From Bacteroidia bacterium (lineage in GTDB: Bacteria > Bacteroidota > Bacteroidia > Bacteroidales > Prolixibacteraceae), in assembly GCA_026391655.1 (NCBI GenBank), contig JAPLDR010000091.1, positions 14,744 to 73,369 on the forward strand: a stretch of DNA of 58,626 bases, in the 5' to 3' direction. Shown one piece after another: positions 1-58,626 of the stretch. The number at the start of each line of letters is the position of its first letter. Within the stretch, counting starts at the first letter, position 1. The notes under the pieces are model-generated. The model had not been told where the DNA came from and ran no database searches. It saw only the letters and a program-made list of their open reading frames with translations. Made by a program: the position numbers and the translations under genes.

Positions 1-33
1 TTTATTTGCTTTTGAGTAATCTTCTGGCTTCAT
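1..33 (-). CDS. 5' end of a gene running off the left edge (partial)
   Basis: An ATG on the minus strand at 33 opens a frame that stays open for 11 codons to the window edge (MKPEDYSKANK). It lies downstream of the zinc peptidase in the same direction. Eleven residues are too few to name a family, and I see no strong ribosome binding site, so this is a tentative call. Confidence 0.35.
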   Translation of the reverse strand, partial: MKPEDYSKANK

Positions 34-250
34 GGTAATCTTATTGATTTTTCAATTACAAATTAAGTAAATTTTTTCTGATTTTAATGACTTACGTAAA
101 AATATATTTTACGGCAGGAGATCCAGAGTCGTAGAATCGGCTATAAATGTGACTTTCAGTCTTAAATTTAGTCAATTACATGCCATAAACTGAATAGATA
201 AAGATGTTCGCATTTTCTGTTATAACCAGAAAACGTGTTAATTAATTGAT

Positions 251-931
251 CTAATCCCTTCTCCCCAGAAAAATCATTACGTAGTACAGCAACGTGGCCA
301 ACGAGCCTAAAGCCGCTATAATGTAAGTATAACCGGCCCATTTTAAAGCATCCTCAGCCTGAAGTTGCGTTTGAGAATTGGTTACACCTGAGGATCTGAT
401 CCATGTCATAGCACGATTGCTGGCATTGATCTCGACCGGCAACGTGATAAAACTAAATAACGTTGTCAATGCAAAAAGAAAAATGCCTGCCAGCAAAATT
501 GCCGGAAAAGTAGTTACCATCAGAATTCCTGCCAACAAGACCCATTGCATCCATTTTGATGTAAAGCTCACTACTGGAACAAGGTTTGATCTCAATCCAA
601 GCCATTGATATGCAACTGCATGCTGTAAGGCGTGACCACATTCGTGTGCCGCAACAGCAGCAGCAGCAACGTTTTGTCCATAGTAAACCGCTTCGCTCAG
701 ATTGATTGTTTTATTGGCCGGATTGTAATGGTCGGTAAGCTTTCCTTCAACCGATTCAATCGTAACACCAGGTATTCCATTATCGCGTAACATTTTCTGC
801 GCCACATCTTTGCCCGACATTCCGTTTGATGTCGGAATCTTTGAATATTCTTCGAAACGGCGTTTCAACTGATTGCTGATCAACCAGCTTGCCAGCGCAA
901 AAACAATTAATATTACAAAACCTACTAGCAT
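251..931 (-). CDS. YugP-like membrane zinc metallopeptidase
   Basis: Membrane-bound neutral zinc peptidase of the YugP (Zn_peptidase_2) family. The zinc site is visible as HECGH at residues 96-100, with the two histidines and the glutamate expected of gluzincin-like enzymes. A hydrophobic N-terminal segment (residues 2-20) and further hydrophobic stretches around 120-160 and near the C-terminus make it an integral membrane protein. The 226-residue length is normal for the family. It is monocistronic in appearance, with about 250 bases of non-coding DNA on either side. Its physiological substrate is unknown; a role in membrane protein quality control is only inferred from the fold. Confidence 0.88.
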   Translation of the reverse strand: MLVGFVILIVFALASWLISNQLKRRFEEYSKIPTSNGMSGKDVAQKMLRDNGIPGVTIESVEGKLTDHYNPANKTINLSEAVYYGQNVAAAAVAAHECGHALQHAVAYQWLGLRSNLVPVVSFTSKWMQWVLLAGILMVTTFPAILLAGIFLFALTTLFSFITLPVEINASNRAMTWIRSSGVTNSQTQLQAEDALKWAGYTYIIAALGSLATLLYYVMIFLGRRD

Positions 932-1180
932 GGCTTAAAATTTAATTAATTTCAATTTTAGTAATTTACTATCAAATTTCCGGCCAAAATACCTTTACTG
1001 CAAAAATGGCAGGAGAAATAAAAAAAGGTTAAAGTTCGATAATTAGAATTGGGCCAATTAAAATGTGAAGATAAAAAAATGAAAAAAATTGCCGATTTGT
1101 AAATAGGCGAATACAGTTATCCGGAAAAGAAATATTTCTTAGCAATGTCTCAACTTTGATTTATCAAACAATTGATCTTT

Positions 1181-1780
1181 TTATCGTATTGATTTAGAGT
1201 CGGTCGGGTTAAAATTAGCACCTGCAACACCGCCCGAAATAATAAATTTCATCGCTTCGGTTGGTGGAATCGAAAGTGGCTTTATACTTGATGCCGGAAC
1301 AAAATAGATCTCGCCTGAAAATCCGTAGGAGAAAGGGAAGTAAACCGTAATAACTTCAACATTATCAATATTTATCGGAACATCTCGTGTTACGAATCCC
1401 ATTTTCCATAAATTATTCTCTTTATTGATCAAAACCATCACTGGTCGGTGAAATTTTCGCTCTTTACCGATAAATGCCGAAAATAAATCGTTGATTGAAG
1501 AGTAGATCAACTTTAGAAAAGGCGTTTTGGTGAGAAGCCGGTTAATGATTTTTTTAATTGGTCTGGCTAAAATGGTCTCTCCAATCATTCCCAACAAAAC
1601 CAGAAATACAAAAATAATAAGAATCCCTAAACCGGGGGTTTTAATCTTAAAGTGTTCAACAAGATAGGTGGATAATAACCCATCTGTAAACATAAAAATT
1701 CTATAAACGATATAACCCGTTATCACTAAAGGAGCTACGAGTAGGAGTCCCTGAATAAAATAGGTAAACAATCTCTTCAT
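1181..1780 (-). CDS. DUF502 family membrane protein
   Basis: A 199-residue protein matching the DUF502 family in size and plan: a first membrane segment at about residues 8-28, a second at about 48-70, then a soluble domain with the family-like GFVT and VYFPFSYGFSGE segments. The function of DUF502 proteins is not established. The gene precedes no obvious partner; the cupin gene lies 41 bases upstream in the same direction, so the two may be co-transcribed. Confidence 0.85.
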   Translation of the reverse strand: MKRLFTYFIQGLLLVAPLVITGYIVYRIFMFTDGLLSTYLVEHFKIKTPGLGILIIFVFLVLLGMIGETILARPIKKIINRLLTKTPFLKLIYSSINDLFSAFIGKERKFHRPVMVLINKENNLWKMGFVTRDVPINIDNVEVITVYFPFSYGFSGEIYFVPASSIKPLSIPPTEAMKFIISGGVAGANFNPTDSKSIR

Positions 1781-1821
1781 GCAAATTGGCGATTTATTTT
1801 ACCGCCCAAAGATACGAAAAA

Positions 1822-2166
1822 CTAATAAGTGATCCCCTGCCGTTTGTCGCAACAGGAAAAGATCATAGTCAACAACATCTTAAAAGGGGTAACCGATTCA
1901 ACCGAATGAACAATGCCTGCGGGTAGAATGATACAATCACCTGTTTTCATGTCGTTTTTTCCTTCACCAATCAAGAAGACGCACTCACCATCAACTACCT
2001 GAACAAGAGCATCAAATGGCGCAATATGCGGACTTAATCCTTGCCCTTTATCGAAAGCAAAAAGGGTAATCGTTCCAGTCTCTTTTTTGATAATTGTTTT
2101 GCTGACCACCGAATTGTCGGCATAAATAATGTGATCTGCTAATCTGAATAATGTTGATGATTCCAT
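1822..2166 (-). CDS. Cupin domain protein
   Basis: Small single-domain cupin of 114 residues. The two cupin motifs can be read: a first with SPHIAPFDALVQVVDG around residues 45-60 (His47) and a second with PAGIVHSV around 82-89 (His87). Such proteins usually bind a divalent metal through these histidines; the reaction is unknown. It lies 120 bases downstream of the Fe-S protein gene in the same direction, an arrangement that suggests shared control by the divergent Crp/Fnr regulator, though the intergenic gap leaves room for its own promoter. Confidence 0.85.
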   Translation of the reverse strand: MESSTLFRLADHIIYADNSVVSKTIIKKETGTITLFAFDKGQGLSPHIAPFDALVQVVDGECVFLIGEGKNDMKTGDCIILPAGIVHSVESVTPFKMLLTMIFSCCDKRQGITY

Positions 2167-2286
2167 AGTATTAAAGTGAAAAGTTTAAAGAAAAATAGTC
2201 TTTAGTGTGAAGTTTAAGGAGCGATCGAAAAATAAGTTATTTAAAATTTTAGCGTAAAGTTTAAGTATTTACGTTCTTTAGACTAA

Positions 2287-3168
2287 TTAAATCCACTCTT
2301 GGCTAAGGATTTCACCCCTGATGCTTACCGTAATTGCTTTTACCGGAACCTTCCTTGCGGCACGGGAAATGGCCATTTCAACAAGCTGAAGAAGTCCGCC
2401 GCAACAGGGTACTTCCATGATCAACACCGTAATGGTATTCACCTTTGCACTTTCGATTAGTGCGATAAACTTTTGTAAGTAAATCTCTTTGCCCTGATCA
2501 AGCTTAGGACAGGCAATGACCAGCGTCTTGTTTTTAAGCCAGTTTTGATGAAAATCACCAAGTGAGAAGGCACTACAGTCGGCTGCCACCAACAGATCTG
2601 AACCAGCAAAGTGCGAGGCTCCTGGATTAATTAAATGAAGCTGAACCGGCCATTGACGCAATTGAGATTGTAATGATCCATTGGGCTGATGATCAGCCAT
2701 TTTTATTTCGGCAGGATTGAAAATCACAGTTTTTGAACCCGGACATCCACCATTACAGCCAGCCCCGGCACTCGTATTATCTGGCTGATGAACAGCTTTT
2801 TTTACTTCGTCTACCATGAAATCAAGTTTTGATTCGTTTGCAATAAGATATGCCATCCCTTGTTTTAAAAACACGGTTTCGTTGTGTTCGCGCAAATGTC
2901 GCAGATGTGCGACAACAGTATTAAAGCCTTTGGACACCATGATTCCCATCACTTTTGCTTCATCGTATGGCTCAGCTTCACGTCTTTCGATTGTAATCGC
3001 TCCTTCAGGACAATGTCCAATACAAGCTCCAAGACCATCGCACATTAAATCACTGACTAATCTAACTTTACTATCAATTATCTGAAGTGCACCTTCATGA
3101 CAGTTAGGAACACAAAGACCGCATCCCGTACATTTGTCATCATCAATTTTAATAATATCACGTTCCAT
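2287..3168 (-). CDS. 4Fe-4S ferredoxin-type protein with C-terminal cysteine-containing domain
   Basis: The N-terminus has a full 4Fe-4S motif (Cys13, 16, 19, 23) and a second site, CDGLGACIGHCPEG, in which the second position of the usual CxxCxxCxxxC pattern is not cysteine (Cys43, 49, 53). The remaining 230 residues carry a GCNGGCPGS segment near residue 138 and a CCGG segment near 254, possible extra metal or redox sites. It is divergent from the Crp/Fnr gene across a long palindrome. Electron carriers next to Crp/Fnr regulators are common in anaerobes and often respond to oxygen or nitrosative stress, so that role is an inference. The exact partner is unknown. Confidence 0.82.
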   Translation of the reverse strand: MERDIIKIDDDKCTGCGLCVPNCHEGALQIIDSKVRLVSDLMCDGLGACIGHCPEGAITIERREAEPYDEAKVMGIMVSKGFNTVVAHLRHLREHNETVFLKQGMAYLIANESKLDFMVDEVKKAVHQPDNTSAGAGCNGGCPGSKTVIFNPAEIKMADHQPNGSLQSQLRQWPVQLHLINPGASHFAGSDLLVAADCSAFSLGDFHQNWLKNKTLVIACPKLDQGKEIYLQKFIALIESAKVNTITVLIMEVPCCGGLLQLVEMAISRAARKVPVKAITVSIRGEILSQEWI

Positions 3169-3247
3169 TTTTACATTTTTAAATAAACAAATTCTGTGAG
3201 AACCTTTGGAGCATTTTTCTTATCGATGATCTTAGATTATTTAATGA

Positions 3248-3255
3248 CAAAAATA
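3248..3255 (-). promoter_or_regulatory. Candidate -7 box for the Fe-S protein gene
   Basis: On the minus strand this reads TATTTTTG, matching the Bacteroidota -7 consensus TAnnTTTG. It would place the transcript start near 3241-3243, about 73 bases before the ATG at 3168. The centre of the 28-bp palindrome then falls about 42 bases upstream, the usual class II activator position for Crp/Fnr proteins. This is a motif match, not a mapped promoter. Confidence 0.5.
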
Positions 3256-3270
3256 GGGTGGTCTTTTCAA

Positions 3271-3298
3271 TAAGAGTGTAACATGTGTGACACTCTTA
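3271..3298. promoter_or_regulatory. 28-bp near-perfect palindrome, probable Crp/Fnr-family operator
   Basis: Twelve of fourteen base pairs are symmetric around 3284/3285. The core reads GTGTaACAtgTGTgACAC, which resembles Crp/Fnr/HcpR-type sites (GTGA/TCAC half sites with a short spacer). It sits in the divergent region between the Fe-S protein gene and the Crp/Fnr gene and overlaps the first ATG of the latter. That position suits activation of the Fe-S gene and repression of the regulator's own gene. Confidence 0.65.
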
Positions 3299-3987
3299 CT
3301 ATATTTGTCAAAAAAAAGATATTTGAAGTGTTAAAAGTGTCACCAATATTCAAAGAATTAGAAATAGAGGAGATTAATTCGCTGATAAATAATTGTTCAC
3401 ATCAGATTAAACAGTTTTCGAATAAAGAAGTTCTGGCTTATTCCGGAGAAAAGGTTGAAAAAGCGATGATCGTACTTGAGGGAAAACTTCAGGGTGAAAT
3501 GATCGATTTTGCCGGAAACAGCCTGAAAATTGAGGAGATTGACCCTCCCCAAATGGTTGCAGCAGCATTTCTTTATGGGCCACAAAGCATTTTTCCTGTC
3601 AATTTGTCGGCATTGTCTGAAGGTAAAATACTGATTATCTATAAGAATGACTTCACGAAGTTGTTATCATCCGATCAGCGTGTGTTAAAGAACTACCTTA
3701 ATATTGTGTCCGGCAAAGCTCAGTTTTTATCACAAAAAATTACATTTTTGAGTTTTAGAACCATCAAAGAGAAAATTGCTTATTATTTACTACAGAATTA
3801 TAAAACAGGTAATCAGATTGTAATAATAAATCAAAGTCAAACTGGATTAGCCGGGATGCTTGGCGTGGCACGTCCTTCTCTTGCACGGACGATCGGTGAA
3901 ATGGAGGCAGAGCAGCTAATCAGGTGGGATAGGAATCAGGTTGCGATTCTTGACCTTAAATCACTTCAGTCAATACTAGGAAAGTAA
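3283..3987 (+). CDS. Crp/Fnr family transcriptional regulator
   Basis: A 234-residue regulator with an N-terminal cyclic-nucleotide-binding-like beta-roll (about 20-140), a dimerisation helix (about 140-165) and a C-terminal winged helix-turn-helix (about 186-210, QTGLAGMLGVARPSLARTI). Only Cys2 and Cys38 are present in the sensor part, so an Fnr-type 4Fe-4S cluster with four cysteines is not supported. The only ATG at the 5' end lies inside the 28-bp palindrome; GTG at 3328 is an alternative start that would still give a complete domain, beginning just before SPIFKELE. It probably controls the divergent Fe-S gene and itself. pabB follows after 2 bases. Confidence 0.88.
   Translation: MCDTLTIFVKKKIFEVLKVSPIFKELEIEEINSLINNCSHQIKQFSNKEVLAYSGEKVEKAMIVLEGKLQGEMIDFAGNSLKIEEIDPPQMVAAAFLYGPQSIFPVNLSALSEGKILIIYKNDFTKLLSSDQRVLKNYLNIVSGKAQFLSQKITFLSFRTIKEKIAYYLLQNYKTGNQIVIINQSQTGLAGMLGVARPSLARTIGEMEAEQLIRWDRNQVAILDLKSLQSILGK
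3300..3307 (+). promoter_or_regulatory. Candidate -7 box for the Crp/Fnr gene
   Basis: TATATTTG matches TAnnTTTG and lies just after the palindrome. If it is used, the transcript starts near 3312-3314, downstream of the ATG at 3283, and translation would have to begin at a later codon such as the GTG at 3328. The alternative is an unrecognised promoter upstream of 3283. Confidence 0.35.
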
Positions 3988-3989
3988 TC

Positions 3990-4970
3990 ATGGAAAATCT
4001 TAAATTTCAGGATTATATCGAAAAAATGAACCATTGGGGAAAGCAACAGAAGCCCTTTATTTTCATCCTGGATTTCGAATTGAAACACCCGATCGTTTTA
4101 CCATTACATGAAGCTGCAGAAAACGGGATCAATTTCATATTTAACAATCTTAAAAACCTTGATATTCAGAATATTAAGAAAAGAGAATTTACTTTCAGAA
4201 AGTTCCCTGTTTGTTTTCCGATCTACAAAAAATCATTTGACCTGATTTTACATGAAATTAAATTGGGGAATTCTTTTCTTGTCAACCTTACATTTCCGAC
4301 ATCTATCGAAACAGATCTTTCTTTGGAAGAAATTTTTCAACGAAGCGAAGCCCCTTACAAACTGTTATTTAAAGATAAATTCGTTGTTTTTTCGCCGGAA
4401 CTTTTTATTAAAATCAGTGACGGTACAATTTCTTCCTATCCGATGAAAGGAACCATTGATGCTTCAATTCCAGATGCTGAAACAAAGATTTTGAATGACC
4501 TCAAAGAAACCGCTGAACACCATACGATTGTAGACCTGATCAGAAACGATCTTTCGTTGGTTGCCACAAATGTGAAAGTCAAAAAATTCAGATTCCTCGA
4601 TAAAGTTAAAACCCAGGATAAAACATTACTTCAGGTAAGCTCCGAAGTAACCGGACAGCTCCCGGATGACTATCTTAGTCATCTGGGAGATATTCTCTCA
4701 AAATTGCTTCCGGCCGGATCAATTTGCGGTGCTCCTAAAAAGAAAACGCTTGAAATTATCAGTAAATCAGAGATCTATGATCGAGAATATTATACAGGAG
4801 TTTTCGGAATTTTTGATGGTAAAGATCTGCAATCTGCTGTAATGATAAGATTTATCGAAAAGAGCGATGAAAAGTTTATTTTTAAGAGCGGAGGTGGAAT
4901 CACCTTTTTGAGTGATCCGGAAAAAGAATATCAGGAATTAATTGATAAAGTGTATGTGCCAATTTATTGA
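3990..4970 (+). CDS. pabB: Aminodeoxychorismate synthase component I
   Basis: Converts chorismate and ammonia to 4-amino-4-deoxychorismate, the first dedicated step to p-aminobenzoate and folate. The chorismate-binding domain shows MKGT at 152-155, HTIVDLIRND at 178-187 and PAGSICGAPK at 241-250. At 326 residues it is the short form common in Bacteroidota, lacking the long N-terminal TrpE-like region. No glutamine amidotransferase (pabA) gene is in the window. It overlaps pabC by 17 bases, which fits translational coupling and the two-step pathway. Anthranilate synthase is less likely given the adjacent lyase. Confidence 0.9.
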   Translation: MENLKFQDYIEKMNHWGKQQKPFIFILDFELKHPIVLPLHEAAENGINFIFNNLKNLDIQNIKKREFTFRKFPVCFPIYKKSFDLILHEIKLGNSFLVNLTFPTSIETDLSLEEIFQRSEAPYKLLFKDKFVVFSPELFIKISDGTISSYPMKGTIDASIPDAETKILNDLKETAEHHTIVDLIRNDLSLVATNVKVKKFRFLDKVKTQDKTLLQVSSEVTGQLPDDYLSHLGDILSKLLPAGSICGAPKKKTLEIISKSEIYDREYYTGVFGIFDGKDLQSAVMIRFIEKSDEKFIFKSGGGITFLSDPEKEYQELIDKVYVPIY

Positions 4971-5553
4971 GACGATATGCTATGAAGGAGGCCGTTTTCA
5001 ACGGATTGGATTGCATAACGAACGGTGCAACCGAACCCGCAACCATTTTTTTGGTTTGCGACCAAACCTTCAGCTTGAATTGTATCTTACGGTTCCGGCA
5101 CATTTAAAAAATGAAATCGTAAAATGCAATATCACATATGGAGTCGAAATTATTAGTATAACATACGATTTATATAAAATCAGGCCTGTCAACTCGCTTC
5201 AAATAGTCACAGATAATGAGATTGATTATTCTTTCAAATATGCCGACAGGACTAAATTAAACGCTCTTCACAAGTTGCGCGGTCAATCAGATGATATTCT
5301 GATTGTTAAAAATGGTTTTGTCACAGACACCTCCTATGCGAATATTATTTTCAGTAAAGATGAGAAATGGTATTCGCCACAAAATCCTTTGCTTAGAGGA
5401 ACCCGGCTCGAAAGTTATCTCAGCGAAGGTATAGTCACTCCTGCCCTTCTTCACCCTGAAGATTTACATCTTTTTTCAGAAGCGCGTATCATCAACGCGA
5501 TGATTTCGATCGAAAATTCCCCGGTTTTACTGATCGGAAACATCAATATTTAA
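4954..5553 (+). CDS. pabC: Aminodeoxychorismate lyase, class IV aminotransferase fold
   Basis: PLP enzyme that splits 4-amino-4-deoxychorismate into p-aminobenzoate and pyruvate. The protein has the MCQFIET start, the HNERCNRTR segment near residue 21, and FKYADRT around 94-100 whose lysine is the likely PLP Schiff-base residue, followed by LIVKNGFVTDTSYAN. I choose the ATG at 4954 rather than 4942 because MCQFIET is the usual start of this family; both are in frame and overlap pabB. About 200 residues is short for class IV aminotransferases but normal for the Bacteroidota type. Confidence 0.88.
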   Translation: MCQFIETICYEGGRFQRIGLHNERCNRTRNHFFGLRPNLQLELYLTVPAHLKNEIVKCNITYGVEIISITYDLYKIRPVNSLQIVTDNEIDYSFKYADRTKLNALHKLRGQSDDILIVKNGFVTDTSYANIIFSKDEKWYSPQNPLLRGTRLESYLSEGIVTPALLHPEDLHLFSEARIINAMISIENSPVLLIGNINI

Positions 5554-5576
5554 TTTAGAATATTTCAAAATAGAGT

Positions 5577-5607
5577 CAAAAAGCCCCTTCTACTCTCCTT
5601 TTTGAGA
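5577..5607 (+). terminator. Weak hairpin after pabC
   Basis: TCAAAAAG and CTTTTTGA form an 8-bp stem with a 15-base loop shortly after the pabC stop. There is no strong uridine run after it, and the stem is AT-rich, so it is only a possible terminator of the crp-pabBC unit. Confidence 0.3.
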
Positions 5608-5729
5608 ACATTAGTATTTTCCTGTTGTTTAAATGTACAGTTTTAAGCTTTGAAAAGAAGTTTGGAACCGTGTCAAATTATTCAATCCCAATTTTGGGTC
5701 ATAAAATTTATTGAATTGTGGTATAAGCA

Positions 5730-5759
5730 ATAGTCAATGATAATTAAACAATTGACTAT
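5730..5759. promoter_or_regulatory. Inverted repeat upstream of the cytochrome operon
   Basis: ATAGTCAAT at 5730-5738 is repeated in inverted form as ATTGACTAT at 5751-5759, with a 12-base spacer. It ends 26 bases before the ATG of the first cytochrome-like gene, so it could be an operator or an mRNA leader hairpin. No binding protein is suggested by sequence. Confidence 0.4.
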
Positions 5760-5785
5760 CAGCATAAAAGTTAAAAGATTCTTAT

Positions 5786-6802
5786 ATGAAAGGAAAAAAA
5801 ACGTTGCGAATCACTTTGCTACTCTTGTTCAGTACATCCGTTTTTATGATTTTTCAGATCCGATGCAGACATGACGGGCTTAATGTTGCAGCACTTGATA
5901 AAGTTTGTTACCAGACAGAGATTGGTCCAATATTTTTAAGAAGCTGTGCAACAACTGGTTGTCATGATTCGCAAAGAGGAAAAGGTGGATATTCATTTAC
6001 GGATTACACTTCTGTTATGAAGGCGATAACACCGTTTAAAGCACAAAACAGCACTGCATATAAAGCGATTACAGGAAAGGGATTTGTACAATTAATGCCT
6101 CCGGACGGAGCCTTATCCGAAAATGAAAGAATTTTAATCCGGGTATGGATTGATCAGGGAGCTGAAAATACGACTTGTACTACAACTGGAGGTATTACAA
6201 CCGGAACCGGTGGTAATACTCTTGGAACCCTGGCTAATAAGGTTTGTTTTCAGCGTGATTTGCTTCCAGTCTTACTCTCTTCATGTGGAATTACCGGATG
6301 TCATGATCAAACTACGCATAAATCGGGATATAACGTCACAAGTTATGCAACCGTAATGAGTAATCTGGTGAAAGCAGGATCGCCAACAACAAGTAAACTT
6401 TATACCGTAATCAGCGGAAGTCCTTCATCAGAAAATTTTATGCCTCCAAAACCTTATACAGCCATTTCTACTGCTGTAAAAGATAGTATTTACAACTGGA
6501 TTAAAAACGGTGCCCTTAACGATGTATGTACCACATTATGTGACACTACTGGAGTTATTACATATCAAAACCAAATTAGTGCATTAATTTCGAAGAACTG
6601 TATTTCGTGTCATACTGGCACAAATGCCAGTAAAGGGATATTACTCGATACTTATACCGGAGTTAAGACATACCTTGATAATGGAAAGTTATTGGCGGCA
6701 GTTAAGGGAACCACAATACAAATGCCTCCAGGTTATAAAATTACCAGCTGTGAACTTAGGGAAATTGAACTTTGGAAAGCGAATGGCGCAAAACAGAATT
6801 AA
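5786..6802 (+). CDS. Secreted multi-domain c-type cytochrome-like protein
   Basis: An N-terminal hydrophobic segment (about 8-24) followed by three cytochrome-c-like modules. The first two have a Cys-x4-Cys-His motif (CATTGCH at 54-60 and CGITGCH) and the third a canonical CISCH. Each module is followed by an MPP segment (QLMPP, NFMPP, IQMPP) that could supply the axial methionine. Planctomycete-type and Bacteroidota secreted cytochromes share this plan. It heads a run of closely spaced exported proteins (next gene 9 bases on). Whether the x4 motifs bind haem is not certain. An exported electron-transfer role is inferred. Confidence 0.8.
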   Translation: MKGKKTLRITLLLLFSTSVFMIFQIRCRHDGLNVAALDKVCYQTEIGPIFLRSCATTGCHDSQRGKGGYSFTDYTSVMKAITPFKAQNSTAYKAITGKGFVQLMPPDGALSENERILIRVWIDQGAENTTCTTTGGITTGTGGNTLGTLANKVCFQRDLLPVLLSSCGITGCHDQTTHKSGYNVTSYATVMSNLVKAGSPTTSKLYTVISGSPSSENFMPPKPYTAISTAVKDSIYNWIKNGALNDVCTTLCDTTGVITYQNQISALISKNCISCHTGTNASKGILLDTYTGVKTYLDNGKLLAAVKGTTIQMPPGYKITSCELREIELWKANGAKQN

Positions 6803-6811
6803 CTCAAAAAT

Positions 6812-7186
6812 ATGAAGAAATTAGTTTTACCGATTGTGTTTTTTATCCTGGCGGGTTGTTATTACGATAGTGAGGAAGCCTTATATGGCAAACCAGGCAC
6901 AGGAGTTTGTGATACTTCTGTTACTAAATTTAGTACTCAAATTAAACCAATACTGAGTTCCTATTGTTTAACATGTCATTCGAATTCCGTAGCACTATCC
7001 AGTGGTGGAGGAATTAAACTTCAGGATTATGCTAATGTCAAAACTTACGCTGATAATGGCAGGCTAAAAGGTTCAATTGAACATTCATCAGGCTTTTCAG
7101 CAATGCCCAAGGGTGGTGGAACACTCAGTAGCTGCGATATCTCAATTATTAATGCCTGGATTACAAAAGGCGCGTTAAATGACTAA
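6812..7186 (+). CDS. Cytochrome c-like lipoprotein
   Basis: A 124-residue protein with a lipoprotein signal peptide ending in LAGC (Cys16) and one haem motif, CLTCH, followed by an AMPKGGG segment that may carry the axial methionine. It resembles the third module of the preceding gene, which suggests domain duplication. It probably sits in the outer or inner membrane facing the periplasm or outside. It overlaps the longer possible start of the next gene (7179) and belongs to the same operon. Confidence 0.8.
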   Translation: MKKLVLPIVFFILAGCYYDSEEALYGKPGTGVCDTSVTKFSTQIKPILSSYCLTCHSNSVALSSGGGIKLQDYANVKTYADNGRLKGSIEHSSGFSAMPKGGGTLSSCDISIINAWITKGALND

Positions 7187-7190
7187 TACT

Positions 7191-8084
7191 ATGAAAAACA
7201 AATTATTGACTTCGTTATTTATTTTGGGGATGATTGTTATTTATTCTATTCCGGCTAAAAGTCAGGATCTGGATGCTTTACTCGAAAAAGAGACAAAGCC
7301 CCAAACAACTTTAGCTACGGCAACATTCAAGTCCACAAGGATAGTAAATGGTCATTCTATTGAGCGAATGAAAAAGAAGCAACTCGAATTCAGGGTCTCC
7401 CACCGTTTTGGGGAATTTAATACCGGATCTTACAATTTTTGGGGCCTCGATCAGGGTACAATCCATTTAGCGTTGGAATACGGTCTGACTGATTGGTTAG
7501 AAGTGGGAATTGGTCGCAGTACCTACGAAAAGACTTTTGATGGTTTTGGAAAGGTCTCTATTCTGAGACAAAGTAGCGGAGCGAAAAATATGCCAATTCA
7601 TCTTTCTTATCTGTTAAGCACTGAGGTCATTTCGTCGAAAGCAAATCCGGCAATGACAAATGATTTCTTTTCACGAATGTCATTTATTCAGCAAATTCTG
7701 ATTGCAAGGAAACTCAATGAGAGTTTATCGTTACAATTAACGCCTACATTTATTCACCGGAACCTGGTTCCTACAGAATTGGATAAAAATGACCTTTTCG
7801 CTTGCGGAATTGGCGGTCGGTACAAATTATCAAAGCGCATTGCATTTAATGTAGAGTATTACTATGTCTACAGACCTAATGCAAGTTCTTTACCTGTAAA
7901 TTATTACAATCCTTTATCGGTTGGTATTGATATTGAAACGGGAGGTCATGTTTTTCAGATTATGGTGACAAATGCCCAGGCAATGCGTGAAGGTGGTTTT
8001 ATCGGCAAAACAACGGGAAGCTGGAACAATGCCGGTATTCATTTGGGATTCAATATTTCAAGAGTTTTTTCATTTACTAAATAA
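7191..8084 (+). CDS. DUF5777 family beta-barrel protein
   Basis: A secreted protein with a signal peptide (MKNKLLTSLFILGMIVIY, cleaved before QDLDALL) and repeated amphipathic strands ending in FSFTK, the pattern of an outer-membrane barrel. It matches the DUF5777 family, found in Bacteroidota next to cytochromes and YceI. I place the start at the ATG at 7191, because the earlier ATG (7179) adds four residues before the signal peptide. Its molecular function is unknown; in this context it may be an outer-membrane partner of the cytochromes. Confidence 0.78.
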   Translation: MKNKLLTSLFILGMIVIYSIPAKSQDLDALLEKETKPQTTLATATFKSTRIVNGHSIERMKKKQLEFRVSHRFGEFNTGSYNFWGLDQGTIHLALEYGLTDWLEVGIGRSTYEKTFDGFGKVSILRQSSGAKNMPIHLSYLLSTEVISSKANPAMTNDFFSRMSFIQQILIARKLNESLSLQLTPTFIHRNLVPTELDKNDLFACGIGGRYKLSKRIAFNVEYYYVYRPNASSLPVNYYNPLSVGIDIETGGHVFQIMVTNAQAMREGGFIGKTTGSWNNAGIHLGFNISRVFSFTK

Positions 8085-8098
8085 CAAATACATTGATT

Positions 8099-8647
8099 AT
8101 GAATAAATTAATACTTTGTTTTGCGCTCAGTTTGTTTTTTTTTAATGCCGGGGCACAAAGCCGTTTCTTTACCAAAGATGCAAAAATCAACTTCAACTCC
8201 TCCACTTCACTCGAAGATATTGTAGCAGAATCAAATCAGGCAACGACGTTTATCGATATTGATAAAAACGAAGTAGCTTTTTCGGTGTTGACCACTTCAT
8301 TTAAGTTCCGCAGGGCATTAATGGAAGAGCATTTTAACGAGAATTATATGGAGTCGGCTAAATTTCCGAAAGCAAAGTTTACCGGAAAGATCATCTCACC
8401 AATTGATTGGAAAAACGAAAAACTGGTTGTTGTAGATGTCAAAGGTCAATTAACCATGCATGGTGTGACTAAAGAGGTGACCTTAAAGGCTCTGATAACT
8501 CCGGGAAAAGGTAAAGTTGTTGCTGCTGCAGAACTTAAAGTTACCCCCGAAGATTTCGCAATCGCCATTCCATCTGCTGTAAGGGATAAAATTGCCAAAG
8601 ATGTTACGATTAAAATAGATGCCGTTTATGCACCTTATCAACAATAA
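8099..8647 (+). CDS. YceI family periplasmic protein
   Basis: A signal peptide (MNKLILCFALSLFFFNAGAQ) followed by a lipocalin-like YceI domain that binds isoprenoid-type lipids in characterised members. The segments AKFPKAKFTGKI, GQLTMHGVTKEVTL and the C-terminal VTIKIDAVY are typical. The ATG at 8099 is preferred to the TTG at 8093. It stands 14 bases after the DUF5777 gene and 2 bases before the OB-fold gene, so it is part of the same operon; a role in binding a quinone-like lipid would fit the cytochrome context but is inference. Confidence 0.88.
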   Translation: MNKLILCFALSLFFFNAGAQSRFFTKDAKINFNSSTSLEDIVAESNQATTFIDIDKNEVAFSVLTTSFKFRRALMEEHFNENYMESAKFPKAKFTGKIISPIDWKNEKLVVVDVKGQLTMHGVTKEVTLKALITPGKGKVVAAAELKVTPEDFAIAIPSAVRDKIAKDVTIKIDAVYAPYQQ

Positions 8648-8649
8648 CT

Positions 8650-9084
8650 ATGATTAAGCGAAAAACGCTCCGTATACTTTTATGGATTATTCTGGCAGGA
8701 ATAGTGGTAGCGACCTCTGCAGTTTATTACGTTTTTAACAAACCACGCCGAAACATTTCGAAGGAAAGTGCAGTGTACACTATGGAGGCCAAACAACTGA
8801 TCTCTGAATTTAAAAAGGACGAAGATTCGGCAACGAAAAAATACCTTGATAAGACGATCACTGTTAAGGGTGAAATTAAAAGTATCAGAACTTTGGATAA
8901 CCAAAGTAAGGTATTTAGTCTTGAGGATGAAATGGAAGGGGTAAGCTGTACTGTTGATAGCGCCGATGTTGTGAAGAATTACTCAAAACTTACCCAATTT
9001 ACGAAAGGTTCAAATGTTACATTTAAAGGGCGCTGTTCCGGAATGTTAATGGATATTCAAATCATCAATTGTGTGCCGGAATAG
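8650..9084 (+). CDS. Membrane-anchored OB-fold (tRNA_anti-like) protein
   Basis: A 144-residue protein with one N-terminal membrane segment (about 9-27) and a small OB-fold domain similar to the tRNA_anti-like family (YLDKTITVKGEIKSI, then VTFKGRCSG). In these exported versions nucleic acid binding is not established. It is the last gene of the cytochrome-YceI operon, followed by a likely terminator. Confidence 0.7.
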   Translation: MIKRKTLRILLWIILAGIVVATSAVYYVFNKPRRNISKESAVYTMEAKQLISEFKKDEDSATKKYLDKTITVKGEIKSIRTLDNQSKVFSLEDEMEGVSCTVDSADVVKNYSKLTQFTKGSNVTFKGRCSGMLMDIQIINCVPE

Positions 9085-9119
9085 AAAAAAATAAATAACC
9101 CATTGAAATACATAGAAAT

Positions 9120-9153
9120 AACTCAGGCAGATAAAAATGTGTGAGTTTTTTTT
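9120..9153 (+). terminator. Probable intrinsic terminator of the cytochrome/YceI operon
   Basis: AACTCA at 9120-9125 pairs with TGAGTT at 9142-9147, followed directly by a run of T (9146-9153). It lies 36 bases after the last stop codon of the operon. The stem is short, so efficiency is uncertain. Confidence 0.5.
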
Positions 9154-9230
9154 ATTTCTTTTTTGAAATATTTTGATGAATTTAGTTGCGATCATTTGTT
9201 TTGAATTTCATTATTTTGAATCGACATAAA

Positions 9231-10052
9231 ATGAATACAAAAACATTACCACAAAACATTAAAATTGGAGGATTTTCCGCTTTTACGTTCAAAACACTGT
9301 TGATTGGAGCATTATGTCTATTATCTTTGGAAAATAACGCCCAAGCCAGGACTGGAAGAGAATCTGGCAAATCAGAAAGAGTGATCTCATTTTCGGGATA
9401 CGATTGGTTAGTTAAATCATCCCGTAACTCAATTTCAGGAACAACAGGTCCGGGAAATAACTATTTTTCCGATTCGAAAAAAAATGTTTGGGTAGATAAA
9501 AACGGGTGGTTACATTTGAAAATTTCCCGGAGAAATGGCAAGTGGTATTGCGCGGAAGTGGTCCTCAGGAAATCATTAGGTTACAAAAAATACATTTTTC
9601 AGGTAAGTGGCCGGGTTGACCAGTTTCATCCGAATGTAGTCGGAGGATTGTTTACCTATCTTGAGGGAACCGACCACCCGGAAGAGATTGATATCGAGTT
9701 TTCAAAATGGGGCGATGAAAAGAAGGTAAACGATACTCAATATTCGATTCAGCCAACTGATATTCAAGGAAATACTAATATCTTTAGTCTTAATTTGAAT
9801 GGAGATGCATCCACTCATTCATTCGATTGGAAGCCGGGAAAAGTAGATTTTACAAGTTATCATGGACATTATTTTTCACTCCCTGCCGAAAGTACATCGA
9901 TTATCCGCAAATGGAGTTACTCAGGAAAAGATGTACCGGCCGATCAAAACGGAAAAATCCATATTAACTTATGGCTTTTTCATCGTGATATGATTAATCC
10001 TTCTGATCATCCTGTAGCCGAAATGATTATTAAAAATTTTCATGCATTTTGA
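9231..10052 (+). CDS. GH16-like secreted beta-glucanase-type protein
   Basis: A secreted protein with a concanavalin-like jelly-roll similar to glycoside hydrolase family 16. The catalytic signature ExDxE is visible as EIDIE with Glu152, Asp154 and Glu156, numbered from the ATG at 9231. That ATG is chosen over a TTG at 9186, because it leads into a plausible signal segment (about residues 15-38, ending near NNAQA). A possible substrate is a beta-glucan or galactan, but the family is broad. The gene stands alone, 146 bases after the previous operon. Confidence 0.72.
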   Translation: MNTKTLPQNIKIGGFSAFTFKTLLIGALCLLSLENNAQARTGRESGKSERVISFSGYDWLVKSSRNSISGTTGPGNNYFSDSKKNVWVDKNGWLHLKISRRNGKWYCAEVVLRKSLGYKKYIFQVSGRVDQFHPNVVGGLFTYLEGTDHPEEIDIEFSKWGDEKKVNDTQYSIQPTDIQGNTNIFSLNLNGDASTHSFDWKPGKVDFTSYHGHYFSLPAESTSIIRKWSYSGKDVPADQNGKIHINLWLFHRDMINPSDHPVAEMIIKNFHAF

Positions 10053-10137
10053 TTGACAGATAACTTTTATTTAACCTTCCTGTTTCAACATAAAATTGTT
10101 TTTAACGTTATATAGACATCATCAAATAGAATTCTGA

Positions 10138-11427
10138 ATGTCTGAACAAAATTATCTTTTGAATATTCCCGAAACGTCTAATAAAAGAATTGTTATCGTC
10201 GGTGGCGGATTTGGCGGACTGAAACTTGCGCTTAAACTCTATAAAAAGAACTTTCAGATTGTTTTACTCGATAAAAACAATTACCATCTTTTCCAGCCAT
10301 TGCTATACCAGGTAGCGATGTCTGGTCTCGAACCCAGTGCCATATCTTTTCCCCTGCGTAAAGTCTTTCAAAAGACAGGGATTCACTACCGTATGGCTGA
10401 ACTTGAGACTATTATTCCCGAAAAGAATGAACTGGTGACAGACATTGGCCGACTAAAATACGATTATCTGGTTTTGGCCACTGGCGCGAAGACAAACTTT
10501 TTTAATCAGGAAAAGATTGAAAAATATACGCTTCAAATGAAGTCTGCTCCAGATGCACTTTATATTCGGAACCGAACGCTCGAAAATTTCGAAAAAGCGC
10601 TGAATAAATGCAACGAAGAGGATGTTAAGTCCTATCTGAATGTTGCCATAATAGGAGGAGGACCAACTGGTGTTGAACTGGCTGGTGCAATGGCGGAGAT
10701 GAAAAAGTATGTTTTGCCGAAAGATTACCCGGAGCTCGATATGCGTAATATGAAGATCATGCTTTATGAGGCCTCTCCCCGACTTCTTGCCGGAATGTCA
10801 GATACCGCATCAAAAGTCGCAAATGAGTATCTGTTAAAACTTGGCGTTGAAGTGCACACGGGAACCCCGGTTCTTGATTATAATGGCCAAACACTTTTTT
10901 TACCTGACGGAATAAGCGTTGACGTTAAAACGGTAATCTGGGCAGCAGGAATCACTTCTGCCAGAATTGATGGGATTGATGAATCGGCTTATGGACGAAA
11001 TAACCGCTTGTTGATCAATTCATACAATCAGATTTTGGGCTACCAGAATATATTTGCATTAGGCGATAATTCGCTAATGATCGATTCATTGCATCCAAAT
11101 GGGCATCCTCAGGTCGCACAGGTAGCTTTGCAACAAGCTCATTATTTATCTTCAAATATAAAGAGGATCATTCAGAATAAGCCGTTAAGACCTTTTCATT
11201 ACATCGATAAAGGCTCGATGGCTACTGTTGGGCGACACCTCGCAGTTGCCGATTTGCCATTTGCTAATTTTAAAGGATATTTTGCCTGGTTACTTTGGTC
11301 AGTTGTACACCTTCTGTCGATTGTTGGGGTTAAAAACAAGGTATTTGTATTGCTAAACTGGTCGTGGAAATACATCACTTACGATCAATCACTGCGACTT
11401 CTCGTGAAGCACAAATCAAAAAATTAA
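10138..11427 (+). CDS. ndh: Type II NADH:quinone oxidoreductase
   Basis: Single-subunit FAD enzyme that passes electrons from NADH to quinone at the inner membrane without pumping protons. It has the FAD-binding GGGFGGL near residue 22, the NHLFQPLLYQVAMSGLE-like segment typical of NDH-2 (NYHLFQPLLYQVA here), a second dinucleotide motif IGGGPTGVELAG near 175, and a C-terminal hydrophobic region (FAWLLWSVVHLLSIVGVKNK) that may bind the membrane. Its 429 residues are normal for the family. It is convergent with the barrel gene that ends 13 bases away. Confidence 0.9.
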   Translation: MSEQNYLLNIPETSNKRIVIVGGGFGGLKLALKLYKKNFQIVLLDKNNYHLFQPLLYQVAMSGLEPSAISFPLRKVFQKTGIHYRMAELETIIPEKNELVTDIGRLKYDYLVLATGAKTNFFNQEKIEKYTLQMKSAPDALYIRNRTLENFEKALNKCNEEDVKSYLNVAIIGGGPTGVELAGAMAEMKKYVLPKDYPELDMRNMKIMLYEASPRLLAGMSDTASKVANEYLLKLGVEVHTGTPVLDYNGQTLFLPDGISVDVKTVIWAAGITSARIDGIDESAYGRNNRLLINSYNQILGYQNIFALGDNSLMIDSLHPNGHPQVAQVALQQAHYLSSNIKRIIQNKPLRPFHYIDKGSMATVGRHLAVADLPFANFKGYFAWLLWSVVHLLSIVGVKNKVFVLLNWSWKYITYDQSLRLLVKHKSKN

Positions 11428-11440
11428 TATAAATACCTGA

Positions 11441-12199
11441 TTAGAAGGCAATACCAATACTTATCCCACCACGATACCAGGGATATTGCAATTTACTTGC
11501 ATTAATAAAGACCTGGTTATTCGCCTTTTTCACAGTAAGCCAGTTCTCAATAAAAAATGGTAATCCGGCGACTGCATCTTTGAAATCGGCCTCAATGTTA
11601 TCGGCATCTGCATTATTTTTTGAAGTAGAAGTAATTTTGCCGTTTGCAAGCCCTCCTTCCAATCCCAAAAAGTAAAGATCAAGCGTCACCCTTTTTGTGA
11701 TAAGAAACTGTACACCAAACTGAACGCCCAGGTTGAACGTGTTGATACTTCCGGTTATATCTCCCTTGTAAATGTTTTTTTGATTATTAATACCCTCATA
11801 ATTGGCATTTCCTTTGATTTGCTGGTATTTAAGATATGGCTCAATATAGAACCCTTTCGGAAGTATTTGATAACCATAATAATAGCGGTAAGCAGCCCGA
11901 ATGTGCATTGTACTAAATTCTGCCTTCTTCAACTTTGAATTGTCGTTAATTGCATTTTTACTGATAATCTGCCCTTGAATTGGAAACCCAACTCCCAGTG
12001 TTAAAGAGTTCTTCGGGCCAATCATCCTTTCGTATTCAAATGAAACTGACTGAAAAGGAATATCCATGGGTAAAAACTTCAGCACATTTTTTCTAAGAGT
12101 AACAGAATCTTGTTCCAACGTAGTACCAGGTTTTTGTTCCTGTGTAAATCCGATGAATGCATATCCGACTAAGGCAATTATCATCAATAATCTTTTCAT
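11441..12199 (-). CDS. Outer-membrane beta-barrel protein (paralogue A)
   Basis: A 253-residue protein from the ATG at 12199, which starts a clear signal peptide (MKRLLMIIALVGYAFIGFTQ). The longer open frame up to 12382 adds 61 residues without such a signal and is rejected. Repeated amphipathic strands with an aromatic end (GGISIGIAF) indicate an outer-membrane barrel. It is a paralogue of the protein at 14072-14818: both have FLP-IP-QS-SFEYERMI, GFYIEPYLKYQ and an identical GGISIGIAF ending. The two copies flank the FN3-like lipoprotein. Substrate unknown. Confidence 0.78.
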   Translation of the reverse strand: MKRLLMIIALVGYAFIGFTQEQKPGTTLEQDSVTLRKNVLKFLPMDIPFQSVSFEYERMIGPKNSLTLGVGFPIQGQIISKNAINDNSKLKKAEFSTMHIRAAYRYYYGYQILPKGFYIEPYLKYQQIKGNANYEGINNQKNIYKGDITGSINTFNLGVQFGVQFLITKRVTLDLYFLGLEGGLANGKITSTSKNNADADNIEADFKDAVAGLPFFIENWLTVKKANNQVFINASKLQYPWYRGGISIGIAF

Positions 12200-12240
12200 G
12201 ATAATATTAGGGCTGATTACTTTTGTGATAAATGAATTCG

Positions 12241-12248
12241 CAAAAATA
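12241..12248 (-). promoter_or_regulatory. Candidate -7 box for barrel paralogue A
   Basis: On the minus strand this reads TATTTTTG (TAnnTTTG), about 42 bases upstream of the ATG at 12199. No convincing -33 element is visible. Confidence 0.35.
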
Positions 12249-12452
12249 CAATTCTGAATATGAATATGGGTTTTTATTAAAGAAATAATCGGCTCCGGAC
12301 TGAAATCTGATCTATCTGTAAAAAGTGCACTCATGACTGTCATGTTTTTTAACATGGTAAAAGTATTAACAAAACAAGTCATGTAGTGTAGGATAAAGAC
12401 TAATTGTTAATAGGGAAAAGACTGAAATTTTTGTAGTATAATTCTTACTCTT

Positions 12453-12555
12453 TGTAGGATAAAACCTACATAGAGTTATGCAAGATGAGGTAAAATTACC
12501 TGTCTTGCATAACCAATCAATTGAATGGGATACCTTTATATTAAAAGTATCCCAT
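12453..12555. repeat. Three consecutive hairpins in the gap after the FN3-like gene
   Basis: Three inverted repeats lie in series: TGTAGG/CCTACA (12453-12470); TTATGCAAGA/TCTTGCATAA with an inner AGGTAA/TTACCT stem (12476-12512); and ATGGGATAC/GTATCCCAT (12525-12555). None has a run of T on the minus strand where the lipoprotein gene's terminator would be expected. The gap 12200-12603 holds nothing else I recognise. Confidence 0.5.
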
Positions 12556-12603
12556 GATTCTAAAGTTTTTAACCTGAAATTAGAGTGTTAGTAAGTGCAT
12601 AAA

Positions 12604-13881
12604 TCACGGTGAGGTGATAAAACTAACCTGATTACTGTAAGCTGTTCCCGCACTGTTTGTAGCATAAGCCCTTAAGTAATAAGTTGTATTTACATCAAGA
12701 CCAGTTATATTGCTCGTGAAACTGCCAATACCTGTACCATTGATTGTTTTAGTATCGGCTATTGTCGGGTTCTGTGATTTACTCCAGCAGACTCCGCGTG
12801 CGGTTACTGCTACACCGCCATCCTTACTGATTATCCCTCCACAATTTGCCGAGGTTGATGTAAGGAGAAACAATGGAGCCGTAGTAATTTCAGGTACTGA
12901 TGGCAAAGTCAGGAAACTAATTTGTGCCCCATAGGTTGTACCAAGAGAATTCGTCGCATAAGCTCTTACATAATAGGTCGTGTTAGGCATAAGGGCGGTC
13001 AGATAGCTGAAAAACGCATTGCTTATATCATCACGGGTTTTACTGTTTGCAATGGTGGGGTTCTGAGTGGTACTCCAACAAACTCCTACTGCTGTTATTG
13101 TTACGCCACCGTCGGATGTAATTATACCGCCACTTATTGCTGATGTTGCAGTGATGGCTGACACTGAGATAGTGGTTAACTCAGGAGGGGATTTTAATGT
13201 TAAAAAACTACTTGCAGAAGAATAGGATGTTCCAATACTATTTGTGGCGTAGGCTCTGACATAGTAATTCAAATTTGGAGATAATCCTGTAATGCTGCTT
13301 GTAAAACTACCTGTGCCAGACCCATCTATGGTTTTATGGTCTGCTATTGTTGGGTCCGGACTAGTACTCCAGCAAACTCCACGTGATGTTACACTTGCAC
13401 CCCTGTCACTCGTAATATTAACATTGCATTTGACCGATGATAGCGTGATATCTGTTATTCCAGACATCGTCAAAACCGGAGTTGAAGCCAAAGTAGTAGA
13501 AGATAACTCGGTTCCATAAACAGTTCCTACACTATTGGTGGCATATGCCCTGTAATAATATGTCGCACTCGGAATTAATCCGCTGATGGAACTGGTGAAA
13601 CTTCCAATCCCTTTACCATCAGTAGTTTTTTGATCTGTAATTGTCGGGGTATGAGATGTACCCCAGCAAACTCCGCGAGCTGATATAGAATCTCCGCCGT
13701 CGGAAGAAATCTCAGTTATAATCGTGGATGTGGAAGCCGTTGTATTCGTTAATGTTGAAACTTTAATCGTTGGAAGGTTCTTAACGACCTCTTCTTTTAC
13801 GATACTTTTTTTACAACCAAACAAAAGAAGTATTAGTAGTCCGGTCAATAGAGCCGGGTAGATTGCTGATTTTATCTTCAT
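12604..13881 (-). CDS. Lipoprotein with four FN3-like repeats
   Basis: A lipoprotein signal peptide ends in FGC (Cys23), followed by four tandem repeats of about 95 residues, approximately 37-131, 135-228, 234-326 and 330-423. Each repeat has a VCWS/VCWG turn, a PTI-D-KT segment, a GSFTS strand and the YYYRAYATNS/YYVRAYATNS strand typical of fibronectin type III-like domains of Bacteroidota surface proteins. It is likely displayed on the outer membrane for adhesion or polymer binding; no catalytic domain is present. It lies between the two paralogous barrel genes on the same strand. Confidence 0.8.
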   Translation of the reverse strand: MKIKSAIYPALLTGLLILLLFGCKKSIVKEEVVKNLPTIKVSTLTNTTASTSTIITEISSDGGDSISARGVCWGTSHTPTITDQKTTDGKGIGSFTSSISGLIPSATYYYRAYATNSVGTVYGTELSSTTLASTPVLTMSGITDITLSSVKCNVNITSDRGASVTSRGVCWSTSPDPTIADHKTIDGSGTGSFTSSITGLSPNLNYYVRAYATNSIGTSYSSASSFLTLKSPPELTTISVSAITATSAISGGIITSDGGVTITAVGVCWSTTQNPTIANSKTRDDISNAFFSYLTALMPNTTYYVRAYATNSLGTTYGAQISFLTLPSVPEITTAPLFLLTSTSANCGGIISKDGGVAVTARGVCWSKSQNPTIADTKTINGTGIGSFTSNITGLDVNTTYYLRAYATNSAGTAYSNQVSFITSP

Positions 13882-14013
13882 GACTTCAGTTTAATAAATA
13901 AAAAATATCAGTTAAGAATTGAAATTCAATAAGTTATCAGTAATGAAATTTATTTGTTCCAATAATTTACCTGTTCCTGAACTTTGAACAATGAATCATA
14001 AGAAGGTGCAAAG

Positions 14014-14052
14014 ATACTAAGAAAATCATTAATTACTTGATTTTCTTAGTAT
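14014..14052 (-). terminator. 15-bp perfect stem-loop after barrel paralogue B
   Basis: ATACTAAGAAAATCA (14014-14028) and its exact reverse complement (14038-14052) are separated by 9 bases. It starts 19 bases beyond the minus-strand stop at 14072 and is followed on that strand by TCTTTGC. The perfect stem favours a terminator, although the T-run is short. Confidence 0.6.
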
Positions 14053-14071
14053 TTTCTTGTTTTCTATCAAA

Positions 14072-14818
14072 TTAAAAGGCAATTCCAATACTTATCCCTC
14101 CGCGAAGCCATGGATAAGGGACACTACTTGCTTTTACACCAATCGTTTTCTTATCCGATGATTGGGTTACGGTGAGTTTATCTCCGATAAAAGATGGCAA
14201 ATCGGCGATAGCATCGTCTATATTGGCCTTTAAATTGGCCGCATTTGGATCTGCTAATGATTCTGATATTACGGTAACATTCCCACTCAACAAACCAGCT
14301 TCCAATCCTAAAAAGTAAAAATCGAGCGAGACCCTTTTGGCAATCAAAAACTGTGCGCCTAACTGAAATCCAAAATTCATTGTATTGAGATTCAAATCAA
14401 GTGTACCTTCAAAGGGTTTTGTTGTACTGGTACTCTTGATACCAGCATTCCCTGTAATCTTCTGATATTTCAGATAAGGCTCAATATAAAATCCTCTCGG
14501 AAGCATACTCTGCCCGCCATAATGACGATAAGCAGCCCTGATGTGCATTGTTCCTAATTCAGCAGATTTTAAATCTTTGTCACCTTTAATACCGTATTTA
14601 CCGATCAGCGATTGCTGTTGTGGAAGACCAACTCCCAGCGTAAAAGAATTTTTACCGTTAATCATCCGCTCATACTCAAATGATAACGACTGAAGAGGGA
14701 TATTAGCCGGTAAAAACTTAATTACATTTTTACGTTCAAGTCTGGTAGAATCCTTATCCTTCGCAAATGCAAGTGATACTAATGCAACAAAAAAAACAAA
14801 AAAGAGTAGTTTTTTCAT
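14072..14818 (-). CDS. Outer-membrane beta-barrel protein (paralogue B)
   Basis: A 248-residue secreted protein with a signal peptide (MKKLLFFVFFVALVSLAFA) and repeated amphipathic strands ending in GGISIGIAF. It is closely similar along its whole length to the protein at 11441-12199, including SLSFEYERMI, GTMHIRAAYRH and RGFYIEPYLKYQ, so the two arose by duplication. The function is unknown. It is divergent from the RND efflux operon across a 200-base gap. Confidence 0.78.
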   Translation of the reverse strand: MKKLLFFVFFVALVSLAFAKDKDSTRLERKNVIKFLPANIPLQSLSFEYERMINGKNSFTLGVGLPQQQSLIGKYGIKGDKDLKSAELGTMHIRAAYRHYGGQSMLPRGFYIEPYLKYQKITGNAGIKSTSTTKPFEGTLDLNLNTMNFGFQLGAQFLIAKRVSLDFYFLGLEAGLLSGNVTVISESLADPNAANLKANIDDAIADLPSFIGDKLTVTQSSDKKTIGVKASSVPYPWLRGGISIGIAF

Positions 14819-14850
14819 AGTATTGTAGTTTGATAGTTAATTGAATGAAG

Positions 14851-14858
14851 CAAACATA
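14851..14858 (-). promoter_or_regulatory. Candidate -7 box for barrel paralogue B
   Basis: Minus-strand TATGTTTG matches TAnnTTTG and is 33 bases upstream of the ATG at 14818. A TTTG lies further upstream (14883-14886) but at a somewhat long spacing for a -33 element. Confidence 0.35.
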
Positions 14859-15018
14859 CTAAAATAAAATACTAAATTAATTCAAAATCAAAGATTATTT
14901 TTAATCGATTCTATACGGATAGAAAGTGAAAAAGACTCCAGACGTATTTTTAACAATATTGATATATTTCTATCTTTACCAAATCATTTATCCATTCAAT
15001 AACGGTGACATATAAGAG

Positions 15019-16251
15019 ATGATAAAAAACATATTGAGTACACTGGTTTTGGCTACCTTAATTTTCGGTAATGTTTATTCACAATCACTTGACATATACA
15101 TTAATGCGGCACTTAAAAACAGCCCGTTGTTACATGAAAACAACAATCAGTTGCTTGCCGGCAGACTAGACAGCCTTTTGTTAATTGCAACCTTTAAACC
15201 TCAGGTTAACCAGATTTCGCAGGCCATGTACGCTCCAACAGGATCCGGCTGGGGATACGATGATGCGATCACGAATGGAGGTAATTATTCGGCAGTTGTG
15301 CATGTTTCTCAGCCAATGTTCAATAAAAAACAGATCAACGGACAACTTCAGACCATCAACTTATTAAATCAAACGCTTAAACTAAATCAAAAAATCACCC
15401 TCATCGACCTCAAAAAGAGCATTACAGCCCAGTATTTAACTGCATATGCTGATTTTACTCAGAACCAATTCAATCAGTCGATGCTATCGCAATTAAGCAA
15501 CGAACTAAAAACGGTGAAAGCGCTGGTTGATAAAGGGGTTTACCTGATGACAGATTATTTGAATCTTCAGGTTTTGATTACATCTCAAAAGATTACGATC
15601 TCTCAGTCCTTTATTCAATTGAAAAACGATGTTGCTCTGCTTAATTTTATCTGTGGAGTTTCCGACCAACCTGAGATTAATCTGATAAAACCTGAGATCA
15701 CGGTTCAAAATGACTTTAATCCCGAAAGTTCCCCAATGTATGCACAATTCAGGATCGACAGCCTGAAAAACATGAATAGCAGAGAGATCATTGATCTGAG
15801 TTATCGTCCACGACTAAGTGCTTTTGCAGATGCAGGGTTCAATTCGATTGCTCCCGAGAATATTCCTCACAATTTGGGGACAAGTTTCGGTGTCAACTTC
15901 GCCATCCCAATCTACGATGGAAAACAGCGCAAATTACAATACGATAAGATCAATCTGGCTGAAAATACCCGCATCTTTTACAAACGTTATTATTCATCGC
16001 AATACAAACTTCAATTTGACCAACTTACAAATCAGCTTAAACTGACTGAAAATCTGATTGCTGAAATCCGTGATCAATTGTCGGAACAGGAACGGCTGAT
16101 AGATCTTTATCGCATCGAATTAGATAAAGGGCTGGTTCGGTTTCTCGACTTTCTGACTGTTTTAAACAACTACACAACAACCAAAAACACGCTTCTGGTC
16201 ACAGAGGCGAACCGGTTGCAAATTATTAACCAAATGAATTACCTCAAATGA
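15019..16251 (+). CDS. TolC family outer-membrane efflux protein
   Basis: The outer-membrane channel of a tripartite efflux pump. It has a signal peptide (to about SQS at residue 23) and long helical stretches with two related halves; the segments RLSAFADAGF and the FGVNFAIPIYDG-type strand are typical of the OEP family. At 410 residues it is at the short end for TolC proteins. The stop overlaps the start of the adaptor gene (ATGA), and the three genes form one operon. Confidence 0.87.
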   Translation: MIKNILSTLVLATLIFGNVYSQSLDIYINAALKNSPLLHENNNQLLAGRLDSLLLIATFKPQVNQISQAMYAPTGSGWGYDDAITNGGNYSAVVHVSQPMFNKKQINGQLQTINLLNQTLKLNQKITLIDLKKSITAQYLTAYADFTQNQFNQSMLSQLSNELKTVKALVDKGVYLMTDYLNLQVLITSQKITISQSFIQLKNDVALLNFICGVSDQPEINLIKPEITVQNDFNPESSPMYAQFRIDSLKNMNSREIIDLSYRPRLSAFADAGFNSIAPENIPHNLGTSFGVNFAIPIYDGKQRKLQYDKINLAENTRIFYKRYYSSQYKLQFDQLTNQLKLTENLIAEIRDQLSEQERLIDLYRIELDKGLVRFLDFLTVLNNYTTTKNTLLVTEANRLQIINQMNYLK

Positions 16252-17168
16252 GCTATACCCGTACATTATTGGCCATCGCCTTACTTCTAAATCTGATCGG
16301 CTGTAATAACAGTTCTCCGACGAAAACAGAAGAAACTCCCGGGGTTTCAACTCCGATCACAGTTACAGCAATCGAAAACACGTCAATCAGCGAGATGATT
16401 AGTTTTAACGCGGTTTCACAGTACCAGCGAAAAAACATGGTAAAATCAACCATCAACGGATATATTGAAAAGTCGTTTGTTAACCAGGGAGATATTGTTC
16501 AGGCAGGAAAACCTTTGTATGCGATTAAAACAAAAGAAGGCGATGTACTAAGTAAATTTGCACCTAAAGATACCTCGTTTAACTTTACAGGAAAACTCAC
16601 GATTGTCGCACCGACCTCTGGCATTGTAATAGAAGCGACCAAACAGACCAATGATTACGTGAGCGACGGGGAACAACTTTGTGTAATTGCCGCGCAGAGC
16701 AGTTTTGTTTTTCTGCTTAATGTGCCATTCGAACAAAACAAATATGCATCGCCTGGAAGAAGCTGTACTATCCTCCTGCCCGATTCAACGATTTTAAAAG
16801 GGACCATTTCCGGTAAGCTATCAACCGTTGATCCAGTCTCACAAACACAGAGTTATATCGTAAAACCGCTGACCTCTGCCATTCTTCCTGAGAATCTCTC
16901 TGTACTGGTTTTGATCAGCAAAAATTCGAAAGAAAATACTCAGGTGATTGATAAATCGTGTGTTCTATCTGATGAGACCATGGATAACTTCTGGGTGATG
17001 AAACTGATCAATGATACCACTGCTGTAAAAGTTCATATAAAAACCGGGATAACGGCAGGAAACAAAATTGAGATACTCTCCCCCACTTTTACACAACGCG
17101 ACAGGCTTATTAACTCCGGAAACTACGGTTTATCGGATACCGCTTTTGTAAATATCATTCAACCCTAA
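16248..17168 (+). CDS. RND efflux periplasmic adaptor (membrane fusion) protein
   Basis: An HlyD/AcrA-type adaptor that links the inner-membrane pump to the TolC channel. A lipoprotein signal ends in LIGC (Cys19). The biotinyl-lipoyl-like halves are seen as INGYIEKSFVNQGDIVQAGKP-like (start GYIEKSFVNQGD) and VAPTSGIVIEATKQTNDYV, followed by a barrel domain. At 306 residues it is short, with little room for a helical hairpin. It overlaps the channel gene by 4 bases and ends 5 bases before the pump. Confidence 0.86.
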   Translation: MSYTRTLLAIALLLNLIGCNNSSPTKTEETPGVSTPITVTAIENTSISEMISFNAVSQYQRKNMVKSTINGYIEKSFVNQGDIVQAGKPLYAIKTKEGDVLSKFAPKDTSFNFTGKLTIVAPTSGIVIEATKQTNDYVSDGEQLCVIAAQSSFVFLLNVPFEQNKYASPGRSCTILLPDSTILKGTISGKLSTVDPVSQTQSYIVKPLTSAILPENLSVLVLISKNSKENTQVIDKSCVLSDETMDNFWVMKLINDTTAVKVHIKTGITAGNKIEILSPTFTQRDRLINSGNYGLSDTAFVNIIQP

Positions 17169-17173
17169 ACCCA

Positions 17174-20100
17174 ATGAGAGACTTTTTCGTTTCGCATAAG
17201 AATCCCGTTGCTGTAATACTAGTTATCATCCTGGCAGCCGGTATTTACACCTATTCGAAAATGCAATCGTCACTTTTCCCTGAAGTGACTTTCCCCAAAA
17301 TAAAAATCATTGCCGACAATGGCTTGCAACCCGTCGGAAAAATGATGGTGACGGTAACAAAGCCACTCGAAAACGCCATCAAAAGAGTACCCAACCTGAA
17401 AACGGTGCGAAGCATCACCAGTCGTGGCAATTGCGAAATATCGGCATTTATGGAGTGGAATGCTGACATCGATTTAAGTAAGCAACAGATTGAATCTTCA
17501 ATCAATCAGATTAAAGATGAGCTTCCATTGGGAACAACCCTGAGTATTGAAAAGATGAATCCTTCAATTCTACCTGTGATCGGTTATGTCATTGAAGGGG
17601 CTGGCAGAAGCAATATTGAGCTGAATCAAATTGCCAATTACACGGTTAAACCTTTCCTGTCGCAGGCAAAAGGGGTCGCAGAGGTTTGGATAATTGGAGG
17701 TAAAACAAAGGAATACCATATCGAATTGCTTCCTCAAAAGATGGCTGCATTAAGTATCACCCCTGCAATGATCTCCACTGCGCTTAGTCAGACCAATTTT
17801 ATTAGCAGCAATGGATATCTGACCGATTATAACCGGTTATATCTTACTGTCACCGATGCAAATGTCCAAAATCTTAAAGAACTCGAAAACCTGATTGTCA
17901 GCAATAACGGCAAAAGAGTGTTGCAGCTTAAAGATATTGCGGTGCTAAAAGTGGCAGAACAGACGCAATATATAAGGGTTAACGCCAATGGGAAAAGTGC
18001 CGTTCTGATGGCCGTTGTAAAACAGCCGAATGCAAATCTGATTGACGTAACGAGTGGTGTGAGTCTGAAAATAGATGAATTGAATAACCGGATCTTACCC
18101 AAAGGTGTCAGGCTGAGTCCCTATTACGTGCAATCCGATTTTGTCAATGAATCAATCAAAAGTGTGAACGATAGTCTCCTGATCGGTTTAATACTGGCCA
18201 TCCTTGTAGCATTTATATTTCTGCGCTCATTCAAATCGAGTGCAGTTATACTTATAACCATACTGATCACACTTTCATTAACGCTTATTGTCCTTTATGT
18301 AATCGGATATAACTTCAATATCATGACGCTTGGGGCAATTGCAGCAAGTATAGGGTTGATTATTGACGATGCAATCGTTGTGGTGGAACAGATTCACCGG
18401 ACACACGAAGAGTTTCCCGAAAAGCCGACTAAAGAGTTGCTAAGCGGTTCTGTTGGTTTTCTGTTACCGGCCATGATTGGTTCATCAGTAAGTACGATCG
18501 TGATTTTTCTTCCGTTTGTTATTTTAAGCGGGGTGGCCGGGGCATATTTCAAGATTCTGACCAATACGATGATGATTACGTTGATTTGTTCGTTTTTAGT
18601 GACCTGGATCGGACTGCCTGTAATCTATCTGCTCTTCTCCGGGAAAACAAATACTGTTACAAAACAGCATCCTGAAGCACACCATAAGCGTGGAAAGTGG
18701 ATTTCTTTCTTTATTCTGCGACCTTACATCAGCATCTTTTTCATCGCATTCCTGATCTTCTCTGTTTTCTTTATTTCCGGCAGGTTAGAGACCGGTTTTC
18801 TACCCGAAATGGACGAAGGGAGCATTGTACTCGATTACACCTCACCTCCGGGTACTTCGCTGCAGGAAACCGACCGGATATTACGCGAAGTGGAGAAGAT
18901 TTTTCCGTCGGTTCCCGAAATTGAAACGTACTCGCGCAGAACCGGGGCACAAATGGGATTTTTTATCACTGAACCCAACTATGGCGATTACCTGATTCAG
19001 TTGAAAAAGGACAGGAAGCGGTCGACCAATGATGTAATCGATGAAATCAGGGCAAAGGTTGAATCATCACAACCTGCTCTGAAAATTGATTTTGGACAGG
19101 TGATTGGCGATATGCTGGGCGATTTGATGAGTTCTACCCAACCGATTGAGATTAAAATCTACGGTGACAATGTGATAGTATTGCAGAATCTTGCGCGTGA
19201 GGTTGCCGGAATCACCGAAAAAGTGAAAGGAACTGCTGATGTGTTCGATGGAATTACGATTGCAGGACCATCCATCAATATAGAACCGGACTACAAGAAT
19301 CTCGCACTATTCGGGATTACACCCGCCGATTTCCAGAATCAGCTGCAAACACAACTCGAAGGGGTAACTGTTGGGAATATTTATGAGAAAGAGCAATTAA
19401 CGACGGTAAGAATGTTGTATCCCGATGCGGCAAATACCTCACTCGAAAAGATCAGACAAGGCTATGTGTTTCTTCCGAACGGAAAACTTCAACCGCTTTC
19501 GCAGTTGGCGCATATTTCAGTCGATGCTGGAAGTGCCGAGATTGAGAGGGAGAATTTACAGACGATGATCCCCGTTATTGCAAGGCTCGATAACCGCGAT
19601 CTGGGTAGTGTAATGACTGATTTACAGCGTGAGATTGAATCGAAGGTGAATTTACCGCAGGGATATCATATTACCTATGGCGGAGCTTACGAAGAACAGC
19701 AAAAATCATTCAGCGAACTCATGATGATATTGATTACTGCCATTTTGCTTGTCTTTGCGATAATGTTGTTCCTGTTTAAAGAGTTTAAAATTGCATTGTT
19801 AATTGTCTTTCTTGCGGCCCTTGGCATCTCCGGAAGTATGATCGCCCTTTACATCACAACTACTCCTCTGAATGTTGGAAGTTATACAGGGATAATCATG
19901 ATCATCGGTATTATAGGTGAGAACGCCATCTTTACCTTTCTCCAATTCCAGCAAACACTGAAAACACTGAATACTGATGGCGCCATTGTTTATGCAATCT
20001 CAACACGACTTCGTCCTAAACTGATGACCGCTTTGGGTGCGATCATTGCCTTATCTCCTATTGCCCTTGGCATCGGAACCGGTGCGCAGTTACATCAGCC

Positions 20101-20203
20101 TTTGGCCATTGCCGTGATCGGAGGATTTATTATTGCGCTACCGTTGTTGCTGATAGTTTATCCATCGGTATTAAGGTTATTGTACAAAAATCATAAAAGC
20201 TAG
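17174..20203 (+). CDS. RND efflux transporter permease
   Basis: The inner-membrane, proton-driven pump of about 1009 residues with twelve predicted membrane segments and two large periplasmic loops. The paired aspartates of the proton relay are present in GLIIDDAIVVVEQ (membrane segment 4, near residue 400), and the start (FFVSHKNPVAVILVI) and SLFPEVTFPKIKI segment are typical of the ACR_tran family. The sequence alone does not decide between drug (HAE1-type) and metal (HME-type) export; no metal-binding partner is nearby. It is the last gene of the three-gene pump operon. Confidence 0.9.
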   Translation: MRDFFVSHKNPVAVILVIILAAGIYTYSKMQSSLFPEVTFPKIKIIADNGLQPVGKMMVTVTKPLENAIKRVPNLKTVRSITSRGNCEISAFMEWNADIDLSKQQIESSINQIKDELPLGTTLSIEKMNPSILPVIGYVIEGAGRSNIELNQIANYTVKPFLSQAKGVAEVWIIGGKTKEYHIELLPQKMAALSITPAMISTALSQTNFISSNGYLTDYNRLYLTVTDANVQNLKELENLIVSNNGKRVLQLKDIAVLKVAEQTQYIRVNANGKSAVLMAVVKQPNANLIDVTSGVSLKIDELNNRILPKGVRLSPYYVQSDFVNESIKSVNDSLLIGLILAILVAFIFLRSFKSSAVILITILITLSLTLIVLYVIGYNFNIMTLGAIAASIGLIIDDAIVVVEQIHRTHEEFPEKPTKELLSGSVGFLLPAMIGSSVSTIVIFLPFVILSGVAGAYFKILTNTMMITLICSFLVTWIGLPVIYLLFSGKTNTVTKQHPEAHHKRGKWISFFILRPYISIFFIAFLIFSVFFISGRLETGFLPEMDEGSIVLDYTSPPGTSLQETDRILREVEKIFPSVPEIETYSRRTGAQMGFFITEPNYGDYLIQLKKDRKRSTNDVIDEIRAKVESSQPALKIDFGQVIGDMLGDLMSSTQPIEIKIYGDNVIVLQNLAREVAGITEKVKGTADVFDGITIAGPSINIEPDYKNLALFGITPADFQNQLQTQLEGVTVGNIYEKEQLTTVRMLYPDAANTSLEKIRQGYVFLPNGKLQPLSQLAHISVDAGSAEIERENLQTMIPVIARLDNRDLGSVMTDLQREIESKVNLPQGYHITYGGAYEEQQKSFSELMMILITAILLVFAIMLFLFKEFKIALLIVFLAALGISGSMIALYITTTPLNVGSYTGIIMIIGIIGENAIFTFLQFQQTLKTLNTDGAIVYAISTRLRPKLMTALGAIIALSPIALGIGTGAQLHQPLAIAVIGGFIIALPLLLIVYPSVLRLLYKNHKS

Positions 20204-20241
20204 AATAACTGTTTTTCAGATCTTTGCTTCCATTGTGTCCC

Positions 20242-20266
20242 TTGCGGTAAAAAGTTTAAACCGCAA
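20242..20266 (+). terminator. Possible hairpin after the RND operon
   Basis: TTGCGGT (20242-20248) and ACCGCAA (20260-20266) form a 7-bp stem 39 bases after the pump stop. There is no T-run after it on the plus strand, so termination by this hairpin is uncertain. Confidence 0.3.
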
Positions 20267-20318
20267 ACCTTGTGATAAAAAAACTAACTCATAAAGTATA
20301 TAAATCACATCTGTTTCA

Positions 20319-21122
20319 TTATCTGTGGTTAGCACTGCGGCCATAGCCAGATCCCGATGTTGACCTTCCTATTTCGACGGGTGCTCTTTTAATTCCCTCG
20401 TATTGGAGTCGGACTCTAATTGCATTCGGGATCTTTGGTATTGTTGATGATGCTCCGTTTAGCATTATATCAAAAATGATAAAGACCTGCGAATCTACCG
20501 GTTGACCATTAAAAATTGCCGGAGACCAATCACCATCAATCTTTTTGAAAGCCGCAAATGCTGCTGCACTTACATCTGACGAAGACATTTTTACAATTTG
20601 AAAACCTTTCATCTTTCCGTTTTTATCAACAACAAAAGATGCCACTGAAGTAACTGATAATCCTTCCTGAAAAATTTGCTGGGGGGGTCTAAAATTCATT
20701 ACCAGGATATTCTGAACCTCATTTTTATAGCCAATATATAATGGCGGTGAATCTACTTTTTCAAATTCGAAAGCATCGCCTTTACGAATCACAAATGAGT
20801 CTATTTTAATAATTTGATCAGGCGTTGGAATAAGAAGCTTTTTGTCATAGTCATAGGTTATCCAGGCTTTGGTTCCCCTAATATTATATTTCCAGACTCC
20901 ACTCTTAATATCGTCACGAAAAGTGCCGGAAATCAGTGTGTCTCTTGACTTTGTGTCAATTTTAAAATATTCTCCATTTTTCAATTTGTTTTTTTTGTCA
21001 ATCGTAAAAATCTCCAGGTAAATATCTGTTGCGACCTTCTTCGTTTTTAATTCCTGGGCAAATGATGGTAAGAAAAATAGAACAATCAGGATTGTTGTGA
21101 TGATTTTTGGTGACTTGTTCAT
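20319..21122 (-). CDS. Secreted protein with MORN-like N-terminus and TonB C-terminal-type domain
   Basis: A 267-residue protein with a signal peptide (to about FAQE, residue 23), a segment resembling a MORN/toxin-antitoxin-like repeat (LKNGEYFKI, LISGTFRDDIKSGVWKYN), and a TonB C-terminal-like domain around 140-215 (VTSVASFVVDKNGKMKGFQI, WSPAIFNGQPV). The TonB-like domain lacks the usual membrane anchor and proline-rich linker, so true energy transduction is doubtful. The first 70 residues plus the 5' flank are duplicated at 23308-23680. Function unknown. Confidence 0.65.
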   Translation of the reverse strand: MNKSPKIITTILIVLFFLPSFAQELKTKKVATDIYLEIFTIDKKNKLKNGEYFKIDTKSRDTLISGTFRDDIKSGVWKYNIRGTKAWITYDYDKKLLIPTPDQIIKIDSFVIRKGDAFEFEKVDSPPLYIGYKNEVQNILVMNFRPPQQIFQEGLSVTSVASFVVDKNGKMKGFQIVKMSSSDVSAAAFAAFKKIDGDWSPAIFNGQPVDSQVFIIFDIMLNGASSTIPKIPNAIRVRLQYEGIKRAPVEIGRSTSGSGYGRSANHR

Positions 21123-21459
21123 GGTTATAGGTTGTTTAGCGTTAAATTTATAAGTTAGCTGACTTAAACCATCTTACTTTGATTTAATGAATCAATATTA
21201 ATGTTTTTTTCTTCAAATATCAACAGAAGTTTGAAATAATATTTCTGATTGGGTCCACAATGATATTTGGTTCAGTTCGTCATAGGGGTTATCCAACCTC
21301 AATTTTCTCAGTTATATCCGTATTGGTGCATTTTCATTTAATTTTTAAATTCATCTCGTCAAAAAGTATATTTGCTTTCATTTTTTCAATTACAAAGATG
21401 TGAAGCCTAAATGTTGTTAAAATCGAAATAATGCTTTTATTTACCAATTCAAACGGGAT
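21123..21459. other. Divergent intergenic region, partly duplicated at 23.6 kb
   Basis: About 140 bases next to the TonB-domain gene (21123-21262) reappear with scattered changes at 23551-23680, including the segment AAACCATCTTACTTTGATTT. The rest, to 21459, carries a candidate promoter for the downstream gene and no open reading frame worth noting. Confidence 0.6.
21367..21374 (+). promoter_or_regulatory. Candidate -7 box for the frameshifted secreted gene
   Basis: TATATTTG matches TAnnTTTG and lies 107 bases before the ATG at 21481. No good -33 element is visible at the usual distance. Confidence 0.35.
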
Positions 21460-21480
21460 ATGTCCCTATTTCTTTTATAC

Positions 21481-23251
21481 ATGAAAACAAAACTAAAACT
21501 GACATTTTTATTCTTGTTCATAGTAAGTTCAATTAATTTGTTTGCACAAATAGATCCTTACAGAACAACATTGTTGTCTTTATGCGATGCACTAATTTCC
21601 ACTCAGATAAACGAACCTTCTGATCCGAACTTTGGCGCCCTGGTTTGTCCATCATCGAATCCTGATAATCACCCGATTCACTCGCGTGCAGCAGAGGCTG
21701 TTTATCCTTTTGCTATTGCCTATAAGCTCACCGGCAAGATTCAATATCGTGATGCTGCCATAAAATTGGGAAACTGGCTGACAACAATTCAGGAAACATC
21801 AGGTAAAAGAACAGGAGGCTGGAGCGAAAACTGGCCCGATCCCGGACAAAAAGGCTGGTATGGAACAACTACCGATCAATTGATATCAATGGCTGGCGCT
21901 TATCCTGTTTTGAAACCCTATTTGAGTGGTTTAGAAGTCAAAAAATGGAATAAGTCAATGGAAAATGCTGCCGATTTCATTGCAGCAAATTTCCCAATTG
22001 GCGGAAATATCAATTACAGTGCCGCCGGTGCAGCCACTTTGGTATTCATACACAAAATTGCGGATAAACCAAAACAACGATGGCTGGAAAAAGCCGCTTT
22101 ATGCTATTTTGAAAAATGATTTAAGGATTAAACAAATTGCTACCGATTTATTAAAGGTGCATGACCTTTTTGTTTATCCAAATGGGTCGGTTGATAATTC
22201 ATGGGGTACGCGATCTTTCAAGTGGAGTTACGAAAGCGGAACAAAAACTGCTCCGGGTGTTTATTTCAGTTTTGCCTTACTGGCTGATATGGATCCGGAA
22301 TTTGGTGCTGCAGGATTAAAATGTCTTGAGTATCTGAATACGCATTGTATGCATGACGGTTGGATTGGATATGGACCTCATGCATCAAATCATTCAACCA
22401 GCTCGCCACCCTGTAATTATTCTACTTTTGCAAGAGCACAAAGTATCGCATTGGCAATTGAATACGGTGCAAAAGCTCAAAACAAAAAGTCATTTCCGGC
22501 TCAGGAACGCAATTGGTATAAGTATTTTCCGGATATTAAAGTGGCAGTTATTCGTACGGATAAAATGATGGCTACAGTATCTGCATATGGCCAAATAAGC
22601 AGGTATCCACGTGAATCTGTCTGCCGGGGTGGCAGTATTACAAACCTTTGGCACGTAGGATTTGGAGAAAATGGTTTTTTGCAATCTTCATCATCTTCAT
22701 CGTACAAAAGAATTGAATCCATGCACATGCCCATTGAGAAGGACCTGCTTCCATTAACGCCGAGGATTGAATTTACAAACGATACTTCTTATTACTCAAA
22801 TATATTTGAGGCATCTGCTACGATAAATGTACTAAAGGAATCGGATCATATTAAAGTTGTAACAACCGGCAATATGCAGACGATTAAAGGAGTTGAATCT
22901 AACGTCAACTACAGTTTAACACACTGGTTTTATGATTCATATCTCATAAAAGAGATAACTGTAAGTGGAGAATCTCAAAAATTCAGAATTGTTGAACCTG
23001 TTGTAAAAGATCGCGGAACTACATTTCACTTAAAAAACGACAGTACGGTGATTATAAAAACAGCTTCTTCAAACACCGAATGGGAGTTTAAAATTTCAGG
23101 AAGTACCATACCCTATAAAGTAACATTAGGAACAGATGCGGATAAATACTGGTCTCCATTTCCTGGAGTAGAGGCCTACCCTATTATTATCAGTTTTCGC
23201 ACCGTTTCCGCTGCTCCTCAAACATTAAAAATATTTCTTGGAAAAGAATAA
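21481..23251 (+). pseudogene. Secreted alpha-toroid-like protein, frameshifted
   Basis: Two overlapping frames encode one protein of about 590 residues. The first part starts at 21481 with a signal peptide (to about LFAQ) and stops at 22119; the second continues one base forward and ends at 23251. Removing one A from the five-A run at 22088-22092 joins them as WLEKPLYAILKNDL, so an extra base there is the simplest cause. Helical-repeat segments (AAEAVYPFAIAYKLTG, GLKCLEYLNTHCM) suggest an alpha/alpha-toroid followed by beta-rich C-terminal domain, as in polysaccharide lyases or unsaturated glycan hydrolases, but I cannot name a family. It may be a true pseudogene or an assembly error. Confidence 0.65.
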
Positions 23252-23268
23252 TTTAATTAACCGGCTAT

Positions 23269-23550
23269 TCAATATCTACGGGCTTGGGGATAACTTCCAG
23301 GCAAACTGCTATTATATTTCCATACTCCACTCTTAATATCGTCGTGAAAAGTACCTGAGATCAGCGTATCTTTTGTTTTCTTTTCAATTTTAAGATACCC
23401 TCCATTTTTCAATTTACTGCTTTTGTCAATCGTAAAGATCTCCAAATAATTTCCAGTTGAAATTCTCCTGGTTTTTAACTCCTGAGCAAACGATGGCAAG
23501 AAAAATAATGTAATCAGAATTGAAATGATGATTTTTCGTGGTGCGTCCAT
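23269..23550 (-). pseudogene. Truncated duplicate of the TonB-domain protein
   Basis: A 93-codon frame whose first 80 or so residues repeat the N-terminus of the protein at 20319-21122 (signal peptide, LFFLPSFAQELKTRR, LISGTFHDDIKSGVWKYN). It then leaves homology and ends in an unrelated tail (SSLPGSYPQARRY); the TonB-like domain is missing. About 130 bases upstream of the start are also duplicated. It is probably a gene remnant; expression as a small secreted protein is possible. Confidence 0.6.
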
Positions 23551-23680
23551 GGTTTTATCGGTTGTTTAGCGTCAAATTAAACCATCTTACTTTGATTTAA
23601 TCAATATTAGAGTTTTTTTCTTCAAATAACAATATGTGTTTAAAATAATATTTCTGACTGGATCCACAATTATATGGCTA
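23308..23680. repeat. Segmental duplication of 20880-21262
   Basis: The segment carries the start of the truncated TonB-domain copy and its 5' flank. The flanks share, for example, GGTTGTTTAGCGT, AAACCATCTTACTTTGATTT and AATAATATTTCTGA in the same order and spacing as at 21130-21250. The frameshifted secreted gene lies between the two copies, so the duplication brackets it. Edges are estimated by eye. Confidence 0.6.
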
Positions 23681-23905
23681 AAGCCAATCTGTATACTTCA
23701 TTTCCCTCCACTGGCTGAAGCCAGTGGCAATTCATAAAGCCAAGGCAATTCATTTTGATTCTCTATTCTTAGGATATTGAGTTTCTATCAATATTACAAT
23801 CGACAACCTTGAATTGCCTCCAGCTTCAGCTGGATGGATAAAAATAATCAATTTATCGATCGGCTTTAGCCAAAATGATCTTGATCGAAACCCAATATCA
23901 AACTC
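23672..23905. repeat. REP-like array of nested hairpins
   Basis: Four small hairpins occur in symmetric order: GGCTaaAGCC near 23674, CACTGGCTgaAGCCAGTG near 23709, TCCAGCTtcAGCTGGA near 23820 and GGCTttAGCC near 23862. GGCAATTCA occurs twice (about 23726 and 23744) and inverted as TGAATTGCC (about 23812). An outer inverted pair, ATATTGAGTTTCTATCAA near 23773 and TTGATCGAAACCCAATAT near 23880, matches at about 16 of 18 positions. The whole looks like a compact palindromic element (REP/MITE type) with no coding capacity. Confidence 0.6.
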
Positions 23906-23934
23906 GATTTAATTAGTTTATTGGAGCTTATCCG

Positions 23935-23973
23935 AAAAAAAAAGAGTGCCTCGAATTTCAAGACACCCTTTTT
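23935..23973 (-). terminator. Intrinsic terminator of the PepSY-like gene
   Basis: On the minus strand a stem (AAAAAGGGTGTCT pairing with AGGCACTCTTTTT, allowing G-U pairs) is followed by a run of nine T. It starts 39 bases after the stop at 24012, a textbook placement. Confidence 0.75.
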
Positions 23974-24011
23974 CACAATTTGCAATCATTTAATGCTTAA
24001 TCGCTCAACGA

Positions 24012-24491
24012 TTATTTCTTTTCTGCATTTTCTTCTTTCTCTTCCTTTTTCAAAGGTTCTTTTGAAAGAAGTTTTCCGCTGGCTTCAAAACTTAGTTCAA
24101 GTTTATCTTTTCCTTTGACAGCTTCCATTTCGTAGGTGGCTGCACCTTTTGCATCAGTTGATTTCTCTATTTCGTCGAGTTTATAGCCTGCAAAATCCTT
24201 CGCAATTGTTGCTTTCACAGCTTGAGGAAGTTCTGTCTCTTTTACTTCACCCTCGGTTTCAAGGAGCTTTCCGGCGGCATCAAACAATGCTGATGACTCA
24301 ACTTTATTCAGCGTAAATTCAACTTCAAATTCGCCTGGTTTTTCAACACTCCATTTCACTTTTTGTGCAGTAGGATATTTTGCTGCAAATGCTGCTTTGG
24401 CAGCGGCAGGAGCTTCTTCTTTAGGCTTTTGAGCATTGCTACAAACAACAAAGACCATGCAAACCAATAATGTCATTAATTTTTTCATCAT
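24012..24491 (-). CDS. PepSY-like secreted protein
   Basis: A 159-residue protein with a signal peptide (to about SNAQ, residue 20) and two PepSY-like units: KYPTAQKVKWSVEKPGEFEVEF and the second around DFAGYKLDEIEKS to LELSFEASGKLL. Related periplasmic proteins of Bacteroidota (PepSY-like, formerly DUF2874) resemble beta-lactamase inhibitor folds, but their ligands are not known. The C-terminus is lysine/glutamate-rich (KEEKEENAEKK). It has its own terminator and lies downstream of the damaged receptor gene. Confidence 0.82.
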   Translation of the reverse strand: MMKKLMTLLVCMVFVVCSNAQKPKEEAPAAAKAAFAAKYPTAQKVKWSVEKPGEFEVEFTLNKVESSALFDAAGKLLETEGEVKETELPQAVKATIAKDFAGYKLDEIEKSTDAKGAATYEMEAVKGKDKLELSFEASGKLLSKEPLKKEEKEENAEKK

Positions 24492-24559
24492 CTTAATTTT
24501 TTAAAGTTAATACTGTAAATATATGGTGTGATTTTGTAGAAAATTGGGAGATCCCCGCC

Positions 24560-24613
24560 GTAGAGACAAGGCATGATATGATTGTAGAGACAAGGCATGC
24601 CTTGTCTCTACAA
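24560..24613. repeat. 32-bp perfect palindrome plus partial copy
   Basis: The sequence at 24582-24613 is a perfect palindrome whose half is TTGTAGAGACAAGGCA. Twenty-two bases upstream, at 24560-24575, the same GTAGAGACAAGGCATG half occurs alone. It resembles dispersed palindromic repeats seen in many Bacteroidota genomes. It sits 12 bases beyond the stop of the receptor gene on the minus strand and could also act as a terminator. Confidence 0.7.
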
Positions 24614-24625
24614 AACAACATTAAA

Positions 24626-26986
24626 TTACAACTGATTATCAAACTTTAGTGTGTTTTCTTTTGACTTTTTGAGTTGTTTCCCGAAGGTATAACTGATTCC
24701 AGCATAAATCATCCGTGCACTTCGTCTTCTGCTAACATATTGATAAAGCTCAGGAGTATTAAGCTCAGAGTTGTTTCTCAAAGAATTGAATACATCGGAA
24801 ACGGTAAAAATGAAGGCTGCTTTTTTCTTTAAGAACTCTTGCCGAAAGCCCATGTTCATCACGAATGATGGCAACTGTTTGCCTTGAGGCGTCAATCTTT
24901 CCGAAACATAGTTGGAGTTGAATTGTAACATGGAACTCCTGGTGAAATTGACACTTGAATTCAGATTCAACGAAAACGAAACATTTGACTTTTTGTTACT
25001 GTAACCTAAACTGGAAGCATCGATCGTATTAAAAAAAGTATTCGAACTAAAGTTAACATTAATGATTTTAGCTAAAGTTGTGGCAACAATAAACTCGAAT
25101 CCGGCGGAACTGCTTTTTGAAAGATTAAACCTCGTGTTGATCAAAACTGAATCATTCAGGTATTTTGTGATACTTGTCATTCCATTGTAGGTGTAACGGT
25201 AATAAACCGTTGAAGTAATTGTAGTTGCCTTGTTTTTATATTGATACCCAAATTCAACTGAATGAATTTCTTCCGGCTTTAATCTCGGGTTTCCAATCCT
25301 GAGGTTATACGGATCCTGGTATTCGGGGAAAGGGTTCATGTCATCGCCTTCAGGTCTGCGTATGCGATGACTGTAATTCAGCTGAAGTTCATGTGCATCA
25401 TCCACATTGTACGATAAATGCAGCGATGGATACAACCTGAAGTAATTATTATTGATCACACTATCAGTTGTAATCTGGTGCGATTTCACCAATGCCTGTT
25501 CAGCTCGAAGGCCTCCAAGAATTCCAAACTTTCCGAACTCCTTTTCGAATGTGGCATATAGCACATGGATATATTCGTTATAAATGAATTGATTCGACTT
25601 CACAAAGTCTTTTTCCCAGGCATTGGATACCGGATTGAAATTTTCGCCATAAAAATTCATATCGTTTTTTCTGGTTTCAAGGATATAGCCAGATTCAAAC
25701 TTGCTGGTTTTGGACAACGGGTTCGAATATTCAACCGAAAATTGTGATTCACTATCGTCCTGTTTAATCAACGTATTGTCAAATGTGGGGTTTTCCACGG
25801 GCATCTTAAAAGTATTCGTGTAATGGTTATCTTCCTGTTCTTTAGAAGCAGAAGATGTATAATCAATGGTTAACTCGTGCCCTTCCTTTTCGAATGCATG
25901 CTTGTAATTGATAGTATACTCCAGGCTATGCTCATACTCAGGATCAATCCGGCTACGGTCATAATTTTTTGTCATCAGATTATTTTGATCTTCATTTCGG
26001 GTACTGGTCAAACCAGTCTTGATTTGATCACGGTGATTGTAATTACCCGAAATACTAAAATCGTTATGGTCGTTAATTTTTATATCAATTCCGCTGTTAA
26101 TGATGTTTGAAATAGGTCTGGCTTTCTCCTGAGCGTCCATATTTGTATAGTCAATAGCGTGAGTTGTCAGATCTGTACGTTTCCGTGTATCCAAAGTATA
26201 TCGCAGCCTGTCGTCCTGCCGGATACTGTATGACCCGAAAACGTTGACTTTACCCGTATTGTAATTGGCAACAACATTCCCATTATAGCGATTGTCATTT
26301 CCGATATTCGACATGATTGTTCCGTTAAGCCCAAGGCCTTTATTCTTTTTAAGCACGATATTGATGATTCCGGAAGTGCCGTCGGGCTTGAATTTTGCCG
26401 ACGGATTGGTAATGACTTCAATTCGTTCAATTGAATTTGCCGGCATTTGCTGGAGTACTGCCGCGCGATTAGTTCCCATTAGCGCTGATGGTTTTCCATT
26501 GATAAGTACCATCACATTTTCGGAGCCGCGTAAACTGAGATTCCCATCAATATCGACAGAAAGTGAGGGTATGTTTTGCATCAAATCACTTACTGAACCC
26601 GTTTTCCCGATCACATCTTTTCCTACGTTAAATACTTTTCGGTCAATTGAATTGGTATAAGTTGACCGTTCGCCTATGACAGCCACCTCATTAATCTCCT
26701 GACTCGAAACCGCCAGCTCAAGTATTCCAATATTGATAGCACGGTTTTTTTCGGTAAGAACGACCACTGGTGTTTCTTGTTGTTCGAATCCGATAAAACT
26801 GTAGACAATTTTGTATTTTCCATCAGCAATTTTATCAAAACTAAACTTTCCTTTAGCATCTGTCGAAGTTCCGCCTAATTGGGTATTATCTGATCCCGTT
26901 TGGAGGACAACATTTGCAAATTCGATGGGTTGTTTGCTCAGTTTATCGACAATGCTTGTTAACCATGCTCTGGATTTATGAATAAG
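24626..26986 (-). pseudogene. TonB-dependent receptor (outer-membrane beta-barrel family) lacking its 5' end
   Basis: The frame encodes a carboxypeptidase-regulatory-like N-domain (SIVDKLSKQPIEFANVVLQT), a plug domain (LINGKPSALMG, IEVITNPSAKFKPDGTSGII) and a barrel of about 550 residues ending in NTLKFDNQL. From 26986 the frame is open but has no ATG or signal peptide before the GTG at 26767, and a stop (26987-26989) blocks extension. The signal peptide and real start have therefore been lost, so export to the outer membrane is not expected. The rest is intact. It lies downstream of a histidine kinase and may be the remnant of a regulated transporter. Confidence 0.72.
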
Positions 26987-27089
26987 TTAATAAAATTAAA
27001 TTTTCAGGTAAAATAAGGAAGTAAGTTTGTAGAAAATTAGGATTATGGAAAATGCTTTTGAGGGAATAAAAACTCTTCATTTGGTTGTG

Positions 27090-28346
27090 TCAACAGCTCA
27101 GGATAAAACTATGAAGATCATTAAGATAGGTGTAATTCAATCTAAGGTGATTGGCTCTGCAAATCTCGTCTGCAATGGCTAATCCTAATCCCGTGGATTC
27201 TTCCGAATTGTTATTTTTTACAAATCGCCTGAAAAGTTTTGAAGGATCAATTGTCAGCGGTTTACCCGTATTGGAAAAGGTAATTTCGTTGATTCCGGAG
27301 GAAATGATTATTTTCCCATGATTGAAATTATGTTTCAATGTATTGTTTAAAAGGTTATTGATAAGGATATCGGCAAGCATTGGATGAATCGAAATGATAA
27401 CAGGAACATTTAGTTGAACCGATATTTCAATCTGCTTAAGGGCAAACAACTCTTCGAGATACTCCAGCCTCGAATGGATCAACATGCAAAAATCAATGTC
27501 GCATTTTTCGATAAATTGCCGGTTTTCAATTTTTGAAAGGAGCAGCAAGGCTTCATTCAGTTTTGACATACGAATTACCGATTCAAAAGCATCGTGCAAT
27601 TGCTTATGCTGTAACCCGGAGAGCTCATTGTCATTTAGCAATAATTCGAGCTTTGATTTAATAATGGCCAAAGGAGTTTGTATCTCGTGAGAAGCATTTT
27701 CGGTAAATTCTTTCAGATTGACAAAATCAGTTTGCATCTTCTGAATCATCTCCTCTAACGTTCGGTTTAACTGGTCAAATTCAGAAATGCCGGTTTGATC
27801 AAAACTGATTTGTCGATTTTCGCTGATCTTCCAGGACTTCAGTAGCGATAAGCTTTTGAAAAAGGGTCTCCAGGCTTTATCTGATAGCCACCGGTTCAGA
27901 AAGAATAAGGCAAGAAAAATTAGGGAGAACAAGATAGCCATGAAATAAAAGATGATTCCCTGCAAATCTTCCGATTCGAGCAGCGACTGTAAAATAGTAA
28001 CTTCGAAATAGTTATTATCTACCGATGTCGAAAAAACCATCTTCCGGAAAGGGATCAATTCCTTTTCACGTTCGTCGTAGGCCAATGTATCTGAGATGAA
28101 ACTGTGATCTTCTGTTTTTGCAATTTGCCGGATAAAGATTGTGCGATCGGGAGAGCCGAGGAGAATACTGTCTGTCTTGTTATGCTGCAAATACAGGATG
28201 ATATTTGTCTTTCGTGATTTAAGTATTCCCTTGATATTATGGTCGATCACGCGATCCAGTGCAAAATAAAAGATCACACCTGCTACTGTAAATACAAGTA
28301 GCGTAACCAGCAAAAAGCGGATATTGATTTTATTTTGAAGCTTCAT
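27090..28346 (-). CDS. Two-component sensor histidine kinase
   Basis: An inner-membrane kinase with membrane segments at about residues 10-30 and 130-150 enclosing a roughly 100-residue periplasmic sensor. The dimerisation domain has SHEIQTP with the phospho-accepting His220; the ATPase domain has the N-box NNLLNNTLKHN and G-box STGLGLAIADEI. No HAMP domain is obvious. The response regulator lies 51 bases upstream in the same operon. The nearby genes on the same strand (the damaged receptor, the PepSY-like protein) are possible targets. Signal unknown. Confidence 0.87.
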   Translation of the reverse strand: MKLQNKINIRFLLVTLLVFTVAGVIFYFALDRVIDHNIKGILKSRKTNIILYLQHNKTDSILLGSPDRTIFIRQIAKTEDHSFISDTLAYDEREKELIPFRKMVFSTSVDNNYFEVTILQSLLESEDLQGIIFYFMAILFSLIFLALFFLNRWLSDKAWRPFFKSLSLLKSWKISENRQISFDQTGISEFDQLNRTLEEMIQKMQTDFVNLKEFTENASHEIQTPLAIIKSKLELLLNDNELSGLQHKQLHDAFESVIRMSKLNEALLLLSKIENRQFIEKCDIDFCMLIHSRLEYLEELFALKQIEISVQLNVPVIISIHPMLADILINNLLNNTLKHNFNHGKIIISSGINEITFSNTGKPLTIDPSKLFRRFVKNNNSEESTGLGLAIADEICRANHLRLNYTYLNDLHSFILSC

Positions 28347-28397
28347 TTTTGATTTTCTTAATTTGTAATGTTTTTTGAATCCATCACTTATAACTCA

Positions 28398-29069
28398 TCA
28401 CTCAAATACATAGCCGGTTCCATATACATTGCGGAAGTATTCTGTTCCGGTTTTATCAAATAATTTCCGACGAAGGTTTTTAATATGCGAATAAACGAAA
28501 TCAAACGAATCGGAGGCATCTGCAAAGTCGCCCCAGAGATGTTCGGCAATCGATTCTTTGGTAAGGACACGCCCCGGGTTTGAAATAAAAAACAGCAACA
28601 AGTCAAATTCCTTCTTTGTGATTGGAAGAAGCTCATCTTGTACAAAAACCTGACGATTCTCGGGCAAAATCCTGATTTTATCTACAATTATCTCTTTTTG
28701 ACCATCAAACTTCCGGCGGCGTAACAACGATTTGATGCGTGAATTGAGTTCCGACAGATGAAAAGGTTTGGTCAGGTAATCATCAGCCCCCAAATCCAAA
28801 CCTAAGACTTTATCATCCAATGAATTTTTGGCAGAAATGATAATGATCCCGGTTTCCGGGTGACATTTCTTTAATTCCCGCACAAGCGTTAGGCCGTTTC
28901 CATCGGGTAAACCAATATCAACCAACATACAATCGTATTCGTAGAGGTTCACTTTTTCTGTACCCATTTCCACTGTGCCAGCCTGTTCACAACGATAACC
29001 TTCCCCTTCAAGGTATGAGATAATTGTTTCACACAGCATCTTCTCATCTTCGATCACCAGTATTTTCAC
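28398..29069 (-). CDS. OmpR-type response regulator
   Basis: A 223-residue regulator with a receiver domain (Asp51 in LVDIGLPDGNGL as the phosphorylation site, EDE near 7-9) and a C-terminal winged-helix DNA-binding domain (DLLLFFISNPGRVLTKESI, VYSHIKNLRRKL). It forms the pair with the kinase that follows after 51 bases. The gene starts 23 bases after the terminator that closes the ABC/propeller operon, which separates the two transcription units. Confidence 0.9.
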   Translation of the reverse strand: MKILVIEDEKMLCETIISYLEGEGYRCEQAGTVEMGTEKVNLYEYDCMLVDIGLPDGNGLTLVRELKKCHPETGIIIISAKNSLDDKVLGLDLGADDYLTKPFHLSELNSRIKSLLRRRKFDGQKEIIVDKIRILPENRQVFVQDELLPITKKEFDLLLFFISNPGRVLTKESIAEHLWGDFADASDSFDFVYSHIKNLRRKLFDKTGTEYFRNVYGTGYVFE

Positions 29070-29091
29070 CTCTTTTTCTTTTATCCAAAAG

Positions 29092-29122
29092 TAAACCCAA
29101 ATTTGGTAGAAATTTGGGTTTA
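29092..29122 (-). terminator. Intrinsic terminator of the ABC/propeller operon
   Basis: TAAACCCAAATTT (29092-29104) and AAATTTGGGTTTA (29110-29122) form a perfect 13-bp stem with a 5-base loop, followed on the minus strand by CTTTTGG. It lies 36 bases after the permease stop and just upstream of the response regulator gene. Confidence 0.65.
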
Positions 29123-29157
29123 TAATACTACTCTCTTTAATTCTGTAAAAACTCGGC

Positions 29158-32100
29158 CTAAGTCGTTAAATTCTCAATCAGACTTTTCTTTCTGAGTCCA
29201 AGCCAGGATAGTACAGTTATCCAAATCATTCCATTCGCAAGGATTCCCAAAATGATAAGTACTACTGTCAAAAATGAGACATCGTTTCCAGGGGATAGGA
29301 AATTCGGAAGAACTGCCACCACTGCAGAAATAAATCCAATCGATATACCCCATACAAGTAGGACAAGGTATTCACGTACAAGTAAGCCGATCACCTGTTT
29401 TCGTGTAAATCCCAGCGATTGCATCATGGCAATCTCCTTTTTTCGTTCGAGAATTGTCCGTGCCAGCACAACAGTAAGTCCCACAGTTCCCAGAATCAAA
29501 CCTAAAGCGCCCAAAGCGAGGAAGATTGAAAGATAAGTATTAGTCACTGAATTAAATTCCATTAATCGTTGTGCCGCAGTGGTCATCTCCCATCCATAAT
29601 CGCGGAAAACAGTTCTGAGCTCCTCCCCTGTTTTCTCAGCTTTTCCAATCGGGACATCGATCAAAAACAAGTTCGAGCCACTGGTTGTTGGAAAGTTCTT
29701 TAAAAAATTGGCATTTGAAATAAGTACATATCCCTGAAAAACAGAGGGTGACAATCCTGCAATAAGTTTGAGTCTTAGGGTATCGCCCAGTTCATTTCGG
29801 TACTTCAAGGTATCGCCAATGTTTAACCCCAGACCCCACTGAATCACTGTTTGGTCCGCGATAGCCGGAACAACACCATTGGTAAGTGGCTCATTCAATG
29901 CTTCCCAAATCTTGTCATCTTTTATTTCAGGGCTTTTTGCTGCAAAGCTAAACCGCTCATTTAATAGTTCAGGGTCAGCTCCGAGAATAGCTGGATTGGA
30001 AACACGGTTAAGATTGAGGCAACTTGCATCATCGCCATCCATCCTACTGAATTGGGCAGCGCTGAAATCTGAAGTTAATCCTTCGTTTAAACGACGGTCT
30101 TTGTCATTCAGACTATATAATACAGGAATAGATGTCTCTGCGAAAAATTGAAATCCGCCAGTTCCGCTCGACTTCTCCCCTGCATTTGAAAGTAAATCCT
30201 GACGGTTGGCACCAGTTGAGACAACCAGAAATGTTCCTAAAGCAAATAGAATAACTACTGTTAGCGACCGGCTCAGATTTTGAGATCTGTTTCGCCGATT
30301 TAAGGTGCGAATAGAAAAATCGTTAACAACCCGGTGCTCGCTTCGCCGGAATAAATAATCTGCAAGTAACATTAAACCAATCATTAACAATCCACCTGAA
30401 AGAAAAAAGAGAGATGAACCTAAATGATCAGAAAAAATCAATTGAAACACGACAAATCCAACCGCTAAGATAAATGAAATGACAATCAGTATTTTTTTGA
30501 CAGACGCAACTAATGGTTTCTGTGACTGATTCTGTTGTCGCTGTAACTCTACTGCTTGTCGCTTAAAACTGCGGTTCGTCGAATAGATAATGGTGAGTAC
30601 CGTAATCAGCATACTAATTATCAGACCTGTAGTAAGCGTTGATACTTTTATCGTGATCTCTAGAACAGAAGTGCGCACCACCTCCCACCAAAGCGAATTG
30701 AGAGCAATAAAGATCATTTTGGTATAAAAAACTGCAATCACCAGACCGATGAGCGATCCGAACAAGGCGACAATCACCCCTTCGGAGAAAAGTAGTTTGC
30801 GAATTTGATTTCGGGTAAATCCCAGAATCAGAAGAGTTCCTATTTGCGATTGACGACTTTCGAGATTCAAGAGGAAAAGCAAAGCGGTCAATATAAGGGC
30901 GGCAACCAAAAGGAAAAAGCTGAGTCCCAAAAACAACTGACTGAAATCTATCCCATTACGTGCAGCTTTCAATCCGTTAGCTCGTACAGCGGTTACGATA
31001 ACTCCCAGATTTGCCGGTTTTATTGAAGCGGAAAAAAGAGTGCGGTATTCTTTATCAGAAAAGGATTTTTCGCCTATTCGGATAGCCGTATAATTGCCAA
31101 ACCTGTTTGCCCAGATTTGATGCGCTTTATTAAGTGAAATAAAGGCTTTTGGTGTTCCTTTGTGTTGATTCCAATAGGCTTCGTCCTTGTCGCGAATCGA
31201 TTCAAGCTTAATGGGAACACCCGCTTCCCAGTCGCGACAATGCCCGGCATCAGACATTCCGGGAAGAAAAGGCATCAAATCTTTATCGGCATATCTCCCT
31301 TTGATCGGCACAATCTCTTTCACAATAAAAGGTGTCTCTTTTACAATTAACTGACGCAAAGGACCAATCTCGTAATACTTTACTTTAAGGGAATCTCCTG
31401 GTTTCACATTCAAATCTGAAGAAACCCAGTCGTTAATGATGATTTCGTTGTCTTTTAGGTTATTATCATCGATTGTTGAAACAAAAGAGTAAGGTGTTGA
31501 CTTTCCATTGAATTCCAGGCTATTTGCAAAATAGGTCAAAATGGGATGTGATTCTTTGAATGGTTCGAATGCTTTTACAATCTGATCATCGATAAATACT
31601 CTTTCTGAGGTGATCTCTTTTTCATTGGTTAGTGAAATCTCTTTTACTTTCAGACCGGCATCTTCAGCAGTGAAACATTCGTCAAGTAAACTGCTTATTT
31701 GTTGATTGTTAAGTTGTGTTGCTGAAATAAGCAGTTGATTGGATTTCCCGTCAAACTTCATCAGATCGTTAAGCTTCGAAAGGGAAAGGAAGAGGTTATA
31801 AGGTGCAGTTTGGGAGTTTTTTAAGTTGAAAAATCCCATTGAATGCTGATCTGCAATCTCTTTGACAACTGCACGAAAGGAGATATTTGTTTCGGCATCC
31901 GGCACAAACGGTGCATTCAGTGGAATCAGACTCGCTTTTTTAATCCGGGCCAGAAAACTGTCCCCTTTTTTAAGTTTGAGCCTTTCTGCCAGATTTGTGC
32001 TAATAATCACTTCATTTCCCGACAATTTCAGATAGATTGGAGATTCAGCAATCTTTTCAAAACGGTCATCAATACCAGTGATCTGAACTTTATTGACGCG

Positions 32101-32403
32101 CTCCTCTCCTCCATCGGCCACGGCCATTCCTTCGAGAATCAATGCCGGGGCCACCTCAAATCCACCTTTGGCAGCAAGATCTGTAGCAAGCTCTGCGCGA
32201 AAATAGCGGTCAACTGTAGAAACAAGATGAGTCGTGCTACCCAATCTGTAAAAAGCAGATTGTTCCAGACTGAATGTTACCGAATCACCTATGATTAATG
32301 CACCCGTCAGGACTGCCGTACTGATGGCTACGCCTGTAGCTACTATTAGATTAGCTTTTAAATAATGAATAAAACTTTTGAAGATCAGTTTAAAACGCGT
32401 CAT
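29158..32403 (-). CDS. FtsX-type ABC transporter permease
   Basis: A 1081-residue membrane protein with two FtsX/MacB-type permease halves. The first membrane segment is at about 18-40, and clusters of three segments lie at about 480-620 and at the C-terminus (about 950-1070), with a large extracytoplasmic region between. The conserved IAMMQSLGFTRKQV segment before the last helices and LGTLLILGFTRNQI earlier are typical. It overlaps the ATPase gene by 4 bases. Together they form an exporter or mechanotransmitter of the MacB/LolCDE class; the substrate may be related to the upstream glycosyltransferase or oxidoreductase, but that is inference. Confidence 0.87.
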   Translation of the reverse strand: MTRFKLIFKSFIHYLKANLIVATGVAISTAVLTGALIIGDSVTFSLEQSAFYRLGSTTHLVSTVDRYFRAELATDLAAKGGFEVAPALILEGMAVADGGEERVNKVQITGIDDRFEKIAESPIYLKLSGNEVIISTNLAERLKLKKGDSFLARIKKASLIPLNAPFVPDAETNISFRAVVKEIADQHSMGFFNLKNSQTAPYNLFLSLSKLNDLMKFDGKSNQLLISATQLNNQQISSLLDECFTAEDAGLKVKEISLTNEKEITSERVFIDDQIVKAFEPFKESHPILTYFANSLEFNGKSTPYSFVSTIDDNNLKDNEIIINDWVSSDLNVKPGDSLKVKYYEIGPLRQLIVKETPFIVKEIVPIKGRYADKDLMPFLPGMSDAGHCRDWEAGVPIKLESIRDKDEAYWNQHKGTPKAFISLNKAHQIWANRFGNYTAIRIGEKSFSDKEYRTLFSASIKPANLGVIVTAVRANGLKAARNGIDFSQLFLGLSFFLLVAALILTALLFLLNLESRQSQIGTLLILGFTRNQIRKLLFSEGVIVALFGSLIGLVIAVFYTKMIFIALNSLWWEVVRTSVLEITIKVSTLTTGLIISMLITVLTIIYSTNRSFKRQAVELQRQQNQSQKPLVASVKKILIVISFILAVGFVVFQLIFSDHLGSSLFFLSGGLLMIGLMLLADYLFRRSEHRVVNDFSIRTLNRRNRSQNLSRSLTVVILFALGTFLVVSTGANRQDLLSNAGEKSSGTGGFQFFAETSIPVLYSLNDKDRRLNEGLTSDFSAAQFSRMDGDDASCLNLNRVSNPAILGADPELLNERFSFAAKSPEIKDDKIWEALNEPLTNGVVPAIADQTVIQWGLGLNIGDTLKYRNELGDTLRLKLIAGLSPSVFQGYVLISNANFLKNFPTTSGSNLFLIDVPIGKAEKTGEELRTVFRDYGWEMTTAAQRLMEFNSVTNTYLSIFLALGALGLILGTVGLTVVLARTILERKKEIAMMQSLGFTRKQVIGLLVREYLVLLVWGISIGFISAVVAVLPNFLSPGNDVSFLTVVLIILGILANGMIWITVLSWLGLRKKSLIENLTT

Positions 32404-33074
32404 TGTAAGATCCCGTTTTTAAGATGATATACCTGATCCATTTGTGATGCAAGCTCTGACGAATGGGTTACCACGATCAGGGAAACACCCTCGTCGCCAC
32501 TCAGGTGGTTCAATAATTCAGCAAGATTTACGGCATTCTGTTCGTCAAGTGCGCCTGTTGGCTCGTCGGCAAGAATCAGTTGTGGTTTGTTGATCAATGC
32601 CCGAACGACAGCCGTTCGCTGGCATTCGCCTCCGGAAAGCTCAGATGGTTTTTGGTTCCGTTGTTCCCATATTCCAACTTTCCGAAGCAAATGTTCGGCC
32701 CACTCTTTTTCAGCCTTACCAACTACTTTTTTAACAGGTAAAACGGGCAAAAGGACATTCTCCCATAATGTACACTGTGGCAGCAAATGATGCATCTGAA
32801 ACACAAAGCCCAATTCGCGGTTACGAAAATTAGCCAGCTCCTCCTGCGAATAGCCCGTAATCTTTTTTCCTTTGAAGAAGATCTCACCTGAATCCGGCTG
32901 ATCAAGTGTGCCGATCAGATTGAGCAAAGTTGTTTTTCCCGAACCACTCGGACCTGCGATAGCGATCTTTTGATTAGTAAGAACTTCAAGATTTAGTCCT
33001 TCGAGTACTTTTCTAAAGTTACTTTTTGATGGATCACCATAACCCTTCGAAATACTTTTAAGTTGAAGAAACAT
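32400..33074 (-). CDS. ABC transporter ATP-binding protein (LolD/MacB type)
   Basis: A 224-residue ATPase with Walker A GPSGSGKTT at 41-49, the signature LSGGECQR and Walker B LILADEPTGALD. It is of the MacB/LolD class. It is the energy-supplying partner of the FtsX-type permease that overlaps its stop by 4 bases, and follows the glycosyltransferase gene by 29 bases. Confidence 0.92.
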   Translation of the reverse strand: MFLQLKSISKGYGDPSKSNFRKVLEGLNLEVLTNQKIAIAGPSGSGKTTLLNLIGTLDQPDSGEIFFKGKKITGYSQEELANFRNRELGFVFQMHHLLPQCTLWENVLLPVLPVKKVVGKAEKEWAEHLLRKVGIWEQRNQKPSELSGGECQRTAVVRALINKPQLILADEPTGALDEQNAVNLAELLNHLSGDEGVSLIVVTHSSELASQMDQVYHLKNGILQ

Positions 33075-33103
33075 TTTGAATTTATTGTATATATTATTAA
33101 TAA

Positions 33104-34399
33104 TCAGCTGTGTGACATTTGTAAACTCTGATAAACCGCTATCATTTCTTTTGCGTGATCGTGAATATTAAAATTGAATTCAACACCTTTCCGCGCTTTT
33201 ACGCTTAAAATATTCAGTTTATCGCTAACAGATAACAATCCGGCTAAAGCTTCGCAAAGCGCTTCCGGTGAATTTGGCTCATAGATAATACCTCCACCGG
33301 AAAGATTCACAATTTCGGGAAATGCTCCCAAAGCAGGTTGAACTACGGGAACTCCAGAGGCCATCGACTCGAGCATGTACATTCCAAATGCTTCGCCATT
33401 CCTGACTGGTACAGAAATGACCGAAACCTTATTAAAAAAGGCCTTTCTTCCGGTTTCTTCAAAATCATCGATAAATTCAACTTGTTCCTCCAGCTTTTCT
33501 CTCAACAGTTTATTTCTGATTGCTTTGATATATTTTGTATCTGCACCTGTAGAACCACCTGTTGCGATGAGTTTTACATCTTCAAAACCGGTTCTTTTTT
33601 TGAGTTGGATAAAGGAGTCAACCAAAATGTCAAATCCATTTTCGTGGCATATTCTTGAAATATAACCGATATTGCGCCCCTTATTACTGACCGGAATAAA
33701 CTGGTAATCTGCAGGATCGACGCCCAGGTATAAACTTTGAACTTTTTCTTCGGATAATTTCATCCGTTGTTGCATAACCTTCGAAAAATAATCACTAACC
33801 GCGATAAAATGATCAACATCTTTTGCCTTTTCGCTCATCAGTTTCCAGATTTGGTCACGGAAGACAGGTTTCATGGCATCAATCCACACATCCTCATCCT
33901 GTAAGGAACAAACAATGGGTACATTCAGTTTTTCCTTTATCCGATGTGCCAATCCAAGAAGTAAAGCATTGGAAATATGGATAATATCCGGTTTGCAATG
34001 CACAGCCATCCAGTCAACTAATCGTTCCAGTTCCTCTTGTTGCTTGCCATCTTCTCCCAACAACATAGATACGGTCATCTCTTCCAATCCTTTAGCATTG
34101 GTGGATCCGGCCATTGATGCGGCCATTTTGAGGAGTGGTTTCGAATTGAGGAGGTGATCAACCCATTGGGGAGCTTTTCGAAAAATGGGATAAAGTTGCT
34201 TCAGATAAATACTTACAGCCCCATAAAATACGGGAATCTCCGTGATATCATGTTCATCTGCAAATATGGGAAGATACATTGGAATTTTAATCACCTGATG
34301 GCCTTGTTCGCGAAGAGCAACAACATATTTGCTGTCGCGCAGGCAGTTACCGCAGTAGAAACTGCCACCTGAACCTGGAATAATCTGGACGATATTCAT
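33104..34399 (-). CDS. GT4-type glycosyltransferase
   Basis: A 431-residue glycosyltransferase of GT-B fold. The C-terminal domain shows FGMYMLESMASGVPVVQP (a GT4-type E-x7-E region with EAFGMYMLE), an IGYISRICHENGFDIL segment and a closing KARKGVEFNF helix. The N-terminus contains FYCGNCLRD, a CxxC pair near residue 17 that is unusual for GT4 and may bind metal or form a disulfide. Acceptor and donor are unknown. It sits between a PQQ-like propeller gene and an ABC exporter, all on one strand, which suggests a glycoconjugate exported by that transporter. Confidence 0.84.
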   Translation of the reverse strand: MNIVQIIPGSGGSFYCGNCLRDSKYVVALREQGHQVIKIPMYLPIFADEHDITEIPVFYGAVSIYLKQLYPIFRKAPQWVDHLLNSKPLLKMAASMAGSTNAKGLEEMTVSMLLGEDGKQQEELERLVDWMAVHCKPDIIHISNALLLGLAHRIKEKLNVPIVCSLQDEDVWIDAMKPVFRDQIWKLMSEKAKDVDHFIAVSDYFSKVMQQRMKLSEEKVQSLYLGVDPADYQFIPVSNKGRNIGYISRICHENGFDILVDSFIQLKKRTGFEDVKLIATGGSTGADTKYIKAIRNKLLREKLEEQVEFIDDFEETGRKAFFNKVSVISVPVRNGEAFGMYMLESMASGVPVVQPALGAFPEIVNLSGGGIIYEPNSPEALCEALAGLLSVSDKLNILSVKARKGVEFNFNIHDHAKEMIAVYQSLQMSHS

Positions 34400-34490
34400 A
34401 GATGTCGAATGATTTAATTGTTATAGATTTTATCAACAATTATTTTTGATATTAGTTGACTTCTGCCTCACAATTTGATTCTGAGCTATA

Positions 34491-35600
34491 CTATTTACCG
34501 AAACAATAAACTGCTCCATCCAAAGCGCAGACCACCATCAGATTTTCGATGATTGCGGGATTATGGAGGATTGAATTTCCGATTTCATATTTCCAGATTA
34601 CAGAACCATCAGAAAGTTTTAGTAATGCCAGATCACCACGCATATTTGCAATCAATACTTTATCCCTTATAATTACGGGGGATGCTTCTACTCTATTGCC
34701 GCTATTGTAGTTCCAAAGTAGTTTGCCGTTATTCTTTTCGAAACAATAGACGAACTTATCACGGTTGCCAGTCACGACCTTATCGCCTGACAAAGCAGCT
34801 GAAGCAACAAATGGTTGTTTTACATCCTTGTTTTCCCAACTCCAGACTGTTTTTCCTGCCTGAATATCAACTTTTGAGAACTTTCCGTCGTAATCGCCGA
34901 TATAGGCCATTTTATCACTTACGGGGCAAGAACCGGCAACATAGGTCGCTACATTGATTTTAGACTCTGATTTACCACTGTTGATGTCAACAACGTGAAG
35001 GAATCCATCACAACCACCGAAAATTGCTTTTCCATTAAAACATGCAGCCGCACCGTTGATAAAATTGTCAGATTCATACATCCATCGCATCTTACCAGTT
35101 TCAGAGTCAATGCAGTGAAGATTATAATCGTAACTTCCTACAATTAGTGATGTTGTAGAGCTTGATTTCCACCAGTTTGCCGATCCCATAATCTGGTTAT
35201 CAGTTTTGTATTTCCAAATCAGTGAACCATCCGTAAGCTTAAGGGCATAAAAATTGCCATCAAGGTTGCCCACGTAAACCTTATTATTTAGAATCAATGC
35301 GGGAGCTTCGATAGAATTTTCAGTTTTGTATTTCCAAACCAGCTTTCCTTTGAGATCAAGGCAGTAAACAATACCATCCGTAGCGCCGATAACAATCTTC
35401 CCGTCTCCGATAACGGCTGCAGATTTAATATTATCACCCGTCTGAAAGCTCCAAAGCAGTTTGGGTTTGTCCGGAAAGTTTACATGAGTAGTTCCCAGAA
35501 GATCCTGACTACCGCGAAAGTTGCTCCAGCTGGCCGAAGTTTGTCCATTCGCACCAGCTGATGCAATCAACACGCTTATAATCAGGTATAATATTCTCAT
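34491..35600 (-). CDS. Secreted PQQ-like beta-propeller protein
   Basis: A 369-residue protein with a signal peptide (to about ANGQ, residue 20) and seven or so propeller blades, each with a GK/GS-x-x-W motif (for example LDLKGKLVWKYKT, LTDGSLIWKYKTDN, SETGKMRWMYESD). These repeats occur both in PQQ dehydrogenases and in scaffold proteins such as BamB; catalytic residues for PQQ are not apparent to me. The start overlaps the FAD-oxidoreductase stop by 4 bases, giving direct translational coupling with a redox enzyme. Confidence 0.85.
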   Translation of the reverse strand: MRILYLIISVLIASAGANGQTSASWSNFRGSQDLLGTTHVNFPDKPKLLWSFQTGDNIKSAAVIGDGKIVIGATDGIVYCLDLKGKLVWKYKTENSIEAPALILNNKVYVGNLDGNFYALKLTDGSLIWKYKTDNQIMGSANWWKSSSTTSLIVGSYDYNLHCIDSETGKMRWMYESDNFINGAAACFNGKAIFGGCDGFLHVVDINSGKSESKINVATYVAGSCPVSDKMAYIGDYDGKFSKVDIQAGKTVWSWENKDVKQPFVASAALSGDKVVTGNRDKFVYCFEKNNGKLLWNYNSGNRVEASPVIIRDKVLIANMRGDLALLKLSDGSVIWKYEIGNSILHNPAIIENLMVVCALDGAVYCFGK

Positions 35601-37147
35601 AGTTTATCTTTGATTGATAATGCTCCTGTCGGGCATGCTTTTGCCACTATTTCGGCTGTTTCGGCCAATCCGGTTTCAACCGATTCATTGAATGGTACAC
35701 CAATCACCACATCGAAGCCCCGACCGATAAATGAAAATCCATATTTTTCCTGATATTTTGAAGTCATCCTCACACAAATACCACACTTTATACATTTTAA
35801 TGGTTCGTAAACGATGGAATGTGCAAAATGTTTGGTCATGGTTTTTCGGCTATCTGCAGCATACCGACGTTGATTTGCATCATATTTGCCGGAAAGATCT
35901 CTTAATTTGCAGTTTTCAATATCGCGACAGTCGCAATGGAGGCATCGTTTAGCCTCCTGAATTGCCTCCTCTTTTGTATAACCTTTTGATTGTATGTCGG
36001 CTAATGAAACTCTTTCATAAGGTACCGACTCTTTAAGATATTCCGAAATCTCCTCTTTATGCAGTCTGCCAAAGCGTGAATTAAATAATCGTGGTTCACC
36101 TTTTGGCACTTCGCCCGATAAATACTGAGCAACAGACCAGGCAACTTCCTTTCCTTGTCCTACAGAACGAACTGCAAGCCTTGATGACCTAAGTGAATTT
36201 CCGATTGCAAAAACTCCCGTAACCGACGTTGCATAACTATTTTGATTTGCTTCAATTCCTTTGGCATTCGTCGTAAAACCCCAGTTTCTGATTTCATCAA
36301 CAAGCGTTCCCGTCGCGACTATTACTGCATCATATTGAATTTTAATATTTTTAAATGCAATTTCATCAATATCTTTCCCACCTTCAAATACGACTCCCGT
36401 ATTTAAAATGGTGCTGATCTCTTTGTGTAAAATATTTAACGGTAAAACTTCGGGTTTGATTTCTGTACGAAGTAATCCGCCAGGCACGTCATTTTTATCG
36501 TATAATACAGTTTGATAGCCGTTTAATTGCAAATAATAAGCAGCCGCCAATCCGGCAGGACCGGCTCCTATTACAGCTACTTTTTTACTGTTCAGGGGAA
36601 GTGGTTCATAAGGATGGAGATTGTTTTCATCACCAACAAACCGTTTGAGAAGGCAAATAGAGACCGAAGCGTCAACCGTCTTCCGGTGACAAGCACCTTC
36701 GCATGGTGCAGGGCAAATTCGCCCCAAAACAGCAGGGAGTGCAATATCTTTTTTGACCAGTTTTAATGCTGCTTCAAATTTTCCGGCTGCAATCAATCTG
36801 TTCATCCGGGGGATATCCATATGGGCAGGACATGCCACCTGACAAGGCCCTTCGCAATCGCCGACATGTTCGCTCAGAAGCAGTTCCAGACCTGTCTGAC
36901 GTGCCTCATGGATTTCTTCATCATCTGTAATTACAGACATTCCTTCAGTGGTTGTAACTGAGCATGAAGGAAATAACCTGCCATTCGCAGCATCTTTCAC
37001 GAGACACAACATACACGATGTAAAATGTCCTAACTCTTCGTTGAAACAGAGTGCCGGCACTTTAACTCCGGCTATTTCGGCAGCTTTTAGTACCGAAGTT
37101 CCCTCTGTAACTTCAATTTCCAGGCCATTTATCTTGATATGAACCAT
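35597..37147 (-). CDS. 2Fe-2S/4Fe-4S FAD-dependent NAD(P)-type oxidoreductase
   Basis: A 516-residue modular enzyme. N-terminal ferredoxin/NuoG-type 2Fe-2S domain (Cys34, 45, 48 and a fourth near 62), then a cysteine-rich module as in the glutamate synthase small subunit (CEGPCQVACPAHMDIP, CPAPCEGACHRK), a dinucleotide-binding fold (VAVIGAGPAGLAAAYY) and a C-terminal 4Fe-4S motif (CIKCGIC ... CPTGAL). The plan resembles electron-transfer subunits that pair with NuoEF-like or Nfn-type enzymes. The coupled propeller gene downstream and the NuoEF-like fusion at 41.4 kb make it a candidate electron-entry module. The substrate is unknown. Confidence 0.83.
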   Translation of the reverse strand: MVHIKINGLEIEVTEGTSVLKAAEIAGVKVPALCFNEELGHFTSCMLCLVKDAANGRLFPSCSVTTTEGMSVITDDEEIHEARQTGLELLLSEHVGDCEGPCQVACPAHMDIPRMNRLIAAGKFEAALKLVKKDIALPAVLGRICPAPCEGACHRKTVDASVSICLLKRFVGDENNLHPYEPLPLNSKKVAVIGAGPAGLAAAYYLQLNGYQTVLYDKNDVPGGLLRTEIKPEVLPLNILHKEISTILNTGVVFEGGKDIDEIAFKNIKIQYDAVIVATGTLVDEIRNWGFTTNAKGIEANQNSYATSVTGVFAIGNSLRSSRLAVRSVGQGKEVAWSVAQYLSGEVPKGEPRLFNSRFGRLHKEEISEYLKESVPYERVSLADIQSKGYTKEEAIQEAKRCLHCDCRDIENCKLRDLSGKYDANQRRYAADSRKTMTKHFAHSIVYEPLKCIKCGICVRMTSKYQEKYGFSFIGRGFDVVIGVPFNESVETGLAETAEIVAKACPTGALSIKDKL

Positions 37148-37365
37148 TATTGTTTATTCGATAGTATTTTTGAATCATTCGTAACGGGATGAAAGTAACA
37201 CATTCTCTTATAAAATCAATGACGTATATTGGAATAATTACACTTAAATCTAATTGAGAAATAATGACTACTAACCAATTGTATTTAAGCATTATATTTA
37301 TCGAAACATGGTAATTGTTCTTAATTTGGTGAAAATGCTTCCATTTATCTTCACTCTATAAAAGA

Positions 37366-37400
37366 CGAAGTGCCATAGAATCAGGTTCTATGGCACTTCG
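37366..37400 (-). terminator. Intrinsic terminator of the lipoprotein gene
   Basis: CGAAGTGCCATAGAA (37366-37380) and its exact complement (37386-37400) form a 15-bp stem with a 5-base loop, followed on the minus strand by TCTTTTATA. It begins 22 bases after the stop at 37422. The rest of 37148-37421 holds nothing recognisable. Confidence 0.8.
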
Positions 37401-37421
37401 ATGGTATAATAATCTTTAAGA

Positions 37422-38237
37422 TTAAAGCTCAATATTTGTAGTTACATCTCCTATTTTAAGCGTAGCCTTGTTGTCGCAGGTACCATCTCCAAAGTTGATG
37501 GTGCATGGAACTCCTCCTGTTGGGGTTACAAGAACAGAACTACTGGAGAACCATTTGCATGAATTCTTTTTTACCAGAGCGCTGGGATAGCTGGCAGTCC
37601 AGGCTATACCTTCCCTTGAAACGCCTGAAGAACTCCCTTCAATACGCCAAACATCATCATCTAAAGTTGCTGTGGCAGACCCTTCAGACTGAAGACGAAT
37701 GTATGTTGCACGATAAGTTATGAATTTCTGATCGGGGAATACGATTTTTGCTTCAGTAAATACCTCATAACGTGGCCAATTATTACCAGCATTAAGGCCT
37801 TTATAAGTTATTTTATGAGTACCGGTGATTTTATTGCCGTCGTTTACAAAATCACTAAACGAAAATGTTGCCACTGATCCGACTGTGCTCATCAAACCTG
37901 AAAGTGATGCGATAACCTTTCCGCTGCGGGTAACTCCATCAAAAGTACTGGCACAACCTGTTCCCCAATCTAATGTGACTAAAATTGGTAATACAGTAGT
38001 TACTGAAGCAGTAATTGTTGGGCAAGTTAAAGTACCAGCTTTAAGTCCCGAAGAAGTGAAATAGCTATTCGCCACTCCATTAAGTACTTCAAATGTCTGG
38101 TCGCTGATAACAATACTCCCTTCGGAGGTATTCTTGTCACCGGGTTGCGGTGTTGTGGTGGTTGTGTCTTTCTGACATCCGGCTAAGATCAGAAGAAACA
38201 GAAAAAACAAAATCCCTGTAGTTTTCATCTTGCTCAT
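37422..38237 (-). CDS. Lipoprotein of unknown function
   Basis: A 271-residue lipoprotein with the signal peptide ending in LAGC (Cys21; ATG at 38228 is an alternative start), followed by a threonine-rich linker and a beta-rich body (TCPTITASVTTVLPILVTLD, VATFSFSDFVNDGNKITGTH). The N-terminal half after the linker contains the TFEVLNGVANSYFTSSG segment. No family is recognised by eye. It has its own candidate promoter and a strong terminator, so it is probably monocistronic. Confidence 0.7.
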   Translation of the reverse strand: MSKMKTTGILFFLFLLILAGCQKDTTTTTPQPGDKNTSEGSIVISDQTFEVLNGVANSYFTSSGLKAGTLTCPTITASVTTVLPILVTLDWGTGCASTFDGVTRSGKVIASLSGLMSTVGSVATFSFSDFVNDGNKITGTHKITYKGLNAGNNWPRYEVFTEAKIVFPDQKFITYRATYIRLQSEGSATATLDDDVWRIEGSSSGVSREGIAWTASYPSALVKKNSCKWFSSSSVLVTPTGGVPCTINFGDGTCDNKATLKIGDVTTNIEL

Positions 38238-38311
38238 TTTTTTGTATAATTTAGTTAAATAAAATTACAGAATAATCCTTTTAGGAAGACAATAGTCAGT
38301 ATAATTTGCGA

Positions 38312-38319
38312 CAAATATA
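38312..38319 (-). promoter_or_regulatory. Candidate -7 box for the lipoprotein gene
   Basis: The minus-strand sequence TATATTTG matches TAnnTTTG, about 75 bases upstream of the ATG at 38237. A clear -33 element is not visible. A 9-bp inverted repeat with a 5-base loop (38383-38405) lies further upstream. Confidence 0.4.
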
Positions 38320-38382
38320 AACAATTTTAAATATAAACATTACAGGAAGAAGATTTTTTTTTAAAGAGTAAGTTTATTTTAT

Positions 38383-38405
38383 AATAGTAAACTTATTTTA
38401 CTATT
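38383..38405. terminator. Small AT-rich hairpin after the MDR reductase gene
   Basis: AATAGTAAA (38383-38391) and TTTACTATT (38397-38405) form a 9-bp AT-only-rich stem 50 bases after the reductase stop. It has no run of T after it on the minus strand, so termination is uncertain. Confidence 0.3.
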
Positions 38406-38454
38406 CAAACTATTTATACTTTAGGATGAAAATTTTTATCATTTCCAATAACTT

Positions 38455-39450
38455 CTAAACCTCGATAATTAATTTCCCAAGATTTTTCCCTTTAAAAAGA
38501 GCAATGAATGCTTCCGGAAGTTTTTCAAATCCATGGTAGATAGTATTCGTGTATTTAAGCTGTCCGCTACCAACCCAATGGGCTAAAGCTTTAAATCCTT
38601 CAGAAAATCTTGAAGCATAGTTGCTTACTATAAATCCCTGCATCAGAGCACTACGTTTGAGAATCGTAGGCTGAATTCGGGGACCAGTAGGTTGAGTTGT
38701 TGCGTTGTAAAGCGAAATCTGGCCACAAATAATAATTCTGGCATCCTTATTAATTTGCGCAACTACGGCATCGGAAATTTCTCCGCCTACATTATCGAAG
38801 TATACATCAACGCCTGATGGACAAGCAGATGCAATTGCCGCATAGAGGTTTGTAGTAGTTTTATAATTAATAACCGAATCAAAATGCAGCTCATTCAGCA
38901 AGTAATTCATCTTGATATCGTCACCTGCAATGCCGATAACGCGACACCCCTGGATTTTGGCAATTTGTCCGACTACAATACCCACAGCACCAGCCGCACC
39001 CGATACAACTACCGTTTCGCCTCTCTTTGGCTTTCCGATGTCGAGCAGACCAAAATAGGCAGTTAGACCAGGCATGCCTAAAATACCAAGATAATAACTT
39101 AGCGGTGCAATACTTCCGTCAATCACCTGTAAACCAATTGCATCAACAACCATTTCCTCCTGCCATGGGATCATTCCTAATACAAAGTCGCCTACATTAA
39201 ATCCGTCGGCATTACTTTCAACAACACGGGCAATGCCACCACCAACAATTGGCTCACCAACGGAATAGGGTGCTATATAAGACTTGGCATCACTCATTCG
39301 TCCACGCATATAGGGATCTACTGAAAAAGTATGTGCCTTCAAGCGAACCATTCCGTTGGTAATCGCGGGAATTTCAACCGTCCTTGTTTCAAAATTACCG
39401 GGTGTAGGAACACCTATCGGTCTGGATTTCAATATAATTTGCTGTGTCAT
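38455..39450 (-). CDS. NADP-dependent MDR-family oxidoreductase
   Basis: A 331-residue medium-chain reductase without the catalytic zinc cysteines, of the leukotriene B4 12-hydroxydehydrogenase/curcumin reductase group, which reduce activated double bonds with NADPH. Visible are SVDPYMRGRMS near residue 44, the nucleotide-binding AAGAVGIVVGQIAKIQG, and DVYFDNVGGE. The length is normal. Substrate is not predictable. The upstream gene (161-residue unknown) is 116 bases away. Confidence 0.88.
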   Translation of the reverse strand: MTQQIILKSRPIGVPTPGNFETRTVEIPAITNGMVRLKAHTFSVDPYMRGRMSDAKSYIAPYSVGEPIVGGGIARVVESNADGFNVGDFVLGMIPWQEEMVVDAIGLQVIDGSIAPLSYYLGILGMPGLTAYFGLLDIGKPKRGETVVVSGAAGAVGIVVGQIAKIQGCRVIGIAGDDIKMNYLLNELHFDSVINYKTTTNLYAAIASACPSGVDVYFDNVGGEISDAVVAQINKDARIIICGQISLYNATTQPTGPRIQPTILKRSALMQGFIVSNYASRFSEGFKALAHWVGSGQLKYTNTIYHGFEKLPEAFIALFKGKNLGKLIIEV

Positions 39451-39566
39451 AATTTAATTGTTTTACACGATAATAACACCTTTGGGGAAATATTGTTGTA
39501 GGTTGAATACGGTAGAGATGCGATTGATTGCTTTTCTACTTTAGATATAACCCATTTTAATCGGAA

Positions 39567-40052
39567 TTAAAAGGGTAGAACATTCTCGTCCCTGCTTTCC
39601 AATGAAACATCTAAATTGTCATTTTCAAAATCCTTGCACTTACAAAACTCAATTCCAAACGGGCATCCTTCTGGTTCATAATCACAAAATGTGAAGCATT
39701 GCTCCCACCCTCCAGGCCAATGTTGGCAGCCATAATCAAGATATTCACGCATTAATTCGTAACGACGCTTTGCGGGTAACCCCTCGGGAAATTCGGGAAA
39801 GAAGGAATATGCAGCCCACATCAGTTCAAATTCATTGGCCATCAAATCCAGCTCCTCCGTAGTAAGCATTTCTGAAGGTGGAAAAAATTCTTTTTTAAGT
39901 CCAAACCATTCACTCATTAAGCGGTCTGGACTCGCTTCAAGCTCGTCCTGATAATCGGGATCGAATGTACCCTCCGGAATTTTTGAAGGTGGAACACGTT
40001 GCGCTGCCTGATGCATATCGGCAATTAGTTGATCAAGGTAATGCTGTATCAT
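39567..40052 (-). CDS. Acidic protein of unknown function with cysteine-rich C-terminus
   Basis: A 161-residue soluble protein with no signal peptide or membrane segment. The acidic N-terminal two-thirds are rich in leucine and glutamate; the C-terminal part has five cysteines in CQHWPGGWEQCFTFCDYEPEGCPFG (read as CQHWPGGW, CFTFC, EGCPFG) plus FCKCKDF, a possible metal site. I do not recognise a family. It starts 12 bases after the DUF1016 gene stop and probably shares its transcript. Confidence 0.55.
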   Translation of the reverse strand: MIQHYLDQLIADMHQAAQRVPPSKIPEGTFDPDYQDELEASPDRLMSEWFGLKKEFFPPSEMLTTEELDLMANEFELMWAAYSFFPEFPEGLPAKRRYELMREYLDYGCQHWPGGWEQCFTFCDYEPEGCPFGIEFCKCKDFENDNLDVSLESRDENVLPF

Positions 40053-40064
40053 CGTTTTTTTGAT

Positions 40065-40892
40065 TTAATTGTTGTTTCTGTACTGAATAAATTTTTCCAT
40101 GAGTTGATTTTCGTTTTTTTGATGTTGAATTTCAGTGGCTACAATTCTGGCCAACTCCTCTTTTGCAGGCATAACTAATTGATAACGTGACGCAAATATT
40201 TGATTATGGTCATTAAGTAAAGAGTATTTTACCACTGTTTCATCACTTTGTGAGCAAAGTATTATCTCCAAAAGAAAATCCTGAATTTTATCCAATACTG
40301 CCTGTTCCAGTTCATGTTCCAAATAAGCAGTGTAAGGTTTTATATCCAAAAATTCAAGTACATAAGGATCTTTGATAAAATCGGATGGCTTGTACTGAAA
40401 TTCACCTTTTGGCAATGCCATTAACTCCGTCTCATTTGTTTGAGCCGAGAGCATTCGATGATAACAAAGTGTTTGAATTTGTCGTTCCAGTTGACGGGTA
40501 CTCCAATGATTTTCGGCCGATTCATTAATGTAGAACAAACGAGCATTATCATCTTCTACATTGATAATCATGCGATAATGAGTCCAACTCAATTGTGAAC
40601 GCAGTGCGTTCACAATTGAAAATGCGCTGTAAAATTTACGCATGTAGAATAAATTGCGTCGATCAAAGCCCTTTCCAAAATCGTATGTCAATTGTTCAGA
40701 AAGGTTTTCGATTAGGAACGTTCCATAATCAGCTCGTTCTTTCCCATTTTGTTCCTCCTCAAAGATTCTTTTTCCAATCTGCCAGTAAGTTTGTACCATC
40801 GCGAAGTTGACAGCCTGATAAATCTTCGAACGCGATTGTTCTATCAGCGTTTTTATTTCGGAATAAAAAGCAGTTTGAAGTGAATGATCCAT
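40065..40892 (-). CDS. YhcG/DUF1016 family protein with deleted PDDEXK nuclease core
   Basis: The N-terminal DUF1016 domain is intact (IYQAVNFAMVQTYWQIGKRI, LRSQLSWTHYRMIINV, YINESAENHWSTRQLERQI). The full family has about 340-375 residues, with a C-terminal PDDEXK nuclease domain between DFLLELG and an IG-x-ILC segment. Here DFLLE (residues 205-209) joins directly to IILCSQSDETVVKYS, so about 85 residues including the expected catalytic acidic residues and lysine are missing, while the flanking parts stay in frame. A 31-bp palindrome lies inside the gene (40589-40619). Nuclease activity is not expected; a remaining binding role is possible. Confidence 0.78.
   Translation of the reverse strand: MDHSLQTAFYSEIKTLIEQSRSKIYQAVNFAMVQTYWQIGKRIFEEEQNGKERADYGTFLIENLSEQLTYDFGKGFDRRNLFYMRKFYSAFSIVNALRSQLSWTHYRMIINVEDDNARLFYINESAENHWSTRQLERQIQTLCYHRMLSAQTNETELMALPKGEFQYKPSDFIKDPYVLEFLDIKPYTAYLEHELEQAVLDKIQDFLLEIILCSQSDETVVKYSLLNDHNQIFASRYQLVMPAKEELARIVATEIQHQKNENQLMEKFIQYRNNN
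40589..40619. repeat. 31-bp perfect palindrome inside the DUF1016 gene
   Basis: The sequence is symmetric about the G at 40604, with half-site TCAATTGTGAACGCA. It lies in the coding region for the SIVNALRSQL segment. It contains TGTGA-like half sites on both arms, but its position within a gene makes a regulatory role uncertain. Confidence 0.6.
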
Positions 40893-41449
40893 AGGTTATG
40901 CTTTTAAGATGCTGATATAATTATTATTACCTGCTTTAATACCCAGTTTTCTATACATTCGCTTCAATTAGGTTTCAAAAATGGAATTTACGAAAAATCA
41001 TCCTTATTTACAAGATTATTATGAATTTAGTATGAGACAATACCAAAAATTAACATTTTTTAAGACAATTGCTGGTAACAGGCTTTTCGATTCCCAAAAA
41101 TTTTCCATGAATCTTGATCTACCGAGGCAAAAAATATCAATTTAATGATTTTTAGTTAAATTTACGGGGTAAACACTAAATCCTTTCTTATGAATTGGCA
41201 GTAGAAATAGATACAAATATCGAGGATCAAGCAATCATTGGTATATTAACAAAAGAAAAGGCAGTTAAAATTATTGGAAGGTACAATAAAGCTATGGCAT
41301 ATGTGCCAGAACATTAGGCACAAACAGGTTCCGGTTCGTCAATTGGGATTATCTTTTTAGTGATTTGGATTAGCGTAATTTGTGGATGATAAGAATCTTG
41401 TAAACGTGCGTCTATACAAACATATATCATTAAAAATATTTCAAATAAT
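40893..41449. other. 557-base gap, mostly without recognisable content
   Basis: No promoter, hairpin or repeat stands out. A short plus-strand frame without an ATG (about 41182-41318, containing ELAVEIDTNIEDQA and KAVKIIGRYNKAMA) has coding-like codon use and ends in TAG; it could be the remains of a gene, or a chance frame. Confidence 0.4.
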
Positions 41450-43789
41450 CTATTTCACTATCACCGCATTAACAGGACAAACCTGGCGGCAGGCATCGCA
41501 TTTGATACACAATTCGGTATTGATCACATGTTTTTCGTGAGGCAGAAACGGGATTGCATCAACGGGACACCGTTGTACACATTTCGTGCAACCGATACAA
41601 TCGTCTGTTATTGAATAGTTAACAATCGCCGTACATTTGCCTGTAGGACAAACACCATTGAGATGAGCTTCGTACTCTTCTCTAAAATATTTTAGCGTAC
41701 TTAAAACAGGATTTGGTGCCGACCGGCCTAATCCGCAAAGACTACCCTTCCTGGTCCATTCTGCGAGTTTCTCGAGTTTTTCCAGATCACCCGGCTTCCC
41801 TTTTCCCTGCGTCAGATTATCGAGCATATCAAGCATTCGTTTTGTTCCGACGCGACAAAAAGTACATTTACCGCAGGACTCTTCCTGGGTGAAAGAGAGG
41901 AAGAAACGGGCAATATCAACCATGCAATCGGTATCGTCAAGGACGATCAGTCCACCTGAACCCATCATGGCATCAAGGCTTGTAAGCGATTCATAATCAA
42001 TTGGTGTATTTTCAAGGCTTGCAGGAATACACCCGCCGGACGGACCTCCGATCTGCACAGCTTTAAATGTTCGTCCGTTGGCAATGCCACCACCAATCTC
42101 GTCGACCACCTGCCTGATGGTCATCCCCATGGGCACTTCAATCAATCCGCCGCGCGCCACTTTTCCCGCAAGGGCGAAAACTTTTGTTCCTTTGCTTTTC
42201 TCAGTTCCAATCCGTGTAAACCGATCGACATTATCACGCATAATGTAGGAAATCTGGGCAAAGGTCTCAGTATTATTGACGAGAGTAGGTTTTCCGAATA
42301 AACCTTTTTCAGCAGGAAACGGAGGCCGCAAATAGGGAAATCCACGATTCCCTTCAATCGACTGGATCAGTGCTGTTTCCTCGCCGCAGACAAATGCTCC
42401 GGCTCCTTCATAAATTTTCACATCGAAATTAAAGCCAGATCCCAGGATATTATTGCCAATCAAATTATTATCTCTGCAAATTTCGAGCGCTGCCCTGATT
42501 CTTTTTACTGCGAGCGGATACTCAGCACGAATATAAAAATACCCTTCGCGTGTATTTACAGCAAATGCGGCGATTAACATCCCTTCGATAATTCTGTAAG
42601 GATACGATTCGAGTAGCATGCGATCCATAAATGCACCCGGATCGCCCTCATCGCCATTACAAATGAGGTATTTAAGTTCACTATTCTGTTTGGCAACGAG
42701 TTCCCATTTAATCCCGGTAGGGAAACCGGCTCCTCCCCGACCCCTGATGCCACTCGCCTTGATCTTTGCGATTACCTGATCAGGGGTAAATTCTTTAAAA
42801 ACTTTTTTGAGTGCCTGGAAACCACCGCGTTGTTTATACTCTTCCAGATCAAGGGGATTGATTAAACCACGAAATTCGGTGGCAATCGGAAACTGTTTAC
42901 CGAGAAACGAAGAGACATGTTTTTCCCTGATGTCCAGCTCGTAACGCTCAATCCCTGCCCATTTCTGATCGGTCTGAATATCTTCGATAGCGCTAAAGAA
43001 TTTATTTTTCAACTTTGCAAAACGTCCGGAAGGCTGAAAATGAGATTCAATGATTTGTTTTACATCTTCCGGTTTCACTTTGGAATACAATATAGACTCC
43101 CCTTTGACAGGGACAATTTCGACGAGCGGCACCTGGTGGCACATTCCCACACAACCCACACTTTTCAGTTTAACCTGAAGACCCTTTTCAATGATTGTAT
43201 TTTCAACAGCGTCTTTAATGTCGCTGCTGCCGCTGGCCACACAGCAAGAACCCAATCCTATCCTTATTTCGCCCTGAATTTCAGTACCATCAGATTTACG
43301 AAACAGCTTTTTACCCTTATTGTCTTTCTGGCTTTCAAAATCTCTGATAAGCTCGGATGCTTTATCAGAAGTGACGTGACCGTAAGTGATGTGATCGATT
43401 TGAACAACCGGGGCTAATGTACAACAGCCCAGACAGCTCACCTTTTCGATTGTGTATTTGCCCGATTGAGATGTATGCTGCCCGTCCTTTAATTTAAATT
43501 CTCTGCGCATGGCATCGTAAACCTGAACGGCCCCTTTTACATGGCAAGCAGTTCCTACGCATACCCTGATCATGTGTTCGCCAACAGGAGCAAGTCTGAA
43601 TTGTGAATAAAAGCTGGCAACTCCGATAATTTCTGCAGGTTTGATTGCGGTTATATCACTTAATCTTCGCAATGCTTCTTCCGGCAAAAAGTTAAATTCG
43701 CGTTGAATCGCCTGAAGGATAGGAATTAAGGCCTCTTTGGTCGTTCCTCTCTCCCCAACGATACTGTCTATCTTGTTCAGGTCAATCAT
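41450..43789 (-). CDS. NuoE-NuoF-type fusion, NADH-oxidising iron-sulfur flavoprotein
   Basis: A protein of about 779 residues from the ATG at 43789; the longer frame to 43957 adds 56 residues that overlap the upstream gene and is rejected. Module order: NuoE-like thioredoxin-fold 2Fe-2S domain (CVGTACHVKGA, CLGCC), a second thioredoxin-like 2Fe-2S domain (GLGSCC, CVGMCHQVPL), NuoF-like NADH/FMN domain (SGIRGRGGAGFPTGIKW, GEETALIQSIEG), the CGKC-x2-C site, and two C-terminal 4Fe-4S motifs (CIGCTKC, CIKCDAC). The plan is that of HndC/HydB-type subunits of NADH-dependent hydrogenases and related bifurcating enzymes, here with NuoE fused. No hydrogenase or NuoG subunit is in the window. Confidence 0.86.
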   Translation of the reverse strand: MIDLNKIDSIVGERGTTKEALIPILQAIQREFNFLPEEALRRLSDITAIKPAEIIGVASFYSQFRLAPVGEHMIRVCVGTACHVKGAVQVYDAMRREFKLKDGQHTSQSGKYTIEKVSCLGCCTLAPVVQIDHITYGHVTSDKASELIRDFESQKDNKGKKLFRKSDGTEIQGEIRIGLGSCCVASGSSDIKDAVENTIIEKGLQVKLKSVGCVGMCHQVPLVEIVPVKGESILYSKVKPEDVKQIIESHFQPSGRFAKLKNKFFSAIEDIQTDQKWAGIERYELDIREKHVSSFLGKQFPIATEFRGLINPLDLEEYKQRGGFQALKKVFKEFTPDQVIAKIKASGIRGRGGAGFPTGIKWELVAKQNSELKYLICNGDEGDPGAFMDRMLLESYPYRIIEGMLIAAFAVNTREGYFYIRAEYPLAVKRIRAALEICRDNNLIGNNILGSGFNFDVKIYEGAGAFVCGEETALIQSIEGNRGFPYLRPPFPAEKGLFGKPTLVNNTETFAQISYIMRDNVDRFTRIGTEKSKGTKVFALAGKVARGGLIEVPMGMTIRQVVDEIGGGIANGRTFKAVQIGGPSGGCIPASLENTPIDYESLTSLDAMMGSGGLIVLDDTDCMVDIARFFLSFTQEESCGKCTFCRVGTKRMLDMLDNLTQGKGKPGDLEKLEKLAEWTRKGSLCGLGRSAPNPVLSTLKYFREEYEAHLNGVCPTGKCTAIVNYSITDDCIGCTKCVQRCPVDAIPFLPHEKHVINTELCIKCDACRQVCPVNAVIVK

Positions 43790-43823
43790 TATCCTGTTTT
43801 TGAACCATTTTAAATCTGTCAAT

Positions 43824-45656
43824 TTATTTCTTTCCAACGCAATAGAGGAAATTTGAAGTCCGAAGGTACATTCTTGCATTTGCGAATGCCGGTGTCGTAG
43901 TAACTTTTTCAGCAGCATTTCCTTCTCCGAGCAATTTTGCCTCTTTGGCCATATCATAGACCCTCATCTTTCCGGAAGTATCAAAAGTGTAGAGCTTATT
44001 ATCAGCGATAACAGGTGATGAATAATAACCGGGACCCTCCTCTTTTGACCAGTATTTTACACCCGATTTGGCATCATAACAGGCCAGTACTCCGTAACTT
44101 GTAGCGATGAACAACAATCCGTTTGCCGTAACCGGACTGGCTACTTCAGGTAAAAATTCATCACTTTCCCAAACTTTAGAATTTTTTGACGGATCGATCG
44201 CTACCAATTTGGCGTACTCGTTGGCAGCAAAAATCAGTCCGCCGCCAGATGCAGGTGAAGGACCAACTTCGCCGCTCAAACAGTCAACCGACCAAAGTTC
44301 TTTGCCTGATTCGGCATCATAGCCCGCCACCATAGGATCTGTAGAAAGTACCACCTGAAATTTACCGTTGATATCGGCCAAAATCGGACTTGCCCATGAA
44401 ATTTTTCCTTTACGTGCGGTTTCCCAGACCGTTTCTCCTGTAGAGGCATTGAGAGCAATTAATTTACGACTTTTATTTGTATCATACTGAATGTACACTT
44501 TGTCTTTCCACATCACCAATGATGAAGCGTGACCATAATGGTTATCAGGAAGACCCAGATTTCGTGCCCACACCCGGTTTCCATCCATATCGAAACAGAT
44601 GATATCACCATTTGCAAATATGGCATATACCTTGTTACCGTCAGTTGTGAGCGAAGAGGCAGCAAAACCGGTATCCTCAGTGACCTTCGGCATAGTGGCC
44701 GGACTGCCCGTGATATTGTCAACAGGCTGTTTCCAAAGCACTTTCCCAGAGTTACAATCAAAACAGTACACTTCACGCGATTGTTGATCAGCTCCGGAAA
44801 GAAACAGCTTGTTTCCCCAGATAACTGGTGAATTAAACCCTTTTTTAGGCACAGAAGTTTTCCAGATTACATTTTTACCTGAAGCAGCGTCCCATTCCAC
44901 AGGCGTTCCTTTCTGAAAAAAGACCCCGTTTCCGAAAGGTCCCCGAAAGGAAGATGCGTTCACCTTAATGGCATTACTTCCCGGAAAAGTGATTTTGGTT
45001 GCAGCAACCAGAGTAGCTTTAACCTTTGACGTATCGACTTTAGCGGTATTACCAGCAACAAGCTTTTTAGTTGAATCGGCTATTGCCGGTTGAGTAGCAT
45101 TGGGAATTTCACCAACTTTAATTACTTCTACTTTATCCTGATTATCAATAGATTTAGTTTCTGCCAAAGATTCGTTGACATCATATTTCTGAAGATGATC
45201 CACTGAAGCAAAAGATGCTACAAGTCCAAGCACAATCATTACAGATCCCGTAATCATCACCCATCGCTGGGTCATAATCCGGCTCGTCAAATCGTTTTCA
45301 TCCTTCACATCAGGTTCTTCAATCTTCGATTTTAAACCAATGAAAACGCGAAGCGAGAGTGCAAAAACGATGGCTCCGAAAAGTAATAAGTATCCACCCG
45401 TTTTCACCTGCCACTGACTGTTAAAATAGGCCTTGCGGGCCAGTAAATCAAAATTACGGATCTCCTGTTTTAACTCGTCACTATTTGGTTCCTGACTAAG
45501 CCGCTTGACCAGTGAAGTGAGTGCTTTACTTTCAAGCGGTTTATTTTTAGACATTTGCATAAAATTCAACAACAACAGCAAGGCTACTGTGATGCAGAAT
45601 ATTCCCGAAACAAGGGCAATATTTAACGAGAATTTCAGTTTATTTTCTGGTTCCAT
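43824..45656 (-). CDS. Membrane-anchored PQQ-like beta-propeller protein
   Basis: A 610-residue protein with three N-terminal membrane segments (about 10-33, 77-100 and 130-152), a low-complexity linker, and a propeller from about residue 235. Blade motifs include CNSGKVLWKQPV, STGETVWETARKG, AESGKELWSVDC and AKSGVKYWSKEEG. The propeller most likely faces the periplasm. It lies 34 bases upstream of the NuoEF-type gene and 22 bases after the NapH-like gene, so it is in the middle of a redox operon. PQQ-binding residues are not evident by eye. Confidence 0.85.
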   Translation of the reverse strand: MEPENKLKFSLNIALVSGIFCITVALLLLLNFMQMSKNKPLESKALTSLVKRLSQEPNSDELKQEIRNFDLLARKAYFNSQWQVKTGGYLLLFGAIVFALSLRVFIGLKSKIEEPDVKDENDLTSRIMTQRWVMITGSVMIVLGLVASFASVDHLQKYDVNESLAETKSIDNQDKVEVIKVGEIPNATQPAIADSTKKLVAGNTAKVDTSKVKATLVAATKITFPGSNAIKVNASSFRGPFGNGVFFQKGTPVEWDAASGKNVIWKTSVPKKGFNSPVIWGNKLFLSGADQQSREVYCFDCNSGKVLWKQPVDNITGSPATMPKVTEDTGFAASSLTTDGNKVYAIFANGDIICFDMDGNRVWARNLGLPDNHYGHASSLVMWKDKVYIQYDTNKSRKLIALNASTGETVWETARKGKISWASPILADINGKFQVVLSTDPMVAGYDAESGKELWSVDCLSGEVGPSPASGGGLIFAANEYAKLVAIDPSKNSKVWESDEFLPEVASPVTANGLLFIATSYGVLACYDAKSGVKYWSKEEGPGYYSSPVIADNKLYTFDTSGKMRVYDMAKEAKLLGEGNAAEKVTTTPAFANARMYLRTSNFLYCVGKK

Positions 45657-45678
45657 TCCAATAAGATAATTTACAACG

Positions 45679-46941
45679 TTATTTCTTTACGGGGCAAAAA
45701 TTCATGCAGCGTCCACAACTAAAACAGTTTCCTTTATGTGGCTGATAGTCGTTTTTCTTCCGGTAAACAACCTGACCAAGCAAAGTCATCCCGATTACTA
45801 AGCCAATAAATCCGCCTGCAATCCAACCTCCCGAGTAGAATTTCTGACGAATCACAGTCGCTTCTTTTACAAGTGTTTCCAATGATTTACCTGAACTTAA
45901 AAATGCCTGAACATCAAGATTTTTCTGATCATTTCGAACTTCAGGTTTTGATAATAAAAGTTCAGCAAGGTAAACCGTGGGATTGGCTTTAGAAATCCAC
46001 GTATGTGCCTTTGAACCAGCAAATCCGCCAATAAAAATCCATAACGGAATCAATAGTGCGTAAACCAAAAAACGGTTTACACCCCATTTTGTATTTTTTG
46101 ATTGCTTCTCATCTGTCGGATAATCGATGGCATCGAACGGACAAGAATCGCTGCACAATTTGCATTGAATGCAAGCAGCCGGGGTGATGGAAAGATGATA
46201 TTTGGAAAATCTTGACATCCAGTTAAGTAAGACGCCATAGGGACATAAAAACCTGCAATAGGGACGCGCCACAAACATTCCCATCAATATAAAGGCAATT
46301 CCCAGAACGACCATATGAAACTCAGCATCCATCCTGAAAATGCCGACAAAAGGATCGTAGCGGCAAATTATAAAATCGGTACCCGTCGCAGCAAACAAAA
46401 TGGCAAACGTCAGATAGAGATATGGTATGACTCCCAAAGTTTTGCGAAGCCATTCCGGTAATGACAATGGCTTAATTATCAATAAGTCCTGCATGGCTCC
46501 CAACGGGCATGCCCCGGCACAAAAGGTTCTGCCAAAGTAAAGTGTGAAAATTAGTGGTAACAGGAAAAAAAGTAAAGTTGTAATTGAAATAGCATAACCG
46601 GGATCAAAAAGCGTAAGTGACACATTCTGAATAGATCCAATGGAACAAATACATCCATTCCGGTAAAATCCGAAATAGAGCAAAGTGAAAACTGATAACC
46701 AAAGCAGTCCTTTTCGGGAACGTTTTCTGATCGCGAACCAGCTTGCCAGCGAAAGAACTATCAATAAAACAACAACATCGGTATATTCAAGTGCCAATGC
46801 ACGCGGTTCAGGTGTTACAGGAGTTGGTTGTGAATATCCGGTACCAAATTCAGGCTTTGGAAATCGTTGTTTCTGAGCCATTCCCGCCAAATTAAACATT
46901 AGAAAAGCAAAAACCAGTGTTATTTTAATCCAATTCTTCAT
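45679..46941 (-). CDS. NapH/NosR-like membrane polyferredoxin
   Basis: A membrane iron-sulfur protein starting at the ATG at 46941 (MKNWIKITLVFAFLMFNLAG signal-like segment); the frame to 46977 adds twelve residues of no visible value. It has several membrane helices, the CxxxCP pairs FCAGACPLGAM and CRFLCPYGVLL, and cytoplasmic-type 4Fe-4S motifs CIQCKLCSDSCPFDA and, at the very C-terminus, CFSCGRCMNFCPVKK. NapH/NosR/CcoG proteins move electrons across the membrane from quinol or ferredoxin. Here it adjoins a NapG-like protein (9 bases upstream of its frame), as in napGH pairs, but no nap or nos catalytic gene is present. Confidence 0.85.
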   Translation of the reverse strand: MKNWIKITLVFAFLMFNLAGMAQKQRFPKPEFGTGYSQPTPVTPEPRALALEYTDVVVLLIVLSLASWFAIRKRSRKGLLWLSVFTLLYFGFYRNGCICSIGSIQNVSLTLFDPGYAISITTLLFFLLPLIFTLYFGRTFCAGACPLGAMQDLLIIKPLSLPEWLRKTLGVIPYLYLTFAILFAATGTDFIICRYDPFVGIFRMDAEFHMVVLGIAFILMGMFVARPYCRFLCPYGVLLNWMSRFSKYHLSITPAACIQCKLCSDSCPFDAIDYPTDEKQSKNTKWGVNRFLVYALLIPLWIFIGGFAGSKAHTWISKANPTVYLAELLLSKPEVRNDQKNLDVQAFLSSGKSLETLVKEATVIRQKFYSGGWIAGGFIGLVIGMTLLGQVVYRKKNDYQPHKGNCFSCGRCMNFCPVKK

Positions 46942-46986
46942 CTGTAGATATCTGTCTAACATCAATTTACATTTCATATCTGAATT

Positions 46987-47562
46987 CTAAACTTTCGAAT
47001 CCTTTGTAAAACTCCCTTTCACGTTATAAGCTTTGCTCGCTTTTACACGAGAGATGGCCTGGGATGGACAAAGCCGGGCAATAGAACATTCATTACAATT
47101 CAGACATCGTTTGTGAATAATCTGCAAATGCAATGAACCGTTTCCGAACGAAGTACATCCTTTGACACATTTTGCACAGCCAATACAAAGGTCTTCATTT
47201 ATAACATACTCAAAATAAGGCTCTTCTATAAATTTACGAGCAATAGCAGCCGTAGGACAAAGCTGATCTTCGGCAGCCGTTGAACGTTTATTGGCATCGG
47301 GTTTCAGATATCCGCCACAGAGGTCGCAATAACCACAAAGGTTGAAAGCATGAATACATTTTACTGCTGAGGGGGTCATGACACATGAAGTGGCACAACG
47401 TCCGCACTGTGTACATTTAAACGGATCAATCTGCCAGACGTATTTTTCAGCAGTAAGATGTTTTGCTGCAATTCCGCCCACTGCCCCTAAAGTAAGAAGA
47501 ATAGAGAGACGAGTACCGCTCCGAATGAAATCCCGCCGGCTTTTTTTATTGTTATTTTCCAT
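46987..47562 (-). CDS. NapG-like exported ferredoxin with twin-arginine signal
   Basis: Starts at the ATG at 47562, preceded by AGGAGAGA as a good ribosome binding site; the longer frame to 47613 is rejected. A twin-arginine signal (SRRDFIRSG, Arg9-Arg10) indicates folded export. Four 4Fe-4S motifs are seen: CTQCGRCATSC, CGYCDLCGG with neighbours, CIGCAKCVKGC and CLNCNECSIARLCP. Its plan matches NapG/MauM-type periplasmic ferredoxins that accept electrons from NapH-like proteins. It overlaps the small Cys protein by 11 bases and precedes the NapH-like gene. Confidence 0.85.
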   Translation of the reverse strand: MENNNKKSRRDFIRSGTRLSILLTLGAVGGIAAKHLTAEKYVWQIDPFKCTQCGRCATSCVMTPSAVKCIHAFNLCGYCDLCGGYLKPDANKRSTAAEDQLCPTAAIARKFIEEPYFEYVINEDLCIGCAKCVKGCTSFGNGSLHLQIIHKRCLNCNECSIARLCPSQAISRVKASKAYNVKGSFTKDSKV

Positions 47563-47752
47563 TTTTTCTCTCCTTATTTGCCTGTGGAAGTTCACATTGA
47601 GAGTATTTACCACAGTTTTTACATTGCGGTGCGACCGAACAATTTTCAGGAGTTACAATCTTTTGATTATAAGCAAGAAACGCGCTTAAAAGCCCTATTC
47701 CGGATAAGATTGCCAGGCGCCCTCCATGTTTAAAAAAATCTTTTCTGTGCAT
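47552..47752 (-). CDS. Small membrane or exported protein with four cysteines
   Basis: A 66-residue protein with one hydrophobic segment (about 12-27, LAILSGIGLLSAFLAYN) and a charged start (MHRKDFFKHGGR) similar to a twin-arginine-like leader but with Arg-Lys instead of Arg-Arg. The outer part has Cys38, 44, 47 and 53 spaced C-x5-C-x2-C-x5-C, a likely metal or Fe-S site. It overlaps the NapG-like gene by 11 bases and lies 5 bases after the NHL-type gene, so it is a real member of the operon. No family recognised. Confidence 0.7.
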   Translation of the reverse strand: MHRKDFFKHGGRLAILSGIGLLSAFLAYNQKIVTPENCSVAPQCKNCGKYSQCELPQANKERKNGK

Positions 47753-47757
47753 TGTCT

Positions 47758-48717
47758 TTATTTTTTTACAAATAACCTGAGCATCTTTTTATCAGCATCA
47801 AGGGCATATATATTACCCTGATTATCAATAGCCAGATCGGGAGCATGACCATTTTCTGTAAATTTTGAAGGTGCGGCGACCACACCCGAAAATTCACCGG
47901 AAGGTTTATAGGTTTTTATCCTGATCAGCCCCTTTTCGCTTGTTATGAAACTACCGTCGGGTAAAAAGGCAAAATGGGCAGGATTGCAACATCCGCTAAA
48001 CCCCTCAATTTTGATTGAGGAGGCTTGCCACCAGGTTCGAAGTTTACCATCAACTGTATAGTTTTCAAGCGAATGCTTCCCTGGATTGACCACCCATAAT
48101 TCACCATCAGTATTGAATGCCAAATCGAAATAAGGACTTGGAATAATAAAACCATGGATCTGATCATTACCCGATTTCCCTTCAATCTCACCCTGGGCTT
48201 TTCCATCAAAAGAGAACTTCCTGATTATCCGCTTCCCGGCATCGGCTACAAATACAATTCCTGATTTTTCGGCTATGGAGGTGATGACAGTGCTATCGGA
48301 AAACGAATTCCAATCCGCGATTTTTACTCCGTCGCGACTCAGAATAGTTATCGATTTCCGGAATCCCACAAATATTTTTTCAGCAGATGCATAAACGCAG
48401 GTTGGCTTCTGATCGAAACTCACTTCGTTCATCAATTTTCCCGTTGGTTCGATAATCTGCATTTTCTGATCCCCCACAACAAAAAGTTCGTCACCCCGAA
48501 AACTGATGCCGGTAGGTTCTGAAAAGCTGATAGCCAGATCGCGGCTTTCTTTAAATAGTATCAACGCTGTGTCAATCCGCGAAAACGGATCGACATTAAA
48601 CGCATATGGATTTGCGGGCTGCTTATCAGGTTTGGAAGCATTAAAGTCGATTGCAACAACTGCGACGATAACCACAGCCAGAATGATCAGAAAAAAGACG
48701 ATACCCTTGTTCTTCAT
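47758..48717 (-). CDS. NHL-type beta-propeller, membrane-anchored or exported
   Basis: A 319-residue protein with an N-terminal membrane anchor (about 6-24, FFLIILAVVIVAVVAID) and NHL-like repeats (LFVVGDQKMQIIEP, IIRKFSFDGKAQGEI, NHY-like LAIDNQGNIYALDADKKML near the end). Such propellers usually bind other proteins or ligands; no catalytic residues are recognised. It sits between the PQQ-like propeller gene (10 bases upstream) and the small Cys protein, within the redox operon. Confidence 0.78.
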   Translation of the reverse strand: MKNKGIVFFLIILAVVIVAVVAIDFNASKPDKQPANPYAFNVDPFSRIDTALILFKESRDLAISFSEPTGISFRGDELFVVGDQKMQIIEPTGKLMNEVSFDQKPTCVYASAEKIFVGFRKSITILSRDGVKIADWNSFSDSTVITSIAEKSGIVFVADAGKRIIRKFSFDGKAQGEIEGKSGNDQIHGFIIPSPYFDLAFNTDGELWVVNPGKHSLENYTVDGKLRTWWQASSIKIEGFSGCCNPAHFAFLPDGSFITSEKGLIRIKTYKPSGEFSGVVAAPSKFTENGHAPDLAIDNQGNIYALDADKKMLRLFVKK

Positions 48718-48727
48718 AATTCAGAAT

Positions 48728-50155
48728 TTAAAGGTTCAGATTAATGCAAACCATTGTTTTAGAATCTCTTAATAATAGAAATCCATCTGCAATTGCGAGC
48801 GGAGCCCAGGCATCAGCGCCATCCTTGATCACTTTTACCTGATCGAGTTGGACGTATTTTGTAATACTTGGTTTGATAATCGTCAAAGTCCCTTCATCGT
48901 CTAGAATAAAGAATTTATTGTCGGTAATGAAGTAAGGACCCAAACCAAAGCGAGCCGTTGGTCCACTCGTCCAAACCATTTTTTTGCAATCAGCCGGATC
49001 AACACATACAAACTGATTTCGCAATGAGCCGGCATCTTTGGGCAGAATTCCGAAAAGATGTCCTTGCCAATAAACAGGGGTTTGCTGTTCGCAGGCAAGC
49101 CCGAAACGGGGAAGATACTCCTGCAACACATCGATTGTAAAATTACCGCTATTTTCCCTGAGTTGAAGCATCATCGCTCCGGCTCCATAACCGGCAGTTA
49201 TAAAAATCTTTCCATCAGGCATACAAACCGGTGAAGGTGCTACTACTGAATGGTTCCAGACCGGAGTTTTCCAAAGTATTTTCCCTACATCAATACCATC
49301 GGCCGCAACACCGAGTAATCCACCTATTGTACTGTAAACGTACATTTTACGACCGCCAAACGTAAATGGCATGATCGATGAATGCGACATTTTCCATCCG
49401 TCGGGATTAGGAACCTCCCACAATTTTGCGCCGGTTTCGCAACTTACACCAATCATCAGGGCTTTTCCTCCTGTAGCAATGATAGCTACATCGTTGTCAA
49501 TCATAGGACATTGCCCTGTATACCAGAAAGGGATTTCAGTCAAGTACTCTTTGGCAACATCAATTCCCCACCGGAAATTACCTGTGGCACGATCGAGGCA
49601 CATAACCTGACAACGAGGTCCCATCGTCAGGATATATTTTTCCGTGATGGCGGGGACTGTCCGCGACATCCCATGATTTCGTTTGATACTTATATTATAA
49701 CCCCTTCTCCATAACTCTTTTCCGTCAGCCAGCGAAAAGCAACGCAACAGATCGGCCTTCTCCGTCTCGCTGTAATCGAGCAGATAAACCAATCCTTTGT
49801 AAATCGTTGCGCCTGAATGTCCTTCACCCAGTTCGAGCGACCAGCGAATATCAGCACCTGCCGGACCAAATTTATCTTTTAGTTTGACCGGTGACTTTGA
49901 GATGTTATCAAAATCGTTTCCCCGAAAGCGGGTCCAGGTTTCGGACATCTCCTTATAAACAGTAGAATAAGATTCAAATTTTTTACCAATCTCAACATTT
50001 TCGGATACTGTATCGGCTGCTCCCCGATTATCAAGGCCGGGCAGACTTTCGGTAAATTTTGCCGTAGGATCTGCCATAAGCCACCAAACCATAATCAATA
50101 CGGCAATCGAAGAGAGAAGATAGAGCGCAATATTCAGTGTCCTCTTTTGAATCAT
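48728..50155 (-). CDS. Membrane-anchored PQQ-like beta-propeller protein
   Basis: Starts at the ATG at 50155, which opens a membrane anchor (MIQKRTLNIALYLLSSIAV, about 6-26); the frame to 50260 is rejected because it adds 35 residues without that feature. Propeller blades carry LADGKELWRRGYN, RATGNFRWGIDV, CETGAKLWEVPN and others. A cysteine pair is present in FGLACEQQ and VCVDPADCKK. It lies between two related propeller genes and the NHL-type gene in one operon. PQQ binding is not proven by sequence. Confidence 0.83.
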   Translation of the reverse strand: MIQKRTLNIALYLLSSIAVLIMVWWLMADPTAKFTESLPGLDNRGAADTVSENVEIGKKFESYSTVYKEMSETWTRFRGNDFDNISKSPVKLKDKFGPAGADIRWSLELGEGHSGATIYKGLVYLLDYSETEKADLLRCFSLADGKELWRRGYNISIKRNHGMSRTVPAITEKYILTMGPRCQVMCLDRATGNFRWGIDVAKEYLTEIPFWYTGQCPMIDNDVAIIATGGKALMIGVSCETGAKLWEVPNPDGWKMSHSSIMPFTFGGRKMYVYSTIGGLLGVAADGIDVGKILWKTPVWNHSVVAPSPVCMPDGKIFITAGYGAGAMMLQLRENSGNFTIDVLQEYLPRFGLACEQQTPVYWQGHLFGILPKDAGSLRNQFVCVDPADCKKMVWTSGPTARFGLGPYFITDNKFFILDDEGTLTIIKPSITKYVQLDQVKVIKDGADAWAPLAIADGFLLLRDSKTMVCINLNL

Positions 50156-50252
50156 TTTAAGCTTTAGGGTGTGTAATACACCATTATATTTTTTTGTTCT
50201 AATCAATATGATCTTTAATAAATTCTTTAATTCGAACGCCAGGCAGATGTTA

Positions 50253-51497
50253 TTACACACCCTGAATATTATAAATCAGCAAGATATTGCCATGTCGCAG
50301 GTATAACCTGCCATCATAAATTGCAGGATGTGCCCAGTAAGGTCCATCTCCTGCACCAACTTTAAAAGTACTGATTATTTTAAAGTCAGCAGCATCGGGT
50401 TGAACCAAAGCCACATTTCCTCCTTTTTCTTCGTAACAATAGAGCAAGCCATCAGCTGAAATGATAGAACCTTTTGTAAACCAATCTTTTACCCAATTAG
50501 TCTTTCCTGTTTTCCAATTCATCGAAACCCATTGTCCTTTGGTATTACTTTGCCAGTTGGTTCCGTAAAGATTTCCATCAATCAGAACTACTCCTCCATG
50601 ATGCGTGTCCATCGTGTCGTTTTTCCATTTCAGGCTGACTGAACGTCCGTCTTCCGAAAGCGAGAACATTATTGCCGAATGATCGTAACCGCTTGTATGA
50701 AAGATCTCTCCATCCTTATAAACTGGAGTGTTCGCATTGCATCCCTTTCCCATATCACCTGGTTGGAACGGCCTAAGATCAAAACTCCAGAGAATCTCTC
50801 CGTTGATGGAATTAATTCCAATGATATCATTTGCTGTCTGCGCAAGTATAATCTTTAATCCACCTCGTTCAATCAGAAGAGACGAGGCGTAAGCCCTTGC
50901 ACCTCCAAGACTTTTAGTCTTCCACAGAAGTTTTCCGGTTATCTTGTCAAAAGCCACAACAGATGTCTCTTCTCCGCCGGTAACGTATATAGCAGCTAGA
51001 TCAGTCAGAAGGACAGATTCGGCAATCCCCCAGATCAAATAATCTCCTTTAAATTGATTTTGAGCATCTTGTGACCATAGCATGTTCCCATTTTTGGCAT
51101 CAAGACAACAAACTGTTCCCATTCCGCTGACAAGATAAACTTTGTCGTTTTGGACTGTCGGAGTAGAGCGTGTATCAGGAAAAGACTTTGCCCAGGAATG
51201 TCCATACACCTTATCCCAAAGTAACTTACCCTCTAAATCGTAGGCTGAAATTACATCCATCGTATCCTTTTTGATACCTGATATATAAATAACACTCTTA
51301 TAAACAACTGGTTCTGAATATCCCTTTCCAATGCCGGCAATTTGAAGTTCAAGTTTCGGACCTGCTACCGGCCACTTTTTTAAAAGTCCTTTGTCAGGAA
51401 AAATCCCGTCCCGCGAAGGTCCTCGCCATTGTGCAATCTCCTGTCCAAAAACGGGAGAAATCAGGAACAACAGAATACAGCAAAATAATATTCTCAT
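50253..51497 (-). CDS. Secreted PQQ-like beta-propeller protein
   Basis: About 414 residues from the ATG at 51497 (signal peptide MRILFCCILLFLISPVFGQ); a TTG at 51503 would add two residues. Blades have DLEGKLLWDKVYG, AKNGNMLWSQDA, KITGKLLWKTKS and INGEILWSFDL. It is a close paralogue of the following protein: both have IAGIGKGYSEPVV/KIGKGYSSPVV, an Asp-Thr-Arg-Ser-Thr-Pro turn and the WAHP ... LYLRHG ... YNI ending. Overlap with the possible longer frame of the next propeller is only apparent. Confidence 0.85.
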   Translation of the reverse strand: MRILFCCILLFLISPVFGQEIAQWRGPSRDGIFPDKGLLKKWPVAGPKLELQIAGIGKGYSEPVVYKSVIYISGIKKDTMDVISAYDLEGKLLWDKVYGHSWAKSFPDTRSTPTVQNDKVYLVSGMGTVCCLDAKNGNMLWSQDAQNQFKGDYLIWGIAESVLLTDLAAIYVTGGEETSVVAFDKITGKLLWKTKSLGGARAYASSLLIERGGLKIILAQTANDIIGINSINGEILWSFDLRPFQPGDMGKGCNANTPVYKDGEIFHTSGYDHSAIMFSLSEDGRSVSLKWKNDTMDTHHGGVVLIDGNLYGTNWQSNTKGQWVSMNWKTGKTNWVKDWFTKGSIISADGLLYCYEEKGGNVALVQPDAADFKIISTFKVGAGDGPYWAHPAIYDGRLYLRHGNILLIYNIQGV

Positions 51498-51507
51498 TAA
51501 CAATTAA

Positions 51508-52713
51508 TTAAGCCTTAATATTGTAAACCATTAAAACCTCGCCATGACGTAAATAGAGCTTACCATTACTGATAAAAGGATGAGCCCAATGTGGCCCGGT
51601 TCCGTCAGTCACCTTAAATGTGCTGATCACCTCCCATTTTTCAGGATTCGGTTTAATTAAACCTACCGTACCAGTTTTCTCTTCATAGACATAGAAAAGA
51701 TCATCTGCTCCGATAAGTGCACCTTTGTTGATCCAGTCTGTTACATATTCTACTTCGCCGGTATCCCAATTCATGCAAACCCATTTTCCTTTACCGTTGC
51801 TTTTCCAATTTGAACCATACATGTAATCGCCTGAAACCAGAACTCCATGATGATGATTATCAAGTGTATGATCAGTCCATTTTTCTGAAACAGAAGTTCC
51901 CAGGGAATCCATTTTCAGCATCACAGCCGGGTAATCGTAACCCATTGAAAGAAAAATCTCATCATTTTTGAAAACCGGCGTATTGGTCCAGATCAAACCC
52001 GGCTGATCGCTCCAAAGTTTATATTGATAATACTTGTAACTCCATGCTACACTGCCGTTTCCAGGATTAAGCGCAATCAAATGAGTTGCAGTTACTGCCA
52101 GTATAAATCTGAAATTTTTGTATTCAAAGATAGTTGGTGAAGCATAAGCCCGCTGTCCGCCAACACTTTCACTTTTCCAAACTAATTTTCCGGTTATCTT
52201 ATTAAAAGCAACAACTGAAGTCTCTTTACCACCTGGGGTACAAATTACCTTATCGTCAACAATCAATGGAGATTCAGAAACTCCCCATAGGTGCCACTCT
52301 GCTTTAAAATCCTTATCAACATCAACAGCCCATCTCTCTTTTCCGCTGTTGGCATCAATACAAACCAACCGGCCTAAACCTCCAACTACATAAACACGAT
52401 CACCTTCAACTGTGGGAGTTGAACGCGTTTCGGGAAATGATTTCGACCATGATCGTCCGTAAGGAACCTGCCATTTTATTTTCCCCTGAAAATCAATAGC
52501 TGTCAGATAATCAAGCGTATCAATCATTCCGGTTACGTAAATGGTTTGATTGGCAACTACGGGAGAGGAATAACCTTTTCCAATTTTCCCGACTTTGAGA
52601 ATCATCTGCGGACCTTCAGCCGGCCATGATTTCATTAATCCGGTTTCTTTAACCTGACTGAAAGCAGAATAAGTGAATGACAAAACCAACGACATCAAAA
52701 TAACCTTCTTCAT
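51508..52713 (-). CDS. Secreted PQQ-like beta-propeller protein
   Basis: A 401-residue secreted propeller (signal peptide to about AFSQ, residue 20). Blade motifs include DFQGKIKWQVPYG, ANSGKERWAVDVD, KITGKLVWKSES and PGNGSVAWSYKY. It ends in GPHWAHPFISNGKLYLRHGE, very like its neighbour at 50253-51497 and like a degraded remnant upstream (52813-52908). It is the first intact gene of the propeller series and follows a non-coding gap of 373 bases, so an operon promoter probably lies there. Confidence 0.85.
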   Translation of the reverse strand: MKKVILMSLVLSFTYSAFSQVKETGLMKSWPAEGPQMILKVGKIGKGYSSPVVANQTIYVTGMIDTLDYLTAIDFQGKIKWQVPYGRSWSKSFPETRSTPTVEGDRVYVVGGLGRLVCIDANSGKERWAVDVDKDFKAEWHLWGVSESPLIVDDKVICTPGGKETSVVAFNKITGKLVWKSESVGGQRAYASPTIFEYKNFRFILAVTATHLIALNPGNGSVAWSYKYYQYKLWSDQPGLIWTNTPVFKNDEIFLSMGYDYPAVMLKMDSLGTSVSEKWTDHTLDNHHHGVLVSGDYMYGSNWKSNGKGKWVCMNWDTGEVEYVTDWINKGALIGADDLFYVYEEKTGTVGLIKPNPEKWEVISTFKVTDGTGPHWAHPFISNGKLYLRHGEVLMVYNIKA

Positions 52714-53086
52714 AAATTACTGTGTATTAATATTTAAAAACGAGAGAAAATGGCTTTATCACCTTTTCTCCCGTTTCGGAAAATCTATAATGAATTGTAT
52801 CTTTCCAAACTACTATTTTATTTTGTAAGCTATCAAGGATTTACCATGCCGAACAAAAAGCCGGCCATTGTTGATGACCAGGTGAGCCCATGCCGGGAAC
52901 TTCCCAATTCATCATAATGCCAAACAATTTTGTTTTAAACTTTTGCCTAAAAATAGAACCAATCCACTGAACCTGCAAACTGATCATCGTATTTAGTACA
53001 GGTCTAAATAATAGGCTCTGGCTGCCGGCGACTGGCATCTAGCGTCTAGCCGTCAACTGCATTTTTTACTTCCATGATTTTCAATA
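52714..53086. other. Gap with a degraded propeller-gene end and GC-rich patch
   Basis: The region holds the 3' end of a decayed PQQ-like gene (52813-52908) and a more GC-rich patch near 53014-53060 with repeated CTAGCGTCTAGC-like text. A chance 65-codon frame covers 52841-53038 and is not a gene. No clear promoter was seen. Confidence 0.5.
52813..52908 (-). pseudogene. C-terminal remnant of a further PQQ-like propeller gene
   Basis: On the minus strand the frame reads AWAHLVINNGRLFVRHG then SLIAYKIK and a stop, matching the last residues of the two neighbouring propellers (WAHPFISNGKLYLRHG, YNIK). A stop codon (52909-52911) cuts the frame upstream, and no other part of the gene is recognisable. 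This shows that the series once contained at least one more copy. Confidence 0.65.
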
Positions 53087-54100
53087 TTAGAATAAAATGT
53101 TCAGTATATATCCGACAGTAATTATTCCTGCAGCAATGATTCCGACAAAGATGAAGATAAACGGCAGCTTTAAAACCTTTTTTAGAATAATCAATTCGGG
53201 TAACGAAATTCCGATTACCGACATCATAAAAGCGAGTGCAGTTCCAAGCGGAACTCCCTTTTCGATTAAAGCATAGGCAATTGGGACAGCTCCGGGCGAA
53301 CAGGAATACAGTGGAATTCCAACTAAAACAGCAAGTGGCACCGAATACCAGGTCGATTTGTTGATTAGCGCGGCCAATGAATCATTTGGCACATATCCGT
53401 GAACAAAAGCTCCGACACCGATTCCCAAAATCATATAGGGCCAGATTTTAACAATGATCTCCTTTACTGCAATTCTGCCGGCCTGAATCCTGTCATTAAA
53501 TGTAAGTCGATTATTTTCCGATGTAGTCGTCCCAAACTTTAAATTCCGAACCCAATCCTGAAGCCACTTTTCCAGATTAAGTTTTCCAATTATCCAGCCT
53601 GCAGCTATTGCGATCAATAAACCCATCAGAATATAAATCACGCCAACTTCCCATCCAAACAGGCTAAATAGCATAATTACTGCCACTTCGTTTATCATAG
53701 GAGCTGCGATCAAGAATGAAAATGTGATGCCTATCGGGATTCCTGTTTCAACAAAACCTAAAAACAGCGGAATTGCTGAGCAGGAACAAAACGGGGTGAC
53801 AATTCCAAGTAAAGCCGCCAGGATATTGCCCATAAACAGCGATTTACCCTCCAGTGCTTTTCGCGTCTTTTCGGGCGAGAACCAGGAACGAACAATACCA
53901 GCCAGAAAAATCACAAGAATCAGAAGCAGAAATATTTTCTGCAATGTGCTGATGAAGAACCAAACTGTGTTCGACAGATTTGACTCATAAGGCATAGATA
54001 ACCAATTATATACAATAAAGTTACTGGATGCTTCCTTGTAGATATACAGGAAAATCCACAATAAAAGCAATGGAATATATATAATTGATTTATAGCGCAT
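53087..54100 (-). CDS. UPF0718/YraQ-type permease
   Basis: A 337-residue membrane permease with about eight helices and the family's paired motif: FCSCSAIPLF (Cys105, Cys107) in the first half and SCSPGAVPIAYALIE in the second. Relatives such as ArsP export organoarsenicals, but most are uncharacterised and may move metals or thiol compounds. It lies 10 bases after the CobW-type GTPase gene, a pairing that suggests metal or sulfur chemistry. Substrate is not predictable. Confidence 0.85.
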   Translation of the reverse strand: MRYKSIIYIPLLLLWIFLYIYKEASSNFIVYNWLSMPYESNLSNTVWFFISTLQKIFLLLILVIFLAGIVRSWFSPEKTRKALEGKSLFMGNILAALLGIVTPFCSCSAIPLFLGFVETGIPIGITFSFLIAAPMINEVAVIMLFSLFGWEVGVIYILMGLLIAIAAGWIIGKLNLEKWLQDWVRNLKFGTTTSENNRLTFNDRIQAGRIAVKEIIVKIWPYMILGIGVGAFVHGYVPNDSLAALINKSTWYSVPLAVLVGIPLYSCSPGAVPIAYALIEKGVPLGTALAFMMSVIGISLPELIILKKVLKLPFIFIFVGIIAAGIITVGYILNILF

Positions 54101-54110
54101 TGAAATTCAA

Positions 54111-55298
54111 TTAAAAGATACAACAGCAGCTTTCATCTGCTTTATTATCACATAAACATGCTTCGATCTGACTTTTATTCAGATTTTTAACACAGCGGCA
54201 TTCGTCACAGCATGGTAAATTTCGGGTTATCCGATGTGTAGGATCAGGAAAACCGGGTTGAAATGCCTGTTCCTGACTTTCGCTGACTAAAACTCCGGAA
54301 CGGGAAATTGCGTTAACTCCCTTTCTTACAATCGCACGAGCCACTTCGGGTGAAGTTTCAATTCTCGAATTGACCATTATTTTTACATCGCCGACCATTA
54401 AAGAGGGAAGATTAATTTTCCAATTGTCATCCAGTATCGACGTAAAACTGATTTTATGACTGAACTCTTCCCCTTTCAATAGAAATTTTAAATGACCGAT
54501 CGGAATTTGCTTTTGCTTGATCTCTTCTACCATGCTTTCAATAAACAATAGGGCAACCTTAAAGGCTGATTGATCCTCAGTGTGAATATTGACCTCTTCA
54601 TCTAGCCAGACAAGGTCGGCTTCACCTTTTCCATAAATCTGATAATCAATGTCGAGTGAATCTCTTCGCCGAATTGGCAAGGTCTCAAGCGTTGTAAGCC
54701 AGTTTTGAATATTCCGAGGATTCAATGAATTCTGGAAGATCAGTATCTTTCGAGCAAACCTGGTATTTGTTAAATCCTGTAGTATTTCCAAATCTTCAGC
54801 TGACAGCAAATCAATTTTACTAATAACCAATAAATCAGCCTCTTCTATCTGTTTGGTGAAAATATAACAAATCTCATCGTTGAATGGCATTTTTTTACTT
54901 TGAAGATAATCAATCAATAACCGGCTGTCGACAAAGACAGAGAAAGTAAGTTCGTCAAACAGTTCTTTTTTAAGCAACTGCAATGGTTTTAAAACAGTTG
55001 CCACCAAATCGGTACACGATCCTACACTTTCGGCAAAAATGCAATCCGGTTTGATGATACGTTCCAGCAATTCAACCTGATCGCTAAGACTATTAAAATT
55101 ACAGCAAAAACAACCATTGGTCACTTCGGCTGTCGGAATGTCATAAGAACCGATAAAGCTTGTGTCAACCAAATATTTACCCTGATCATTCGTAACCACA
55201 GCAACCTTTTTTCCATGCAGTATCAGCAATTTTGATGCATTTGTTATTGCAGTAGTCTTGCCACTTCCCAAAAAGCCTCCAATAATATGTAATTTCAT
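54111..55298 (-). CDS. CobW/G3E-type GTPase with Cys-rich tail
   Basis: A P-loop GTPase of the G3E family (CobW, ZNG1/YeiR, HypB relatives), which deliver metals to target enzymes. The P-loop is GSGKTT at 11-16, and the metal-binding GCFCC motif is at 62-66. After the GTPase part the C-terminus contains a dense set of cysteines (CCDECRCVKN, CLCDN, ESCCCIF), unusual for the family and probably a metal or Fe-S reservoir. Its stop is 10 bases from the permease start. A role in metallation of a protein encoded nearby is inferred. Confidence 0.85.
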   Translation of the reverse strand: MKLHIIGGFLGSGKTTAITNASKLLILHGKKVAVVTNDQGKYLVDTSFIGSYDIPTAEVTNGCFCCNFNSLSDQVELLERIIKPDCIFAESVGSCTDLVATVLKPLQLLKKELFDELTFSVFVDSRLLIDYLQSKKMPFNDEICYIFTKQIEEADLLVISKIDLLSAEDLEILQDLTNTRFARKILIFQNSLNPRNIQNWLTTLETLPIRRRDSLDIDYQIYGKGEADLVWLDEEVNIHTEDQSAFKVALLFIESMVEEIKQKQIPIGHLKFLLKGEEFSHKISFTSILDDNWKINLPSLMVGDVKIMVNSRIETSPEVARAIVRKGVNAISRSGVLVSESQEQAFQPGFPDPTHRITRNLPCCDECRCVKNLNKSQIEACLCDNKADESCCCIF

Positions 55299-55392
55299 TA
55301 TTTACAGTTCATTATATATTTAAACTTTCTCTAAAATCACCTTCAGTCTTCTGCTTCTTCCGGACCATTTCCAACAGTCAAATTTAGAAATC

Positions 55393-57186
55393 TCATTCCA
55401 AATATCTTCTGAGCGCCTCTATATAGTAGATTAACGGATATAATTTCTCGTCATACCACAACATTGCAAAATAAAGACCGATTGGATTCGATCGCATACC
55501 ATTTTTATCGTATTCATTTTCAATCCATTCAAATCCTTTCAGGATGGCGTCCTGATCTTTTCCGATCAAAGCTGAGATTGCCAGCGAACTCTCCTCAATT
55601 GTACCCGGAATGTCCAATTCGCCACCCCAACTGCCATCAGCATTTTGCTGTTTCAATAAATATTCCTGAGCGTCGGACAACATCCGTCGGATATTCCGTT
55701 TCATATGATCTTCCAAACTATTACACAATAAACTATCTTTTAAATAGATAGCAACTTTTGCTGTTCCGTAAACGTAATTCTTGTTCTCCGGAGTAAACTG
55801 ATTACCAAACCATAGTGGAAACCAGCTACCATTGTCGTTCTGAACCTTCCAAAGAAACCCAAATGCTCTGGCAATGCATTGTTTTACTGTATTTTGAAAT
55901 TCGATAGTCATTTTATCGCCAAGAATATCAAGCGATTTAGCCAATGCCAGCAACGCATGTCCGGTCAGATCGGCACAACTGCTGTCGAAAGGAAGTTTGC
56001 CCCACCCTTTACAGAAAGTCGGGTATCCTCCGTCTTTGTTTTGCAGCGTTGCTAGCCACTGGCAACCATTGATAATCGCTTCTTTATCCTCAATATCAGA
56101 ATGATATAATTCGACAAGTGCCAAAATTGCCCCCGAAGTGTCGTCAACATCAGGTACTGAACCTGAGAAGTTTGTCCATCCCCAGCCACCTGGCTGTGCA
56201 AGATTAAATGGATGAACATCTTTATATTGAATTGTCTTTAAATGAGTTACAAGCGCATTAATTTCGGACGCTGAAAATTCTTTTGACATTTGTGACCCGA
56301 GTGCCTTCACACTTAAGGTAGTGACCCATGTTGATAAATCGGTATCAATAGGCCAGCTACCATCCGGTCGTTGCTGAATACGCAAAAAAGAGAGCCCTTT
56401 TTCAACCACAGGATTATCTCCAAATCCGGACGAAATAAGACACATTTCGACGAAAGCTGTCAATGGAATTGCCTCAAGAAAACCACCACTTTCGGGAACA
56501 ATTTTTTCAAGTTTGCGCAGGGCAGGTTGAATGGATCTGTTTCTGATCCAACGCATTATTCGATTGTGACGATTTCTTTTCTTAAAGATAAAAATACCAA
56601 CAGCAATCAGAGCCGGAATGGCATAACTTACCACGCGCAGATTAAACAGACTATACCATGATGCCGGGAACAACGTAAATTCAAAAGGCAACTGAGGTAT
56701 TTTCGAATATACTTTTTCGTCGAGCACACCACAAATTATTAGCATCGAGAGGATCGGAACAGAAAAGGTAAAGTCGTTGCCGTAAAATGACAATACAGAA
56801 GTTGTTACATTACCTTTTGTCAAATCGATTTTCTGCTGTAACAGATATTTTTCGATACTCAAAAGGGCTTTTTTTGATGGTTCGCTACCTTTTCCACAAT
56901 AACTGATAGCAGCAAAGCAAAGCAATGAAGTGCTGACATTGCTTTTACTATCGGGTGTATCACCAAATCCGCCATCAACGTTGATATTATTTAAAAGCCA
57001 ATCTAATCCATTTAAAATTAAATAATTATCAGTTTTATCTTTATTTATTTTCAGCGCAACAATTGCCACAGCGGTCGCCAAGGCACTTGATGCAAGCCTG
57101 CCACTCCAGAAACCTTCAGCATTTCGCTCAGATTTAAGCAACCGGACCAACCTGGTAAATTGATTTTCAAGATTTTTCTGCTCCAT
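55393..57186 (-). CDS. Squalene-hopene cyclase family terpene cyclase
   Basis: A 597-residue class II triterpene-type cyclase. The catalytic acid motif is DVDDT at 346-350, preceded by PGGWGWTNFSG. QW-type repeats include FLRIQQRPDGSWPI, WLATLQNKDGGYPT, FLWKVQNDNGSWFP and YLLKQQNADGSWGG; a NYVYGTAKVAIYL segment near the C-terminal half also matches the family. Known enzymes have about 630 residues. The substrate could be squalene or another polyprene; no squalene synthase is in the window. It lies between a small toroid protein and a CobW-type GTPase gene, in one direction. Confidence 0.86.
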   Translation of the reverse strand: MEQKNLENQFTRLVRLLKSERNAEGFWSGRLASSALATAVAIVALKINKDKTDNYLILNGLDWLLNNINVDGGFGDTPDSKSNVSTSLLCFAAISYCGKGSEPSKKALLSIEKYLLQQKIDLTKGNVTTSVLSFYGNDFTFSVPILSMLIICGVLDEKVYSKIPQLPFEFTLFPASWYSLFNLRVVSYAIPALIAVGIFIFKKRNRHNRIMRWIRNRSIQPALRKLEKIVPESGGFLEAIPLTAFVEMCLISSGFGDNPVVEKGLSFLRIQQRPDGSWPIDTDLSTWVTTLSVKALGSQMSKEFSASEINALVTHLKTIQYKDVHPFNLAQPGGWGWTNFSGSVPDVDDTSGAILALVELYHSDIEDKEAIINGCQWLATLQNKDGGYPTFCKGWGKLPFDSSCADLTGHALLALAKSLDILGDKMTIEFQNTVKQCIARAFGFLWKVQNDNGSWFPLWFGNQFTPENKNYVYGTAKVAIYLKDSLLCNSLEDHMKRNIRRMLSDAQEYLLKQQNADGSWGGELDIPGTIEESSLAISALIGKDQDAILKGFEWIENEYDKNGMRSNPIGLYFAMLWYDEKLYPLIYYIEALRRYLE

Positions 57187-57219
57187 AATTTCGCCTTAAT
57201 ATCAGATCAAAGCAATAAT

Positions 57220-58092
57220 TTAATTCATTGATCCTAATGCCAATAAACCATAAAATGTATACTCCACATCGGTAATAGAATCAGATGGTGTAGCCCGAAA
57301 ACCGCCATTATCATACAAATCATCCACGAAAGAAAGACAACCGGGTTTGATTAACCTAATATCGGCATCCAGAAAATGAAGGGCATACAAGGCGACTCCC
57401 GTAGAAAGCAAATCTTCTGAAGGAGCTTTGTGAAGCGCTGCAAATCCGCCACTTTCGCGACAGAACGATTTTAGCATTTCCACAGCCTCGGGCGACCGAT
57501 TTCCAGCCATTCCAAGCAGTACGGCTGTCGCTGCAACTACGGGACAAGGATTTCCGCTCATCGGAATGAACCGTTTGTATTGATTAACAATTCGTTGTAT
57601 GTTCAGATAATCTTCAAGATAATATAGTGCCAAAATTCCAAGAAAACCGGCATATTCAGGGTGTTTAGAATCTGGTTTAGTGAGATCAGCTACAATCTGT
57701 TTTCGTAACTTTTCAGACTTAGCATCCAGACCAAACAGTTTTGCGTACAAAATAGCGCCGCAATAAAGATAAACTCCTGACAGATTGGTTGATGTAACCG
57801 TAGCCAGATACTTTTTCAACGGTTCTGTTACTTCAGTGACTGAAAAAGATTCAGCAATATAATAACCAAAAAGCGTGTAATACAAATCGCATTTCCCTCC
57901 CCTGTCAGCAAATCCGCCCTGAGCCGTTTGTTTGCTGCCAATAAACGATCTTATTTCGGCAATCATCTCAGGATCAAGCATCAAAATCGATTTGGTCAAA
58001 ACCGGTTCGATCAGTTTGGGTCGTACCTTTTTTAACTGAGGTTGTACTGCCAGCTTAAATATATTCCTTGAAAATCTTTCCCAAAATCTCAT
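57220..58092 (-). CDS. Small prenyltransferase/terpene-cyclase-like toroid protein
   Basis: A 290-residue protein with repeated alpha-toroid units related to squalene cyclases and prenyltransferase beta subunits: KQTAQGGFADRGGKCDLYYT, LYCGAILYAKLFG, GGFAALHKAPSEDLLSTGVA and GGFRATPSDSITDVEYTFYG. The acidic DxDDT motif is absent, so it is unlikely to be a cyclase itself; a partner or regulator of the larger enzyme is possible. It overlaps the polyprenyl synthetase by 38 bases and precedes the cyclase gene by 33 bases. Confidence 0.78.
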   Translation of the reverse strand: MRFWERFSRNIFKLAVQPQLKKVRPKLIEPVLTKSILMLDPEMIAEIRSFIGSKQTAQGGFADRGGKCDLYYTLFGYYIAESFSVTEVTEPLKKYLATVTSTNLSGVYLYCGAILYAKLFGLDAKSEKLRKQIVADLTKPDSKHPEYAGFLGILALYYLEDYLNIQRIVNQYKRFIPMSGNPCPVVAATAVLLGMAGNRSPEAVEMLKSFCRESGGFAALHKAPSEDLLSTGVALYALHFLDADIRLIKPGCLSFVDDLYDNGGFRATPSDSITDVEYTFYGLLALGSMN

Positions 58093-58626
58093 GTAATGCC
58101 AGTTTAAGACCTAAATTAGAGATGCTTTCAAGACAACTTTTTGCTTCGTGAATAGTACTGATCAGTAGTTCTTTGGTGGCATTCTGAATTTGATACCGGT
58201 CAATTAATTCGTAAATTACCTCATAATCATCATGCTTATAAGCATTTAACAGAATTTCATTCTCCGATTTCGGAAGTTGCTCTTTTAGAACAGAAAGTAA
58301 TATGGAAAATTTTCGGATAGCAATATCTCCTTTATTACCCTTATAATCAGATAAATCATCTTTTATTTGATATCCAATGCCAATAGAATGACTAAATCGG
58401 TTCAATACTTCGATCGTTTCACCGGAAGCACCACCAACCGTAGCGCCAAGCAACAGTGATACCTTAAATGCCGCTGCCGTTTTATTTTCGAATAATTTCA
58501 ACATCTCTTTCAAGGAAAGGATCTCTTTTGAATGGATGGAAATCAATTCGTCACCCTGCCCGATTGTCAGACTTCGATGTCCGTGGGAAACTATCTTGAT
58601 TCCTTCACGAATCATCGCAGAAGGAA
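58055..58626 (-). CDS. Polyprenyl (isoprenyl) diphosphate synthase, partial at right edge
   Basis: The C-terminal part of a trans-isoprenyl diphosphate synthase; the frame stays open to the window edge (PSAMIREG before the first ATG at 58615). The second aspartate-rich motif is KDDLSDYKGNKGD. The SKEILSLKEMLKLFENKTAAAFKVSLLLGA region is typical. It makes a linear isoprenoid diphosphate that the neighbouring cyclase could use. The first aspartate motif is outside the window. It overlaps the toroid-protein gene by 38 bases. Confidence 0.85.
   Translation of the reverse strand, partial: PSAMIREGIKIVSHGHRSLTIGQGDELISIHSKEILSLKEMLKLFENKTAAAFKVSLLLGATVGGASGETIEVLNRFSHSIGIGYQIKDDLSDYKGNKGDIAIRKFSILLSVLKEQLPKSENEILLNAYKHDDYEVIYELIDRYQIQNATKELLISTIHEAKSCLESISNLGLKLALHEILGKIFKEYI

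Follow-up and report, generated by a model that had tools for sequence, protein, structure and literature searches.

A modular redox and propeller gene block with an optional polyprenoid link in Prolixibacteraceae and related bacteria

The window analysed here is a stretch of 58,626 nt from a Bacteroidia bacterium of the Prolixibacteraceae (GCA_026391655.1, contig JAPLDR010000091.1, positions 14,744-73,369). A first-pass annotation had listed fourteen adjacent genes on one strand, from a polyprenyl synthase to a "NuoEF" fusion. Inspection of open reading frames and profile matches confirmed that all fourteen are open, lie on the minus strand and stand in the order given. They are listed below with the further features that belong to, or interrupt, the same block.

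58055..58624, minus strand: C-terminal part of a DUF116::polyprenyl synthase fusion, PPS (PF00348, with PF01976 upstream); its 5' part lies beyond the window (L091:798-2668, partly masked)
57220..58092, minus strand: TOR, a 290-aa alpha/alpha-toroid protein (PF00432 at 25.5 bits, just under the cut-off of 26.5) that adjoins SHC in relatives too
55393..57186, minus strand: SHC, an SHC-like class II terpene cyclase with a DXDD motif (PF13243, PF13249)
54111..55298, minus strand: CobW-type GTPase with a Cys-rich C-terminus (PF02492)
53087..54100, minus strand: ArsP_1-type permease (PF03773, 254.6 bits)
52816..52905, minus strand: PQx, a decayed first-propeller remnant (31-aa open frame, 53% identity to PQA residues 371-400)
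51508..52713, minus strand: PQA, a propeller predicted to be exported (PF13360; leader-like N-terminus read by eye)
50253..51503, minus strand: PQB, a propeller and paralogue of PQA (49% identity; PF13360)
48728..50155 (longest ORF to 50260), minus strand: PQC, a membrane-anchored propeller with a strongly conserved face (alignments, Foldseek)
47758..48717, minus strand: NHL, a membrane-anchored propeller with a Cys-Cys pair, GCCNP (alignments)
47552..47752, minus strand: small protein with an N-terminal hydrophobic segment and C-x5-C-x2-C-x5-C (4 Cys at >=95% in 46 aligned)
46987..47562 (ORF to 47613), minus strand: NapG-like polyferredoxin with a twin-arginine-like leader (17 Cys at >=95% in 76 aligned)
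45679..46977, minus strand: NapH-like polytopic polyferredoxin (PF12801, hydropathy; 15 Cys at >=95% in 81 aligned)
43824..45656, minus strand: PQD, N-terminal transmembrane segments followed by a propeller (PF13360, hydropathy)
41450..43786 (longest ORF to 43957), minus strand: EF, a NuoE-like domain fused to a StnB/HydB-like subunit (domain and structure-relative matches)
37148..41449, no strand assigned: insertion between EF and G517 (lipoprotein-like ORF, zinc-type ADH, 161-aa ORF, DUF1016/YhcG nuclease)
35597..37147, minus strand: G517, a StnC-like Fe-S/FAD subunit without the NADPH-domain stretch (structure-relative alignments)
34491..35600, minus strand: PQE, a propeller
33104..34399, minus strand: GT4-type glycosyltransferase, distal part of module B
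32400..33074, minus strand: ABC ATPase, distal part of module B
29158..32403, minus strand: FtsX-domain ABC permease, distal part of module B (profile match)

The tight spacing that the annotation described also holds, with 12 of 13 junctions below 100 bp (gap sizes rest on start codons judged likely from family alignments). Successive junctions are PPS/TOR, an overlap of 38 bp; TOR/SHC, 33 bp; SHC/CobW, 94 bp; CobW/ArsP, 10 bp; ArsP/PQA, 373 bp; PQA/PQB, 4 bp; PQB/PQC, 97 bp; PQC/NHL, 10 bp; NHL/4-Cys protein, 5 bp; 4-Cys protein/NapG, an overlap of 11 bp; NapG/NapH, 9 bp; NapH/PQD, 22 bp; and PQD/EF, 37 bp. The one exception, the 373-bp gap, holds the remnant of one more propeller (about 52816-52905, E 6.8e-4), and close relatives have a propeller match at that place. 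Both limits of the block had to be redrawn. It does not end at 41450 but continues as G517, PQE, GT4 and ABC genes down to 29158, past an insertion that is no part of the system; in relatives, G517 follows EF directly or after other small ORFs. Nor does it begin at the polyprenyl synthase, which is a DUF116 fusion running off the window: the block extends a further 3.1 kb, and radical SAM and Fe-S genes precede the synthase in L091. The whole unit is larger than the annotated list and is modular. Module A comprises, in order, an Fe-S protein, a radical SAM enzyme, DUF116::polyprenyl synthase, TOR and the SHC-like cyclase; module B comprises the exported propellers, PQC, NHL, the 4-Cys protein, the NapG-like and NapH-like proteins, PQD, EF, G517, PQE, GT4 and ABC genes. 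A literature search found no description of this locus.

Module B recurs widely. In 80 loci fetched via the NapH-like protein, with the window counted as an 81st, the neighbour families lie on the same strand as NapH wherever a member was found (NapG 76/76, NHL 75/75, PQD 72/72, PQC 70/70, EF 68/68), and gene order is also kept as far as the loci reach, some having extra ORFs inserted. Such recurrence, on the same strand and in the same order, is more than chance would give. After EF, relatives carry the genes that in the window occupy 29158-37147, those for G517, a propeller, the GT4 glycosyltransferase and the ABC transporter; of the 81 loci, the window included and many other loci ending earlier, 49 have PQE, 41 GT4 and 31 the ABC ATPase. 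In 25 relatives the ABC ATPase is followed by a permease that forms its own family. A sample of 295 genomes of the order gave 49 with PQC (at E 1e-100) and 47 with NapH (at E 1e-60); 45 have both, and in 34 of these the two lie on one contig, 2.8-3.9 kb apart. PQC occurs in 0 of 394 other genomes of the phylum sample. Hosts include named strains of Draconibacterium, Maribellus and Mariniphaga. One genome, G558, has module A and PQB-PQA-PQC-NHL, but NapH is absent at E 1e-60 and the propellers have no adjoining ferredoxin genes.

G517, a StnC-like partner that the annotation had missed, leads us to re-read the "NuoEF" protein, EF, as a core of the bifurcating-enzyme type rather than a complex I fragment. 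EF has a NuoE-type [2Fe-2S] domain, a thioredoxin-like [2Fe-2S] domain, an FMN/NADH core and a C-terminal 2[4Fe-4S] domain; from sequence, both its domain matches and the ranking of its solved relatives point to a StnAB-like module. Its nine best solved relatives (561-702 bits) are 9bov_B, 9n5u_B (named NfnB), 8oh5_B (StnABC), 7t2r_B (NiFe hydrogenase subunit B), 7q4v_B, 8a6t_B (electron bifurcating HydB), 7p5h_B, 7q4w_B and 9mqx_B. We take all nine to be chains of bifurcating enzymes, which is confirmed for 8oh5 and, by name, for 8a6t. Next in rank come a formate dehydrogenase beta subunit (384 bits) and complex I chain 1/NuoF (at most 370 bits); against the RnfC model EF reaches 65.5 bits, below the cut-off of 245.95. 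The best three solved relatives of G517 (9bov_A, 8oh5_C and 9n5u_A, 284-294 bits) are partner chains from the same entries.

StnC of StnABC (8OH5) has a GltD-like FAD/NADPH domain at 102-565 and an FdhF-like C-terminal domain at 683-1172, and its arm carries NADPH electrons to the bifurcating FMN of a module that reduces NAD+ and ferredoxin, the enzyme being reversible. The alignment of G517 splits in two, skipping residues 288-422 of 9bov_A and 288-409 of 8oh5_C (the two alignments printed). G517 has no counterpart of the NADPH-binding domain of StnC, with residues 288-409 missing and Arg239 not conserved (50 of 55 sequences have V, I, K, E or L there, five not shown), nor of the FdhF-like domain, stopping at about StnC residue 672. 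Family members are 512-558 aa long in 54 of 59 cases and shorter in five; in G504 the match is limited to residues 1-189 of 516. The position of Lys170, a cluster ligand in StnC, is Lys in 55/55 and that of Cys114 is Ile in 55/55. By sequence, then, EF and G517 are closer to StnABC-type enzymes than to complex I. Most of the length of each cytosolic subunit can be aligned with StnABC (8OH5), 9N5U (NfnA/NfnB) and 9BOV: EF shares the NuoE-like [2Fe-2S] part, thioredoxin-like domain, FMN/NADH core and C-terminal ferredoxin domain, and G517 the N-terminal [2Fe-2S], Fer4_20 and FAD Rossmann parts together with the Lys at position 170. Unlike in StnABC, the StnA and StnB parts are fused, G517 is without the NADPH-domain stretch and the FdhF-like domain, and the neighbouring operon genes encode propellers and the ferredoxins of membrane and periplasm.

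Those ferredoxins resemble NapGH, which feeds periplasmic nitrate reductase and has relatives in NosR and MauMN, in setting an exported polyferredoxin beside a polytopic one with two CxxxCP motifs. The NapH-like protein nevertheless falls far below the cut-offs of the NapH model TIGR02163 (42.3 of 213 bits) and the NosR model (44 of 1000 bits), and it differs from NapGH by a C-terminal Cys motif and by further conserved Cys at positions 109, 111 and 205. None of the genes scanned codes for a Nap, Nos or Mau enzyme. The annotation saw no terminal reductase, and our profile scan agrees: no cytochrome or molybdenum enzyme family, and so no terminal enzyme, was found among the genes scanned. RnfC is above cut-off in seven of ten genomes tested and below it in three, the window's own among them, which suggests no simple division of labour with Rnf. 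Among the propellers, the GCCNP pair of NHL is invariant in the 40 sequences of one alignment and kept at >=95% in the 75 of a second, and Foldseek matches PQC to the folds of BamB (the best match) and tetrathionate hydrolase.

The cyclase of module A has the D-x-D-D motif of squalene-hopene cyclases in 12/12 aligned sequences, and scores 95.6 bits against the hopene cyclase model TIGR01507, below its cut-off of 431.1. The DUF116::polyprenyl synthase fusion, with the Asp-rich motifs of polyprenyl synthases, occurs in other genomes as well; the same type of fusion is mentioned for Psta_0175 of Pirellula staleyi (PMC5898192), where, unlike here, the passages on that protein mention no five-gene operon, cyclase or propellers. 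The cyclase (E 1e-30) was found in 13 of the 295 genomes, and all 13 carry PQC (12/12 without the window's own genome). The hypergeometric probability is 1.7e-11 for 13 genomes with relatedness ignored, and about 3e-6 by family (nine of nine families among about 119, an inferred number). The association of propellers and polyprenoid genes in "one block" is therefore real, but it is optional: 36 of the 49 PQC genomes (drafts) are without the cyclase, and the modules adjoin in 6 of the 13 cyclase genomes, some of the other seven having them at contig ends. Independent occurrence of the two gene sets, which the annotation had named as counter-evidence, is thus seen in one direction, propellers often being without a cyclase and the cyclase never without PQC in the sample. 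G558, G658 and G504 have the modules on separate contigs of at least 100 kb each, and the L117 (G410) cyclase lacks the operon around it. Same-strand junctions of module A with propellers occur in the window's kin, L040, L046, L090/L120, L118, L119, L121 and L122, and in the divergent genomes of L118 and L119 the ORFs of the cyclase and the first propeller share 4 bp. Distances of the two modules agree only moderately (Mantel r 0.65, with 106 of 5000 permutations as high, for 7 of the 13 genomes).

The CobW and ArsP genes are optional passengers. Between SHC and the propellers, no CobW match was found in L011, L012, L016, L021, L118 or L119 and no ArsP match in L118 or L119; in L120 the ArsP gene lies upstream of the Fe-S gene. 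Membership of the CobW protein in a SaoE/selenoprotein system was considered and rejected, with scores below cut-off for NF040736 (136.5 of 325 bits) and NF041053 (65.2 of 180 bits), and a literature search on the Sao system gave nothing relevant by title among the matches listed.

We propose, with a probability of roughly 0.45, that the locus encodes a membrane-spanning electron conduit with an optional lipid pathway. What the sequences show directly is the conservation of gene order, the homology of both subunits to Stn/Hyd-type enzymes, the domain losses, the conserved Cys sets and PQC face, and the co-occurrence; docking of G517 on the NapH-like protein, retained bifurcation, flow direction, substrate and lipid role are what we infer. 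In module B, a core of the bifurcating type that handles NADH and ferredoxin would have been rewired to connect with an Fe-S relay in membrane and periplasm, and this relay would serve the propellers. In the cytosol, EF, with its StnA-like and StnB-like parts in one chain, would bind G517, a relative of StnC that retains the Fe-S chain of the N-terminus and a single FAD-type Rossmann domain but has lost the NADPH stretch and FdhF-like C-terminus. The G517 arm may exchange electrons with the NapH-like protein, which would pass them to the NapG-like and small 4-Cys proteins, with the anchored propellers PQC, NHL and PQD next in line. It is operon order that suggests the contact of G517 with NapH. 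With their conserved faces, PQC and NHL would be the working ends, with PQA, PQB and PQE as partners. We regard outward flow as the more probable direction, so that NADH, perhaps together with reduced ferredoxin, would drive a reduction in the periplasm. Module A would yield a cyclised polyprenoid, modified by the radical SAM enzyme with electrons donated by the Fe-S and DUF116 proteins, and serving as cofactor, anchor or substrate of the propeller complex; such service is our proposed reason why module A is restricted to PQC genomes. Of the membrane electron-transfer system first suggested, what stands is a conserved redox and propeller block predicted to span cytosol, membrane and periplasm, bifurcation and direction being conjectural. 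Several observations sit awkwardly with the conduit: G558 without NapH, the partial G517 of G504, the adjacency of the modules in only 6/13, the lone cyclase of L117, the lack of a terminal enzyme among the genes scanned, the mixed RnfC result and the moderate agreement of the module distances.

Electrons might instead run inward, PQC and/or NHL oxidising a periplasmic substrate and NapG, NapH and G517 carrying electrons to reduce NAD+ and ferredoxin at EF, so that a periplasmic enzyme takes the place of NADPH in Stn. The direction of the StnC arm would favour this, though that enzyme is reversible, as would the enzyme-like conserved face of PQC and its distant fold similarity to quinoprotein dehydrogenases (E about 2e-12). 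NapGH-type ferredoxins are, however, known for outward delivery, and PqqE is above cut-off in 0 of 10 genomes tested (also in 0 of 14 control genomes, and hence with no positive control), so that these bacteria may not make the cofactor classically used by such propellers; we consider inward flow rather unlikely. The same PqqE result weighs on a PQQ-dependent respiratory dehydrogenase system, to which membership of the propellers in the PQQ_2 family might point. The propellers do not reach quinoprotein cut-offs (38-70 of 480 bits for PQA, PQB, PQD and PQE against the methanol/ethanol quinoprotein model TIGR03075, PQC not being listed), and we give this account almost no credence.

BamB as the best fold match of PQC, and the recurrence of the GT4 and ABC ATPase genes among loci of which many end earlier, would suit a role in envelope maturation, in which BamB-like propellers act as scaffolds. 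A machine that assembles the outer membrane or a glycolipid would then have its thiols or Fe-S proteins held in the reduced state by the redox chain, and the polyprenoid and the products of the GT4 and ABC/FtsX genes would share in this work. The sporadic occurrence of PQC is unlike a housekeeping envelope function, and a StnB/HydB-type core would be a large investment for mere thiol reduction, which makes this reading distinctly unlikely. Module A could also be an unrelated neighbour, placed beside module B by chance or transfer. The many PQC genomes without a cyclase, the 7/13 cyclase genomes without adjacency, the separate long contigs and the divergence of G658 (SHC about 50% but PQC 67% identical to the window's) speak for this, but we hold it to be very unlikely in view of PQC in every cyclase genome, across nine families, and of the same-strand junctions, two of them with 4-bp overlaps.

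The conduit that we prefer recalls the Rnf and Nqr complexes, which couple a membrane Fe-S chain to the NADH/ferredoxin pool, in its proposed task only, as no Rnf or Nqr subunit was recognised among the genes scanned. We speculate, as an unlikely but specific version, that a bifurcating core exchanged soluble NADPH for a transmembrane Fe-S relay as its partner, coupling bi- or confurcation of NADH and ferredoxin to periplasmic propeller chemistry without cytochromes or quinones, some lineages adding a cyclic polyprenoid redox lipid. The Stn-type core and NapGH-like ferredoxins are of known kinds; their combination with propellers was not found described in the literature searched. Cultivated hosts leave the wiring open to testing. 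If it is right, these Bacteroidota could link their NADH/ferredoxin pool to the periplasm with no need of complex I, Rnf, quinones or cytochromes. A function would also be found for a group of propellers that are now orphans, and the locus would point to an undescribed cyclic terpenoid whose pathway is seen only alongside propellers.

The block proposed in the first-pass annotation holds two units of genes: a propeller and ferredoxin unit (module B: propellers PQA, PQB and PQC, an NHL propeller, a small four-cysteine protein, NapG-like and NapH-like proteins, propeller PQD, the fusion EF, the Fe-S/FAD subunit-like G517, propeller PQE, a GT4 glycosyltransferase and an ABC gene) and a polyprenoid unit that goes with it (module A: an Fe-S gene, a radical SAM gene, a polyprenyl synthase, a toroid protein and an SHC-like cyclase). 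All 14 genes named in that annotation are present on the minus strand in the order it gave, the first truncated by the window edge, and 12 of the 13 junctions among them are shorter than 100 bp, an operon-like spacing. The window itself spans positions 14744-73369 of contig C4 in its genome. The gene list stands, but not the proposed extent, as the block reaches farther both upstream and downstream. Upstream of the window, in fetched locus L091, a DUF116 domain is fused onto the polyprenyl synthase, and 5' of this fusion lie a radical SAM/SPASM gene and a 259-aa Fe-S gene. Further features within the window are as follows.

29158-37147: G517, a propeller, a GT4 glycosyltransferase, an ABC ATPase and an FtsX permease, downstream of a 4.3-kb insertion
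37148-41449: the 4.3-kb insertion between EF and G517, with a lipoprotein-like ORF, a zinc-type ADH, a 161-aa ORF and a DUF1016/YhcG nuclease
52816-52905: a decayed additional propeller, inside the 373 bp that separate ArsP from PQA

Several relatives carry other small ORFs between EF and G517, and one family of these ORFs looks by eye like a REP-type transposase. The CobW and ArsP genes, which separate the two modules in the window, were rejected as core parts because they are absent from this position in several loci. Directly upstream of module A in G648 (L120:803-2654) are an ArsP-like permease (59%) and an ORF that is ArsC-like by eye. In L091 the region upstream of module A (4714-7463) carries divergent ORFs, ATPase-like and RloB-like by eye, together with a 239-aa membrane protein with ferredoxin-like Cys motifs, and the same locus holds, at 10869-18789, tandem long proteins that read by eye as WD-repeat-like, with near-alike repeats and Cys-rich tails.

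Module B is one unit. The NapH-like query found 218 relatives, and in the best 80 of these plus the window every neighbor recovered lies on the same strand as the NapH-like gene: NapG (76/76), NHL (75/75), PQD (72/72), PQC (70/70), EF (68/68), G517 (59/59) and PQE (49/49), where members absent from the counts include genes severed by locus ends or missed in ORF picking, and many of the 80 loci are too short to show every gene. Gene order is likewise constant across these best 80 of 218 loci, which are labeled Bacteroidota (many of them metagenome bins, the named genera including Draconibacterium, Maribellus and Mariniphaga) except for one labeled Chlorobiota. Module B is present in Draconibacterium orientale and Mariniphaga anaerophila. 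Of 295 genomes sampled from the order, 49 have PQC (E 1e-100), 47 have NapH (E 1e-60) and 45 have both; 34 of these 45 carry the two on one contig, 2.8-3.9 kb apart. In a sample of 395 genomes from the phylum, few of them of this order, PQC at 1e-40 was found in the window's own genome only; both surveys are samples, and absence in draft genomes is weak evidence. Proteins with more than 20 X and family members outside 0.85-1.25 times the median length were excluded before counting, as were proteins shorter than 520 aa from the cyclase alignments. In eight loci (L025, L027, L029, L031, L032, L037, L040 and L087) ORFs that are histidine-kinase-like and LytTR-like by eye lie between the first two propellers, and it is possible that this pair is a sensor for the substrate. 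The window's genome has 20 matches to the PQA propeller, some of them fragments of a single gene, and, away from the cluster, a paralogue of PQC (E 5e-61; C138:39592-40833; L093, L125) with no module A or B neighbors within 19 kb.

Module A is a second unit: its five genes occur in order at nine loci (the window with L091, L112-L116 and L118-L120), the toroid gene of L118 being absent from the ORF list and recovered by tblastn (L109), while at L117 the cyclase stands on its own. The cyclase (E 1e-30) is present in 13 of the 295 order-sample genomes, the window's own included, and of these all 13 have PQC and 11 have NapH; the hypergeometric probability of the cyclase-PQC co-occurrence is 1.7e-11 uncorrected, or about 3e-6 by family, the number of families being inferred. 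None of the 394 other phylum-sample genomes has the cyclase, and PQC is absent from those as well. In 6 of the 13 cyclase genomes (the window's, G417, G529, G556, G596 and G648) module A runs directly into the propellers without a change of strand, and the same holds for fetched loci L011, L012, L016, L018, L021, L040 and L046, with CobW and/or ArsP intervening in some loci and a 4-bp overlap between cyclase and propeller ORFs in L118 and L119; in the remaining 7 genomes module A either lacks this linkage or lies where a contig ends. G504 shows one further arrangement: immediately preceding its module A (L114:3-4343) are a sensor/regulator-like pair and two propellers that match the PQC profile at E about 1e-60, and PQC itself is on another contig. 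In G658 the sequence distance of module A differs from that of PQC, so module A was probably acquired on more than one occasion by propeller-bearing genomes. G558 has module A and only the PQB-PQA-PQC-NHL part of module B, and we therefore see the polyprenoid as tied to the propellers, not to the ferredoxins. Catalytic motifs of the cyclase, radical SAM protein and polyprenyl synthase are kept across 8 to 12 aligned sequences. A hopanoid operon was considered and rejected, since the cyclase falls far below the hopene cyclase cut-off; no squalene synthase was seen within the block.

On the cytosolic side, EF joins a NuoE-like part to one resembling StnB/HydB, and its nine best solved relatives (9bov_B, 9n5u_B, 8oh5_B, 7t2r_B, 7q4v_B, 8a6t_B, 7p5h_B, 7q4w_B and 9mqx_B) score 561-702 bits, with formate dehydrogenase and complex I subunits ranking below at no more than 384 bits. 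Of these nine, 8oh5 is the transhydrogenase StnABC, and the entry for 8a6t_B names it as a subunit of an electron-bifurcating hydrogenase; the other seven we take to be bifurcating enzymes too. The best three solved relatives of G517 (9bov_A, 8oh5_C and 9n5u_A, 284-294 bits, followed by 4ylf_B at 126 bits and others) are partner chains from EF's top entries. A fragment of complex I is thus rejected, as both proteins better match StnABC-type entries. The Stn enzyme of 8OH5 is from Sporomusa ovata, and its description assigns bifurcation to StnAB and has StnC carry NADPH electrons via FAD and a cluster chain (PMC10482914). Like StnC, G517 keeps the N-terminal Fe-S chain, an FAD-type GxGxxG motif and a Lys at the position of Lys170 (55/55). 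Unlike StnC, it has Ile at the Cys114 position (55/55) and lacks both an FdhF-like domain and a conserved Arg where StnC has Arg239, and its alignment jumps over StnC residues 288-409, which we read as containing the NADPH site's second Rossmann fold. The G517 family thus seems to have lost the NADPH arm. Bifurcation by the EF/G517 core is a candidate activity.

Along with several hydrophobic segments, the NapH-like protein has 15 Cys that are at least 95% conserved; the NapG-like protein has 17 such Cys and a twin-arginine-like leader. Membership in the classical NapGH, Rnf and Sao systems was in each case rejected on model scores. The small protein carries C-x5-C-x2-C-x5-C and an N-terminal hydrophobic segment, often preceded by R-K or R-R, which makes its export route less certain. 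PQQ dehydrogenases were likewise rejected on model scores; PqqE was above cut-off in 0 of 10 genomes, and the control genomes gave no positive either, so this search has no positive control. The predicted structure of PQC (mean pLDDT 88) is a propeller preceded by a long helix at the N-terminus. By fold it comes closest to BamB and tetrathionate hydrolase, and quinoproteins rank lower. We rejected tetrathionate hydrolase as a functional guide, the likeness being at fold level only (13-14% identity). In the PQC propeller, loops entering the inner strands, hand-picked from the strand list of the model, make up 121 of 417 positions and hold 44 of 91 invariant residues, including 18 of the 30 invariant R, D, E, K, H, N, Q and C, a pattern that points to a single functional face; with loops picked by hand, P values for these counts are descriptive. 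Just two Cys of the NHL protein are conserved; they stand next to each other and are kept in at least 95% of 75 sequences (invariant in 40). Generic NHL and lyase propellers are among the 50 fold matches listed for this protein.

Beyond the homology, domain loss, conserved Cys sets, gene order and co-occurrence that we observe, we infer docking, direction, substrate and lipid role: a conduit would run from NADH/ferredoxin through EF/G517 to NapH, on to NapG and the four-cysteine protein, and from there to the propellers, with outward electron flow more likely than inward and the propeller complex optionally partnered by the polyprenoid lipid. The suggestion of membrane electron transfer from NADH in the cytosol to the exported propellers, perhaps using a lipid cofactor, was fair in outline, with its NADH part now of the bifurcating-enzyme type and its lipid part optional. 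We know of no system that matches this gene combination and truncated StnC arm. The open-licence literature searched yielded no description of this locus beyond the DUF116-polyprenyl synthetase fusion, which PMC5898192 mentions for Pirellula staleyi. Each part has known relatives, and it is their combination, together with the truncated StnC arm, that is new as far as we know or could find.
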